Source of the DNA: Amia ocellicauda
Taxonomy: Eukaryota; Chordata; Actinopteri; Amiiformes; Amiidae
DNA length: 64,000 bases
Direction of reading: 5' to 3'
Assembly: GCF_036373705.1 (NCBI RefSeq)
Contig: NC_089851.1
Location: forward strand, 58,201,593-58,265,592
Each line of letters starts with the position of its first letter. The stretch's first letter is position 1. The translations under genes and the position numbers were made by a program. Of the stretch, positions 1 to 64,000 are shown piece after piece. Under the pieces are notes generated by a model that was not told where the DNA came from, made no database searches, and worked only from the letters and a program-made list of their open reading frames with translations.

Positions 1-47
1 CTCGCTTAGGGTGCGGGAGGTCCCGGGTTCAACTCCCGGACGAGCCC
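1..47 (+). tRNA. tRNA-Pro(AGG), 3' part, cut by window edge
   Basis: The anticodon arm, T-arm and 3' acceptor strand are visible. The anticodon loop reads TTAGGGT. One anticodon-stem base differs from the common copy (GCGGG instead of GCGAG), which still allows a wobble pair. The trailer is the canonical-unit type (GCTTGGCACTGC). Confidence 0.8.
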
Positions 48-194
48 GCTTGGCACTGCTTTGCGTTCTCTGAAGCATTCGTTTGTTCTCTCTCGATGCT
101 TGGCTTCTGGGCTCCTCTGCACCAGGGAGGTCTTTCAACCTCAGATACTGTTGGCTGTGTAGCTGATGGGAAATCAGACTGTCATCTGTGTGTT

Positions 195-302
195 TTGTTT
201 TCTTTAAAGAAAATGTGTTTTTTACAAGTTCGTTGTTGTTGTTGTTGTTGAGGAGGAGGAGGAGGACATGTAGTGTGTTGTTGAGGAGGAGGAGGACGAA
301 AT
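195..302 (+). repeat. Triplet tract typical of each unit, first example
   Basis: This is the first of the GTT/GAG tracts. Two blocks of the form GTTGTTGAGGAGGAGGAGGAC are separated by ATGTAGTGT, the first preceded by extra GTT copies. The tract is preceded by TTTTGTTTTCTTTAAAG, the first T-run downstream of each tRNA. Copy number of GTT (about 4-9) and of GAG/GTG triplets accounts for nearly all length differences among units, which is why spacings differ by multiples of three. Confidence 0.9.
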
Positions 303-562
303 GTGGTTTGCCGGCTTGTTATGGAGACCTTTGCTGAACGTGTACTCCTGAGCTGCACCAAAGGAGAGGCATTCTTTTCAGTTGTTTGCGGGCCTGCTGA
401 ACCATGCTCTCAGTGCTGTCTCACTGGGGATACGGTTACCGTTCTGGAAAGACACGTCAGCGCTACAGTCCATGCTATCAGTCAGTGAGCGTAGGTCTCC
501 CGGTCTGCCCCAAAGCAGTTACGCGCTTGCCCAGCAGAAACTGCGACACCCTCCGTTAACTT

Positions 563-634
563 GGCTCGTTGGTCTAGGGGTATGATTCTTGCTGAGGGTG
601 TGAGAGGCCCTGGGTTCAACTCCAGGACGAGCCC
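563..634 (+). pseudogene. tRNA-Pro-like, degenerate GAGGG form (reference copy)
   Basis: A 72-base cloverleaf. The acceptor stem (GGCTCGT with ACGAGCC) and D-arm match tRNA-Pro. The anticodon stem CTTGC/GTGAG pairs using two wobbles. The loop TGAGGGT puts AGG in the anticodon position but has G instead of the universal U at 33. The T-stem CTGGG/CCAGG has a G-A clash at 51/63; a shifted five-pair stem is possible with an 8-base loop. Both internal Pol III boxes (TGGTCTAGGGG and GGTTCAACTCC) are intact, so transcription is conceivable, but decoding is doubtful. Confidence 0.85.
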
Positions 635-1149
635 ACTTGGCCCCACTTTGCAGTCACCGAAGTGTTTGTTCGTTTGCTCTTGAAGGCTGGCTTCTGGGCT
701 CCTCTGCACAAGGGAGGGCTATCGACCTCAGATACTGTTGCCTGTAAAGCTGATGGGAAATCAGACTGTCATCTGTGTGTTTTGTTTTCTTTAAAGAAAA
801 TGTGTTTTTTACAAGTTCGTTGTTGTTGTTGTTGTTGAGGAGGAGGAGGAGGACATGTAGTGTGTTGTTGAGGAGGAGGAGGACGAAATGTGGTTTGCCG
901 GCTTGTTATGGAGACCTTTGCTGAACGTGTACTCCTGAGCTGCACCAAAGGAGAGGCATTCTTTTCAGTTGTTTGCGGGCCTGCTGAACCATGCTCTCAG
1001 TGCTGTCTCACTGGGGATTCGGTTACCGTTCTGGAAAGACACTTCAGCGCTACAGTCCATGCTATCAGTCAGTGAGCGTAGGTCTCCCGGTCTGCCCCAA
1101 AGCAGTTACGCGCTTGCCCAGCAGAAACTGCGACACCCTCCGTTAACTT

Positions 1150-1221
1150 GGCTCGTTGTTCTAGGGGTATGATTCTTGCTGAGGGTGTGAGAGGCCCTGG
1201 GTTCAACTCCAGGACGAGCCC
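1150..1221 (+). pseudogene. tRNA-Pro-like, GAGGG form with D-stem change
   Basis: Like the copy at 563, but base 10 is T (TTGTTCTAGGGG), which weakens the D-stem and the A box. Spacing to the next copy is 593. Confidence 0.85.
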
Positions 1222-1742
1222 ACTTGGCCCCACTTTGCAGTCACCGAAGTGTTTGTTCGTTTGCTCTTGAAGGCTGGCTTCTGGGCTCCTCTGCACAAGG
1301 GAGGGCTATCGACCTCAGATACTGTTGCCTGTATAGCTGATGGGAAATCAGACTGTCATCTGTGTGTTTTGTTTTCTTTAAAGAAAATGTGTTTTTTACA
1401 AGTTCGTTGTTGTTGTTGTTGTTGTTGTTGAGGAGGAGGTGGAGGACATGTAGTGTGTTGTTGAGGAGGAGGAGGACGAAATGTGGTTTGCCGGCTTGTT
1501 ATGGAGACCTTTGCTGAACGTGTACTCCTGAGCTGCACCAAAGGAGAGGCATTCTTTTCAGTTGTTTGCGGGCCTGCTGAACCATGCTCTCAGTGCTGTC
1601 TCACTGGGGATGGCGTTACCATTCTGGAAAGACACGTCAGCGCTACAGTCCATGCTATCAGTCAGTGAGCGTAGGTCTCCCGGTCTGCCCCAAAGCAGTT
1701 ACGCGCTTGCCCAGCAGAAACTGCGACACGCTCCGTTAACTT

Positions 1743-1814
1743 GGCTCGTTGGTCTAGGGGTATGATTCTTGCTGAGGTTGTGAGAGGCCCTGGGTTCAAC
1801 TCCAGGACGAGCCC
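1743..1814 (+). pseudogene. tRNA-Pro-like, GAGGTT form
   Basis: The anticodon loop reads TGAGGTT, so base 37 is T rather than the purine normal in tRNA-Pro. This marks the second degenerate subtype. Spacing to the next copy is 587. Confidence 0.85.
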
Positions 1815-2329
1815 ACTTGGCCCCACTTTGCAGTCACCGAAGTGTTTGTTCGTTTGCTCTTGAAGGCTGGCTTCTGGGCTCCTCTGCACAAGGGAGGGCT
1901 ATCGACCTCAGATACTGTTGCCTGTAAAGCTGATGGGAAATCAGACTGTCATCTGTGTGTTTTGTTTTCTTTAAAGAAAATGTGTTTTTTACAAGTTCGT
2001 TGTTGTTGTTGTTGTTGAGGAGGTGGAGGAGGACATGTAGTGTGTTGTTGAGGAGGAGGAGGACGAAATGTGGTTTGCCGGCTTGTTATGGAGACCTTTG
2101 CTGAACGTGTACTCCTGAGCTGCACCAAAGGAGAGGCATTCTTTTCAGTTGTTTGCGGGCCTGCTGAACCATGCTCTCAGTGCTGTCTCACTGGGGATAC
2201 GGTTACCGTTCTGGAAAGACACGTCAGCGCTACAGTCCATGCTATCAGTCAGTGAGCGTAGGTCTCCCGGTCTGCCCCAAAGCAGTTACGCGCTTGCCCA
2301 GCAGAAACTGCGACACGCTCCGTTAACTT

Positions 2330-2401
2330 GGCTCGTTGGTCTAGGGGTATGATTCTTGCTGAGGGTGTGAGAGGCCCTGGGTTCAACTCCAGGACGAGCC
2401 C
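2330..2401 (+). pseudogene. tRNA-Pro-like, GAGGG form
   Basis: Matches the 563 copy over the tRNA. The trailer has GTTTGTTTGTTTGC where most copies have GTTTGTTCGTTTGC. Spacing to the next copy is 593. Confidence 0.85.
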
Positions 2402-2922
2402 ACTTGGCCCCACTTTGCAGTCACCGAAGTGTTTGTTTGTTTGCTCTTGAAGGCTGGCTTCTGGGCTCCTCTGCACAAGGGAGGGCTATCGACCTCAGAT
2501 ACTGTTGCCCGTATAGCTGATGGGAAATCAGACTGTCATCTGTGTGTTTTGTTTTCTTTAAAGAAAATGTGTTTTTTACAAGTTCGTTGTTGTTGTTGTT
2601 GTTGTTGTTGAGGAGGAGGTGGAGGACATGTAGTGTGTTGTTGAGGAGGAGGAGGACGAAATGTGGTTTGCCGGCTTGTTATGGAGACCTTTGCTGAACG
2701 TGTACTCCTGAGCTGCACCAAAGGAGAGGCATTCTTTTCAGTTGTTTGCGGGCCTGCTGAACCATGCTCTCAGTGCTGTCTCACTGGGGATGGCGTTACC
2801 ATTCTGGAAAGACACGTCAGCGCTACAGTCCATGCTATCAGTCAGTGAGCGTAGGTCTCCCGGTCTGCCCCAAAGCAGTTACGCGCTTGCCCAGCAGAAA
2901 CTGCGACACCCTCCGTTAACTT

Positions 2923-2994
2923 GGCTCGTTGGTCTAGGGGTATGATTCTTGCTGAGGTTGTGAGAGGCCCTGGGTTCAACTCCAGGACGAGCCC
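2923..2994 (+). pseudogene. tRNA-Pro-like, GAGGTT form
   Basis: Loop TGAGGTT. Together with the next copy this forms an identical-type neighbouring pair 590 bases apart, suggesting a recent single-unit duplication. Confidence 0.85.
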
Positions 2995-3512
2995 ACTTGG
3001 CCCCACTTTGCAGTCACCGAAGTGTTTGTTCGTTTGCTCTTGAAGGCTGGCTTCTGGGCTCCTCTGCACAAGGGAGGGCTATCGACCTCAGATACTGTTG
3101 CCTGTAAAGCTGATGGGAAATCAGACTGTCATCTGTGTGTTTTGTTTTCTTTAAAGAAAATGTGTTTTTTACAAGTTCGTTGTTGTTGTTGTTGTTGTTG
3201 AGGAGGAGGTGGAGGACATGTAGTGTGTTGTTGAGGAGGAGGAGGACGAAATGTGGTTTGCCGGCTTGTTATGGAGACCTTTGCTGAACGTGTACTCCTG
3301 AGCTGCACCAAAGGAGAGGCATTCTTTTCAGTTGTTTGCGGGCCTGCTGAACCATGCTCTCAGTGCTGTCTCACTGGGGATGGCGTTACCATTCTGGAAA
3401 GACACGTCAGCGCTACAGTCCATGCTATCAGTCAGTGAGCGTAGGTCTCCCGGTCTGCCCCAAAGCAGTTACGCGCTTGCCCAGCAGAAACTGCGACACC
3501 CTCCGTTAACTT

Positions 3513-3584
3513 GGCTCGTTGGTCTAGGGGTATGATTCTTGCTGAGGTTGTGAGAGGCCCTGGGTTCAACTCCAGGACGAGCCC
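3513..3584 (+). pseudogene. tRNA-Pro-like, GAGGTT form
   Basis: Second member of the GAGGTT pair. It precedes a unit whose core ends CTGTGACATTGTCAGATAAC, the variant leader found only before UGG tRNAs. Confidence 0.85.
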
Positions 3585-4102
3585 ACTTGGCCCCACTTTG
3601 CAGTCACCGAAGTGTTTGTTCGTTTGCTCTTGAAGGCTGGCTTCTGGGCTCCTCTGCACAAGGGAGGGCTATCGACCTCAGATACTGTTGCCTGTAAAGC
3701 TGATGGGAAATCAGACTGTCATCTGTGTGTTTTGTTTTCTTTAAAGAAAATGTGTTTTTTACAAGTTCGTTGTTGTTGTTGTTGTTGAGGAGGAGGAGGA
3801 GGAGGACATGTAGTGTGTTGTTGAGGAGGAGGAGGACGAAATGTGGTTTGCCGGCTTGTTATGGAGACCTTTGCTGAACGTGTACTCCTGAGCTGCACCA
3901 AAGGAGAGGCATTCTTTTCAGTTGTTTGCGGGCCTGCTGAACAATGCTCTCAGTGCTGTCTCACTGGGGATGGCGTTACCATTCTGGAAAGACACGTCAG
4001 CGCTACAGTCCATGCTATCAGTCAGTGAGCGTAGGTCTCCCGGTCTGCCCCAAAGCAGTTACGCGCTTGCCCAGCAGAAACTGTGACATTGTCAGATAAC
4101 TT

Positions 4103-4174
4103 GGCTCGTTGGTCTAGGGGTATGATTCTCGCTTTGGGTGCGAGAGGTCCCGGGTTCAACTCCCGGACGAGCCC
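4103..4174 (+). tRNA. tRNA-Pro(UGG)
   Basis: Full-length cloverleaf: acceptor GGCTCGT/ACGAGCC, anticodon stem CTCGC/GCGAG, loop TTTGGGT (anticodon TGG), T-stem CCGGG/CCCGG, discriminator C. It has no intron, and both internal promoter boxes are intact. It closely resembles the vertebrate consensus for this tRNA. The CCA end is added after transcription, as usual in eukaryotes. The first T4 run downstream starts at 4320, 146 bases past the 3' end. Confidence 0.95.
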
Positions 4175-4680
4175 GCTTGGCCCTGCTTTGCATTCTCTGA
4201 AGCATTCGTTTGTTCTCTCTCGATGCTTGGCTTCTGGGCTCCTCTGCACCAGGGAGGTCTTTCAACCTCAGATACTGTTGGCTGTGTAGCTGATGGGAAA
4301 TCAGACTGTCATCTGTGTGTTTTGTTTTCTTTAAAGAAAATGTGTATTTTACAAGTTCGTTGTTGTTGTTGAGGAGGAGGAGGACATGTAGTGTGTTGTT
4401 GAGGAGGAGGAGGACGAAATGTGGTTTGCCGGCTTGTTATGGAGACCTTTGCTGAACGTGTACTCCTGAGCTGCACCAAAGGAGAGGCATTCTTTTCAGT
4501 TGTTTGCGGGCCTGCTGAACCATGCTCTCAGTGCTGTCTCACTGGGGATACGGTTACCGTACTGGAAAGACACTTCAGCGCTACAGTCCATGCTATCAGT
4601 CAGTGAGCGTAGGTCTCCCGGTCTGCCCCAAAGCAGTTACGCGCTTGCCCAGCAGAAACTGCGACACCCTCCGTTAACTT

Positions 4681-4752
4681 GGCTCGTTGGTCTAGGGGTA
4701 TGATTCTTGCTGAGGGTGTGAGAGGCCCTGGGTTCAACTCCAGGATGAGCCC
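4681..4752 (+). pseudogene. tRNA-Pro-like, GAGGG form, acceptor change
   Basis: Acceptor 3' strand is ATGAGCC instead of ACGAGCC, giving a G-U pair at 6/67. It directly follows the UGG copy at the short 578 spacing. Confidence 0.85.
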
Positions 4753-5258
4753 ACTTGGCCCCACTTTGCAGTCACCGAAGTGTTTGTTCGTTTGCTCTTG
4801 AAGGCTGGCTTCTTGGCTCCTCTGCACAAGGGAGGGCTATCGACCTCAGATACTGTTGCCTGTAAAGCTGATGGGAAATCAGACTGTCATCTGTGTGTTT
4901 TGTTTTCTTTAAAGAAAATGTGTTTTTTACAAGTTCGTTGTTGTTGTTGAGGAGGAGGAGGACATGTAGTGTGTTGTTGAGGAGGAGGAGGACGAAATGT
5001 GGTTTGCCGGCTTGTTATGGAGACCTTTGCTGAACGTGTACTCCTGAGCTGCACCAAAGGAGAGGCATTCTTTTCAGTTGTTTGCGGGCCTGCTGAACCA
5101 TGCTCTCAGTGCTGTCTCACTGGGGATACGGTTACCGTTCTGGAAAGACACTTCAGCGCTACAGTCCATGCTATCAGTCAGTGAGCGTAGGTCTCCCGGT
5201 CTGCCCCAAAGCAGTTACGCGCTTGCCCAGCAGAAACTGCGACACCCTCCGTTAACTT

Positions 5259-5330
5259 GGCTAGTTGGTCTAGGGGTATGATTCTTGTTGAGGGTGTGAG
5301 AGGCCCTGGGTTCAACTCCAGGACGAGCCC
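5259..5330 (+). pseudogene. tRNA-Pro-like, GAGGG form, two extra changes
   Basis: Acceptor GGCTAGT breaks the pair at 5/68, and the anticodon stem reads CTTGT, turning the last pair into U-G. It is among the most degraded full-length copies of array 1. The following unit has the longest spacing seen (596) because of extra GTT triplets. Confidence 0.85.
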
Positions 5331-5854
5331 ACTTGGCCCCACTTTGCAGTCACCGAAGTGTTTGTTCGTTTGCTCTTGAAGGCTGGCTTCTGGGCTCCTC
5401 TGCACAAGGGAGGGCTATCGACCTCAGATACTGTTGCCCGTATAGCTGATGGGAAATCAGACTGTCATCTGTGTGTTTTGTTTTCTTTAAAGAAAATGTG
5501 TTTTTTACAAGTTCGTTGTTGTTGTTGTTGTTGTTGTTGTTGAGGAGGAGGAGGAGGACATGTAGTGTGTTGTTGAGGAGGAGGAGGACGAAATGTGGTT
5601 TGCCGGCTTGTTATGGAGACCTTTGCTGAACGTGTACTCCTGAGCTGCACCAAAGGAGAGGCATTCTTTTCAGTTGTTTGCGGGCCTGCTGAACCATGCT
5701 CTCAGTGCTGTCTCACTGGGGATGGCGTTACCATTCTGGAAAGACACGTCAGCGCTACAGTCCATGCTATCAGTCAGTGAGCGTAGGTCTCCCGGTCTGC
5801 CCCAAAGCAGTTACGCGCTTGCCCAGCAGAAACTGCGACACCCTCCGTTAACTT

Positions 5855-5926
5855 GGCTCGTTGGTCTAGGGGTATGATTCTTGCTGAGGTTGTGAGAGGC
5901 CCTGGGTTCAACTCCAGGACGAGCCC
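5855..5926 (+). pseudogene. tRNA-Pro-like, GAGGTT form
   Basis: Loop TGAGGTT. The triplet tract that follows has a GAGGAGGAGGTGG pattern, a marker shared with the 8209, 9392, 12339 and 14115 units. Confidence 0.85.
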
Positions 5927-6444
5927 ACTTGGCCCCACTTTGCAGTCACCGAAGTGTTTGTTCGTTTGCTCTTGAAGGCTGGCTTCTGGGCTCCTCTGCA
6001 CAAGGGAGGGCTATCGACCTCAGATACTGTTGCCTGTAAAGCTGATGGGAAATCAGACTGTCATCTGTGTGTTTTGTTTTCTTTAAAGAAAATGTGTTTT
6101 TTACAAGTTCGTTGTTGTTGTTGTTGTTGAGGAGGAGGAGGTGGAGGACATGTAGTGTGTTGTTGAGGAGGAGGAGGACGAAATGTGGTTTGCCGGCTTG
6201 TTATGGAGACCTTTGCTGAACGTGTACTCCTGAGCTGCACCAAAGGAGAGGCATTCTTTTCAGTTGTTTGCGGGCCTGCTGAACCATGCTCTCAGTGCTG
6301 TCTCACTGGGGATACGGTTACCGTTCTGGAAAGACACGTCAGCGCTACAGTCCATGCTATCAGTCAGTGAGCGTAGGTCTCCCGGTCTGCCCCAAAGCAG
6401 TTACGCGCTTGCCCAGCAGAAACTGCGACACTCTCCGTTAACTT

Positions 6445-6516
6445 GGCTCGTTGGTCTAGGGGTATGATTCTTGCTGAGGGTGTGAGAGGCCCTGGGTTCA
6501 ACTCCAGGACGAGCCC
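6445..6516 (+). pseudogene. tRNA-Pro-like, GAGGG form
   Basis: The core just upstream reads CGACACTCTCCG instead of CGACACCCTCCG, a marker shared only with the 10575 copy. Both lie immediately before a UGG unit, so they belong to one duplicated block. Confidence 0.85.
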
Positions 6517-7037
6517 ACTTGGCCCCACTTTGCAGTCACCGAAGTGTTTGTTCGTTTGCTCTTGAAGGCTGGCTTCTGGGCTCCTCTGCACAAGGGAGGG
6601 CTATCGACCTCAGATACTGTTGCCTGTAAAGCTGATGGGAAATCAGACTGTCATCTGTGTGTTTTGTTTTCTTTAAAGAAAATGTGTTTTTTACAAGTTC
6701 GTTGTTGTTGTTGTTGTTGTTGTTGAGGAGGAGGTGGAGGACATGTAGTGTGTTGTTGAGGAGGAGGAGGACGAAATGTGGTTTGCCGGCTTGTTATGGA
6801 GACCTTTGCTGAACGTGTACTCCTGAGCTGCACCAAAGGAGAGGCATTCTTTTCAGTTGTTTGCGGGCCTGCTGAACCATGCTCTCAGTGCTGTCTCACT
6901 GGGGATGGCGTTACCATTCTGGAAAGACACGTCAGCGCTACAGTCCATGCTATCAGTCAGTGAGCGTAGGTCTCCCGGTCTGCCCCAAAGCAGTTACGCG
7001 CTTGCCCAGCAGAAACTGTGACACTGTCAGATAACTT

Positions 7038-7109
7038 GGCTCGTTGGTCTAGGGGTATGATTCTCGCTTTGGGTGCGAGAGGTCCCGGGTTCAACTCCCG
7101 GACGAGCCC
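7038..7109 (+). tRNA. tRNA-Pro(UGG)
   Basis: Identical over the tRNA to the copy at 4103, including the CTGTCAGATAAC leader just upstream. It opens a seven-unit block that recurs from 11168. Confidence 0.95.
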
Positions 7110-7615
7110 GCTTGGCCCTGCTTTGCATTCTCTGAAGCATTCGTTTGTTCTCTCTCGATGCTTGGCTTCTGGGCTCCTCTGCACCAGGGAGGTCTTTCAA
7201 CCTCAGATACTGTTGGCTGTGTAGCTGATGGGAAATCAGACTGTCATCTGTGTGTTTTGTTTTCTTTAAAGAAAATGTGTATTTTACAAGTTCGTTGTTG
7301 TTGTTGAGGAGGAGGAGGACATGTAGTGTGTTGTTGAGGAGGAGGAGGACGAAATGTGGTTTGCCGGCTTGTTATGGAGACCTTTGCTGAACGTGTACTC
7401 CTGAGCTGCACCAAAGGAGAGGCATTCTTTTCAGTTGTTTGCGGGCCTGCTGAACCATGCTCTCAGTGCTGTCTCACTGGGGATACGGTTACCGTTCTGG
7501 AAAGACACGTCAGCGCTACAGTCCATGCTATCAGTCAGTGAGCGTAGGTCTCCCGGTCTGCCCCAAAGCAGTTACGCGCTTGCCCAGCAGAAACTGCAAC
7601 ACCCTCCGTTAACTT

Positions 7616-7687
7616 GGCTCGTTGGTCTAGGGGTATGATTCTTGCTGAGGGTGTGAGAGGCCCTGGGTTCAACTCCAGGACGAGCCC
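7616..7687 (+). pseudogene. tRNA-Pro-like, GAGGG form
   Basis: Upstream marker CTGCAACACC and trailer marker GAAGTCTTTG are shared with the 8799 and 11746 copies. Confidence 0.85.
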
Positions 7688-8208
7688 ACTTGGCCCCACT
7701 TTGCAGTCACCGAAGTCTTTGTTCGTTTGCTCTTGAAGGCTGGCTTCTGGGCTCCTCTGCACAAGAGAGGGCTATCGACCTCAGATACTGTTGCCCGTAT
7801 AGCTGATGGGAAATCAGACTGTCATCTGTGTGTTTTGTTTTCTTTAAAGAAAATGTGTTTTTTACAAGTTCGTTGTTGTTGTTGTTGTTGTTGTTGAGGA
7901 GGAGGTGGAGGACATGTAGTGTGTTGTTGAGGAGGAGGAGGACGAAATGTGGTTTGCCGGCTTGTTATGGAGACCTTTGCTGAACGTGTACTCCTGAGCT
8001 GCACCAAAGGAGAGGCATTCTTTTCAGTTGTTTGCGGGCCTGCTGAACCATGCTCTCAGTGCTGTCTCACTGGGGATGGCGTTACCATTCTGGAAAGACA
8101 CGTCAGCGCTACAGTCCATGCTATCAGTCAGTGAGCGTAGGTCTCCCGGTCTGCCCCAAAGCAGTTACGCGCTTGCCCAGCAGAAACTGCGACACCCTCC
8201 GTTAACTT

Positions 8209-8280
8209 GGCTCGTTGGTCTAGGGGTATGATTCTTGCTGAGGTTGTGAGAGGCCCTGGGTTCAACTCCAGGACGAGCCA
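8209..8280 (+). pseudogene. tRNA-Pro-like, GAGGTT form, A at 73
   Basis: Loop TGAGGTT. The discriminator base is A (GAGCCA) instead of C. The same double change occurs at 9392, 12339 and 14115. Confidence 0.85.
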
Positions 8281-8798
8281 ACTTGGCCCCACTTTGCAGT
8301 CACCGAAGTGTTTGTTCGTTTGCTCTTGAAGGCTGGCTTCTGGGCTCCTCTGCACAAGGGAGGGCTATCGACCTCAGATACTGTTGCCTGTAAAGCTGAT
8401 GGGAAATCAGACTGTCATCTGTGTGTTTTGTTTTCTTTAAAGAAAATGTGTTTTTTACAAGTTCGTTGTTGTTGTTGTTGTTGAGGAGGAGGAGGTGGAG
8501 GACATGTAGTGTGTTGTTGAGGAGGAGGAGGACGAAATGTGGTTTGCCGGCTTGTTATGGAGACCTTTGCTGAACGTGTACTCCTGAGCTGCACCAAAGG
8601 AGAGGCATTCTTTTCAGTTGTTTGCGGGCCTGCTGAACCATGCTCTCAGTGCTGTCTCACTGGGGATACGGTTACCGTTCTGGAAAGACACGTCAGCGCT
8701 ACAGTCCATGCTATCAGTCAGTGAGCGTAGGTCTCCCGGTCTGCCCCAAAGCAGTTACGCGCTTGCCCAGCAGAAACTGCAACACCCTCCGTTAACTT

Positions 8799-8870
8799 GG
8801 CTCGTTGGTCTAGGGGTATGATTCTTGCTGAGGGTGTGAGAGGCCCTGGGTTCAACTCCAGGACGAGCCC
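8799..8870 (+). pseudogene. tRNA-Pro-like, GAGGG form
   Basis: Same CTGCAACACC and GAAGTCTTTG markers as the 7616 copy, 1183 bases away: the two-unit block 7616/8209 is duplicated as 8799/9392. Confidence 0.85.
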
Positions 8871-9391
8871 ACTTGGCCCCACTTTGCAGTCACCGAAGTC
8901 TTTGTTCGTTTGCTCTTGAAGGCTGGCTTCTGGGCTCCTCTGCACAAGAGAGGGCTATCGACCTCAGATACTGTTGCCCGTATAGCTGATGGGAAATCAG
9001 ACTGTCATCTGTGTGTTTTGTTTTCTTTAAAGAAAATGTGTTTTTTACAAGTTCGTTGTTGTTGTTGTTGTTGTTGTTGAGGAGGAGGTGGAGGACATGT
9101 AGTGTGTTGTTGAGGAGGAGGAGGACGAAATGTGGTTTGCCGGCTTGTTATGGAGACCTTTGCTGAACGTGTACTCCTGAGCTGCACCAAAGGAGAGGCA
9201 TTCTTTTCAGTTGTTTGCGGGCCTGCTGAACCATGCTCTCAGTGCTGTCTCACTGGGGATGGCGTTACCATTCTGGAAAGACACGTCAGCGCTACAGTCC
9301 ATGCTATCAGTCAGTGAGCGTAGGTCTCCCGGTCTGCCCCAAAGCAGTTACGCGCTTGCCCAGCAGAAACTGCGACACCCTCCGTTAACTT

Positions 9392-9463
9392 GGCTCGTTG
9401 GTCTAGGGGTATGATTCTTGCTGAGGTTGTGAGAGGCCCTGGGTTCAACTCCAGGACGAGCCA
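9392..9463 (+). pseudogene. tRNA-Pro-like, GAGGTT form, A at 73
   Basis: Partner of the 8799 copy in the duplicated dimer; same sequence as the 8209 copy. Confidence 0.85.
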
Positions 9464-9981
9464 ACTTGGCCCCACTTTGCAGTCACCGAAGTGTTTGTTC
9501 GTTTGCTCTTGAAGGCTGGCTTCTGGGCTCCTCTGCACAAGGGAGGGCTATCGACCTCAGATACTGTTGCCTGTAAAGCTGATGGGAAATCAGACTGTCA
9601 TCTGTGTGTTTTGTTTTCTTTAAAGAAAATGTGTTTTTTACAAGTTCGTTGTTGTTGTTGTTGTTGAGGAGGAGGAGGTGGAGGACATGTAGTGTGTTGT
9701 TGAGGAGGAGGAGGACGAAATGTGGTTTGCCGGCTTGTTATGGAGACCTTTGCTGAACGTGTACTCCTGAGCTGCACCAAAGGAGAGGCATTCTTTTCAG
9801 TTGTTTGCGGGCCTGCTGAACCATGCTCTCAGTGCTGTCTCACTGGGGATACGGTTACCGTTCTGGAAAGACACGTCAGCGCTACAGTCCATGCTATCAG
9901 TCAGTGAGCGTAGGTCTCCCGGTCTGCCCCAAAGCAGTTACGCGCTTGCCCAGCAGAAACTGCGACACCCTCCGTTAACTT

Positions 9982-10053
9982 GGCTCGTTGGTCTAGGGGT
10001 ATGATTCTTGCTGAGGGTGTGAGAGGCCCTGGGTTCAACTCCAGGACGAGCCC
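9982..10053 (+). pseudogene. tRNA-Pro-like, GAGGG form
   Basis: Standard GAGGG form. Its trailer has ACAAGAGAGGGC, like the 12929, 13522 and 14705 copies. Confidence 0.85.
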
Positions 10054-10574
10054 ACTTGGCCCCACTTTGCAGTCACCGAAGTGTTTGTTCGTTTGCTCTT
10101 GAAGGCTGGCTTCTGGGCTCCTCTGCACAAGAGAGGGCTATCGACCTCAGATACTGTTGCCCGTATAGCTGATGGGAAATCAGACTGTCATCTGTGTGTT
10201 TTGTTTTCTTTAAAGAAAATGTGTTTTTTACAAGTTCGTTGTTGTTGTTGTTGTTGTTGTTGAGGAGGAGGTGGAGGACATGTAGTGTGTTGTTGAGGAG
10301 GAGGAGGACGAAATGTGGTTTGCCGGCTTGTTATGGAGACCTTTGCTGAACGTGTACTCCTGAGCTGCACCAAAGGAGAGGCATTCTTTTCAGTTGTTTG
10401 CGGGCCTGCTGAACCATGCTCTCAGTGCTGTCTCACTGGGGATGGCGTTACCATTCTGGAAAGACACGTCAGCGCTACAGTCCATGCTATCAGTCAGTGA
10501 GCGTAGGTCTCCCGGTCTGCCCCAAAGCAGTTACGCGCTTGCCCAGCAGAAACTGCGACACTCTCCGTTAACTT

Positions 10575-10646
10575 GGCTCGTTGGTCTAGGGGTATGATTC
10601 TTGCTGAGGGTGTGAGAGGCCCTGGGTTCAACTCCAGGACGAGCCC
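10575..10646 (+). pseudogene. tRNA-Pro-like, GAGGG form
   Basis: Carries the CGACACTCTCCG upstream marker of the 6445 copy. The two are 4130 bases apart, the same offset as the UGG copies at 7038 and 11168. Confidence 0.85.
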
Positions 10647-11167
10647 ACTTGGCCCCACTTTGCAGTCACCGAAGTGTTTGTTCGTTTGCTCTTGAAGGCT
10701 GGCTTCTGGGCTCCTCTGCACAAGGGAGGGCTATCGACCTCAGATACTGTTGCCTGTAAAGCTGATGGGAAATCAGACTGTCATCTGTGTGTTTTGTTTT
10801 CTTTAAAGAAAATGTGTTTTTTACAAGTTCGTTGTTGTTGTTGTTGTTGTTGTTGAGGAGGAGGTGGAGGACATGTAGTGTGTTGTTGAGGAGGAGGAGG
10901 ACGAAATGTGGTTTGCCGGCTTGTTATGGAGACCTTTGCTGAACGTGTACTCCTGAGCTGCACCAAAGGAGAGGCATTCTTTTCAGTTGTTTGCGGGCCT
11001 GCTGAACCATGCTCTCAGTGCTGTCTCACTGGGGATGGCGTTACCATTCTGGAAAGACACGTCAGCGCTACAGTCCATGCTATCAGTCAGTGAGCGTAGG
11101 TCTCCCGGTCTGCCCCAAAGCAGTTACGCGCTTGCCCAGCAGAAACTGTGACACTGTCAGATAACTT

Positions 11168-11239
11168 GGCTCGTTGGTCTAGGGGTATGATTCTCGCTTT
11201 GGGTGCGAGAGGTCCCGGGTTCAACTCCCGGACGAGCCC
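11168..11239 (+). tRNA. tRNA-Pro(UGG)
   Basis: Canonical over all 72 bases. The trailer differs from the 7038 unit by one base (GGGCTCTTCTGC), so the blocks are close but not identical copies. Confidence 0.95.
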
Positions 11240-11745
11240 GCTTGGCCCTGCTTTGCATTCTCTGAAGCATTCGTTTGTTCTCTCTCGATGCTTGGCTTCT
11301 GGGCTCTTCTGCACCAGGGAGGTCTTTCAACCTCAGATACTGTTGGCTGTGTAGCTGATGGGAAATCAGACTGTCATCTGTGTGTTTTGTTTTCTTTAAA
11401 GAAAATGTGTATTTTACAAGTTCGTTGTTGTTGTTGAGGAGGAGGAGGACATGTAGTGTGTTGTTGAGGAGGAGGAGGACGAAATGTGGTTTGCCGGCTT
11501 GTTATGGAGACCTTTGCTGAACGTGTACTCCTGAGCTGCACCAAAGGAGAGGCATTCTTTTCAGTTGTTTGCGGGCCTGCTGAACCATGCTCTCAGTGCT
11601 GTCTCACTGGGGATACGGTTACCGTTCTGGAAAGACACGTCAGCGCTACAGTCCATGCTATCAGTCAGTGAGCGTAGGTCTCCCGGTCTGCCCCAAAGCA
11701 GTTACGCGCTTGCCCAGCAGAAACTGCAACACCCTCCGTTAACTT

Positions 11746-11817
11746 GGCTCGTTGGTCTAGGGGTATGATTCTTGCTGAGGGTGTGAGAGGCCCTGGGTTC
11801 AACTCCAGGACGAGCCC
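11746..11817 (+). pseudogene. tRNA-Pro-like, GAGGG form
   Basis: Corresponds to the 7616 copy in the recurring block (CTGCAACACC and GAAGTCTTTG markers). Confidence 0.85.
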
Positions 11818-12338
11818 ACTTGGCCCCACTTTGCAGTCACCGAAGTCTTTGTTCGTTTGCTCTTGAAGGCTGGCTTCTGGGCTCCTCTGCACAAGAGAGG
11901 GCTATCGACCTCAGATACTGTTGCCCGTATAGCTGATGGGAAATCAGACTGTCATCTGTGTGTTTTGTTTTCTTTAAAGAAAATGTGTTTTTTACAAGTT
12001 CGTTGTTGTTGTTGTTGTTGTTGTTGAGGAGGAGGTGGAGGACATGTAGTGTGTTGTTGAGGAGGAGGAGGACGAAATGTGGTTTGCCGGCTTGTTATGG
12101 AGACCTTTGCTGAACGTGTACTCCTGAGCTGCACCAAAGGAGAGGCATTCTTTTCAGTTGTTTGCGGGCCTGCTGAACCATGCTCTCAGTGCTGTCTCAC
12201 TGGGGATGGCGTTACCATTCTGGAAAGACACGTCAGCGCTACAGTCCATGCTATCAGTCAGTGAGCGTAGGTCTCCCGGTCTGCCCCAAAGCAGTTACGC
12301 GCTTGCCCAGCAGAAACTGCGACACCCTCCGTTAACTT

Positions 12339-12410
12339 GGCTCGTTGGTCTAGGGGTATGATTCTTGCTGAGGTTGTGAGAGGCCCTGGGTTCAACTCCA
12401 GGACGAGCCA
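12339..12410 (+). pseudogene. tRNA-Pro-like, GAGGTT form, A at 73
   Basis: Corresponds to the 8209 copy in the recurring block. Confidence 0.85.
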
Positions 12411-12928
12411 ACTTGGCCCCACTTTGCAGTCACCGAAGTGTTTGTTCGTTTGCTCTTGAAGGCTGGCTTCTGGGCTCCTCTGCACAAGGGAGGGCTATCG
12501 ACCTCAGATACTGTTGCCTGTAAAGCTGATGGGAAATCAGACTGTCATCTGTGTGTTTTGTTTTCTTTAAAGAAAATGTGTTTTTTACAAGTTCGTTGTT
12601 GTTGTTGTTGTTGAGGAGGAGGAGGTGGAGGACATGTAGTGTGTTGTTGAGGAGGAGGAGGACGAAATGTGGTTTGCCGGCTTGTTATGGAGACCTTTGC
12701 TGAACGTGTACTCCTGAGCTGCACCAAAGGAGAGGCATTCTTTTCAGTTGTTTGCGGGCCTGCTGAACCATGCTCTCAGTGCTGTCTCACTGGGGATACG
12801 GTTACCGTTCTGGAAAGACACGTCAGCGCTACAGTCCATGCTATCAGTCAGTGAGCGTAGGTCTCCCGGTCTGCCCCAAAGCAGTTACGCGCTTGCCCAG
12901 CAGAAACTGCGACACCCTCCGTTAACTT

Positions 12929-13000
12929 GGCTCGTTGGTCTAGGGGTATGATTCTTGCTGAGGGTGTGAGAGGCCCTGGGTTCAACTCCAGGACGAGCCC
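12929..13000 (+). pseudogene. tRNA-Pro-like, GAGGG form
   Basis: Standard GAGGG form. It lies next to a second GAGGG copy (13522) that has a CTGCAACACC leader, so the block order is rearranged relative to 8799-9982. Confidence 0.85.
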
Positions 13001-13521
13001 ACTTGGCCCCACTTTGCAGTCACCGAAGTGTTTGTTCGTTTGCTCTTGAAGGCTGGCTTCTGGGCTCCTCTGCACAAGAGAGGGCTATCGACCTCAGATA
13101 CTGTTGCCCGTATAGCTGATGGGAAATCAGACTGTCATCTGTGTGTTTTGTTTTCTTTAAAGAAAATGTGTTTTTTACAAGTTCGTTGTTGTTGTTGTTG
13201 TTGTTGTTGAGGAGGAGGTGGAGGACATGTAGTGTGTTGTTGAGGAGGAGGAGGACGAAATGTGGTTTGCCGGCTTGTTATGGAGACCTTTGCTGAACGT
13301 GTACTCCTGAGCTGCACCAAAGGAGAGGCATTCTTTTCAGTTGTTTGCGGGCCTGCTGAACCATGCTCTCAGTGCTGTCTCACTGGGGATACGGTTACCG
13401 TTCTGGAAAGACACGTCAGCGCTACAGTCCATGCTATCAGTCAGTGAGCGTAGGTCTCCCGGTCTGCCCCAAAGCAGTTACGCGCTTGCCCAGCAGAAAC
13501 TGCAACACCCTCCGTTAACTT

Positions 13522-13593
13522 GGCTCGTTGGTCTAGGGGTATGATTCTTGCTGAGGGTGTGAGAGGCCCTGGGTTCAACTCCAGGACGAGCCC
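13522..13593 (+). pseudogene. tRNA-Pro-like, GAGGG form
   Basis: Combines the CTGCAACACC leader of one subtype with the GAAGTGTTTG trailer of another, consistent with unequal exchange or gene conversion inside the unit. Confidence 0.85.
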
Positions 13594-14114
13594 ACTTGGC
13601 CCCACTTTGCAGTCACCGAAGTGTTTGTTCGTTTGCTCTTGAAGGCTGGCTTCTGGGCTCCTCTGCACAAGAGAGGGCTATCGACCTCAGATACTGTTGC
13701 CCGTATAGCTGATGGGAAATCAGACTGTCATCTGTGTGTTTTGTTTTCTTTAAAGAAAATGTGTTTTTTACAAGTTCGTTGTTGTTGTTGTTGTTGTTGT
13801 TGAGGAGGAGGTGGAGGACATGTAGTGTGTTGTTGAGGAGGAGGAGGACGAAATGTGGTTTGCCGGCTTGTTATGGAGACCTTTGCTGAACGTGTACTCC
13901 TGAGCTGCACCAAAGGAGAGGCATTCTTTTCAGTTGTTTGCGGGCCTGCTGAACCATGCTCTCAGTGCTGTCTCACTGGGGATGGCGTTACCATTCTGGA
14001 AAGACACGTCAGCGCTACAGTCCATGCTATCAGTCAGTGAGCGTAGGTCTCCCGGTCTGCCCCAAAGCAGTTACGCGCTTGCCCAGCAGAAACTGCAACA
14101 CCCTCCGTTAACTT

Positions 14115-14186
14115 GGCTCGTTGGTCTAGGGGTATGATTCTTGCTGAGGTTGTGAGAGGCCCTGGGTTCAACTCCAGGACGAGCCA
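14115..14186 (+). pseudogene. tRNA-Pro-like, GAGGTT form, A at 73
   Basis: The only GAGGTT copy with the CTGCAACACC leader, so it is another recombinant unit. Confidence 0.85.
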
Positions 14187-14704
14187 ACTTGGCCCCACTT
14201 TGCAGTCACCGAAGTGTTTGTTCGTTTGCTCTTGAAGGCTGGCTTCTGGGCTCCTCTGCACAAGGGAGGGCTATCGACCTCAGATACTGTTGCCTGTAAA
14301 GCTGATGGGAAATCAGACTGTCATCTGTGTGTTTTGTTTTCTTTAAAGAAAATGTGTTTTTTACAAGTTCGTTGTTGTTGTTGTTGTTGAGGAGGAGGAG
14401 GTGGAGGACATGTAGTGTGTTGTTGAGGAGGAGGAGGACGAAATGTGGTTTGCCGGCTTGTTATGGAGACCTTTGCTGAACGTGTACTCCTGAGCTGCAC
14501 CAAAGGAGAGGCATTCTTTTCAGTTGTTTGCGGGCCTGCTGAACCATGCTCTCAGTGCTGTCTCACTGGGGATACGGTTACCGTTCTGGAAAGACACGTC
14601 AGCGCTACAGTCCATGCTATCAGTCAGTGAGCGTAGGTCTCCCGGTCTGCCCCAAAGCAGTTACGCGCTTGCCCAGCAGAAACTGCGACACCCTCCGTTA
14701 ACTT

Positions 14705-14776
14705 GGCTCGTTGGTCTAGGGGTATGATTCTTGCTGAGGGTGTGAGAGGCCCTGGGTTCAACTCCAGGACGAGCCC
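14705..14776 (+). pseudogene. tRNA-Pro-like, GAGGG form
   Basis: Standard GAGGG form with the ACAAGAGAGGGC trailer. Confidence 0.85.
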
Positions 14777-15297
14777 ACTTGGCCCCACTTTGCAGTCACC
14801 GAAGTGTTTGTTCGTTTGCTCTTGAAGGCTGGCTTCTGGGCTCCTCTGCACAAGAGAGGGCTATCGACCTCAGATACTGTTGCCCGTATAGCTGATGGGA
14901 AATCAGACTGTCATCTGTGTGTTTTGTTTTCTTTAAAGAAAATGTGTTTTTTACAAGTTCGTTGTTGTTGTTGTTGTTGTTGTTGAGGAGGAGGTGGAGG
15001 ACATGTAGTGTGTTGTTGAGGAGGAGGAGGACGAAATGTGGTTTGCCGGCTTGTTATGGAGACCTTTGCTGAACGTGTACTCCTGAGCTGCACCAAAGGA
15101 GAGGCATTCTTTTCAGTTGTTTGCGGGCCTGCTGAACCATGCTCTCAGTGCTGTCTCACTGGGGATGGCGTTACCATTCTGGAAAGACACGTCAGCGCTA
15201 CAGTCCATGCTATCAGTCAGTGAGCGTAGGTCTCCCGGTCTGCCCCAAAGCAGTTACGCGCTTGCCCAGCAGAAACTGCGACACCCTCCGTTAACTT

Positions 15298-15369
15298 GGC
15301 TCGTTGGTCTAGGGGTATGATTCTTGCTGAGGTTGTGAGAGGCCCTGGGTTCAACTCCAGGACGAGCCC
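15298..15369 (+). pseudogene. tRNA-Pro-like, GAGGTT form
   Basis: Loop TGAGGTT with the usual C at 73. It precedes a UGG unit at spacing 587. Confidence 0.85.
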
Positions 15370-15884
15370 ACTTGGCCCCACTTTGCAGTCACCGAAGTGT
15401 TTGTTCGTTTGCTCTTGAAGGCTGGCTTCTGGGCTCCTCTGCACAAGGGAGGGCTATCGACCTCAGATACTGTTGCCTGTAAAGCTGATGGGAAATCAGA
15501 CTGTCATCTGTGTGTTTTGTTTTCTTTAAAGAAAATGTGTTTTTTACAAGTTCGTTGTTGTTGTTGTTGTTGAGGAGGAGGAGGAGGACATGTAGTGTGT
15601 TGTTGAGGAGGAGGAGGACGAAATGTGGTTTGCCGGCTTGTTATGGAGACCTTTGCTGAACGTGTACTCCTGAGCTGCACCAAAGGAGAGGCATTATTTT
15701 CAGTTGTTTGCGGGCCTGCTGAACAATGCTCTCAGTGCTGTCTCACTGGGGATGGCGTTACCATTCTGGAAAGACACGTCAGCGCTACAGTCCATGCTAT
15801 CAGTCAGTGAGCGTAGGTCTCCCGGTCTGCCCCAAAGCAGTTACGCGCTTGCCCAGCAGAAACTGTGACACTGTCAGATAACTT

Positions 15885-15956
15885 GGCTCGTTGGTCTAGG
15901 GGTATGATTCTCGCTTTGGGTGCGAGAGGTCCCGGGTTCAACTCCCGGACGAGCCC
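15885..15956 (+). tRNA. tRNA-Pro(UGG)
   Basis: Canonical over all 72 bases. The core upstream has GCATTATTTTC and GAACAATGC changes; GAACAATGC is shared with the units before 4103 and 17643. Confidence 0.95.
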
Positions 15957-16462
15957 GCTTGGCCCTGCTTTGCATTCTCTGAAGCATTCGTTTGTTCTCT
16001 CTCGATGCTTGGCTTCTGGGCTCCTCTGCACCAGGGAGGTCTTTCAACCTCAGATACTGTTGGCTGTGTAGCTGATGGGAAATCAGACTGTCATCTGTGT
16101 GTTTTGTTTTCTTTAAAGAAAATGTGTTTTTTACAAGTTCGTTGTTGTTGTTGAGGAGGAGGAGGACATGTAGTGTGTTGTTGAGGAGGAGGAGGACGAA
16201 ATGTGGTTTGCCGGCTTGTTATGGAGACCTTTGCTGAACGTGTACTCCTGAGCTGCACCAAAGGAGAGGCATTCTTTTCAGTTGTTTGCGGGCCTGCTGA
16301 ACCATGCTCTCAGTGCTGTCTCACTGGGGATACGGTTACCGTTCTGGAAAGACACTTCAGCGCTACAGTCCATGCTATCAGTCAGTGAGCGTAGGTCTCC
16401 CGGTCTGCCCCAAAGCAGTTACGCGCTTGCCCAGCAGGAACTGCGACACCCTCCGTTAACTT

Positions 16463-16534
16463 GGCTCGTTGGTCTAGGGGTATGATTCTTGCTGAGGGTG
16501 TGAGAGGCCCTGGGTTCAACTCCAGGACGAGCCC
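16463..16534 (+). pseudogene. tRNA-Pro-like, GAGGG form
   Basis: Standard GAGGG form. The core just upstream has CAGCAGGAACTG instead of CAGCAGAAACTG. Confidence 0.85.
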
Positions 16535-17055
16535 ACTTGGCCCCACTTTGCAGTCACCGAAGTGTTTGTTCGTTTGCTCTTGAAGGCTGGCTTCTGGGCT
16601 CCTCTGCACAAGGGAGGGCTATCGACCTCAGATACTGTTGCCCGTATAGCTGATGGGAAATCAGACTGTCATCTGTGTGTTTTGTTTTCTTTAAAGAAAA
16701 TGTGTTTTTTACAAGTTCGTTGTTGTTGTTGTTGTTGTTGTTGAGGAGGAGGAGGAGGACATGTAGTGTGTTGTTGAGGAGGAGGAGGACGAAATGTGGT
16801 TTGCCGGCTTGTTATGGAGACCTTTGCTGAACGTGTACTCCTGAGCTGCACCAAAGGAGAGGCATTCTTTTCAGTTGTTTGCGGGCCTGCTGAACCATGC
16901 TCTCAGTGCTGTCTCACTGGGGATGGCGTTACCATTCTGGAAAGACACGTCAGCGCTACAGTCCATGCTATCAGTCAGTGAGCGTAGGTCTCCCGGTCTG
17001 CCCCAAAGCAGTTACGCGCTTGCCCAGCAGAGACTGCGACACCCTCCGTTAACTT

Positions 17056-17127
17056 GGCTCGTTGGTCTAGGGGTATGATTCTTGCTGAGGTTGTGAGAGG
17101 CCCTGGGTTCAACTCCAGGACGAGCCC
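17056..17127 (+). pseudogene. tRNA-Pro-like, GAGGTT form
   Basis: Loop TGAGGTT; the leader has CAGCAGAGACTG. Confidence 0.85.
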
Positions 17128-17642
17128 ACTTGGCCCCACTTTGCAGTCACCGAAGTGTTTGTTCGTTTGCTCTTGAAGGCTGGCTTCTGGGCTCCTCTGC
17201 ACAAGGGAGGGCTATCGACCTCAGATACTGTTGCCTGTAAAGCTGATGGGAAATCAGACTGTCATCTGTGTGTTTTGTTTTCTTTAAAGAAAATGTGTTT
17301 TTTACAAGTTCGTTGTTGTTGTTGTTGTTGAGGAGGAGGAGGAGGACATGTAGTGTGTTGTTGAGGAGGAGGAGGACGAAATGTGGTTTGCCGGCTTGTT
17401 ATGGAGACCTTTGCTGAACGTGTACTCCTGAGCTGCACCAAAGGAGAGGCATTCTTTTCAGTTGTTTGCGGGCCTGCTGAACAATGCTCTCAGTGCTGTC
17501 TCACTGGGGATGGCGTTACCATTCTGGAAAGACACGTCAGCGCTACAGTCCATGCTATCAGTCAGTGAGCGTAGGTCTCCCGGTCTGCCCCAAAGCAGTT
17601 ACGCGCTTGCCCAGCAGAAACTGTGACACTGTCAGATAACTT

Positions 17643-17714
17643 GGCTCGTTGGTCTAGGGGTATGATTCTCGCTTTGGGTGCGAGAGGTCCCAGGTTCAAC
17701 TCCCGGACGAGCCC
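17643..17714 (+). tRNA. tRNA-Pro(UGG), T-stem mismatch
   Basis: As the other UGG copies, except that the T-stem reads CCAGG against CCCGG, giving an A-C clash at 51/63. The anticodon arm and both promoter boxes are intact. It may be weakened rather than dead. Confidence 0.8.
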
Positions 17715-18221
17715 GCTTGGCCCTGCTTTGCATTCTCTGAAGCATTCGTTTGTTCTCTCTCGATGCTTGGCTTCTGGGCTCCTCTGCACCAGGGAGGTCT
17801 TTCAACCTCAGATACTGTTGGCTGTGTAGCTGATGGGAAATCAGACTGTCATCTGTGTGTTTTGTTTTCTTTAAAGAAAATGTGTATTTTACAAGTTCGT
17901 TGTTGTTGTTGAGGAGGAGGAGGACATGTAGTGTGTTGTTGAGGAGGAGGAGGACGAAATGTGGTTTGCCGGCTTGTTATGGAGACCTTTGCTGAACGTG
18001 TACTCCTGAGCTGCACCAAAGGAGAGGCATTCTTTTCAGTTGTTTGCGGGCCTGCTGAACCATGCTCTCAGTGCTGTCTCACTGGGGATGGCGTTACCAT
18101 TCTGGAAAGACACGTCAGCGCTACAGTCCATGCTATCAGTCAGTGAGCGTAGGTCTCCCGGTCTGCCCCTAAAGCAGTTACGCGCTTGCCCAGCAGAAAC
18201 TGCGACACCCTCCGTTAACTT

Positions 18222-18293
18222 GGCTCGTTGGTCTAGGGGTATGATTCTTGCTGAGGGTGTGAGAGGCCCTGGGTTGAACTCCAGGACGAGCCC
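18222..18293 (+). pseudogene. tRNA-Pro-like, GAGGG form, T-loop change
   Basis: The T-loop reads TTGAACT: C56 is replaced by G, which damages both the tertiary fold and the B box. A one-base insertion (GCCCCTAAAGC near 18165) gives the preceding interval its odd 579 length and happens to lengthen overlapping reading frames. Confidence 0.85.
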
Positions 18294-18799
18294 ACTTGGT
18301 CCCACTTTGCAGTCACCGAAGTGTTCGTTCGTTTGCTCTTGAAGGCTGGCTTCTGGGCTCCTCTGCACAAGGGAGGGCTATCGACCTCAGATACTGTTGC
18401 CTGTATAGCTGATGGGAAATCAGACTGTCATCTGTGTGTTTTGTTTTCTTTAAAGAAAATGTGTATTTTACAAGTTCGTTGTTGTTGTTGAGGAGGAGGA
18501 GGACATGTAGTGTGTTGTTGAGGAGGAGGAGGACGAAATGTGGTTTGCCGGCTTGTTATGGAGACCTTTGCTGAACGTGTACTCCTGAGCTGCACCAAAG
18601 GAGAGGCATTCTTTTCAGTTGTTTGCGGGCCTGCTGAACCATGCTCTCAGTGCTGTCTCACTGGGGATGGCGTTACCATTCTGGAAAGACATGTCAGCGC
18701 TACAGTCCATGCTATCAGTCAGTGAGCGTAGGTCTCCCGGTCTGCCCCAAAGCAGTTACACGCTTGCCCAGCAGAAACTGCGACACCCTCCGTTAACTT

Positions 18800-18871
18800 G
18801 GCTCGTTGGTCTAGGGGTATGATTCTTGCTTAGGGTGCGATAGGTCCCGGGTTCAACTCCTGGACGAGCCC
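18800..18871 (+). tRNA. tRNA-Pro(AGG), degraded
   Basis: Loop TTAGGGT with a proper U33 and anticodon AGG. The anticodon stem CTTGC/GCGAT has a C-U clash at its outer pair and one wobble, and the T-stem has a G-U. It is the last full-length tRNA of array 1 and, with the copy at base 1, the only AGG type in this array. Confidence 0.65.
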
Positions 18872-19199
18872 CCTTGGCCCCGCTTTGCATTCTCTGAAGC
18901 ATTCGTTTGTTCTGTCTCGATGCTTGGCTTCTGTGCTCCTCTGCACCAGGGAGGTCTTTCAACCTCAGATACTGTTGCCTGTATAGCTGATGGGAAATCA
19001 GACTGTCATCTGTGTGTTTTGTTTTCTTTAAAGAAAATGTGTATTTTACAAGTTCGTTGTTGTTGTTGTTGTTGTTGTTGTTGAGGAGGAGGAGGACATG
19101 TAGTGTGTTGTTGAGGAGGAGGAGGACGAAATGTGGTTTGCCGGCTTGTTATGGAGACCTTTGCTGAACGTGTACTCCTGAGCTGCACCAAAGGAGAGG

Positions 19200-19253
19200 T
19201 ATGATTCTTGCTGAGGGTGTGAGAGGCCCTGGGTTCAACTCCAGGACGAGCCC
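19200..19253 (+). pseudogene. tRNA-Pro-like fragment at a deletion joint
   Basis: Only bases from about position 19 of the tRNA onward remain (GAGGG form). The preceding core is cut after AAGGAGAGG and joined directly to TATGATTCTTGC, a loss of about 211 bases relative to the previous unit, with GG shared at the joint. Confidence 0.85.
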
Positions 19254-19439
19254 ACTTGGCCCCACTTTGCAGTCACCGAAGTGTTCGTTCGTTTGCTCTT
19301 GAAGGCTGGCTTCTGGGCTCCTCTGCACAAGGGAGGGCTATCGACCTCAGATACTGTTGCCTGTATAGCTGATGGGAAATCAGACTGTCATCTGTGTGTT
19401 TTGTTTTCTTTAAAGAAAATGTGTTTTTTACAAGTTTTT

Positions 19440-19832
19440 TACCCCTAATAATATAAATCAGATGAAAGCAAATTTTGACAAAATCGGAAGAGTTTTCATG
19501 TTGAAGTTCCCCCTCTTGTGGTCAAATATGTTGAAGTATAAGCCAGTATTAATCTCAAAAAGTCAACTACCCTGATTTGATTTCAATATATCATTTTTAA
19601 TTAAATTAGTTTAATAATATAAATAGCTCTGGTATCATAATAAATGAGTAAACACTTTATTCTACAAGTCTCATTTGTGTACTTGTATAGCATAGAACTG
19701 CTGCAGCTTTTCAATTCGCAGTAATCATCCGAACCTCATTTAGTAGCTTAATTTCTGTTTCATTTGGTTGTCACATTGATTACCGATGTGCACGTTATAT
19801 ATAATTATGGCTTGTAAATGCAATGTTTTATA
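19440..19832 (+). repeat. Interspersed repeat family X, copy A (left part)
   Basis: Diverged copy of the sequence at 36725-37150 in the same orientation. Shared landmarks in order are AATCAGATGAA, TTCCCCCTCTTGTGGTC, a TATTCTAC/TATTCTCTAAG block, TTGTGTACTT, and GCACGTTATATAT/GCGTTATATATAT. Array 1 ends within a few bases of its start. It is interrupted at 19833 by the CACTG-ended element; the remainder continues near 22650. No coding potential seen. Confidence 0.6.
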
Positions 19833-20214
19833 CACTGTAAAAAATTTATCATGGGTCTAATTGTTTTTACGTAATAATTAAAAATAATGTGTACATTTTA
19901 TTAATGAAATTGTGGTTTAGTGTTTGATACAAAATATTGAGAAGATTTCACTAATAGAACCAAGAGATACATTTTCCTCTTTTATTTAAGGACATTTCTG
20001 CAATTTTAAGGCTTAAGAGAATTAGTTCAATTTTAGTTGTCTCATGTCGATGCCTATTCTGACGAGCTGATGAGTTGAAACAGGTGTCTTAAATTAACAA
20101 AATCCAATATTCCACAAAAAGTGTGACAGGTAAAATGTCTTTCTCTCTAGAGATCAGTATGGATTGAAAGGTTTGTTTGATGTTGGCTTGAGAAAGAATA
20201 GCCAAAAGAGAGAG

Positions 20215-20245
<31 letters not shown>
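20215..20245. repeat. (ATAG)n microsatellite
   Basis: Perfect tetranucleotide run of about seven ATAG copies, preceded by a short AG run. Confidence 0.95.
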
Positions 20246-20562
20246 ATTAGATAAGTGCTGATTGGCTCGCAAATAGAACCTTATAGTACGAAGTTTGAGT
20301 TCAACTTTGTAGACAGAACCTTTTTGTTTTCTAATTAAAAAGTCCAAAAATGTACACAACTTAAAAAAAAGTCACATAATGTAAATAAGTTGTCACAGAA
20401 TAAGAATATGTGAATAACTCAATTTTGTCAAAAATGTCAGATAGAACCTTATAATTCCAAGGGGATGAACCTGAACAATACTTTTTTACAATTAAATTGT
20501 CTAAAACTACTGTGAAAATATTTAACACAAATAAGACTTTTGTCAGCCACTATATTAAGAAA

Positions 20563-20748
20563 GGTAACACTTTATTTTGGTGGTCCACTTTAGAAATTCT
20601 ACTGAGTATAAGTAACTTTGCAACTACGTGTTAACGTAATCTATTAACCCAAACCTAACAGTTTACTTGCAGTCTACTAATACTCTAATGAGAGTAGTTA
20701 CTTACAGTTAGTAGAATGTCTAAAGTGGACCATCGAAATAGTGTAACC
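20563..20748. mobile_element. MITE with about 40-base inverted ends
   Basis: The left end starts GGTAACACTTTATTTTGG and the right end, read on the other strand, GGTTACACTATTTCGATG; both continue into GGTCCACTTTAGA and ATTCTACT. The 186-base element has no coding capacity. The family of its parent transposon is not clear from the ends. Confidence 0.75.
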
Positions 20749-20914
20749 AAAAAAAAAATGTAGGTTATATCTTTCAGTCCTCAAACCCAAAAGGCGTGAT
20801 GTAAGGCAGAGTGTAATTTCATTTATATGTAACAGAGAGCAGCTAGTAAGAGCTGTGTGAGTAAACCTCACTCCACTTGGCCTCAAGAGGTGCCCCAGTG
20901 ACTGATGCTAGAGG

Positions 20915-20990
20915 CTATGATCTTTAGCGTCCTTGTTAGTGCACCCACCTCCAATGCCGGTGAAGCTGGTTTGAATTCTGCTTGGAGCGG
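20915..20990 (+). repeat. tRNA-like patch, possible SINE head
   Basis: The stretch around TAGCGTCCTTGTTAGTGC and the B-box-like GCTGGTTTGAATTCTGC, about 45 bases later, has the spacing and look of a tRNA-derived SINE promoter. A full cloverleaf is not present, and no poly-A or simple-repeat tail was identified. Weak call. Confidence 0.35.
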
Positions 20991-21757
20991 TGCAAGTAGG
21001 ACCAGTTACATTTACAGATTGGGATCAACATCAGTGTTAAGGTGCAAAGCTTCAGTTGAAGCAACCCTTCGGATCCCAGTGAATCAGGCACCCCAGTGAG
21101 CGCTTCCAGTAACAGTTTAGACTCTCAGCAGGAGACAGGCCCGGGAAATAAAGTCACTGACACAATGTCAGTTTGTTTATCTTCGTTTATTGAAAGTTTC
21201 ACACAGCCTTTTATACATCTACAAGCAATATTTCATAGGTGGTTCGGGGCAGTCCCGAACCTGAATGAAATTTTCTTTGCATATGTCCCAGGGCAGTTCC
21301 GAGACACAGGAAGAAATAATTGATAAGGTATTCTTTATAATTGGGAAAACAACTTTACCCCAACAATCAGAATAAGTAAACTGAAAATTAGAATTAATGT
21401 GGGGGCTGTTTTACATTCTGAATGCACTATATTCCTCATGTAAACATGGTTAATTTGCAGTTTTCCCCCCTACACTGGTGTCACCAAATGTATTTTTTTT
21501 CTTTACCCTGAATACACCCTCTGTCATTGGTGAAACTATATTTGAGCTTGTTATTTTGACAGTGTGTGCCGTCCACTGAAACATATTTTTTTGTTTTAGT
21601 GTTTACAAAGAAATTTAGAATTTTAAGCTGTTATAAGAAAAATGTTTCAAAATGTTTGTTTACAACCGTACACAAATAAACTTTATAATTATGGACAGAT
21701 ATATAATGATAGAGAGACAGACAAGATAAAAATACTTATTTAATGGTTGTTTTACAG
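20991..21757. other. AT-rich non-coding stretch upstream of exon
   Basis: No gene recognised. It includes a near-inverted CACTGACACAATGTCAG and ends in the polypyrimidine tract and TTTTACAG splice acceptor of the following exon. Confidence 0.5.
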
Positions 21758-22054
21758 TGCAACAATACAGATGTACAGCAAGATCTCCTGCCGCAAATAA
21801 TGAAAATTGCCATCTGCAAGAGGGATGATCAGGAGGACGTCAGCATCATCTTGGAGGGGGTGCAAGTCATGGCTGGCTTGGAAAATCTGTCTAGAGCCTG
21901 TGCTGTTTTTCTTGGACTGACGTATGCACTAAACCTCACCTACTCGAAAGAACTGAGGCACACATTTGAGGCCTTTCAGAAGCTCTTCTTAGAACTGGAT
22001 GTGTGCAAGTTTTCCCCCAAATTACTAACACTTAAAAACAAACTCATGTCTTAG
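21758..22054 (+). CDS. Last exon of a SAMD3-like gene
   Basis: Open from the acceptor GGTTGTTTTACAG to a stop at 22052-22054, about 98 residues. The pattern DVSIILEGVQVM, then AVFLGLTYALNLTY, then KELRHTFEAFQKLFLELD, is the hallmark C-terminus of a large fish family usually labelled sterile alpha motif domain-containing protein 3-like; this is recalled knowledge, not a search. No upstream exon (SAM domain or central part) was recognised within the 1.9 kb to the element boundary. An AATAAA follows 0.3 kb downstream. It lies between the CACTG ends, so it may be a captured or retained exon of a gene amplified by transposition. Whether it is expressed is unknown. Confidence 0.65.
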   Translation, partial: CNNTDVQQDLLPQIMKIAICKRDDQEDVSIILEGVQVMAGLENLSRACAVFLGLTYALNLTYSKELRHTFEAFQKLFLELDVCKFSPKLLTLKNKLMS

Positions 22055-22335
22055 ATTGAGAGACAAAGCATTATTATCAAGTTCTGGTGGAAAAAAAACT
22101 GCACTGATTGAGCGTTTGATACTGTTCTACATGATTGTTGTTCATACAATCTTTTAGCTAGTATAAATGGTTTTATACATTTTGCTACAAGTTGTTATTT
22201 GTATGCACATGTTTTTGTGTAACAAAATGATGTTTCTCAATGACATGGGAAATGTAAACTTTTTTTTTTCATGTCTTAAAACTGCTGCTTACATTTTATA
22301 TATATTTGTTATTTATGGTTACAGTCCAAAAAGAC

Positions 22336-22341
22336 AATAAA
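22336..22341 (+). promoter_or_regulatory. Polyadenylation signal AATAAA
   Basis: AATAAA lies 282 bases after the stop of the SAMD3-like exon, followed by TGTTTGTC, a T/G-rich stretch as expected downstream of a cleavage site. Confidence 0.55.
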
Positions 22342-22649
22342 AGCATGTTTGTCAACAAAAACTGCATTTTGTATTCATTATTATCTTAACCTGAAAAAGG
22401 CAGTACATTTTATAATTAAGTCATTTTAATTAATACAAATGAGTAAATTTTACTTGATTAATTTGTGAGAAAACATACAATAAAAAAGATTAAATTAAAT
22501 TCATTGTGTGCCATAGACTAAATAATTTAGGAAATTTTACTTAATTTATTCGGGTAGATTTCGCAAAAAAACTAAACCTTAAAAAATATGTGTAATAATG
22601 TTACCATAATTTTTTAAAGTAGATTGCATGTAACATTTTTTACAGTGTA

Positions 22650-22815
22650 CAATTCCAGCTTGTAAAAGCAATGTTTTTCATAAAGCGGGAAATATGTCCA
22701 ATTACTAATATCAAGCGCCTCAATGAGCAGGTCCATTTATTCGATTGTAGCTCGCACAGTAAACGTCTTATGTTCGCCCTTTCAATTATATTGAATAGAG
22801 CCAGCGATTCTGCAC
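22650..22815 (+). repeat. Family X, copy A (right part)
   Basis: Resumes similarity to 37120-37255 (AGCTTGTAAAAGCAA, TCCAATTAC, GTCTTATGTTC, ATAGAGCCAGCGATT). It begins by repeating the last ~27 bases of the left part. Confidence 0.5.
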
Positions 22816-23597
22816 AGTTCAGTATACAACATGTCACCATAAGTTACGATTTCACTGAGATAGAAGAGCACAAAATCGCCCCCGTGTTGCATCGTTAACT
22901 ATTTAACCAGGAACTGATGCATGGATCCAGCCAATCTCAGTTTGAAATGATGTTCAGTTGAAAGCAATAATCCACCACTACAGATTCAGCAACATCACCG
23001 CTCTTGTACCACTGTTGATTTTCATGTATTTATTTTACATAATGTGTATTTATGTTTCATGTGAATCACATTTAATCCAATTTTTTAGTTTCACATTTGT
23101 TTTCTCTTGCTTCTCTTCAAGGTTTCTCTACATCTGAAATAATCCCTAATTTAAACACATCTCAATTTACACTATTTGTATTTGCAGACAGAAGTGTCTG
23201 TGTGTTTAAAATAATAGTTTCCACTCTAATACTGTTGCAAGTGACTGATAGTGTTTTGTTGTTACGATGTACATGCCCAAGATGACCGCTTCATTTTTTT
23301 TTATCTCAGTGCTGTTTGTGGTATATGCTGCTACCAGTGGTGACAGTGTGTTATTGCAGGCTTAAAATTGAACAAAATGTACAGTAAGTCAAAATATTTT
23401 GTTCATTACTGCTATGTTTCTTCATGTAGGAATTGTCTTTTAGGATATGTGTAGAACACAGTCCAAAGATACTGTATACCAAAGCACACATCAGCCAGTA
23501 TAAGGGTTTATGAGAAATCGAGGCATAATCCAAGATTGTTGCCACACTGTGTGACTTATCAATGCTTGGTAATACACATTTCAAGTACTAACATCAG
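22816..23597. other. Non-coding stretch before the Polinton
   Basis: AT-rich, with no gene, RNA or transposon end recognised. Its last six bases, CATCAG, form the left target-site copy of the Polinton. Confidence 0.6.
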
Positions 23598-23966
23598 AGT
23601 AGTAATGATGGTACTTTATGTCAAAGTGACAGGTGGCCCCGCCCCTACCCAGAAGCCCCATCGGCTGGGAAACCCGCCTTACCCAGAAGCCTCACGGGCC
23701 ATGAAGCCCCTCCTTACCCAGAAGCCCAATGGGCCAGGAAGCTCCTCCTTACCCTGTACCCTTTGATCCTCTCCAGTCAGCCATCTTGTAAGAATACAGG
23801 TTTTACCCTTTGACCCTCTCCTGTCAGCCATCTTGTTTGGATGACCGTGATCTTGTTAGGATGGCAGCCATCTTGTTTGGATGACCTCCATCTTGTTAGG
23901 ATGACAGGCATTTTGGAAAGGGCACAGGTCATCTTGACAAGTGTTCGCCGCCATCTCACCCTGATG

Positions 23967-24005
<39 letters not shown>

Positions 24006-24214
24006 GTTTAAGAGTTTAAACTTATTATTATTTGTGTTAGGTTATGTTTTATGATTAGGTTTGGTACGATAAGTTGTTACCAAAATAAAATACATTAAAA
24101 TAAGAAGAGAACAACAACATAAAGTTTTAATAAAAAAGTATTTTAAACTGTGTTTAGTGATGTGCATGTGATGATTTTAGGTTATATATTTTATGATTGT
24201 TTTTGGGGTGGTAT
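23598..24214 (+). repeat. Polinton left terminal inverted repeat
   Basis: Outer part: three tandem blocks of about 35 bases of the type ACCCAGAAGCCCC...GGCC...CCTT. Middle: short repeats of the type CATCTTGTTAGGATG / CATCTTGTTTGGATG. Inner part: AT-rich, with a GT run at 23972-24002. Similarity to the right repeat extends to about GGGGTGGTA. Confidence 0.9.
23972..24002. repeat. (GT)n microsatellite in the left TIR
   Basis: A GT run of about 15 copies; the right TIR holds only a short counterpart (CA run near 35399), part of the length difference between the TIRs. Confidence 0.95.
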
Positions 24215-24264
24215 AAAATAAAATAAATTAAATTAGAAAAAGAGAACAAAATAAAGTTTTGATC

Positions 24265-24270
24265 AAAAAA
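24265..24270 (-). terminator. Pol III terminator candidate (T6)
   Basis: Six T's on the minus strand begin 6 bases after the 3' end of the leucine-tRNA-like gene, at the position where Pol III normally stops. Confidence 0.6.
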
Positions 24271-24275
24271 GTACT

Positions 24276-24358
24276 TACCCAGAGTGGAATTCCAACCCAC
24301 ACAGACATACATCTATTAGATCTTAAGTCCAATGCCTTAACCACTCAGCCACCTGGGT
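24276..24358 (-). tRNA. tRNA-Leu(UAA)-like gene inside the Polinton
   Basis: An 83-base class II cloverleaf. The acceptor is ACCCAGG/TCTGGGT (all pairs, one G-U), the A box TGGCTGAGTGG is intact, anticodon stem TTGGA/TCTAA, loop CTTAAGA (anticodon TAA). A variable arm is present, and the T-stem GTGGG/TCCAC pairs with a single G-U. The T-loop TTGGAAT has G at position 56 in place of the near-universal C, weakening the B box. It sits between the left TIR and the integrase gene, facing the TIR, with a T6 run right after it. It could be a recently damaged gene or a tRNA-like regulatory unit. Confidence 0.75.
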
Positions 24359-24384
24359 GTTACTATTTGGTATAAGTTACTAAG

Positions 24385-25477
24385 TTGAAGGGTGTATTCA
24401 TTAATCACGAGAAAATGAACCATGAAGAGAGATTAAAAGAGATCTATTATACGCCTAAAGAAGCCGGTCGTTTTGGAGGACTCGATACACTGCTGAGAAG
24501 TGCCAGAGCAAAGGGTGACCGTATAAAAAGAGAACATGTTTCACAATGGTTATCGGATCAATATACATACACAGTGCACAGACCAGCGCGGGTGAGGTTT
24601 AAGAGGAACTTGACACTGGTACAAGACATTGACTGGCAATGGCAGGCAGACCTGGTGGAAATGGGTCAGTTCTCAAAGTTCAACAACGGTATGAAATACA
24701 TTCTAACCTGTATAGATGTGTTGTCCAAATACGCCTGGGCAGTACCATTAAAAAACAAAACGGGTCAGCAAGTGTGTGCCGCCTTTAAAAGAATATTCAC
24801 CCAAGGGCGCGTTCCAAAGAAACTGCAGACAGATCAGGGGAAAGAATTCCTCAACCATGGTTTTCAAAGTCTTCTCAAGCAATACCAAATTGTACATTTT
24901 GTGACAAATAGTAAAGTGAAAGCCAGTGTGGTAGAGAGATTCAATAGGACTATAAAATCGAAAATGTGGAAGTACTTTAGAGCTGTTTCACAGTTACAAT
25001 CACACATTCCATAGAACTGTCAAGGAACGACCAGTAGATGTCACCCATGACAATGCCCTGAGGGTGTGGAGGACTGTGTATGGGTCATTTGTAAAAAGCA
25101 AACCTTCAAAATTTAAGTTTAAAGAAGGTGATCATGTGAGGGTGTCGAGAATAAAAGGGAAATTTGAAAAGGGGTATGAGCAAACATTCACAGATGAAAT
25201 ATTCATAGTTAAAAAATGTGTGCCTGGATTAAGGCCTATTTACAAACTAAAAGATTATGCTGGTGACGACATAAAAGGTCAGTTTTACACCGAAGAGTTA
25301 CAAAAGATAAACCCAAATGGTGACAGAGTCTATCGAATACAGAAAATTTTAGACTCCAGAGGCCGTGGCCGGGGTAAACAAGTTTTAGTCAAATGGCTGA
25401 GTTGGGGAGTTAAATTTAATAGTTGGATCAAAGCTTCAGAGGTGAAAGACATAGCCCCGGGGGTTGTGAGAGGATAA
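24385..25477 (+). pseudogene. Polinton integrase region
   Basis: Retroviral-type (rve) integrase core: an acidic DLVEM position, a CIDVLSKYAWAVPLK strand, TDQGKEF, and the helix ERFNRTIK. The C-terminal portion contains a chromodomain (YRIQKIL, VLVKWLSWG, NSWI), as is standard for Polinton integrases. The enzyme inserts the linear element into chromosomes, giving 6-base target duplications. Part of the broken element. Confidence 0.85.
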
Positions 25478-25480
25478 AAA

Positions 25481-26226
25481 ATGAGTGAAAATGGATTTTA
25501 CCTGACTTTTACCAGTAATGCCTCGGAGACACTATTTCCTAACAACAAGAGCTCCAACTTCACTGACCATCTAGCCAAATCCATCGATCTACCAGGTAAA
25601 TGGGAGGTAGGGATGGTGGAGATGCACTACCCCATGACCATCAATACGTTTGACAGGAAACAGAGCTTTGAATTGCATTCTGAGACAACCGATACAAACT
25701 GATATTATGAAATATCACAAGGCTACTATAAAAACATTGATGTATTGTTAACAGCCATGAATAATGCTGTCAAGGCCGTCCCCACATTGCCCAAGGTATA
25801 CTTTCAATACAACTATATTAGAAGCGTGAGGCTTTTCAGGGATTCGACTTTATTGTTTTTTACCACGGGCCAGCTAGCACATGTCTTGGGGTTCATTCCC
25901 GAGAAGGGGGGGGGGGGGGGGAATCGCCCCAGCCTGCGGATATTACAGCGGGTTTTAACCACATGTATGTTTATACCGATATAATTGAACACCAACTAGT
26001 GGGTGACATGTATGCCCCGCTTCTGCGCTGTATACCTAAAAAAGGGGAAGAAGGCAAGTTTGTTACGCTGTTATATGATAAGCTCCACTATGTCCCCCTG
26101 AGCATGGATGAATTCGACACCATCAGCACTGAAATAAAGACTGACCAGAACGGACATGTGACATTCGCATACGGCAAGGTGATAGTGAAGTTGCATTTCC
26201 AACCTGTTAGATACAACCACTTTTAA
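25481..26226 (+). pseudogene. Polinton penton-like minor capsid region
   Basis: Starts 4 bases after the integrase stop. The opening (FYLTFTSNAS, LFPNNKSSNFTDHLAKSIDL, WEVGMVEMHYP) is the familiar start of a Polinton structural protein taken to be the single-jelly-roll vertex (penton) protein. The assignment to penton rather than another capsid-associated protein rests on recalled similarity. The region includes a long G run. Broken. Confidence 0.6.
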
Positions 26227-26229
26227 ATC

Positions 26230-26642
26230 ATGGTGATTGTTAAAAACTATGGAGACCCGCACATGTATAGGAACTACTACAAGTATCAGGCGGGTAACGG
26301 CCTCCCCGGTTTCGCCGGGATGCCAGTACAATACGGTGCGGGGGTAGCTGGTAGCTATGCCTTTTCTGAGACGCGGATTAGAAATTGTCAAACCACACGT
26401 CAAATTGGCTGCCAGAAACATAGCTAAAGATGTGGTCGGGCAGGTTACAAGTGCGGTGGCCAGTAGAATTCATGCTCCGAAAGGTCAGGAGAGGCATTAA
26501 AAGGAAAAGAACGACACCACTGGGGCTCACAGGACCGCCGGCCCCTGTTAAAAGGACTATACAGAAGAAACACAATCATAAGAGAAACGGGGCTGGTAAG
26601 AAAAGGAGCTCCAGGCAACAACATCGCGGGGATATATTTTAA
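26230..26642 (+). pseudogene. Polinton small glycine-rich/basic protein region
   Basis: A tyrosine/glycine-rich opening (YRNYYKYQAGNGLPGFAG) and a strongly basic part (KRKR, KKHNHKRN, KKRSSRQQ). This combination recalls adenovirus core or cement proteins that bind packaged DNA, but the role is inferred only from composition and from its place just before the major capsid gene. Broken. Confidence 0.45.
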
Positions 26643-26644
26643 AC

Positions 26645-27887
26645 ATGGCTTTCGTTCACTGCAGTTCTGAGGAGTGCACCAAATCTGAACTGGACCTTTT
26701 TCAGCTGGTGCCCACACAGACCAGCATTGAGAAGAGTTTCTATGTGTAGGTGCCCCCCCTCACAGCGCTCTCTGACAATGCCCCACTGGAATTCTACATC
26801 ACTGGAAACGGAGAGGACTATCTAGATCTGAACAACACGATCATCTACCTGACTTGTAAAATTACTAAGCATGATGGCACTGATCTGGCCCAGGATGATC
26901 GGGTGGGCCTGGTAAATTACCCCGTGGCCTCCCTTTTCAGCCAGGTCGACATCACAATCGGTGACAGACTTATTAGCCAGAGCAACAACTGTTATCCATA
27001 CAGGGCTATAATAGAATCCATTCTCAACTACAGTGAAAGCACTTTGAACACACAGTACTCAGCAGGCCTTTTTGTCAAGGACACAGCCGGCCAGCATGAA
27101 GTAACCGCACTGAACGGGACAAACCTGGGGTTCAGAAATAGAGCGGCCTATACAGCAGGAAGCCGAAAACTAGAATTGTTGGGTTGTATTCATGCAGACA
27201 TGTTTTTTCAAGACAAATTAGTGCTGAACGGCGTTGATATAAAAATTCAACTCACCCGTAACAGAGAAGCGTTCTGTCTCATGAGCAACGCTGAGGATTT
27301 CAAACTGTCGGTTCTCTCAGCAGCTGTGTTTGTGAAGAGGGTCCGGGTGGCCCCCGCTGTCAGGCTGGGTCATGCCGATGTGCTGCAGGTGGCTAATGCA
27401 AAATACCCTGTAGATCGGGTTCATATGAAAGTGTTCAGTCTGGCCAGAGGAAGCAGGGTCTGCAACCAGGAAAATGTGTTTCTGGGACAATTGGCTAAAA
27501 TAATAGCAATTGGTTTTGTGGATAAACCCCTTCTACTTTAAACATTGTGATATTAATTTCCTGGCCCTGTAAGTAGATGGGGAGCAGATCCCTACTAAAC
27601 CGCTACAACCGGATTTCGCAAATGATAACTTTAACCTGGTGGAAACAGCCGGAAAGCACCTCAAAGACAAGCCTCTGGTAGTGGACTGTAAGGAGTTTGC
27701 CAGAGGTTACACACTGTTTGCATTTAACCTCAGCCCGGATCAAGAGTGCACTGGGCACTATTCGCTCATAAAAACAGGGAACCTGAGAGCAGAAATTAGT
27801 TTTGCCCAGCCATTACCAACCACCGTGAACATGATAGTGTATGCTGTTTTTGACAACATTGTTGAAATTAACATTAATCATTATTAA
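26645..27887 (+). pseudogene. Polinton major capsid protein region
   Basis: Double-jelly-roll major capsid protein, recognisable by PLTALSDNAPLEFYITGNGE, NYPVASLFSQVDITIGDRLI, SQSNNCYPYRA and LVLNGVDIKIQLTRN, all typical of vertebrate Polintons. It would form the hexon-like shell of a virus-like particle. Broken, but among the best preserved parts. Confidence 0.85.
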
Positions 27888-27948
27888 GATAAGTCCTTTA
27901 CGACTACAGTTGAAAAACGATTGCCTTGTGGCTTTCAATACTCTGGTC

Positions 27949-28326
27949 ATGAATACGCAACAGATTGGGGCCATCATGACTAAGGACAGTTACACAACAG
28001 ACTATTTTCTGGGTGTGTTTCCATCTGACAAGCTCCCCAAACGGTCAGGAGTCCACAGGCCGGCCTGTTTCGTCATCAACACACATCCGCATGACCGACC
28101 CGGGGAGCACTGGCTTGCTATCTATCTAGGAGGAGATGGGAAGGCCGAATTCTTTGATTCTTACGGATTCCCCCCCAATGCTCCTTATTTCCCTAAATCA
28201 ATCATGTGTTTTTTAAACACAAACTCAGTGTTAACAGTGTTAACTCCAGACAGTTGCAGGATGCTTTATCCACAACATGTGGAAACCACTGTGTGTATTT
28301 TTTACAACAGCGTTGTAAGGGGCTAG
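27949..28326 (+). pseudogene. Polinton maturation cysteine protease region
   Basis: An adenain-like (C5-type) protease, about 125 residues. The conserved stretch VINTHPHDRPGEHWLAIYLG holds the active-site histidine, and FFDSYGFPP the acidic partner. In the family it trims capsid precursors. It lies directly downstream of the major capsid gene, the usual Polinton order. Treated as part of the broken element. Confidence 0.75.
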
Positions 28327-28817
28327 CTTAAAATCAGATATTGGATTTGTATTCTGAAGATTTAATTAGTAATGCAGTTTGTGAAAATTTATAACAGGAG
28401 AACGAGACCTATGTATCTGTTTAAGCTTCATGTAAATGAGAATTGTCAGATGTGTAACCGAATGCATGATTTTAGGATCTGTCATAATTGCTAAATCAGT
28501 CATGAACAGAAATAAACAATGTTAGAACAGTGTATGAATAACACTATAGACACTATAGAATGATAGAATAATGCTTGTGTGTATGTTTGTGTGTGTGCGT
28601 TTAAGCTTAATGACGTGGCATTCTCATATATGTAACGCCTGCTAACCTGATAATAAAATATTATATACACATGAATTATGTTTATATGTAGTTAATAAAT
28701 CCATACATACAAACACCATAGTTTATCACGCGTTACATTTTTTATTCAGCACACACAAAAACCAAATAAACTAAAACAGTGAAACACCACTGATAATGTT
28801 CTTTGACATACAAACAC

Positions 28818-28864
<47 letters not shown>

Positions 28865-28997
28865 ATTTTTTATTATCAGAATCACACAAGGATTTAACAT
28901 TTTACAGATAACATCAATGTATGTATTTCTATAGCCTATATATAAACAAACAACAACCAAAATAATAATACAAAAAATAAAACCATGAGGACCCGCT
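28327..28997. other. Polinton intergenic turn between strands
   Basis: The AT-rich gap where + strand and - strand genes converge. It holds an (AAT)n run at 28819-28862 and no recognised coding sequence. Confidence 0.7.
28819..28862. repeat. (AAT)n microsatellite
   Basis: About 14-15 perfect AAT copies in the central gap of the Polinton. Confidence 0.95.
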
Positions 28998-29741
28998 TTA
29001 CAGAGACAGCCATGGTAATTTCCCAAACAGCCGATGCTTTTTAGCTGGCTGGTCTCTTTGTGGTGTTTCGGGTGGGGCAGCCGCCCCCTCCATCGAAATA
29101 TCAAAGTCTGGTTCAGGAGAAATAGGATTTCTCTGTATAGACATAGAACTGTTTCTAGTAGGTGTTGTTTTCAGTTTCTCCAACACCTCCCTGTTTATTC
29201 TGTTAGACAGTACCGAACCGGGGATGTTAATCTCCGCCATCGCCATCATAAAACTGCCCCAGCCTTTGGGGGCTCTTCCTGTGGCCAGCGTGTGCGGCTG
29301 TGTGACAGCCCTAACCAGATCAATCACATGAGACCCACGAACAGGGCCCCCCTTGTACACAAATTCCCCATTCTCATTCCAGCTAGCTATAGAATTGTTG
29401 GACACCATTTCGGCATTTTTATTTTGCCTTTGTGGGATAGCGTCTAAAATATAATCGAAAACAGGCTCTGTGTGCGGTTTTTCGGCCGGGGTATCGGTGT
29501 CAGGCATCTGCAAAGTCAAAGTGGCTTTTTCAGATTCTGCCTGCCACGTCAGGGCCAAGTACCTCTGCAGCGCTTTGTCATATTCACCCAATTGAGAGCT
29601 TTGCAGAATATCTTTCATTTCACCATCCAATTTATATGTGGCTATTTTTCTGATGTCGTGTTCAACTGGAAAGTCCTCTTTAATTTGGCCCATCTGTTTC
29701 TGAGGTACTAGATACATTTTCTCAGTGAATTGCATTTTCAT
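28998..29741 (-). pseudogene. Polinton PX-type structural protein region
   Basis: Begins MQFTEKMYLVPQ and contains WNENGEFVYKGGPVRGSHVI and APKGWGSFMMAMAEINIPGS, a block I recognise from many fish Polintons. The function is not established; its position beside structural genes suggests a virion component. One long open frame of 247 codons is seen, so this part looks close to whole. Confidence 0.65.
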
Positions 29742-30086
29742 CTGGTCAGTAAGCCGGTAATGAGGGGAATGGCAATACTTAGCAAATTACTGATAAACCC
29801 CCCAGACTGATTCAATAGATTTCTCTTTCTCTTAACAGACACTGTCTTTTTACTAAGTGTTTTTATAATGTGGCCACTTTTCTTGAGTTTCTGAAATTGT
29901 TTAGCGCTCAAGCGGATGTTTCCTTTCAGTGTATTTAGAGCGATTTCTGACACGGCCTGTACCAGGTCGCTTCCAGCGGCGCACAGAATGGCCTTGTTGC
30001 GGCTTGGCTTTAACCAGCAGCTGCAGGAGAGCCAGTTTTCTCTTCATACGCAGTGACATACTGACAGCCAGAGTCACAGACAGCAA
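29738..30086 (-). pseudogene. Polinton small conserved protein region
   Basis: Its end overlaps the start of the following gene by a few bases (ATGA-type overlap). It has a basic middle (VKRKRNLL) and a hydrophobic end (GGFISNLLSIAIPLITGLL), a pattern seen in small Polinton proteins that may interact with membranes or capsids. Function unknown. Broken. Confidence 0.55.
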
Positions 30087-30119
30087 ATGTGCTCAACGCT
30101 GGAAAACCAGCGGCTTTTA

Positions 30120-30320
30120 CTTTCTTTGTTTTTTAAACACATAAACCACCGGGATGTCAGGGGGGAAAAGACCCGTCCTTAAACGGTATTCATCAGGGGT
30201 CTTTGACATGACATCGACAAATAAGTATCCGAAATACTTCTTGGTGGCATCTTCAAAAGCTTCCAAAAAATATTGAGATTTGCCTGGATACATCTGTCGA
30301 GCTAACGTTGTAATCTGTCA
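30120..30320 (-). pseudogene. Polinton packaging ATPase remnant
   Basis: A stretch reading RQMYPGKSQYFLEAFEDAT followed by YGYLFVD-like and RLRTGLFP residues and ending near VVYVFKK resembles the end of the FtsK/HerA-type genome-packaging ATPase of Polintons. Only a remnant is recognisable, placed as expected beside PolB. Confidence 0.5.
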
Positions 30321-30432
30321 TTTATCTCTCGGTCTTTTGCAGTGTTCTCATCTCAAAGTGCCAGTCACGTTTAACACGTACTATCCCCGGTTGCCGCAGT
30401 GCAATGTCTTTTATTTCACCATTTGCACCAGC

Positions 30433-33400
30433 CTACTTATCCGCATAGTCAAGTATCAAATCTTTTAGGCTATCGAAATTAATTTTCTCACTATTAGCCA
30501 CGTTTAATGTGATACCCTTTACCTTGATACAGGCTTTCCCTCCTGAGAGCTTATATCCATAGGATTTAGGTGCTGTTGCAACAAACTCTGTAATGTGCTG
30601 ATCCGGAGGCAGCTCACTTGTCAATTGACCCAGATAATCTCCTAACTTGGGGTCCCACTGTCCTGGCCTGCTTACATAAATGATTGAATCAGTGTCATAA
30701 TACAAACAACGACCTTGTAATGAATCCAGAAGAGAGTACAGTTCTAACCTAGCATAGGCGGTGGTGAAACTGGCAATACAAATATTTACATTTGAAAGCT
30801 GTGTGTAGTGCTCTTTTCCCCGTTTCCAGGTGACACAGGCACATAAAATCATCGTCATCATCAATAAAATCACAAGACGGGACCTCGTGGTATGGGGCAA
30901 ACACGTATTTAAATAATTCGTTGGGGTCTCTCACAATACTGGTGTTTTGTAAATCTGGTCGTTGTCCAAATTTTCCCCATAAAGAATTCAAAAACAGTTT
31001 TGAAATCTGTCTTTTGGCCGGATTCTTAGTAATGTTGTAATGGTCCAAGTGTACCCCCTCTCTGTCATGATACTCTCTGATGTAGTGTTCACGGTCTGTG
31101 TCATTTTTGCACCACTGGGGGTAGCCTGAAGCTTCTTGTTTGCCTTTTAAATGCGTTTTAATATATTCACTAAACAACGTGTTGGTCGAGTGCTTAAAGT
31201 GCCAGATCTCGTATATTTCTGCTATTCTGTAACCCTTATCTACAGCAGACAGCAGCTCTGGCATGCACCAGACACCGGTAAGCGCTCTCTGCTCGTCGCT
31301 GTGTGTGCAGGGGGGCCCTGCTGGGTGTCAGCGCACGTCCGACAGAGTGTAAAGAACAGTTTTTTACCAACTCTGGTCGGTAGCACAGGGAAAAACAACC
31401 TTCTAGGAGGGTAAACTTTGACTTTTGCGAGCCCAAAGTAATTTTGTAAATCTTCAAAGCCCTCGCATATTATATCCGGGTGACCAACGGGGTACAATTT
31501 GGTTTTATTTACAAACGGGTACAGACTGGTGAAATCATAGTAACGGAGTTCCTAGCCAGGTTTTGGTTGATAATACAGGGTCACTGCATTCGTCCACCCA
31601 CCGAATAGAGACTCCCTGGGGTCTAAAGGCGCTGGTAACTGTGATTCGGAAATAAATGCCCTAACATCCTGGTCTTCATTCAGCATTGTCTTCCATTTGT
31701 GTTCCCACATCACTTTAACATCAAACCCTTGTAATTTTAAGAATTCGGTTTTATACATTGTCTTTTGATATAGCCAGCCGAATGTTGTTTTTGTCACACT
31801 GTTAACGTCATTTTCGCTATAACAGGTATCGCAACCATGAAAAAAACATCCATGGTACTCAAAAGCAGTGTACACACCGTTTATTACTGCAAAACCATCT
31901 AGATAGTACGGGCCAAATTTATGCTCACCACCCAGCTTTAGTGCGTGTTGTATACTGATGTTGTCTGTGTGTTCAGTATACATGAGCCACTGAATAGCGG
32001 GGGTCGAGAACCGCTTTTTCTGGTTGTGATAATTGTCATGGACTAATGCTATGGTCTGCGGTCTGAGAAACATGTACCGGTACATGGTCATACACACAGA
32101 GGCTAATGTGATGTACTGAAACGGGTCAAGACTGACTTTAATCAGGTCTGAATCAGGGTCAGACGGACACTTCAGACGTATCTGCTCTGTCATACTTAAT
32201 ATCTCGTTTCTAAATGTAGTACAAGCTTGTCTCAGTATGTCCACGTCCTGTCTACAATACCGCTTCAATTCATCGAGTTTGTGCTCATCGTACCATTCCT
32301 GAAACTGTGTTTTATCTGCACCCATCATGTAGTCTACCCCGTAAAATTGTTCAGCGGGTAAGGGTCCTACATAATTTTGGTTTGCGACCGTGTTAAAGAA
32401 GTGTGGGAAATGGCCTTTCTCACCCTCAAACCCCATTGCTTTTGGCATATTGCTCAGTTTCAGAGGCAAGAAATGTAATGAATCAATGAACCTGATGTTC
32501 AGAGCGGTCACTGTCATGCACATAATTTTACCTCCTTGTGTGATGAAGTGTGTAGCAACCTTTTCACGTATGAGCTCTCTAATGACCAAGTAGTTATCAT
32601 AGCCTTTACCATTGTGTGAAATAAAAGTGTAGTTTTTAAAACACGTGTCAATGAAACATTTCACAAAGTCAGATAAGCAAGAATCCCCATAAAACTCCCA
32701 TGTGCATTTGTTGTTTATGTGTGAGGCATAAACATAATTTGGGATGTGTGTCCTGTTTCTTGCATGCATTCAAAATCAAAGAAAATGTATTTTTCCGATT
32801 GTTTGGGGATGTTTATTACGCTCATGTAGCATACATGATTGTCAGGTGTCTGGATAACACTTTTACAGCACGGAAAGAGCTTTTCTTCGCAAGTGTGCAT
32901 TATTGGGAGAAAAGTCCAGCACTCTGTACAGTAAAAGTGTTGAACACACTGAATCTCTTTGGTGGCAGCTTTAGCCTTGTGTCTCCTGAGACAGACACCA
33001 CCTCTACAGAATATTTTACATACATCGCATCTGGTGATGGTCTCTTTAACCTCAAAACAGTGGGGGTCTAAACACGCTCTGCACAAATTCCGACACGTGT
33101 GACAATTTTTATGCCCATATACTGCGTGGCAATAATCACAGAAATAGTTAACACCTATAAATGTTCTGATGTTTAAAACCCCGTAGTAATGCTGTTTGTG
33201 AAGTAAAACAAACATCTGTGCATTCTTTCCCTTTCCACAGGCGGTACACACTGGCGGCAAAACATAAATTGTTACCTTGGTTTTTGAAATCAGTGAGGCA
33301 TGCCCTTTTCTTGTCTATTATCTTGCAAAACAAAATACCTTTTATACGTCTCCGTACCCCACCTTGCATATTAGGATTTCGGTGTGACTTTGCAGTAAAT

Positions 33401-33740
33401 TAGCTATGCTCTCTAGGAAATCTGTTTCATCCAGCTCCCCCAAATGTTGCCTCCTCTAACAGAAAGCATTATTTAATGACCCCGAGCTCAGTCTAAGCTG
33501 TACAAAATCATTAGGACCCACATTGTGTGATATTTCATTTAACAGCCCTTGCGCAGCACCAGTACGATTCTACCAGATCCAGATTCACAAACCTGAATTC
33601 TTCATAAAACTCCATTCCCCGGAACCTGTTAAGTTCCCGGTCATAGTGACGAATACGCTCCAAAAACACCCGAGGCGGGTCCCCGCCATCACCACCCTCA
33701 ACCATTTGTTCAGCATTTTCATTATTCACCTCTAACATTG
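30433..33740 (-). pseudogene. Polinton DNA polymerase B region
   Basis: Family B polymerase of the protein-primed type. Landmarks in coding order are a cysteine-rich zinc-binding-like region (CTACGKGK, CDYCHAVYGHKNCHTC), the exonuclease motif FDFECMQ, TFISHNGKGYDNYLV, the palm motif NSLWGKFGQ, and YYDTDSIIYV with the catalytic aspartates. It would replicate the linear element using its terminal repeats. Broken in several places. Confidence 0.88.
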
Positions 33741-34640
33741 CTACATCACCACCCCCAATCTGATTATCATTATTATTCGCTTCTAATGCTTACCCATCAG
33801 ACACGTGCAAATCTATATATTCCTGAATTTCCAAGTCTGGTTGGTTATTATTATCAGCTTCTAATGCTAATTCATCAGACACAATCAAATCAATATATTC
33901 CTGAATTTCCAAGTTTGCTGGGTGGTCATCAACCGCCACTGTGCTGTAATGGTGTCTGTGATCCTGCTAATTGTGACACATCCATTCTAGATTTAAGCCT
34001 ACGCAGCATTCTTTTGGCTACATTAATATTCTTTATCAGTACTGCCGTGATACGTGCAGACCGAGTGTCTTTGTGTCTTACTTGTTTCATTATTTGTTAA
34101 TTGCGGTTTTCACTCACAGTGTGACGATTCAGCAAACTCGATGTTATACCCTTTTTGTTTTACCACATTTGTCAAAACATGTATTTTTCTATGAGCTGTG
34201 TGTAAATCTTCTACCAGTTGCCAACAAATGTGACATATTTTACTAAACAACAGGGCCCTAGAATCATCAGAGGTCTGAATGCCTGTACAGGGTATTTGTT
34301 CACCTGACCTGTCTATCTCTTTATGCACACTCGGAGTGGGGTTAACTGTGCTATTTGTCTGCTTACCTCTTTTTACAGTAGCGGGCTGTCTTACTGCGTG
34401 CTTTTCTCTGAAACATGCACTCTACCTTCAAGATGGTTTAGTGACTTGTTAGAAAGTGTGGATGAGAAAATAATGCAAATAGTTGAGAAGGTTATAAAAA
34501 ACAAGGCTTATCAAGTGTTTTACAAACATAAATAAAATACTGTTTGTGTCTGCTCTGCTTTTCTGTGCAATAAGACATTATATTAATTCATATATTTTTT
34601 CAGAGAAAGAAACCCCCGGGGCCCCTGGAATTACGTTTAC
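33741..34640. other. Polinton region between PolB and possible cargo
   Basis: Contains two similar short blocks near 33780-33920 (each with a TATTCCTGAATTTCCAAGT stretch), about 95 bases apart, and minus-strand frames at 34110-34328 with no recognised similarity. AATAAA-like signals occur near 34531. Confidence 0.4.
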
Positions 34641-34949
34641 GTGTTTGAGGAATCTATGTTTGAAGATGTCATCCTCACTCTAATAGCTCACAAGTTTGGT
34701 GATTTGTATGATACTGGTAATTCTGATGTGAAATCGCTAGTTGCTGATGTTGAAAAAACAGTGGCGTCCCTCCCCAATGTGCTCAAGAGAATGCTGTATA
34801 AAGAGACACATCCTGGTGAATCTGCTTTTACATCTGTCCAAAAAGTTCTGCACAGTTCTTTTGGAAATACTATCCCTATCATGACCAAACCCAATTTCTA
34901 CACTGTGCTAGACAGAATAGTGTCACTGCCCTGGCCAATAAACAAGTAG
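34641..34949 (+). CDS. Unidentified possible cargo frame in Polinton
   Basis: About 102 codons (MFEESMFEDV...), mostly helical in appearance (LVADVEKTVASLPNVLKRML). A good splice-acceptor-like tract (ATATTTTTTCAG) lies about 35 bases upstream, and AATAAA at 35098, so it may be the last exon of a captured gene. It is not one of the standard Polinton parts. I do not recognise the family. Confidence 0.4.
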   Translation: MFEESMFEDVILTLIAHKFGDLYDTGNSDVKSLVADVEKTVASLPNVLKRMLYKETHPGESAFTSVQKVLHSSFGNTIPIMTKPNFYTVLDRIVSLPWPINK

Positions 34950-35097
34950 AGGGAGTAGCTAGTGCAGTACAGTTCAGTTGTTTCTTCCTGGCTGCTGTAG
35001 GTGTTGGGGAAGCGGGATCATTGGTCACCCGAGTCAGTATCTAATCTCACTGTCTACATCTGACTTGATGCCTTGTTGTCATTTTTAGAGCTGTCAC

Positions 35098-35103
35098 AAT
35101 AAA
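35098..35103 (+). promoter_or_regulatory. Polyadenylation signal AATAAA
   Basis: Lies about 150 bases after the stop of the unidentified frame and just before the right TIR. Confidence 0.45.
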
Positions 35104-35186
35104 ATATTGACATTGAAATATATTTTACTGAGTCTCATATTTTGAATGTCTATACCTTTTCTTTCTCTTTTATTTTTCCAAAACTG

Positions 35187-35784
35187 TACCACCCCAAAAA
35201 TAATCATAAAATATATAACCTAAAATCATCACACGCACATCACTAAACACAGTTTAAAATACTTTTTTATTAAAACTGTATGTTGTTGTTCTCTTTTTAT
35301 TTTAATGTATTTTATTTTGCTAACAACTTATCATAACAAACCTAATCATAAAACATAACCTAACACAAATAATAATAAGTTTAAACTCTTAAACATTACA
35401 CACACACACACATACACCATCAGGGTGAGATGGCAGTAAACACTTGTCAAGATGACCTGTGCCCTTTCCAAAAATGTCATCCTAACAAGATGGAGGTCAT
35501 CCAAACAAGATGGCTGTCATCCTAACAAGATTACGGTCATCCAAACAAGATGGCTGACAGGAGAGGGTCAAAGGGTAAAACCTGTATCCTAACAAGTTGG
35601 CTGACTGGAGAGGATCAAAGGGTACAGGGTAAGGAGGGGCTTCCTGGCCCGTGGGGCTTCTGGGTAAGGAGGGGCTTCCTGGCCCGTGGGGCTTCTGGGT
35701 AAGGCGGGGCTTCCCAGCCCATGGGGCTTCTGGGTAGGGGTGGGGCCACCTGACACTTTGACATAAAGTGCCATCATTACTACT
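35187..35784 (-). repeat. Polinton right terminal inverted repeat
   Basis: Inverted counterpart of the left TIR, with the same three ~35-base GC-rich blocks and CATC/ATGTTG-type repeats. It ends ...CATCATTACTACT, followed by the target copy CATAAG. Confidence 0.9.
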
Positions 35785-35799
35785 CATAAGCGCAATATG

Positions 35800-36680
35800 T
35801 ACAATATCTTTCCCGTTCCTGAGAAAACTATGTTTGAAAACTGTAATTTTTTGCCTGGACTACAATCAAGATGGCTACCAAACCATGTGACATTATGCTG
35901 CCATTTTGCGATCTAGTGACCATGCCATAGACCCCTACATCCATTCAAAGTCTGGTGACTTTTTAGACTGCGGTTCAAAAGTTATAGGCATTTGAACATA
36001 TTCTGGTGGAAGAGAAGAAAAAATAAGTATAATAATAATAATAATGACCAGTGACCACCACATTGCTTATGGGATCAATTCTGTCAAGTAACAATCAGTC
36101 CAATACATTCTAACATAGTTCCATACTGCACCATATGCATTTATTTGCAACTTGACCATCTCTGAAATTTGATTGGCTCATGGCGGCCATTTTGTTTTCT
36201 CAATCAACTTGCCTTGAACAAATCTGATAGAGGAGCTAGCCAAGGTCACGTGTACAAAATTTCATATCAATCAGACCAACCATTTCGGAGATGAAGATCT
36301 TTGAAGATTCTTGGCCAATCCAATATGGCTGCCAAACAATATGACTTATTGACTTGTTTTGAACAAATCTGAATTTAGGCCATAACATAACATCACACAC
36401 CAAGTTTCACATCTGTCCCGTCTGCGGTTTCGGAGAAGAAGATTTTTGTATATTTTCCAAAATGTGTCACTTAAGCCACTATGGCCACCAGACCATGTGA
36501 CATATGGCCTCCATATTGAATATGGCATAGTACTACATAGCCATCTATCACTGTATGAAGTTTCATGAGTTTTCATCAAGCGTTGGTTTTTATAGGCTTT
36601 TGAAAAGATACTGCGGAAAAATAATAATCCTAACAATAACAATAGGGTTCCAGCAACTTCGTTGCTTGGCCCCCAACTTT
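35800..36680 (+). repeat. Two diverged copies of an interspersed repeat
   Basis: Blocks at about 35860-36050 and 36470-36630 share ATGGCTACCAAACCATGTGAC / ATGGCCACCAGACCATGTGAC, then GCCATAG/GCATAGTAC, TTATAGGC and TTTGAA, and an AAT-rich end. Between them are paired segments with AACAAATCTGA and TTCGGAGA(T/A)GAAGAT. The second copy ends in GGGTTCCAGCAACTTCGTTG, a phrase common in fish repeats. Family not identified. Confidence 0.6.
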
Positions 36681-36724
36681 TGAGGCTTCCAGGTGCTTGG
36701 AGTCGAGAAATGTATGGCTTCAGA

Positions 36725-37260
36725 CTCATAAAAATATGAATCAGATGAAGACACATGTTGACAACAATTGTTGCTTAAAGGTTTTGGTAAGTAGAGTATT
36801 CAAGGTCAAGTTCCCCCTCTTGTGGTCTAATATTTTAAGGAACAAGCCATTTCAATCTCAATAAACCAACTACACTTATTTGATTGAAATGTATCAATTT
36901 AATTACATTAGTAGTACCATCAATACTTCTAATATCATAATATAGTAGTAAACAGTTTATTCTCTAAGTTTCATTTTGTGTACTTTAAAACACAATCTAA
37001 CCATTTAAGTAGCTTTAGATTGCTGCTGCTCTCCATTTTTCCATTTACCTTCTCAAGCTTATTTAGTTGCATACCTGGTGTTTCATATAGTTATCACGTT
37101 GATTTCTGATGTATGCGTTATATATATTTACAGCTGGAAAAGCAAAGTATATCACTAAGGAGCAAATAGCTCCAATTAGTTTTTACTATTGCGCCTGACC
37201 GAGTATGTCCGTATGTCCGTATGTTGTCTTATGTTCAACTCTATAGAGCCAGCGATTAAA
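36725..37260 (+). repeat. Interspersed repeat family X, copy B
   Basis: The uninterrupted relative of 19440-19832 plus 22650-22815 (landmarks in those entries). It shows what copy A looked like before the CACTG-ended insertion. Ends near ATAGAGCCAGCGATT. Confidence 0.6.
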
Positions 37261-38035
37261 TTATCCATTACAGAAATGATCCATTAGGACAAGGCACATC
37301 AGGAGGTCTGTGCAATAGGAACAGTCTGGACACCATTTTAAGTTCCGAACGGAATTAACGTCTTTACTATCTACATATTTATTTATTTATTTATACATTG
37401 TTGGTTTTTTTTTTTACATTTTGGCACAAATTATCCTCCATACTATCCATGACAAAATTAAAAATAAATACATGGAGAAAATAATAAATACATGAATTAA
37501 TGTGGAAATAAATAGATGGATAAATAAACAGATTTTGAATTAAATACAATAATAAATAAATCTCCATGTATTTATTAGAACATGTATTTATTTATTTCAA
37601 CATTTATTTATTATTTTCACTGCGAATTTGTTTTAAATTTTAATTACAGTGAAAATAATCAATACATTAATACATAAATACATGTTCAAATGGACATTTT
37701 TTTATGTCAACACTACTACATTTATTCATTTATTTATGTAATGTGAAGCGATTCAAGTAATGAATAAACAATGTATTTGCTAAAATAAATTTTGCTTAAA
37801 CTTTAAGGGGAACTGCACCACAATTTTATCTTAATTCTGTTATTTGTATAAATTGTTTTAAATATAGCAATGTCACAAATGTCTGAAGTGAAGATATATT
37901 TATTAATATGATTTTCTTAAGGAATAGGTGGCCATTTTCTCTCCACCAGACCCTCGGTAACAGTCTGTACTAGTATGTGTAAGACCTGTAGGCAATACAA
38001 AGTAAAAGCATAATAATAATGATGATATTATTTAT
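37261..38035. other. AT-rich stretch with ATTTATTT-type simple sequence
   Basis: Runs of TATTTATTT and AAATAAATA and several inverted ATACATG/CATGTAT pairs between 37370 and 37750. No gene recognised. Confidence 0.6.
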
Positions 38036-38039
38036 AACT

Positions 38040-38370
38040 AGAATGCTAAAGTTCCATGAGAAACATTGTGGAAGTACAGTAAGCAGTATGTTTCAGTGTA
38101 CATGTAATATATTAAGTACTATAGTACATCACAAGGTACTACAGTAAACTATAGTATACAACAGGGTAGTTCAATATTTGTCTAAGTACCGTAGGAGGCA
38201 CTATAGTACATTACAAGATACTATAGTATATCACGTAACAAGAGTATACTATAGTATAACAGTGTACTATCGTATGTCACACATTATTCAGTATACCATA
38301 GTATAAAAGTTTAGTGTGGTATACAACAGTGTCCTACAGTATTTGTTGTACTACTGTAGTAAGTACTATA
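38040..38370. repeat. ACTATAGTA-type palindromic repeat cluster
   Basis: At least ten variants of the self-complementary phrase TACTATAGTA(T/C) are spaced irregularly (roughly 25-45 bases) over 330 bases, mixed with ACTACAGTA variants. Each copy can form a short hairpin. Confidence 0.75.
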
Positions 38371-39045
38371 GTATAATTGTATTGTTTTATTGTCTATCTT
38401 AATTGTAGTTTTAATATTTAATTAACTATATTTTCTTGTAAAGAGCTTTGTGATACACTATGAAATTTCTATGGAATCCGAATGTGTTCAATTTCGTTGG
38501 ATTTCATGAAATCCGAATGCATGAAATTGCATGATTTAATCAGGTGAATACAGATTAAATCGTGATGCAATTGCATGCTATATAAAGGGTGTTTAGGAGC
38601 GAGACTACATGGTGAAGTTTTGAGTTTTGAAAGAGAAAAGCAAGATCAAGAGTGTAAATATGTATAGGAATATTTAGTTATGGCAGCTTCTGCCATGCTG
38701 TACATTGGCAAAAAGAAGATGGCTTCACTCACATCTATGCAAGTGTACACTCAGCATTTGTTGCAGAAATTAATGAAAGCAATACTAGTTTCAGTACTGT
38801 ACTTCGCAAAAACATATTTGCATATTTGTTCAAAACTTGTACTTTAATATTTTTGCGATATCTAACACTGATAGTCCTACATTGTTTCATGTGTGCATGT
38901 ATTTAAACAAAACAAAAACAAACAAAAAACATCATTGTTCTCTTTTCTTTGCTAAAACTATTTTTGTTACATTGAATCAGGGGTATGCATACATCTGGAA
39001 GGCACACTATATGTAATGGTAAGTTACAACAACATAAATGACACA

Positions 39046-39110
<65 letters not shown>

Positions 39111-40740
39111 CATCACAGTATAGTTCTTAAAAGATCATATATCAAGCAGATTTAAACAAATTAAAAATGTCTATTATAATGACTGGCTATTATACAGTAC
39201 ACACTAGAAGCACCGACATTTCAAACTACCTACAAGAGCCAAAACTATAGTATAATAATGATCAAATAAAAAACTTTATTTGCGTTTATGCAGCTAAAAT
39301 GCTGTAGGCATATTTAATACATATATTTAGGAAAAGTCAGGAATTGGTATCCATAGTGTATTCAGGAACACATAGTAATTCAAATTAAATCAGTCAAACT
39401 GACCAGCCGTGCACTTCTAGAGTTAAATTATAAAGGCATATCATGCAAAAGATCACATCACGTGTACAGTATCAGCACACAAACTACAGGGTCACAAGCC
39501 GCTAATGGGAAACTAAACTTTGGATTCAAACTCGATTTGTAAGGAAATATTGAAGACAAGGAAAGGTTTTCTGTTTCATTTGCATGCAATGCTTTTCTTA
39601 CAAGAGCAGTGTAGTTTACAGTATAATTTGTGAGCACCCATTTGCTGTAGCAATTATAATTTAGTTTGCTTATTATAATGATTTGGTGTTTTTTAAATAT
39701 ATATTCCTATATATATATATTTTACCATTAATGTTACAGCGTTGTTTTTATTTTAATAAGTGCCCGATTAATCAGCAATTGCCCATTGATTAACCGATCA
39801 AATATTTGAATGGACTGACAGCCTTAATATATATGTGTGTGTGTTATTGTAATGAAATGTATGGTTTGTATTATTATTAGCAACTGTACGCTATCCAAAA
39901 CAGAGGTATGGAATATTTTGCTTTTGACAGCTTAAAAAGAAAAATATGTGAACAAAGACCAATCAAGGCTAACTTACCAGTATACAAAATAACATTTATA
40001 AATATAAATGTAAAACTTTTTGAAGAGCCGGTATTAATGTTTTGTATAAACTGTATAATGTTTTATATTAATGATTGAAAAACATGTCAACAGAGCCAAT
40101 TGTATTAATTGTCAAGCAAGCAAATTTTAGCAAGGCTGTTCTGACACTCCCAGCATCTCCTTCAAGATTTCTGTGGCTAATCTGTGGCTGGAGAGGTCAC
40201 CTCATCATTATTGATCAACAGTTGCTTTGAGAACTATGAGACCAGACCTCTGCCAGTAGATCAAAGGAAGCCATCTTGATATGTTTATTCATTTATTTAC
40301 AGTAGTTTACAATTAAGATTAAACATAAATTAGTACATTTTGTGCACCCCCAATTCCTAATATGAGGGGCAAAGCTAACGAACTGAGCTTCCGTCCCTCA
40401 GTCCCAACAGCTTTCATATGATATTATTTTAATATAGTGATACAACATTTTGTGACATTCCTGTTTTGGATGCCCTATTTTTCAAGTTTGATTGTAATAC
40501 ATGAGTGTTATTAAAGTTTTAACTTAGAGTTACAGACTACATTTGCTGGGCACATCTAAAGACTAGCAAAAATTTATATTTGGATTTCGTTTTGTGAAAA
40601 TTACTTCACGCTGGGGAATGATTTATTGCAGGATTTACATATGGTAAGAACAGTATAATTATTAATACTATGTATGTGTAACAACGGATATAAAGTGCTC
40701 AGTTTAATTTATTTAAAAATGTGTTATGCTAATTTAGGTA
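38371..40740. other. AT-rich stretch, no gene recognised
   Basis: Holds an inverted-looking GAAATCCGAATG region near 38470-38515, a TATATAAAGG box at 38580, and the (TA)n run at 39047. No coding frame of note. Confidence 0.6.
39047..39109. repeat. (TA)n microsatellite
   Basis: About 31 uninterrupted TA copies. Confidence 0.97.
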
Positions 40741-41100
40741 AGGTAGCTGGGGTTTATTAGGGTGTGTGCAGGGGTTTTAGAGTTGGTGACCACGTGTGTG
40801 GAGCAACACCTGGAACTGTGTGAACTTCTTCTGGGCAAGAGGCGCTTAGTTTTTTCTTAGTTTTTTTAGTTTTTTTCTTCAATAAATCTAGCAGCAAGTA
40901 AGCAAACGATTTGTGGGCTACTTGTTTTCCCCCGCTGAAAATACTACATTGGCATCAGAAATGAGGATGGACACTTACGGCTCCTGGCCAGCAGACAGGG
41001 GAGGAGGGGGCGCAGGCCAGAGACTCCAGCTCTTCAGGCAGCCAAGCGTGAGCGGCAGAAAAACCGGCAGTGTGTACAGTGTCGGTCTGCTGTGTATCGC
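40740..41100 (+). mobile_element. LTR retroelement fragment (LTR end plus primer site)
   Basis: A stretch with AATAAA at 40881 and an LTR-like end ...TACTACA at 40948, directly followed by TTGGCATCAGAAATGAGG, which resembles the primer-binding site of Ty3/Gypsy-type elements. Only a short leader follows before unrelated repeat sequence. The left edge of the LTR is not defined. A fossil remnant. Confidence 0.5.
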
Positions 41101-41104
41101 TGTT

Positions 41105-41230
41105 TCAATAATTAAATTATTATTATTATTTATCTCTTGGCAGACACCCTTATCCTTACAAAACAAAATAATAAATAATAATTCATAATAACCAATAAAA
41201 TGCCCCCCCAATGCTACAGTATGTAAGTTA
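41105..41230 (+). repeat. ATT-rich repeat tail with GCAGACACCCTTATCC
   Basis: The phrase CTTGGCAGACACCCTTATCC after an ATT run is common in ray-finned fish interspersed repeats. The family is not determined. Confidence 0.4.
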
Positions 41231-42119
41231 CTATAAGTACATGTAAGTTATTGTTAACAGTAGTAAGCTACTAGTAGTAGTTTTTGAAAATAATCGAAAC
41301 GTTAAACGATTTGAAAAAGGTGTTTAAGGAAAATAAGCTAAGGCTATTAGATAAGGATAATATAGGGAATTAATTGGCTGGTATGTATACTATGTTTCTA
41401 CCAAAGTTGTAACAGGAGTTGGAATTTTGGGGGTAGAAGAAAAGCTGTAAAAATCCTCAGATTAAACTTAATGGATAATTATTTACTGAATATTGGCATA
41501 TATCATTTGTTTGTACATTTTCTTATCTTGAAAATTATCAAAAAGAAATATAACAAACATTAGAATTAGAGTTACCCTGTGTTAGACTTGTGTCCTTAAT
41601 TAGAGATAATTAGAGTTGCCTTGTGATAGACTGGTGTTGCTGCAGGGTTGGGCTTCGGAACACTTTAATTTTGTTAAAAAGTAAACAAAATTGGAAACAT
41701 ATATATACACACACATTTAATTGCATGTAATTAACTTAATTAAAAAAAAGTAAATTAAAAACTAAAACAGTAAAATACGTGTATACAAAAAAACAAATCA
41801 GTCTGTTACTATTTTTATATTATACATACTTATTTAAAATAACACATCATCCAATAGGCTTCTGGTTTGGAGCCAAACAATAGCACTAAATGCTACTCCT
41901 CATTGCTAATTGCAATAGATTGATTGCATTTTTTTTTTACTTTGGATAGTTATGTCTGCTACTACAGGGAGAAGCTGTTCGATCTCCTCCACAGTCTTCA
42001 ATCCCATCTGCCGTAGAAGGTCCTCCACTGGGGCAAGCAATTGCTCCCCTTTCTCTGTGAACAGTAGGAAACCTTCTTCGGTGTCACAGAACCTCAGGAT
42101 GGTTTTCTGTTTCTTTTCT
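41231..42119. other. AT-rich stretch, no gene recognised
   Basis: Includes two related GACT(T/G)GTGT phrases near 41585-41635. A non-AT-rich patch at 41950-42110 leads into the LINE piece and may be part of it. Confidence 0.5.
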
Positions 42120-42680
42120 GTTTTTTATGTTGACTCCTGAATGAGAATTAATTAGATGCTTTTCTGGTTTTACCCAATTTATCCTGATTTCTAAAGGAAT
42201 TAACGGAATGTAAAAAAGATTTGGAGAGGTTGAGCTTGAGGTGGTGTGAGTGCATCCAGGCAGAGATAGCAGACAAGCAGGAAGAGATGCAAGAGGGGAT
42301 GAGAATGTCGGAGGAGGGAAAAGACAGGAAGATCTGGGCATCATCTGTGTAAAAATGGTAAGAGAAACCATGGGATGCAATGAGGGGGCCCAGGGAGTGA
42401 GTGTAGAGAGAGGACAAGAGGGGACCCAGAATGGAGCCTTGGGTTACACCTGTGAGGAGAGGTTGGGGCGTGGATGAGGAACCTCGCCATGTCACTTGGT
42501 AGGTCCCGTCGCTGAGGTAGGAGTAGAACCAGGTGAGAGCAGTTCAGAGATTCCAAGGTCAGCGAGGCAGGAGAGGAGGATGGAGTGATCGACAGTGTCA
42601 AATTCTGCAGAGAGATTGAGGAGGATGAGGACTGAGGAGAAGAAGGCCACCCAAGCACAGCTGAGGGAGTCAGTGACTGT
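42120..42680 (-). mobile_element. L2-clade LINE reverse transcriptase fragment
   Basis: The coding strand reads NLSAEFDTVDHSILLSCLADLG, then TYQVTWRGSSS, LLTGVTQGSILGPLL, SLYTHSLGPLIASHGFSYHF, and the catalytic box as YTDD (usually YADD), then HHLKLNLSKS. These are reverse-transcriptase fingers and palm of the L2/CR1-like type common in fish. The fragment is spread over at least two frames, with one frameshift between LADLGISE and the TYQVTW block, and lacks the N-terminal endonuclease and the 3' end. It is dead. Confidence 0.8.
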
Positions 42681-42829
42681 AATTACATAAAATCCATTAC
42701 CAGTAAAAACATGGAATATGCATACCTTACAAAGGTTACAGATTTTTTTTTTATCATTCTTGCCTCACAGAATTACAGACCAGTTGCAGCAGTGAAGTTG
42801 AAACTCAAGAACCTTCTTGTTTGTTTAGA

Positions 42830-43000
42830 TTTGCACTCTTCTCACAGAACTGGTAACTGAAGTGCCCATAGGAAACCCACACAGACAGAGGTAGATCATG
42901 TGAACTCCACACAGACAAGCCCCCAAGCCAGGACTCAAACCCCAGACCCCTGTACCGGTGAGGCAGCAGTGCTAACCACCATGCCACCACACTGCCAGGT
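42830..43000 (-). repeat. Common vertebrate repeat (GTGTGGAGTTCACATG type)
   Basis: On the minus strand: GTGGCATGGTGGTTAGCAC, CTGCCTCACCGGTAC, TTTGAGTCCTGGC, GTCTGTGTGGAGTTCACATG, then GTGTGGGTTTCCTATGGG. This widespread fish repeat is often joined to LINE tails. Confidence 0.65.
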
Positions 43001-43004
43001 CAAT

Positions 43005-43558
43005 CAAGGTGTGGATGGAGGACCACCAGATCAAGACCCTGTTATGGCCAGCCCAATCTCCAGACCTGAACCCCATTGAAAACCTCTGGAATGTGATGGA
43101 TGGAAGATGGATGGTCACAAGCCATCAATCAAAGCCGAGTTGCTTGAATTTGTGCGCCAGGAGTGGCATAAAGTCACCCAACAGCGATGTGAAAGACTGG
43201 TGGAGAGCATGCCAAGACGCATGAATGCTTTGATTGAAAATCACCAAATATTAATTTCTGAACACTTTGTAAGTTAAAACATTAGTATTATGTTGTTTAA
43301 AAATTAATATGAACTTATTTTCTTTGCATTATTTGAGGTCTGACAACACTGCATCTTTTTTGTAATTTTGTCCAGTTGTACATTTCTGCAAATAAATGCT
43401 CTAAATGACAATATTTTTATTTGGAATTTGGGAAAAATGTTTTCAGCAGTTTATAGAATAAAACAAAAATGTTCATTTTACCAAAACATATACCTATAAA
43501 TAGTAAAACCAGAGAAACTGATAATTGTGCACTGGTCTCTTAATTTTTTCCAGAGCTG
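43005..43558 (+). mobile_element. Tc1-like transposon, 3' part
   Basis: Contains the transposase end: WPAQSPDLNPIENLW with the third catalytic residue E, then in a shifted frame ESMPRRM-type residues. It runs through an AT-rich 3' region to an end reading TTTTTTCCAGAGCTG followed by TA. That end matches the inverted repeat CAGCTCTGGAAAAAATTAAG of a well-known fish Tc1 family. The 5' half is missing, and one indel separates the two coding blocks. Confidence 0.8.
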
Positions 43559-43699
43559 TATACACCTTTATATGTGCTGCCATATCAAACATTTAACACT
43601 AAAGCATGTTGTGAATAAATGTTATGCTTTGGAATTTTAATATTGACATGAATAGACAATCCATGCAAGTAAACTCAAACACACAATAACAAGTGGTAT

Positions 43700-44163
43700 T
43701 GTCACTGTTGTATCCCACACATCCCGCAATTCACAAGCTCCCCTGCAGAGGTCAGCATCACCGGAATTCTAAACCCTCACATTCCCCAGCAATCAGCCAC
43801 TTAACATTCCTCGGCACCATGTGCACTTGTTCTATCATCCTCGAACTCCCATTGGACCAGCACCCTCCTTCACCGTCCTCTGCTCCTCTCTGCTACACAT
43901 ATAAACCCCTCTGTGACTTTAATTCACTGCTAAGTCTTGTATCCTTTTGTTATTGATTGTTTACAACCTCCACGTGTTCCTCCACCAATTCCCGTATTCT
44001 CCCTACCAGCCTGTTTGCCTGATCATTGACCCCCTGCTTGTCTTATCGACCAGGACTTGTGGATTTCCCTGGACATTACGGTTTGCCGGCATTGACCACA
44101 GCCTGTTTCTGACCACCTCTCACTCCGCACCTGGGTTCCCCGCCATGGCAGTCCTTCGTTACA
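43700..44163 (+). mobile_element. Solo LTR with perfect 5-base target duplication
   Basis: Begins TGTCACTGTTG and ends TTCGTTACA (TG...CA), 464 bases, flanked on both sides by GGTAT. A TATA-like ACATATAAACCCC lies near 43895, as expected for an LTR promoter. No internal retroelement sequence is attached, so it is a solo LTR left by recombination between two LTRs. The family is not identified. Confidence 0.75.
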
Positions 44164-44169
44164 GGTATA

Positions 44170-45045
44170 CAGTCCGGTCCATAAATATTTGGACAGACCC
44201 AATTGTCAATTTGGCTCTGTACACCATCACAATGGATTGGAAAGGAAACAATCAAGATGTGCTTTAAGTGTAGACTTTCATCTTTAATTGGAGGGTAGTT
44301 ACATCCAAATCGGGTGAATGGTGTAGGAATTAAACCAATTTTTATGTGGTCCCCCCAATTTTAGGGGCTCAAAAGTATTTGGACAAACTAACATAATCAT
44401 TAATTAAATTGTGAGTTTCAATACTTGGTTGTGATGCGGGACAGTGGCCTGTCCGAATGCCAAATATATTTGCACCATTGTTGCAGTAAGATTGTGTAAC
44501 CCATGTATGAATTTAAGCTTTGTGTATTGCTCCGCAGAGGACAGGTGCAGTAGTTCTGTGTAGCTGATTTTTAGAAAAACATTTTCATCCAAGGCTATAG
44601 AGAAAACAGAAGACAAAGGAGAAGTCTGTGATCAAGTTTGGGGTACATCATTGACGTCATCCAGTTGCCCAGCAACCAAAGGGAGTCATCTTGTATATGA
44701 TAGCATGTTCTTTAGAAAAACCTTAGATGTGTCTTGCTGACTGACCATCTCCAGAGCACTTAGTTGTAGCTGAATAAACTATTTTGGTATTATTTCAGTT
44801 AAATCGGGTCCTGAGTATTCCTTGTCCGCCTGTTTATTGAGGGAGTAAAATTTCTCCCTATCAGTTGCAAATCCTTTGCAGTCAATGACTGCCTGAAGTC
44901 TGGAACCCATAGACATCACCAGATGCTGGGTTTCTTCCCTGGTGATGCTATGCCAGGCCTGCACTACAGCTGTCTTTAGATCCTGCTTGTTCTTGGGGTG
45001 TTTTGCCTTAGATATCAAAACAAACCAATCAGAGAGCAAAAACAT
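44170..45045 (-). mobile_element. Tc1-like transposon, 3' part (minus strand)
   Basis: Outer end CAGTCCGGTCCATAAATATT after TA, then an AT-rich 3' region, then the transposase C-terminus (KQDLKTAVVQAWHSI, EETQHLVMSMGSRLQAVIDC, KGFAT). The half encoding the catalytic core is missing. Confidence 0.75.
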
Positions 45046-45079
45046 TAGGTGTGGCCAAATCCACTAATAAGAACGTACT

Positions 45080-45610
45080 GGTGAGCGCAGGAACACCAAA
45101 AGGCCAGGAACACCACGGAAAACAACTGTGGTGGATGACAGAATTTTTTCCCTGGTGAGGAAAACCCCTTCACAACAGTTGGCTAGATCAAGAATACCCT
45201 CCAGGAGGTAGGCGTATCTGTGTCAATGTCAACAATCAAGAGAACACTTCACCAGAGTACATCTTGTGGTAAACCCTCTGTATTTAAACAGGAAATGGGA
45301 AGACCATATTAGAGTTTGGCAAAAAACATCTAAAGAACCCTGTACAGTTCTGGAACAACATCTTATGTACAGATGAGACAAAGATCAACTTGTACCAGAA
45401 TGATGGGAAGAGAAGAGTATGGAGAAGGGAAGGAACTGCTCATGATCTGAAGCATACCACCTCATCTGTGAAACATGGTGAAGGTAGTGTTATGGTAAGG
45501 GCATGTATGGCTGTCAAGAGAACTGGTTGACTTTTGACAAAAGCAGCAGGATGAATTCTGAAATGTTTAGGGCTATGTTATCTGCTCAGATTCAGCCAAA
45601 TGATTCAAAA
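45080..45610 (+). mobile_element. Tc1-like transposase piece, N-terminal and middle part
   Basis: Encodes a GTPRKTTVVDD-like DNA-binding region and then NNILCTDETKINLYQNDGKRRVW, whose TDE holds the first catalytic D, and SSVKHGEGSVMV. Several frame changes separate the blocks. It lies divergently next to the minus-strand 3' piece, so the two may be halves of one inverted element or two insertions. Confidence 0.7.
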
Positions 45611-45639
45611 CTCATTTAACAGCACTTCACAGTGCAGAT

Positions 45640-46040
45640 CAACAATAATGCGAAAGCAGGTAGAGGAAAGCAACCCCAAGAAGACTACCGTCACCAGCCA
45701 CGAAACCAGACGGCTTCATGCCCTAGGGCTCGTTCAGGAGTTGAACACAGGACCTCTCGCACACTAAGTGAGAATCATACTCCTAGACCAACGGGCCAAC
45801 TGAACAAGTGGCTTCACAAAGTTCTCCTCCTCAACAACACACTACATGTCGTCCTCCTCCTCCTCCTCCTCCTCAACAACCACAACAAACTTGCATAATA
45901 CACATTTGTTTTATAGAAAAACACACAGATGACAGTCTGATTTCCCTTCAGCTGCACAGGCAACAGCATCTGAGGTCAAAAGCCCTCTTGTGCAGAGGAG
46001 CCCAAAAGCTGGCTTTTGACAGAGAGCACACTGTTCAGTG
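45640..46040 (-). repeat. Isolated, inverted and shortened tRNA-array unit
   Basis: On the minus strand: GGGCTCCTCTGCACAAGAGG, CAGATGCTGTTGCCTG, GGAAATCAGACTGTCATCTG, an AAGTTTGTTG-(GAG)n tract, GACATGTAGTGTGTTGTTG, then directly a tRNA-Pro-like sequence. The ~300-base core between the triplet tract and the tRNA of the arrays is replaced by about 30 unrelated bases. It is clearly more diverged than any array copy. Confidence 0.85.
45726..45797 (-). pseudogene. tRNA-Pro-derived pseudogene
   Basis: 72 bases. Acceptor GGCCCGT mismatches ACGAGCC at one pair. The anticodon loop reads TTAGTGT, so the anticodon position would be AGT (threonine) by a change at base 36. The T-stem CTGTG/CCTGA is disrupted. 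The A box is altered (TGGTCTAGGAG). Non-functional. Confidence 0.85.
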
Positions 46041-46044
46041 ACCA

Positions 46045-46780
46045 CTTAATAAGTAGGACTAATCATTTCTTATTTTTTACAGAATAGGACACAGAAATAA
46101 CTTATGATTACTTATTTGTTATCTACATTTTACTTTTCATAGTATTTCCAAACGTTTTTTATCGATGTATGAACAAACACAACCATTGAGACACACACTA
46201 TTAGAGATTTTTCGTTTTATTTTCTTTATGAATGTAATGCAAAACAATATAGAGTAACAGTGACAAAAAGTGCCAGGGGTTTATGACAATACAGAAAGCA
46301 CATTATAGAAAAGACCTGAAAAACACACAAGCACTACATCAGAGATACCACGCATTAAGTCCCTTCCCTGCGCTGTAGGCTCCATAGCGCTGCATCACTG
46401 CTGCCTCTCGCTAATCTCAAGATGGAGCTGGGGGTAGGTGTTCCATGGCCAGGCTGTCGTTCCCTCTGCCAAGTGTGTACAGGCCAAGATACCTCCATTA
46501 CTTCAATCACTACATCTTCCGCTGACTTCTATAGGGGGCTGCGTGAACTACTGAAGTAATGCTGTAGAGATAAGTGTCCTTAAACTGGGAAATGGAAATA
46601 AAGATTAAGTAAGCATCACTCATTGAAGAAATGCATCACAGTGTCTCTGTCAGCCTGTACAGCAGCGCATGTTTGCTGTAGCCAACATTTATTCAGTGCC
46701 AAATTTCCTTGCACAAAGCCATAGCAGATTCTCAAGCCCTCCCATGTTGTTGATTATCTTGTATCCATGTATTAAGAATA
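46045..46780. other. Stretch without recognised gene
   Basis: A less AT-rich patch at 46360-46570 (CCCTTCCCTGCGCTG, GGCCAGGCTGTCGTTCCC) could be an old repeat or 3' UTR on the minus strand; an AATAAA on that strand lies near 46215. No reading frame supports a protein. Confidence 0.4.
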
Positions 46781-46782
46781 AT

Positions 46783-47395
46783 GGTAATGCTTTATTTTAA
46801 GTGTCCATTATAAACAATCTATTAACATGTTATGTTATTATTATATGATTAATTTTACAAATTATAAATATATTAGACATTTTTAAACTTTTTTGCTATA
46901 ATATGTTTTAAGGTATTTAATAACATATTTAATAAAGGGTATAATAACATGACATTTGCACATCGATATCAATCTATTATCATTAACTGCCATGCCAGTT
47001 AATTGCTGCTATTATCCATCCATTTTTGAAACCAGTTATCCTGGCGAAGGTCGCCGAGCACTGATCCCGGCAGGCAAAGGGCACAAGGCAGGAATACACC
47101 CAGGACGGGACCCCAGTCCATCGCTGGGCAACACACACACACACACACACACACGCAGACACACCCACATACAGGGCAATTTAGAGAAGCCAATTAACCT
47201 AACCCACATGTCTTTGGACGGTGGGAGGAAACCCACGTGGACACGGGGAGAACATGCAAACTACATAGTATAGCAAAAATGTTTAAATAAAAATGTCTAA
47301 TATATTTATAATTTGTAATAATCATATAACAATAACATAATCAATAATTTGTTAATAGATTGTTTATAATGGACACTTGTTAGCATAATAACTAA
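46783..47395. mobile_element. Palindromic MITE with a nested repeat
   Basis: Arms at 46800-46898 and 47282-47385 are inverted copies of about 100 bases (AAGTGTCCATTATAAACAATC, then ATAAATATATTAGACATTTTT). Between them sits the repeat at 46995-47272. The left edge GGTAATGCTTTATTTTAA recalls the MITE at 20563. Confidence 0.65.
46995..47272 (+). repeat. Common vertebrate repeat (GGGAGAACATGCAAACT type) with (CA)n
   Basis: Contains GGGACCCCAGTCCATCGCTG, a CA run at 47130-47154, CCAATTAACCTAACCCACATG, GGTGGGAGGAAACCCACG and GGGAGAACATGCAAACTAC, a widely dispersed vertebrate sequence. Frames across it are products of the CA run. Confidence 0.75.
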
Positions 47396-47461
47396 TGTAT
47401 GTTATCTATCTGTATGTAATGCTGTTGTCCTATAAGTCCTTACATTTGTAAACAGGGATTT

Positions 47462-47755
47462 TTGAAATAACCATTACTTATTTTGTGAAAAAACAGGGAA
47501 ACAGAAATAAGGAATGAGTAACTATTACTTATTTCTTCATACTACTAGAATCAGAATTCACAGAAAAAGTAATAAACAATAAAGATAAAAATAAATAACC
47601 ATTACTTATTTAAAAAAAAAAAAAACAGGAACCAGAAATAAATAAGTAAACTTTACTTATTTTGCAGAAAAAAATAAAACAGTTTATTATTAATATATTG
47701 AGGAAACAATGAAAAAAATAACCATTACTTATTTTTTGAAAAATAAGGAATCTAC
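47462..47755 (+). repeat. AT-rich minisatellite, ATAACCATTACTTATTT unit
   Basis: The phrase ATAACCATTACTTATTT or close variants occurs about five times, roughly 55-75 bases apart, each followed by an A-rich part with CAGGAA(A/C)CAGAAATAA. A related single phrase lies near 46075-46115. Confidence 0.7.
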
Positions 47756-47785
47756 TTCATAGAGGTTCTGAAATCAGCATACTTC

Positions 47786-47971
47786 TCATGGCAGGAAAGG
47801 AAACTGGAAGCCTTTTGACACATTTCTTGACTTTGATTGAAGATTTTCCAGTATTTTAATCAGACCTCCTGCCAGAATATATTCTGCAGTGCGTTTCAGA
47901 ATGGGCTGCCAAAACTGCATAATCTCCTCCACCAACCTTTCCTGGTTTTCCTTTGTTTGGTAAAACTGCAT
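47786..47971 (-). CDS. Unidentified possible last exon
   Basis: 61 codons (MQFYQTKENQERLVEEIMQF...), with a helical, charged middle (LKRTAEYILAGGLIKILENL) and a stop. Upstream on this strand, ATCTTCCATAAATGCAG resembles a splice acceptor, so an exon beginning with TTTTACC is possible. Richer in G+C than its surroundings. I do not recognise the protein; no polyadenylation signal was found close by. Confidence 0.3.
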   Translation of the reverse strand: MQFYQTKENQERLVEEIMQFWQPILKRTAEYILAGGLIKILENLQSKSRNVSKGFQFPFLP

Positions 47972-48498
47972 TTATGGAAGATACCCTTACAAAAATAAAA
48001 TATTTAAAAATATATATTATTCTGAAATATGAAATGTATTTTAATGTATTAATATGTTTTATAAATGTGCATACCATTTTATAATATATGGTGAAAATAT
48101 TCTTTTAAATATCAATTGCACTGTCACTTGATACAGAAATATGGTCAAATACACTATATTATACAATACAAATATTGCTTAATATAACTTAAGTATATTC
48201 AGAATTATATGTAAACTTGTTTTTAATATATCTATAATTATATGCAAATATACTGTAACATCTACACATGTATTTTATACTAAATATATAAAAATGCATA
48301 CATATATGTCCCCTTATAATATACATTTAGTATACTGCTAAATACACAACAATCTCATATTGCATGTATTGTATACTGTGAATATATTAGACTGCAAAAA
48401 TGTTGCATTCTAAATATACTGGTAGAATATATTTGGATAAACTTCCAAACACATGTATACATGAAGTGTAACTTAAAACATTGGGATACTTCAATACT
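47972..48498. other. Very AT-rich stretch
   Basis: Many TATATT/AATATA phrases and no recognised feature. Its end adjoins the 3' side of the Tc1-like transposase and may include that transposon's degraded terminal region. Confidence 0.5.
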
Positions 48499-49017
48499 TT
48501 AATAGATTTCACTTGGTGTTTGACCCCCTTTTGCCTTCAGAACTGCCTTAATTCTACGTGGCATTGATTCAACAAGGTGCTGAAAGCATTCTTTAGAAAT
48601 GTTGGCCCATATTGATAGGATAGCATCTTGCAATTGATGGAGATTTGTGGGATGCACATCCAGGGCACGAAGCTCCCGTTCCACCACATCCCAAAGATGC
48701 TCTATTGGGTTGAGATCTGGAGACTGTGGGGGCCAGTTTAGTACAGTGAACTCATTGTCATGTTCAAGAAACCAATTTGAAATGATTCGACCTTTGTGAC
48801 ATGGTGCATTATCCTGCTGGAAGTAGCCATCAGAGGATGGGTACATGGTGGTCATAAAGGGATGGACATGGTCAGAAACAATGCTCAGGTAGGCCGTGGC
48901 ATTTAAACGATGCCCAATTGGCACTAAGGGGCATAAAGTGTGCCAAGAAAACATCCCCCACACCATTACACCACCACCACCAGCCTGCACAGTGGTAACA
49001 AGGCATGATGGATCCAT
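48499..49017 (-). mobile_element. Tc1/mariner transposase, C-terminal 172 codons, DD36E spacing
   Basis: One open frame with GGGGVMVWGMFS, YFQQDNAPCHKG (second catalytic D) and WPPQSPDLNPIEHLWD (catalytic E). Thirty-six residues lie between D and E, against 34 in Sleeping Beauty counted the same way. This spacing fits the DD36E (Incomer-type) group rather than ordinary DD34E Tc1. The first catalytic D and the DNA-binding region are missing, so it is a truncated copy, but the frame itself is undamaged. Confidence 0.85.
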
Positions 49018-49539
49018 GTTCTCATTCTGTTTAGGGCATGTATTACAGATTCATTCAAAAAGGTCTCACTTTAGATTTGAGGAAACACTATTTACTTGTA
49101 TCAGCGGTCATTCATTTGTCATTAATAGTTCTTCCAATTTCCGACCTTTTAGTTCCAGAGACCAATGTTTTGGTACCAGCTAAAAAACAAAAAAAACAAA
49201 TGTACATTAATTGGACAAATATGAAATATATAGTTACATGTAAAATATGGCCCAATATACAACGCTACAATTATTACAATTTACTTGCACTGTAATTACA
49301 CGGTAACAAGAGTGAATTGACCAAGTAGTTTGTGTATAGTTAATTCAATTATTAAATACTAGTATGGATGATGTATGATTACAGAACGAGCTTACATACA
49401 CTAAACAAGTAGTATGGCTTATTTACATGTAGTGTGTGTTTTTAACTTTACATATTCATGTAAAATGCTGCCAACCTTTGTGATGTTACCGATGACCTTA
49501 AACTCACCCCTTCTTAAAGTGTAACCACATGTGGTGATC
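49018..49539. other. AT-rich stretch before array 2
   Basis: No gene recognised. Near 49500-49540 the sequence grades into a diverged beginning of the array unit. Confidence 0.6.
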
Positions 49540-49606
49540 AGGTGAGGGTCTGCCTCAAGCAGTTATGTGCTTGCCCAGGAGAACATGCAATATTGCCTAT
49601 TAGCTT

Positions 49607-49678
49607 GGCTCGTTGGTCTAGGGGTATGATTCTTGCTTAGGGTGCGAGAGGTCCCGGGTTCAACTCCCGGACGAGCCC
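49607..49678 (+). tRNA. tRNA-Pro(AGG), edge copy
   Basis: Loop TTAGGGT. Anticodon stem CTTGC/GCGAG has one U-G wobble; everything else is canonical. First copy of array 2, with a diverged leader (TATTGCCTATTAGC). Confidence 0.88.
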
Positions 49679-50187
49679 GCTTGGCCCCGCTTTGCATTCT
49701 CTGAAGCATTCGTTTGTTCTCTCTCGATGCTTGGCTTCTGAGCTCCTCTGCACCAGGGAGGTCTTTCAACCTCAGATACTGTTGGCTGTGTAGCTGATGG
49801 GAAATCAGACTGTCATCTGTGTGTTTTGTTTTCTTTAAAGAAAATGTGTATTTTACAAGTTCGTTGTTGTTGTTGAGGAGGAGGAGGAGGACATGTAGTG
49901 TGTTGTTGAGGAGGAGGAGGACGAAATGTGGTTTGCCGGCTTGTTATGGAGACCTTTGCTGAACGTGTACTCCTGAGCTGCACCAAAGGAGAGGCATTCT
50001 TTTCAGTTGTTTGCGGGCCTGCTGAACCATGCTCTCAGTGCTGTCTCACTGGGGATACGGTTACCGTTCTGGAAAGACACTTCAGCGCTACAGTCCATGC
50101 TATCAGTCAGTGAGCGTAGGTCTCCCGGTCTGCCCCAAAGCAGTTACGCGCTTGCCCAGCAGAAACTGCGACACCCTCCGTTAACTT

Positions 50188-50259
50188 GGCTCGTTGGTCT
50201 AGGGGTATGATTCTCGCTTAGGGTGCGAGAGGTCCCGGGTTCAACTCCCGGACGAGCCC
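50188..50259 (+). tRNA. tRNA-Pro(AGG)
   Basis: Canonical cloverleaf: GGCTCGT/ACGAGCC, CTCGC-TTAGGGT-GCGAG, CCGGG/CCCGG, C73. No intron. The AGG anticodon would be edited to IGG by the usual adenosine deamination, reading CCU and CCC. First T4 run 146 bases past the end. Confidence 0.95.
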
Positions 50260-50765
50260 GCTTGGCCCCGCTTTGCATTCTCTGAAGCATTCGTTTGTTC
50301 TCTCTCGATGCTTGGCTTCTGGGCTCCTCTGCACCAGGGAGGTCTTTCAACCTCAGATACTGTTGGCTGTGTAGCTGATGGGAAATCAGACTGTCATCTG
50401 TGTGTTTTGTTTTCTTTAAAGAAAATGTGTATTTTACAAGTTCGTTGTTGTTGTTGAGGAGGAGGAGGACATGTAGTGTGTTGTTGAGGAGGAGGAGGAC
50501 GAAATGTGGTTTGCCGGCTTGTTATGGAGACCTTTGCTGAACGTGTACTCCTGAGCTGCACCAAAGGAGAGGCATTCTTTTCAGTTGTTTGCGGGCCTGC
50601 TGAACCATGCTCTCAGTGCTGTCTCACTGGGGATACGGTTACCGTTCTGGAAAGACACTTCAGCGCTACAGTCCATGCTATCAGTCAGTGTGCGTAGGTC
50701 TCCCGGTCTGCCCCAAAGCAGTTACGCGCTTGCCCAGCAGAAACTGCGACACCCTCCGTTAACTT

Positions 50766-50837
50766 GGCTCGTTGGTCTAGGGGTATGATTCTTGCTGAGG
50801 GTGTGAGAGGCCCTGGGTTCAACTCCAGGACGAGCCC
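50766..50837 (+). pseudogene. tRNA-Pro-like, GAGGG form
   Basis: Same degenerate form as array 1, but its trailer has TTTGTAGTCACC and GTTCGTTCG, the array-2 version. Confidence 0.85.
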
Positions 50838-51355
50838 ACTTGGCCCCACTTTGTAGTCACCGAAGTGTTCGTTCGTTTGCTCTTGAAGGCTGGCTTCTGG
50901 GCTCCTCTGCACAAGGGAGGGCTATCGACCTCAGATACTGTTGGCTGTATAGCTGATGGGAAATCAGACTGTCATCTGTGTGTTTTGTTTTCTTTAAAGA
51001 AAATGTGTTTTTTACAAGTTCGTTGTTGTTGTTGTTGTTGTTGTTGTTGAGGAGGAGGACATGTAGTGTGTTGTTGAGGAGGAGGAGGACGAAATGTGGT
51101 TTGCCGGCTTGTTATGGAGACCTTTTCTGAACGTGTACTCCTGAGCTGCACCAAAGGAGAGGCATTCTTTTCAGTTGTTTGCGGGCCTGCTGAACCATGC
51201 TCTCAGTGCTGTCTCACTGGGGATACGGTTACCGTTCTGGAAAGACACTTCAGCGCTACAGTCCATGCTATCAGTCAGTGAGCGTAGGTCTCCCGGTCTG
51301 CCCCAAAGCAGTTACGCGCTTGCCCAGCAGAAACTGCGACACCCTCCGTTAACTT

Positions 51356-51427
51356 GCCTCGTTGGTCTAGGGGTATGATTCTCGCTTAGGGTGCGAGAGG
51401 TCCCGGGTTCAACTCCCGGACGAGCCC
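51356..51427 (+). tRNA. tRNA-Pro(AGG), acceptor mismatch
   Basis: Begins GCCTCGT, so base 2 is C and cannot pair with C71. The rest is canonical. The same change occurs 1168 bases later, so the defect was copied. Confidence 0.75.
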
Positions 51428-51933
51428 GCTTGGCCCCGCTTTGCATTCTCTGAAGCATTCGTTTGTTCTCTCTCGATGCTTGGCTTCTGGGCTCCTCTGC
51501 ACCAGGGAGGTCTTTCAACCTCAGATACTGTTGGCTGTGTAGCTGATGGGAAATCAGACTGTCATCTGTGTGTTTTGTTTTCTTTAAAGAAAATGTGTAT
51601 TTTACAAGTTCGTTGTTGTTGTTGAGGAGGAGGAGGACATGTAGTGTGTTGTTGAGGAGGAGGAGGACGAAATGTGGTTTGCCGGCTTGTTATGGAGACC
51701 TTTGCTGAACGTGTACTCCTGAGCTGCACCAAAGGAGAGGCATTCTTTTCAGTTGTTTGCGGGCCTGCTGAACCATGCTCTCAGTGCTGTCTCACTGGGG
51801 ATACGGTTACCGTTCTGGAAAGACACTTCAGCGCTACAGTCCATGCTATCAGTCAGTGTGCGTAGGTCTCCCGGTCTGCCCCAAAGCAGTTACGCGCTTG
51901 CCCAGCAGAAACTGCGACACCCTCCGTTAACTT

Positions 51934-52005
51934 GGCTCGTTGGTCTAGGGGTATGATTCTTGCTGAGGGTGTGAGAGGCCCTGGGTTCAACTCCAGGACG
52001 AGCCC
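51934..52005 (+). pseudogene. tRNA-Pro-like, GAGGG form
   Basis: Second member of the duplicated dimer 50766/51356. The unit before it carries the GTCAGTGTGCGTAGG core marker. Confidence 0.85.
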
Positions 52006-52523
52006 ACTTGGCCCCACTTTGTAGTCACCGAAGTGTTCGTTCGTTTGCTCTTGAAGGCTGGCTTCTGGGCTCCTCTGCACAAGGGAGGGCTATCGACCTC
52101 AGATACTGTTGGCTGTATAGCTGATGGGAAATCAGACTGTCATCTGTGTGTTTTGTTTTCTTTAAAGAAAATGTGTTTTTTACAAGTTCGTTGTTGTTGT
52201 TGTTGTTGTTGTTGTTGAGGAGGAGGACATGTAGTGTGTTGTTGAGGAGGAGGAGGACGAAATGTGGTTTGCCGGCTTGTTATGGAGACCTTTTCTGAAC
52301 GTGTACTCCTGAGCTGCACCAAAGGAGAGGCATTCTTTTCAGTTGTTTGCGGGCCTGCTGAACCATGCTCTCAGTGCTGTCTCACTGGGGATACGGTTAC
52401 CGTTCTGGAAAGACACTTCAGCGCTACAGTCCATGCTATCAGTCAGTGAGCGTAGGTCTCCCGGTCTGCCCCAAAGCAGTTACGCGCTTGCCCAGCAGAA
52501 ACTGCGACACCCTCCGTTAACTT

Positions 52524-52595
52524 GCCTCGTTGGTCTAGGGGTATGATTCTCGCTTAGGGTGCGAGAGGTCCCGGGTTCAACTCCCGGACGAGCCC
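52524..52595 (+). tRNA. tRNA-Pro(AGG), acceptor mismatch
   Basis: Copy of the 51356 gene with the same C2 change; the trailer differs by one base (CTCTTGATGC). Confidence 0.75.
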
Positions 52596-53101
52596 GCTTG
52601 GCCCCGCTTTGCATTCTCTGAAGCATTCGTTTGTTCTCTCTTGATGCTTGGCTTCTGGGCTCCTCTGCACCAGGGAGGTCTTTCAACCTCAGATACTGTT
52701 GGCTGTGTAGCTGATGGGAAATCAGACTGTCATCTGTGTGTTTTGTTTTCTTTAAAGAAAATGTGTATTTTACAAGTTCGTTGTTGTTGTTGAGGAGGAG
52801 GAGGACATGTAGTGTGTTGTTGAGGAGGAGGAGGACGAAATGTGGTTTGCCGGCTTGTTATGGAGACCTTTGCTGAACGTGTACTCCTGAGCTGCACCAA
52901 AGGAGAGGCATTCTTTTCAGTTGTTTGCGGGCCTGCTGAACCATGCTCTCAGTGCTGTCTCACTGGGGATACGGTTACCGTTCTGGAAAGACACTTCAGC
53001 GCTACAGTCCATGCTATCAGTCAGTGTGCGTAGGTCTCCCGGTCTGCCCCAAAGCAGTTACGCGCTTGCCCAGCAGAAACTGCGACACCCTCCGTTAACT
53101 T

Positions 53102-53173
53102 GGCTCGTTGGTCTAGGGGTATGATTCTTGCTGAGGGTGTGAGAGGCCCTGGGTTCAACTCCAGGACGAGCCC
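53102..53173 (+). pseudogene. tRNA-Pro-like, GAGGG form
   Basis: Third copy of the dimer's degenerate half. It is followed by a longer GTT/GAG tract, giving spacing 593. Confidence 0.85.
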
Positions 53174-53694
53174 ACTTGGCCCCACTTTGTAGTCACCGAA
53201 GTGTTCGTTCGTTTGCTCTTGAAGGCTGGCTTCTGGGCTCCTCTGCACAAGGGAGGGCTATCGACCTCAGATACTGTTGGCTGTATAGCTGATGGGAAAT
53301 CAGACTGTCATCTGTGTGTTTTGTTTTCTTTAAAGAAAATGTGTTTTTTACAAGTTCGTTGTTGTTGTTGTTGTTGTTGTTGAGGAGGAGGAGGAGGACA
53401 TGTAGTGTGTTGTTGAGGAGGAGGAGGACGAAATGTGGTTTGCCGGCTTGTTATGGAGACCTTTGCTGAACGTGTACTCCTGAGCTGCACCAAAGGAGAG
53501 GCATTCTTTTCAGTTGTTTGCGGGCCTGCTGAACCATGCTCTCAGTGCTGTCTCACTGGGGATACGGTTACCGTTCTGGAAAGACACTTCAGCGCTACAG
53601 TCCATGCTATCAGTCAGTGAGCGTAGGTCTCCCGGTCTGCCCCAAAGCAGTTACGCGCTTGCCCAGCAGAAACTGCGACACCCTCCGTTAACTT

Positions 53695-53766
53695 GGCTCG
53701 TTGGTCTAGGGGTATGATTCTCGCTTAGGGTGCGAGAGGTCCCGGGTTCAACTCCCGGACGAGCCC
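53695..53766 (+). tRNA. tRNA-Pro(AGG)
   Basis: Canonical over all 72 bases, with restored GGCTCGT. The trailer later has GATGAGAAATC. Confidence 0.95.
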
Positions 53767-54272
53767 GCTTGGCCCCGCTTTGCATTCTCTGAAGCATTCG
53801 TTTGTTCTCTCTCGATGCTTGGCTTCTGGGCTCCTCTGCACCAGGGAGGTCTTTCAACCTCAGATACTGTTGGCTGTGTAGCTGATGAGAAATCAGACTG
53901 TCATCTGTGTGTTTTGTTTTCTTTAAAGAAAATGTGTATTTTACAAGTTCGTTGTTGTTGTTGAGGAGGAGGAGGACATGTAGTGTGTTGTTGAGGAGGA
54001 GGAGGACGAAATGTGGTTTGCCGGCTTGTTATGGAGACCTTTGCTGAACGTGTACTCCTGAGCTGCACCAAAGGAGAGGCATTCTTTTCAGTTGTTTGCG
54101 GGCCTGCTGAACCATGCTCTCAGTGCTGTCTCACTGGGGATACGGTTACCGTTCTGGAAAGACACTTCAGCGCTACAGTCCATGCTATCAGTCAGTGTGC
54201 GTAGGTCTCCCGGTCTGCCCCAAAGCAGTTACGCGCTTGCCCAGCAGAAACTGCGACACCCTCCGTTAACTT

Positions 54273-54344
54273 GGCTCGTTGGTCTAGGGGTATGATTCTC
54301 GCTGAGGGTGTGAGAGGCCCTGGGTTCAACTCCAGGACGAGCCC
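54273..54344 (+). pseudogene. tRNA-Pro-like, GAGGG loop with CTCGC stem
   Basis: The anticodon 5' strand is CTCGC, as in canonical copies, but the loop is TGAGGGT and the T-stem is the degenerate type: a hybrid of the two forms. The following trailer carries ATCTGAGTG and ACTAGTTCG markers, and the spacing after it is 578, as after canonical copies. Confidence 0.85.
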
Positions 54345-54850
54345 ACTTGGCCCCACTTTGTAGTCACCGAAGTGTTTGTTCGTTTGCTCTTGAAGGCTGG
54401 CTTCTGGGCTCCTCTGCACAAGGGAGGGCTATCGACCTCAGATACTGTTGGCTGTGTAGCTGATGGGAAATCAGACTGTCATCTGAGTGTTTTGTTTTCT
54501 TTAAAGAAAATGTGTATTTTACTAGTTCGTTGTTGTTGTTGAGGAGGAGGAGGACATGTAGTGTGTTGTTGAGGAGGAGGAGGACGAAATGTGGTTTGCC
54601 GGCTTGTTATGGAGACCTTTGCTGAACGTGTACTCCTGAGCTGCACCAAAGGAGAGGCATTCTTTTCAGTTGTTTGCGGGCCTGCTGAACCATGCTCTCA
54701 GTGCTGTCTCACTGGGGATACGGTTACCGTTCTGGAAAGACACTTCAGCGCTACAGTCCATGCTATCAGTCAGTGAGCGTAGGTCTCCCGGTCTGCCCCA
54801 AAGCAGTTACGCGCTTGCCCAGCAGAAACTGCGACACCCTCCGTTAACTT

Positions 54851-54922
54851 GGCTCGTTGGTCTAGGGGTATGATTCTCGCTTAGGGTGCGAGAGGTCCCG
54901 GGTTCAACTCCCGGACGAGCCC
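54851..54922 (+). tRNA. tRNA-Pro(AGG)
   Basis: Canonical over all 72 bases. The trailer starts GCTTGGCACTGC, a marker shared with the copies at base 1, 57184, 59928, 61084 and 63420. Confidence 0.95.
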
Positions 54923-55428
54923 GCTTGGCACTGCTTTGCATTCTCTGAAGCATTCGTTTGTTCTCTCTCGATGCTTGGCTTCTGGGCTCCTCTGCACCAG
55001 GGAGGTCTTTCAACCTCAGATACTGTTGGCTGTATAGCTGATGGGAAATCAGACTGTCATCTGTGTGTTTTGTTTTCTTTAAAGAAAATGTGTATTTTAC
55101 AAGTTCGTTGTTGTTGTTGAGGAGGAGGAGGACATGTAGTGTGTTGTTGAGGAGGAGGAGGACGAAATGTGGTTTGCCGGCTTGTTATGGAGACCTTTGC
55201 TGAACGTGTACTCCTGAGCTGCACCAAAGGAGAGGCATTCTTTTCAGTTGTTTGCGGGCCTGCTGAACCATGCTCTCAGTGCTGTCTCACTGGGGATACG
55301 GTTACCGTTCTGGAAAGACACTTCAGCGCTACAGTCCATGCTATCAGTCAGTGTGCGTAGGTCTCCCGGTCTGCCCCAAAGCAGTTACGCGCTTGCCCAG
55401 CAGAAACTGCGACACCCTCCGTTAACTT

Positions 55429-55500
55429 GGCTCGTTGGTCTAGGGGTATGATTCTTGCTGAGGGTGTGAGAGGCCCTGGGTTCAACTCCAGGACGAGCCC
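55429..55500 (+). pseudogene. tRNA-Pro-like, GAGGG form
   Basis: Standard degenerate form. The unit body has GCTGATTGGAAATC, unique in the window. Confidence 0.85.
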
Positions 55501-56015
55501 ACTTGGCCCCACTTTGTAGTCACCGAAGTGTTCGTTCGTTTGCTCTTGAAGGCTGGCTTCTGGGCTCCTCTGCACAAGGGAGGGCTATCGACCTCAGATA
55601 CTGTTGGCTGTATAGCTGATTGGAAATCAGACTGTCATCTGTGTGTTTTGTTTTCTTTAAAGAAAATGTGTTTTTTACAAGTTCGTTGTTGTTGTTGTTG
55701 TTGAGGAGGAGGAGGAGGACATGTAGTGTGTTGTTGAGGAGGAGGAGGACGAAATGTGGTTTGCCGGCTTGTTATGGAGACCTTTGCTGAACGTGTACTC
55801 CTGAGCTGCACCAAAGGAGAGGCATTCTTTTCAGTTGTTTGCGGGCCTGCTGAACCATGCTCTCAGTGCTGTCTCACTGGGGATACGGTTACCGTTCTGG
55901 AAAGACACTTCAGCGCTACAGTCCATGCTATCAGTCAGTGAGCGTAGGTCTCCCGGTCTGCCCCAAAGCAGTTACGCGCTTGCCCAGCAGAAACTGCGAC
56001 ACCCTCCGTTAACTT

Positions 56016-56087
56016 GGCTCGTTGGTCTAGGGGTATGATTCTTGCTGAGGGTGTGAGAGGCCCTAGGTTCAACTCCAGGACGAGCCC
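56016..56087 (+). pseudogene. tRNA-Pro-like, GAGGG form with CTAGG T-stem
   Basis: The T-stem 5' strand is CTAGG instead of CTGGG, which also weakens the alternative shifted pairing. This subtype is found only in array 2. Confidence 0.85.
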
Positions 56088-56605
56088 ACTTGGCCCCACT
56101 TTGTAGTCACCGAAGTGTTCGTTCGTTTGCTCTTGAAGGCTGGCTTCTGGGCTCCTCTGCACAAGGGAGGGCTATCGACCTCAGATACTGTTGGCTGTAT
56201 AGCTGATGGGAAATCAGACTGTCATCTGTGTGTTTTGTTTTCTTTAAAGAAAATGTGTTTTTTACAAGTTCGTTGTTGTTGTTGTTGTTGTTGAGGAGGA
56301 GGAGGAGGACATTAAGTGTGTTGTTGAGGAGGAGGAGGACGAAATGTGGTTTGCCGGCTTGTTATGGAGTCCTTTGCTGAACGTGTACTCCTGAGCTGCA
56401 CCAAAGGAGAGGCATTCTTTTCAGTTGTTTGCGGGCCTGCTGAACCATGCTCTCAGTGCTGTCTCACTGGGGATACGGTTACCGTTCTGGAAAGACACTT
56501 CAGCGCTACAGTCCATGCTATCAGTCAGTGTGCGTAGGTCTCCCGGTCTGCCCCAAAGCAGTTACGCGCTTGCCCAGCAGAAACTGCGACACCCTCCGTT
56601 AACTT

Positions 56606-56677
56606 GGCTCGTTGGTCTAGGGGTATGATTCTCGCTGAGGGTGTGAGAGGCCCTGGGTTCAACTCCAGGACGAGCCC
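56606..56677 (+). pseudogene. tRNA-Pro-like, GAGGG loop with CTCGC stem
   Basis: Hybrid form as at 54273. The core before it carries ACATTAAGTG and GGAGTCCTTTG markers that recur at 59235-59290 and 62545-62605. Confidence 0.85.
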
Positions 56678-57183
56678 ACTTGGCCCCACTTTGTAGTCAC
56701 CGAAGTGTTTGTTCGTTTGCTCTTGAAGGCTGGCTTCTGGGCTCCTCTGCACAAGGGAGGGCTATCGACCTCAGATACTGTTGGCTGTGTAGCTGATGGG
56801 AAATCAGACTGTCATCTGAGTGTTTTGTTTTCTTTAAAGAAAATGTGTATTTTACTAGTTCGTTGTTGTTGTTGAGGAGGAGGAGGACATGTAGTGTGTT
56901 GTTGAGGAGGAGGAGGACGAAATGTGGTTTGCCGGCTTGTTATGGAGACCTTTGCTGAACGTGTACTCCTGAGCTGCACCAAAGGAGAGGCATTCTTTTC
57001 AGTTGTTTGCGGGCCTGCTGAACCATGCTCTCAGTGCTGTCTCACTGGGGATACGGTTACCGTTCTGGAAAGACACTTCAGCGCTACAGTCCATGCTATC
57101 AGTCAGTGAGCGTAGGTCTCCCGGTCTGCCCCAAAGCAGTTACGCGCTTGCCCAGCAGAAACTGCGACACCCTCCGTTAACTT

Positions 57184-57255
57184 GGCTCGTTGGTCTAGGG
57201 GTATGATTCTCGCTTAGGGTGCGAGAGGTCCCGGGTTCAACTCCCGGACGAGCCC
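57184..57255 (+). tRNA. tRNA-Pro(AGG)
   Basis: Canonical over all 72 bases, 2333 bases after the 54851 copy; it opens another multi-unit block. Confidence 0.95.
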
Positions 57256-57761
57256 GCTTGGCACTGCTTTGCATTCTCTGAAGCATTCGTTTGTTCTCTC
57301 TCGATGCTTGGCTTCTGGGCTCCTCTGCACCAGGGAGGTCTTTCAACCTCAGATACTGTTGGCTGTATAGCTGATGGGAAATCAGACTGTCATCTGTGTG
57401 TTTTGTTTTCTTTAAAGAAAATGTGTATTTTACAAGTTCGTTGTTGTTGTTGAGGAGGAGGAGGACATGTAGTGTGTTGTTGAGGAGGAGGAGGACGAAA
57501 TGTGGTTTGCCGGCTTGTTATGGAGACCTTTGCTGAACGTGTACTCCTGAGCTGCACCAAAGGAGAGGCATTCTTTTCAGTTGTTTGCGGGCCTGCTGAA
57601 CCATGCTCTCAGTGCTGTCTCACTGGGGATACGGTTACCGTTCTGGAAAGACACTTCAGCGCTACAGTCCATGCTATCAGTCAGTGTGCGTAGGTCTCCC
57701 GGTCTGCCCCAAAGCAGTTACGCGCTTGCCCAGCAGAAACTGCGACACCCTCCGTTAACTT

Positions 57762-57833
57762 GGCTCGTTGGTCTAGGGGTATGATTCTTGCTGAGGGTGT
57801 GAGAGGCCCTGGGTTCAACTCCAGGACGAGCCC
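57762..57833 (+). pseudogene. tRNA-Pro-like, GAGGG form
   Basis: Standard degenerate form, first of three consecutive degenerate copies. Confidence 0.85.
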
Positions 57834-58351
57834 ACTTGGCCCCACTTTGTAGTCACCGAAGTGTTCGTTCGTTTGCTCTTGAAGGCTGGCTTCTGGGCTC
57901 CTCTGCACAAGGGAGGGCTATCGACCTCAGATACTGTTGGCTGTATAGCTGATGGGAAATCAGACTGTCATCTGTGTGTTTTGTTTTCTTTAAAGAAAAT
58001 GTGTTTTTTACAAGTTCGTTGTTGTTGTTGTTGTTGTTGAGGAGGAGGAGGAGGACATGTAGTGTGTTGTTGAGGAGGAGGAGGACGAAATGTGGTTTGC
58101 CGGCTTGTTATGGAGACCTTTGCTGAACGTGTACTCCTGAGCTGCACCAAAGGAGAGGCATTCTTTTCAGTTGTTTGCGGGCCTGCTGAACCATGCTCTC
58201 AGTGCTGTCTCACTGGGGATACGGTTACCGTTCTGGAAAGACACTTCAGCGCTACAGTCCATGCTATCAGTCAGTGAGCGTAGGTCTCCCGGTCTGCCCC
58301 AAAGCAGTTACGCGCTTGCCCAGCAGAAACTGCGACACCCTCCGTTAACTT

Positions 58352-58423
58352 GGCTCGTTGGTCTAGGGGTATGATTCTTGCTGAGGGTGTGAGAGGCCCT
58401 AGGTTCAACTCCAGGACGAGCCC
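58352..58423 (+). pseudogene. tRNA-Pro-like, CTAGG T-stem subtype
   Basis: Identical in type to the next copy, 587 bases on, indicating a one-unit duplication. Confidence 0.85.
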
Positions 58424-58938
58424 ACTTGGCCCCACTTTGTAGTCACCGAAGTGTTCGTTCGTTTGCTCTTGAAGGCTGGCTTCTGGGCTCCTCTGCACAA
58501 GGGAGGGCTATCGACCTCAGATACTGTTGGCTGTATAGCTGATGGGAAATCAGACTGTCATCTGTGTGTTTTGTTTTCTTTAAAGAAAATGTGTTTTTTA
58601 CAAGTTCGTTGTTGTTGTTGTTGTTGAGGAGGAGGAGGAGGACATGTAGTGTGTTGTTGAGGAGGAGGAGGACGAAATGTGGTTTGCCGGCTTGTTATGG
58701 AGACCTTTGCTGAACGTGTACTCCTGAGCTGCACCAAAGGAGAGGCATTCTTTTCAGTTGTTTGCGGGCCTGCTGAACCATGCTCTCAGTGCTGTCTCAC
58801 TGGGGATACGGTTACCGTTCTGGAAAGACACTTCAGCGCTACAGTCCATGCTATCAGTCAGTGAGCGTAGGTCTCCCGGTCTGCCCCAAAGCAGTTACGC
58901 GCTTGCCCAGCAGAAACTGCGACACCCTCCGTTAACTT

Positions 58939-59010
58939 GGCTCGTTGGTCTAGGGGTATGATTCTTGCTGAGGGTGTGAGAGGCCCTAGGTTCAACTCCA
59001 GGACGAGCCC
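58939..59010 (+). pseudogene. tRNA-Pro-like, CTAGG T-stem subtype
   Basis: Duplicate of the 58352 unit; the following tract carries the ACATTAAGTG marker. Confidence 0.85.
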
Positions 59011-59528
59011 ACTTGGCCCCACTTTGTAGTCACCGAAGTGTTCGTTCGTTTGCTCTTGAAGGCTGGCTTCTGGGCTCCTCTGCACAAGGGAGGGCTATCG
59101 ACCTCAGATACTGTTGGCTGTATAGCTGATGGGAAATCAGACTGTCATCTGTGTGTTTTGTTTTCTTTAAAGAAAATGTGTTTTTTACAAGTTCGTTGTT
59201 GTTGTTGTTGTTGTTGAGGAGGAGGAGGAGGACATTAAGTGTGTTGTTGAGGAGGAGGAGGACGAAATGTGGTTTGCCGGCTTGTTATGGAGTCCTTTGC
59301 TGAACGTGTACTCCTGAGCTGCACCAAAGGAGAGGCATTCTTTTCAGTTGTTTGCGGGCCTGCTGAACCATGCTCTCAGTGCTGTCTCACTGGGGATACG
59401 GTTACCGTTCTGGAAAGACACTTCAGCGCTACAGTCCATGCTATCAGTCAGTGTGCGTAGGTCTCCCGGTCTGCCCCAAAGCAGTTACGCGCTTGCCCAG
59501 CAGAAACTGCGACACCCTCCGTTAACTT

Positions 59529-59546
59529 GGCTCGTTGGTCTAGGGG
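59529..59546 (+). pseudogene. tRNA-Pro-like 5' stub at a deletion joint
   Basis: Only the first 18 bases of the tRNA remain (to CTAGGGG), joined directly to ATCAGACTGTCATCTGAG. By comparison with the 56606 unit, 179 bases are lost; the 399-base spacing to the next tRNA (578 minus 179) agrees exactly. Confidence 0.9.
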
Positions 59547-59927
59547 ATCAGACTGTCATCTGAGTGTTTTGTTTTCTTTAAAGAAAATGTGTATTTTACT
59601 AGTTCGTTGTTGTTGTTGAGGAGGAGGAGGACATGTAGTGTGTTGTTGAGGAGGAGGAGGACGAAATGTGGTTTGCCGGCTTGTTATGGAGACCTTTGCT
59701 GAACGTGTACTCCTGAGCTGCACCAAAGGAGAGGCATTCTTTTCAGTTGTTTGCGGGCCTGCTGAACCATGCTCTCAGTGCTGTCTCACTGGGGATACGG
59801 TTACCGTTCTGGAAAGACACTTCAGCGCTACAGTCCATGCTATCAGTCAGTGAGCGTAGGTCTCCCGGTCTGCCCCAAAGCAGTTACGCGCTTGCCCAGC
59901 AGAAACTGCGACACCCTCCGTTAACTT

Positions 59928-59999
59928 GGCTCGTTGGTCTAGGGGTATGATTCTCGCTTAGGGTGCGAGAGGTCCCGGGTTCAACTCCCGGACGAGCCC
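59928..59999 (+). tRNA. tRNA-Pro(AGG)
   Basis: Canonical over all 72 bases; first full tRNA after the deletion. Confidence 0.95.
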
Positions 60000-60505
60000 G
60001 CTTGGCACTGCTTTGCATTCTCTGAAGCATTCGTTTGTTCTCTCTCGATGCTTGGCTTCTGGGCTCCTCTGCACCAGGGAGGTCTTTCAACCTCAGATAC
60101 TGTTGGCTGTATAGCTGATGGGAAATCAGACTGTCATCTGTGTGTTTTGTTTTCTTTAAAGAAAATGTGTATTTTACAAGTTCGTTGTTGTTGTTGAGGA
60201 GGAGGAGGACATGTAGTGTGTTGTTGAGGAGGAGGAGGACGAAATGTGGTTTGCCGGCTTGTTATGGAGACCTTTGCTGAACGTGTACTCCTGAGCTGCA
60301 CCAAAGGAGAGGCATTCTTTTCAGTTGTTTGCGGGCCTGCTGAACCATGCTCTCAGTGCTGTCTCACTGGGGATACGGTTACCGTTCTGGAAAGACACTT
60401 CAGCGCTACAGTCCATGCTATCAGTCAGTGAGCGTAGGTCTCCCGGTCTGCCCCAAAGCAGTTACGCGCTTGCCCAGCAGAAACTGCGACACCCTCCGTT
60501 AACTT

Positions 60506-60577
60506 GGCTCGTTGGTCTAGGGGTATGATTCTTGCTGAGGGTGTGAGAGGCCCTAGGTTCAACTCCAGGACGAGCCC
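60506..60577 (+). pseudogene. tRNA-Pro-like, CTAGG T-stem subtype
   Basis: Here the CTAGG subtype is followed by the ATCTGAGTG/ACTAGTTCG body normally found after the CTCGC hybrids: a recombinant unit. Confidence 0.85.
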
Positions 60578-61083
60578 ACTTGGCCCCACTTTGTAGTCAC
60601 CGAAGTGTTCGTTCGTTTGCTCTTGAAGGCTGGCTTCTGGGCTCCTCTGCACAAGGGAGGGCTATCGACCTCAGATACTGTTGGCTGTGTAGCTGATGGG
60701 AAATCAGACTGTCATCTGAGTGTTTTGTTTTCTTTAAAGAAAATGTGTATTTTACTAGTTCGTTGTTGTTGTTGAGGAGGAGGAGGACATGTAGTGTGTT
60801 GTTGAGGAGGAGGAGGACGAAATGTGGTTTGCCGGCTTGTTATGGAGACCTTTGCTGAACGTGTACTCCTGAGCTGCACCAAAGGAGAGGCATTCTTTTC
60901 AGTTGTTTGCGGGCCTGCTGAACCATGCTCTCAGTGCTGTCTCACTGGGGATACGGTTACCGTTCTGGAAAGACACTTCAGCGCTACAGTCCATGCTATC
61001 AGTCAGTGAGCGTAGGTCTCCCGGTCTGCCCCAAAGCAGTTACGCGCTTGCCCAGCAGAAACTGCGACACCCTCCGTTAACTT

Positions 61084-61155
61084 GGCTCGTTGGTCTAGGG
61101 GTATGATTCTCGCTTAGGGTGCGAGAGGTCCCGGGTTCAACTCCCGGACGAGCCC
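61084..61155 (+). tRNA. tRNA-Pro(AGG)
   Basis: Canonical over all 72 bases. It starts a four-unit block matching the one at 54851. Confidence 0.95.
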
Positions 61156-61661
61156 GCTTGGCACTGCTTTGCATTCTCTGAAGCATTCGTTTGTTCTCTC
61201 TCGATGCTTGGCTTCTGGGCTCCTCTGCACCAGGGAGGTCTTTCAACCTCAGATACTGTTGGCTGTATAGCTGATGGGAAATCAGACTGTCATCTGTGTG
61301 TTTTGTTTTCTTTAAAGAAAATGTGTATTTTACAAGTTCGTTGTTGTTGTTGAGGAGGAGGAGGACATGTAGTGTGTTGTTGAGGAGGAGGAGGACGAAA
61401 TGTGGTTTGCCGGCTTGTTATGGAGACCTTTGCTGAACGTGTACTCCTGAGCTGCACCAAAGGAGAGGCATTCTTTTCAGTTGTTTGCGGGCCTGCTGAA
61501 CCATGCTCTCAGTGCTGTCTCACTGGGGATACGGTTACCGTTCTGGAAAGACACTTCAGCGCTACAGTCCATGCTATCAGTCAGTGTGCGTAGGTCTCCC
61601 GGTCTGCCCCAAAGCAGTTACGCGCTTGCCCAGCAGAAACTGCGACACCCTCCGTTAACTT

Positions 61662-61733
61662 GGCTCGTTGGTCTAGGGGTATGATTCTTGCTGAGGGTGT
61701 GAGAGGCCCTGGGTTCAACTCCAGGACGAGCCC
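61662..61733 (+). pseudogene. tRNA-Pro-like, GAGGG form
   Basis: Counterpart of the 55429 copy in the recurring block. Confidence 0.85.
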
Positions 61734-62251
61734 ACTTGGCCCCACTTTGTAGTCACCGAAGTGTTCGTTCGTTTGCTCTTGAAGGCTGGCTTCTGGGCTC
61801 CTCTGCACAAGGGAGGGCTATCGACCTCAGATACTGTTGGCTGTATAGCTGATGGGAAATCAGACTGTCATCTGTGTGTTTTGTTTTCTTTAAAGAAAAT
61901 GTGTTTTTTACAAGTTCGTTGTTGTTGTTGTTGTTGTTGAGGAGGAGGAGGAGGACATGTAGTGTGTTGTTGAGGAGGAGGAGGACGAAATGTGGTTTGC
62001 CGGCTTGTTATGGAGACCTTTGCTGAACGTGTACTCCTGAGCTGCACCAAAGGAGAGGCATTCTTTTCAGTTGTTTGCGGGCCTGCTGAACCATGCTCTC
62101 AGTGCTGTCTCACTGGGGATACGGTTACCGTTCTGGAAAGACACTTCAGCGCTACAGTCCATGCTATCAGTCAGTGAGCGTAGGTCTCCCGGTCTGCCCC
62201 AAAGCAGTTACGCGCTTGCCCAGCAGAAACTGCGACACCCTCCGTTAACTT

Positions 62252-62323
62252 GGCTCGTTGGTCTAGGGGTATGATTCTTGCTGAGGGTGTGAGAGGCCCT
62301 AGGTTCAACTCCAGGACGAGCCC
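62252..62323 (+). pseudogene. tRNA-Pro-like, CTAGG T-stem subtype
   Basis: Counterpart of the 56016 copy. Confidence 0.85.
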
Positions 62324-62841
62324 ACTTGGCCCCACTTTGTAGTCACCGAAGTGTTCGTTCGTTTGCTCTTGAAGGCTGGCTTCTGGGCTCCTCTGCACAA
62401 GGGAGGGCTATCGACCTCAGATACTGTTGGCTGTATAGCTGATGGGAAATCAGACTGTCATCTGTGTGTTTTGTTTTCTTTAAAGAAAATGTGTTTTTTA
62501 CAAGTTCGTTGTTGTTGTTGTTGTTGTTGAGGAGGAGGAGGAGGACATTAAGTGTGTTGTTGAGGAGGAGGAGGACGAAATGTGGTTTGCCGGCTTGTTA
62601 TGGAGTCCTTTGCTGAACGTGTACTCCTGAGCTGCACCAAAGGAGAGGCATTCTTTTCAGTTGTTTGCGGGCCTGCTGAACCATGCTCTCAGTGCTGTCT
62701 CACTGGGGATACGGTTACCGTTCTGGAAAGACACTTCAGCGCTACAGTCCATGCTATCAGTCAGTGTGCGTAGGTCTCCCGGTCTGCCCCAAAGCAGTTA
62801 CGCGCTTGCCCAGCAGAAACTGCGACACCCTCCGTTAACTT

Positions 62842-62913
62842 GGCTCGTTGGTCTAGGGGTATGATTCTCGCTGAGGGTGTGAGAGGCCCTGGGTTCAACT
62901 CCAGGACGAGCCC
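62842..62913 (+). pseudogene. tRNA-Pro-like, GAGGG loop with CTCGC stem
   Basis: Counterpart of the 56606 copy, with the same ATCTGAGTG/ACTAGTTCG body downstream. Confidence 0.85.
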
Positions 62914-63419
62914 ACTTGGCCCCACTTTGTAGTCACCGAAGTGTTTGTTCGTTTGCTCTTGAAGGCTGGCTTCTGGGCTCCTCTGCACAAGGGAGGGCTA
63001 TCGACCTCAGATACTGTTGGCTGTGTAGCTGATGGGAAATCAGACTGTCATCTGAGTGTTTTGTTTTCTTTAAAGAAAATGTGTATTTTACTAGTTCGTT
63101 GTTGTTGTTGAGGAGGAGGAGGACATGTAGTGTGTTGTTGAGGAGGAGGAGGACGAAATGTGGTTTGCCGGCTTGTTATGGAGACCTTTGCTGAACGTGT
63201 ACTCCTGAGCTGCACCAAAGGAGAGGCATTCTTTTCAGTTGTTTGCGGGCCTGCTGAACCATGCTCTCAGTGCTGTCTCACTGGGGATACGGTTACCGTT
63301 CTGGAAAGACACTTCAGCGCTACAGTCCATGCTATCAGTCAGTGAGCGTAGGTCTCCCGGTCTGCCCCAAAGCAGTTACGCGCTTGCCCAGCAGAAACTG
63401 CGACACCCTCCGTTAACTT

Positions 63420-63491
63420 GGCTCGTTGGTCTAGGGGTATGATTCTCGCTTAGGGTGCGAGAGGTCCCGGGTTCAACTCCCGGACGAGCCC
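63420..63491 (+). tRNA. tRNA-Pro(AGG)
   Basis: Canonical over all 72 bases; last complete tRNA in the window. Confidence 0.95.
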
Positions 63492-64000
63492 GCTTGGCAC
63501 TGCTTTGCATTCTCTGAAGCATTCGTTTGTTCTCTCTCGATGCTTGGCTTCTGGGCTCCTCTGCACCAGGGAGGTCTTTCAACCTCAGATACTGTTGGCT
63601 GTATAGCTGATGGGAAATCAGACTGTCATCTGTGTGTTTTGTTTTCTTTAAAGAAAATGTGTATTTTACAAGTTCGTTGTTGTTGTTGAGGAGGAGGAGG
63701 ACATGTAGTGTGTTGTTGAGGAGGAGGAGGACGAAATGTGGTTTGCCGGCTTGTTATGGAGACCTTTGCTGAACGTGTACTCCTGAGCTGCACCAAAGGA
63801 GAGGCATTCTTTTCAGTTGTTTGCGGGCCTGCTGAACCATGCTCTCAGTGCTGTCTCACTGGGGATACGGTTACCGTTCTGGAAAGACACTTCAGCGCTA
63901 CAGTCCATGCTATCAGTCAGTGTGCGTAGGTCTCCCGGTCTGCCCCAAAGCAGTTACGCGCTTGCCCAGCAGAAACTGCGACACCCTCCGTTAACTTGGC

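Follow-up and report, generated by a model that had tools for sequence, protein, structure and literature searches.

How can a tandem array keep its spacer nearly uniform when the gene that it carries persists in two versions? In repeated gene arrays the gene is normally uniform and the spacers drift, as is reported for the 5S genes of pike (PMC5437419). The array described here is the reverse of this usual state, as more than 1,000 copies have a near-uniform spacer and carry two gene versions that are 19% apart. It therefore forms a natural test of whether sequence divergence blocks gene conversion in a tandem array, with units at the edge preserving intermediates, and it is relevant to the question of why tRNA genes are so numerous in fish.

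The stretch analysed, here called the window, spans 64 kb of contig C2 (58.20-58.27 Mb) in a genome of 988 Mb that is bony-fish-like in its repeats and size. The left array reaches its start and the right one its end, in the following arrangement (classes A and B are described below).

1..19436, + strand: left array, 31 full units (563-18799) and three partial ones
18800..19436, + strand: ragged end of the left array, a class A unit cut at 388 and then a class B piece (unit positions 14-255)
49510..49606 (start approximate), + strand: diverged lead-in of the right array, resembling the end of the unit spacer in alignment
49607..64000, + strand: right array, 24 full units and one partial unit (59547-59927), the last unit base being 63997

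Full units measure 578-596 bp and stand head to tail on the + strand in both arrays, which together occupy 19.4 + 14.4 = 33.8 kb of the 64 kb; the right array runs at least 10 kb past the window end (locus L043). The preliminary description, which had recognised about 34 kb of same-strand arrays of a ~580-base unit, is borne out in this respect. Our unit set for the window comprises the 55 full units (31 left, 24 right), the partial units at 1-562, 18800-19202, 19195-19436 and 59547-59927 being left out.

A genome-wide search for copies, which had been suggested at that stage, yielded 1,601 tRNA cores with exact patterns (1,126 of class B and 475 of class A), and all of the matches listed (about 100 per pattern) lie on C2. 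The same patterns read backwards gave 0 matches, so the array is not a chance feature, and a 32-base unit pattern had no match in viral contigs or in prokaryote genome contigs. Long identical stretches of up to 2,080 bp recur at multi-unit offsets of 1.2-8.6 kb, which indicates unequal exchange. Asn and Thr tRNA cassettes are present at locus L062.

The units belong to two classes, exemplified by the following.

4103..4680, + strand: class A unit of 578 bp, with tRNA-Pro TGG at 4103-4174 (Rfam 54.7 bits), then trailer and spacer
4681..5258, + strand: class B unit of 578 bp, with a tRNA-like sequence at 4681-4752 and the loop TGAGGGT (G33); called Leu-GAG by ARAGORN, no Rfam match
50188..50765, + strand: class A unit with anticodon AGG, tRNA at 50188-50259 (52 bits)

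Class A accounts for 15 of the 55 full window units and for 48 of the 134 units sampled from seven sub-arrays, and class B for the other 40 and 86. Their order is BBBBBBABBBBABBBBBBABBBBBBBABBAB in the left array and AABABABABABBBABBBABABBBA in the right. The Rfam family RF00005 is reached by 15 of the 55 full units, at 44-55 bits, and by none of the 40 class B units at the gathering score; a laxer search of 49900-51400, which contains one B unit, gave no B match up to E = 1. U33 and exact A and B boxes are found in all 48 class A units, whose tRNA-Pro genes look intact as judged from their sequence. By comparison, G33 replaces U33 in all 40 window B units, and the T-stem of class B is mismatched, the pair that we take to be 51-63 being G-A in the class consensus. 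Over both classes, the A box in its array majority form is exact in 127 of 134 units and the B box in 131. The tRNAs had been characterised as mostly degenerate; instead they form two discrete homogenised classes (15 A, 40 B), and 'mostly a second fixed variant' is the fitter description.

The two arrays are not plain copies of each other, because their full A units differ consistently; the class A anticodon is TGG in all five full left units and AGG in all ten right ones. The array isodecoder also differs from the dispersed tRNA-Pro genes: array tRNAs have the T-loop CAACTCC, for which all matches listed are on C2, and CAAATCC occurs in only 6 exact copies, on C7 and C25. Most array copies depart from a standard decoding tRNA, so that plain counts of tRNA genes can be misleading; class B copies may also be mislabelled by gene-finding software, as in the many tRNA-Leu GAG calls by ARAGORN. 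We reject those calls, as alignment to class A identifies TGAGGGT as anticodon AGG with G33 and Rfam does not accept them.

The difference between the classes is confined almost entirely to one part of the unit.

4130..4286, + strand: class-separating block of unit 4103-4680, unit positions 28-184

Within sub-arrays (134 units, seven sub-arrays), A and B diverge by 18.9% at positions 28-184 versus 1.58% elsewhere, with a smallest A-B difference of 0 outside the block. Net divergence in sliding windows is about 0 at positions 1-24 and 193-240 and 0.04-0.27 between them; the first 24 bases of the tRNA are near-uniform across classes, and only 2 columns outside the block differ by class among the window units. 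A separate conserved core of ~300 bases, as first proposed, does not emerge, as outside positions 28-184 the two classes are nearly alike over most of the unit.

Over 22 diagnostic sites, no block-level recombinant was found among the 134 units, and 10 of them carry one or two stray diagnostic sites each. A tree of the block (134 tips) requires 1 class change against a shuffled minimum of 31. The tree of the rest of the unit requires 21, against a minimum of 33 and about 40 in shuffles, so that some class signal persists outside the block as well. Sub-array changes on the two trees number 39 and 45 versus shuffled minima of 79 and 80, a sub-array signal of the kind left by concerted evolution. 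Across the seven sub-arrays the classes alternate more often than expected (87 switches versus 61.3 +/- 5.1, with 0 of 10,000 shuffles as high; end pieces without the block excluded), and in the left window array alone alternation is not above chance (10 switches versus 8.3, P 0.30).

Units near one cluster edge (C2, 51.25-51.43 Mb) are informative about the origin of the classes. Five units at locus L039 carry 13-15 A sites and 8-11 B sites, two at L009 carry 18 A and 6 B sites, and three further L009 units and one L011 unit carry 1-5 A and 18-22 B sites. As these units are intermediate, A and B diverged within the tRNA-Pro unit family, and their composition suggests that both arose from mixed ancestors inside it. 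There is also no need to derive the B block from a foreign locus, since intermediate units exist.

We propose, with a probability of roughly 0.6, that the locus is a very large tRNA-Pro array of the teleost type, which evolves like a satellite, in which exchange is mainly confined to the spacer, and which is probably related to the germline. By analogy with array-encoded tRNAs of zebrafish, class A copies would provide proline tRNA, the germline being the most likely place for this. Class B copies would be pseudogenes, carried along when unequal crossing-over involves blocks of several units. Gene conversion could keep the A and B spacers alike, and a mismatch of ~19% in the block may stop recombination, through what we infer to be heteroduplex rejection, such that the two versions persist side by side. 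The satellite-like character proposed earlier holds in part: the 1,601 cores, the head-to-tail order, the identical stretches and the satellite in the gaps between sub-arrays agree with it, but the locus is also a tRNA gene array, with class A in 15 of 55 units.

The rival that survives best, although we consider it unlikely, is that the entire array is an inert, untranscribed satellite whose class A tRNAs are kept by homogenisation alone. The position of the predicted Pol III terminator is in its favour.

4320..4323, + strand: first T4 run after the tRNA of unit 4103-4680, at +146

The first T4 lies at +146 or +147 past the tRNA in 134 of 134 array units, none of which has a T4 within 145 nt, so that the array units lack the nearby terminator (T4 or longer) of canonical Pol III tRNA genes. 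In all six dispersed tRNA-Pro copies, one of which has a broken 5' half (locus L054), it lies at +2 to +13. Such a distant T4 is unusual for tRNA genes and would argue against efficient tRNA production. The intervals between sub-arrays, in three 10-kb samples, are mostly conventional satellite of 142-150 bp, and CpG observed/expected ratios of 0.53 and 0.57 in the arrays would fit methylation, in line with the dense methylation reported for clustered pike 5S genes (PMC5437419). However, the island between the arrays has a lower ratio still (0.44), so the array values are not special, and homogenisation alone does not readily explain why all 48 class A units keep U33 and both boxes. Class A tRNA bodies are also less variable than those of class B (9 versus 13.9 variable columns at equal sample size, a weak test of selection on A), unlike trailers and spacers, where A is not less variable than B.

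It is less probable again that class B represents a functional Pol III gene in its own right, held separate from A by selection on its transcript, which would be a non-decoding RNA with a tRNA-like head. Class B is indeed very uniform (block difference 1.4% within sub-arrays, 2.6% between) and outnumbers A by 1,126 to 475; its B box is exact in 83 of 86 units and its A box in 79, and the classes differ across the bulk of the predicted transcript but hardly at all in the spacer. Folding of three B 72-mers gave structures somewhat more stable than those of shuffles (z -2.05 to -2.33), and for two A 72-mers the advantage was smaller (-1.36, -1.44). The shapes were rod-like, and none of the five had a cloverleaf as its minimum-energy structure. 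The predicted transcripts of 222 nt, on the other hand, fold no better than shuffles (z 0.01 for A, 0.47 for B). The tRNA-like part of B is more variable than its spacer (19 of 72 versus 29 of 278 variable columns) and, in equal samples, than that of A, and at locus L047 six of eight B units have an A-box change in common.

Also unlikely is a two-transcript Pol III locus, in which a common spacer and promoter head would drive either a decoding tRNA-Pro or a tRNA-headed, non-decoding RNA of ~222 nt from cassettes shielded from the conversion that homogenises the remainder of the unit; if true, a new family of germline non-coding RNAs would have arisen, as class B, in a tRNA array. That the unit is an amplified tRNA-derived SINE is highly improbable, since its copies stand head to tail in register, each with the tRNA at the same point, the exact-pattern matches listed are all on C2 and class A is an intact tRNA-Pro, even though the anatomy fits (A and B boxes in a tRNA-like head, a body unrelated to tRNA, a distant T-run) and SINE-derived satellites are reported from reptiles (PMC10702118).

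The tRNA-Pro array proposed here has partial counterparts elsewhere. Clustered tRNA genes are reported from zebrafish (long arm of chromosome 4) and stickleback (PMC2888827), so tRNA arrays in themselves are already known, and in zebrafish the isodecoders of eggs and early embryos are described as lying in repetitive regions and later-rising ones as scattered (PMC11417395). The present array resembles these clusters, as reported, in its very high copy number and nearly all-parallel neighbours (PMC2888827, PMC11417395, PMC11075544), in its one repeat- and satellite-rich region with other tRNA types nearby (Asn, Thr) and in having few dispersed copies of the canonical form. The fixed non-canonical majority, the 28-184 mosaic and the distant terminator are features that we describe from the present array. 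Zebrafish has maternal 5S genes in its clustered-tRNA region. The scored 5S matches here fall on C8 and small contigs, with none on C2 among 47 scored of 47,274 candidates. Pike (Esox) 5S rDNA is likewise described as a Pol III gene amplified massively in tandem, with blocks of mixed unit types, a homogeneous gene and more varied spacers (PMC5437419); here the spacer is near-uniform, and gene plus trailer come in two versions. Squamate and Harttia catfish satellites are reported to be tandem repeats with tRNA-related parts (PMC10702118, PMC11955569). Unlike SINE-derived or tRNA-containing satellites, 48 of the 134 sampled units here keep a tRNA-Pro with U33 and both boxes. The OAX satellite of Xenopus is likewise tandem and has an internal Pol III promoter that is tRNA-like; its unit is not known to contain an intact tRNA gene. 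Our literature search, which covered titles and the starts of abstracts, mostly outside subscription journals, found no fish tRNA-Pro array with this two-class structure.

The arrays are separated by an island that had been described as ~30 kb of transposon-rich DNA, in agreement with its contents.

23598..35784: Polinton/Maverick-like element of 12,187 bp, with integrase core, chromo domain and DNA_pol_B_2 in separate frames
42148..42543, - strand: reverse transcriptase piece (RVT_1; Pfam search)
45726..46049, - strand: old diverged relic, a trailer/spacer piece and then a tRNA-Pro-like body, called Thr-AGT by ARAGORN
48499..49050, - strand: DDE_3 transposase piece (Pfam search)

The Pfam search took 10 of the 33 open frames of the island, of which 5 gave a family and 5 did not, and the relic has no Rfam match at gathering. 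The inverted ends of the Polinton/Maverick-like element start with AG and finish with CT, between near-identical 6-bp flanks (CATCAG/CATAAG). The island is unlikely to be a single insertion into one array, because the left array stops at unit position 255 and the right one starts with the diverged lead-in and position 1. Among short SINE motifs, one match was found in the island, GCATGTTCTCCC at 47257 on the - strand.

The tRNA-Pro array is real, large and unusual. ARAGORN identifies 58 tRNA genes in the window; 56 of them form two forward-strand blocks, and the other two are on the reverse strand. BLAST searches with one class A unit (intact tRNA-Pro) and one class B unit (tRNA-Pro-like head) bear out the preliminary description of two same-strand arrays of a ~580-base unit, with copies running head to tail. 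The features discussed here are as follows.

1-19436, forward strand: left array of head-to-tail units
23598-35784: Polinton/Maverick-like element of 12.2 kb with long inverted ends and subterminal tandem repeats
24276-24358, reverse strand: tRNA-Leu (TAA), Rfam score 46.7, immediately internal to the inverted end of that element
45726-46049, reverse strand: relic unit in the island between the arrays
49607-63997, forward strand: right array of head-to-tail units

Setting four partial units aside, we cut 55 full units of 578-596 bp from the window (31 left and 24 right). These comprise 41 distinct sequences, eight of which recur, and stretches as long as 2,080 bp recur unchanged at offsets of 1.2-8.6 kb. 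The Polinton-like element carries fragments of an integrase, a chromo domain and a DNA polymerase B, each in its own reading frame.

The tRNAs had been described as mostly degenerate; instead of random decay, we find two classes. An intact tRNA-Pro is present in 15 of the 55 units, with the loop TTAGGGT in ten (all right) and TTTGGGT in five (all left), while the other 40 carry TGAGGGT (30 units) or TGAGGTT (10 units). In these class B loops, G replaces U33, an invariant tRNA position, and the in-register anticodon triplet remains AGG. As read from the unit sequences, and in standard tRNA numbering, the anticodon stem of class B has G-U pairs as a result of substitutions at 29 and 40, 50-64 becomes U-G and 51-63 becomes G-A. 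Rfam at its gathering threshold reports 17 tRNAs in the window, namely the 15 full class A units, a cut class A unit at 18800 and the tRNA-Leu at 24276, and none of the 40 class B units.

The difference between the classes is concentrated in one part of the unit. We added 79 full units from five 10-kb stretches picked for dense pattern matches (L043-L047; 91 unit matches, with 12 cut or rearranged pieces excluded), which brings the total to 134 units in seven sub-arrays, 48 of class A and 86 of class B. Within sub-arrays, A and B differ by 18.9% at unit positions 28-184 and by 1.58% over the rest of the unit, where A units differ among themselves by 0.82% and B units by 1.19% (rest-of-unit figures omit 244-300, which holds a trinucleotide tract). 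In 24-base windows, net A/B divergence stays close to zero at 1-24 and 193-240, reaches 0.04-0.27 across 25-192, and is small (0.01-0.02) near 241-288, 433-480 and 553-576. A tree of the 28-184 block splits the classes by one change; the rest-of-unit tree requires 21 class changes, below shuffles (mean 39.9, minimum 33). In the window units alone, the classes differ by substitution in 28 of 157 block columns versus 2 of 364 in the rest (Fisher P 1e-13, descriptive since the units are related). At positions 448-457, four linked sites carry a variant (GGC and A), apparently a small conversion tract, that is shared by 17 of the 26 B units of the left array but does not form the majority among right-array units.

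The classes also alternate along the arrays. With end pieces containing the block assigned by best match, the seven sub-arrays show 87 A/B switches; shuffled orders average 61.3 ± 5.1, and none of 10,000 reaches 87. The two window arrays pooled show 26 versus 20.1 (P 0.02). Taken by itself, the left one stays within chance (10 versus 8.3, P 0.30).

As to transcription signals, 127 of the 134 units match the majority A box exactly and 131 the B box, and all 48 class A units match both. Beyond the tRNA, four consecutive T first occur at +146 or +147 in every one of the 134 units, compared with +34 to +102 in some diverged edge units and +2 to +13 in six exact copies with a canonical T-loop (C7, C25); one of these six, L054, is broken in its 5' half and goes uncalled by ARAGORN. 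With the first T4 so distant, array genes may either terminate at unconventional signals or give long-trailer transcripts. At equal sample size, tRNA bodies vary at 9 columns in A versus a mean of 13.9 in B (1% of 300 subsamples as low), trailers at 23 versus 19.1, and spacers alike at 22 versus 23.0; this pattern points weakly to selection on class A. In class B, variation is greater in the tRNA portion (19/72 columns) than in the spacer (29/278). The gene-limited two-class mosaic, together with the missing nearby terminators, merits follow-up.

Genome-wide (988 Mb, 385 contigs), exact patterns match the B core at 1,126 places; for the A core they match at 148 places with TGG and at 327 with AGG, and control patterns match none. 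In total these are 1,601 exact cores, with those among the matches listed (~100 places per pattern, in contig order) all on C2, the 63.6-Mb contig carrying the window (58201593-58265592); remaining places may be elsewhere. At 584 bp each, 1,601 units would span 0.94 Mb, and since the patterns catch 73/86 B and 37/48 A sampled units, true copy numbers should be higher. Among the TGG matches listed (100/148; C2 51.25-58.3 Mb), reverse-strand places (91/106) run from 51.25 to 55.25 Mb and forward-strand places (9/42) begin at 57.71 Mb; the orientation of the cluster apparently reverses over a central stretch. Between Pro sub-arrays, a 142-150 bp ATCT-rich satellite covers most of three 10-kb C2 samples (L060, L061 and L062; 53.0, 55.6 and 56.5 Mb), two of which contain N, and these regions are possibly centromeric or heterochromatic. 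L062 also holds Asn and Thr tRNA cassettes spaced about 4 kb.

Arrays of such kind are already known. In zebrafish and stickleback, clusters account for 65% and 87%, respectively, of tRNA genes and pseudogenes (PMC2888827), zebrafish egg and early-embryo isodecoders lie in repetitive regions and later-rising ones are scattered (PMC11417395), and SINE-derived and tRNA-containing satellites are on record (PMC10702118, PMC11955569). Zebrafish tRNA genes are concentrated largely in chromosome 4 Region-2, alongside the satellite MOSAT-2 and maternal 5S genes; maternal expression of these tRNAs is described by the authors as not yet studied (PMC11075544). Here, none of the 5S genes among the 47 candidates scored (of 47,274) is on C2, those scored being on C8 and small contigs, and the C2 region is therefore not equated with the chromosome-4 block. 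Pike 5S genes are reported as uniform with more varied spacers (PMC5437419), opposite to what this array shows.

Close to the low-coordinate edge of the listed cluster lie diverged units, at about 85-97% to the consensus of A or B. At 24 diagnostic sites, five units from edge stretch L039 hold 13-15 A and 8-11 B states, two from L009 hold 18 A and 6 B, and three from L009 and one from L011 hold 1-5 A and 18-22 B. In the island relic, the tRNA part is mostly A-like (4 A, 1 B) and the trailer is a mixture (6 A, 8 B). Given these mixed states, A and B look like two lineages sorted out of mixed ancestors within this tRNA-Pro unit family. The anticodon is CGG in some of the L039 units; in two others (1-464 and 2115-2661, reverse strand; Rfam 34 bits) it is CAG (leucine) in a proline body. 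Similarly, one class A unit in sub-array L046 has the loop TTTTGGT, placing anticodon TTG (glutamine) in a proline body.
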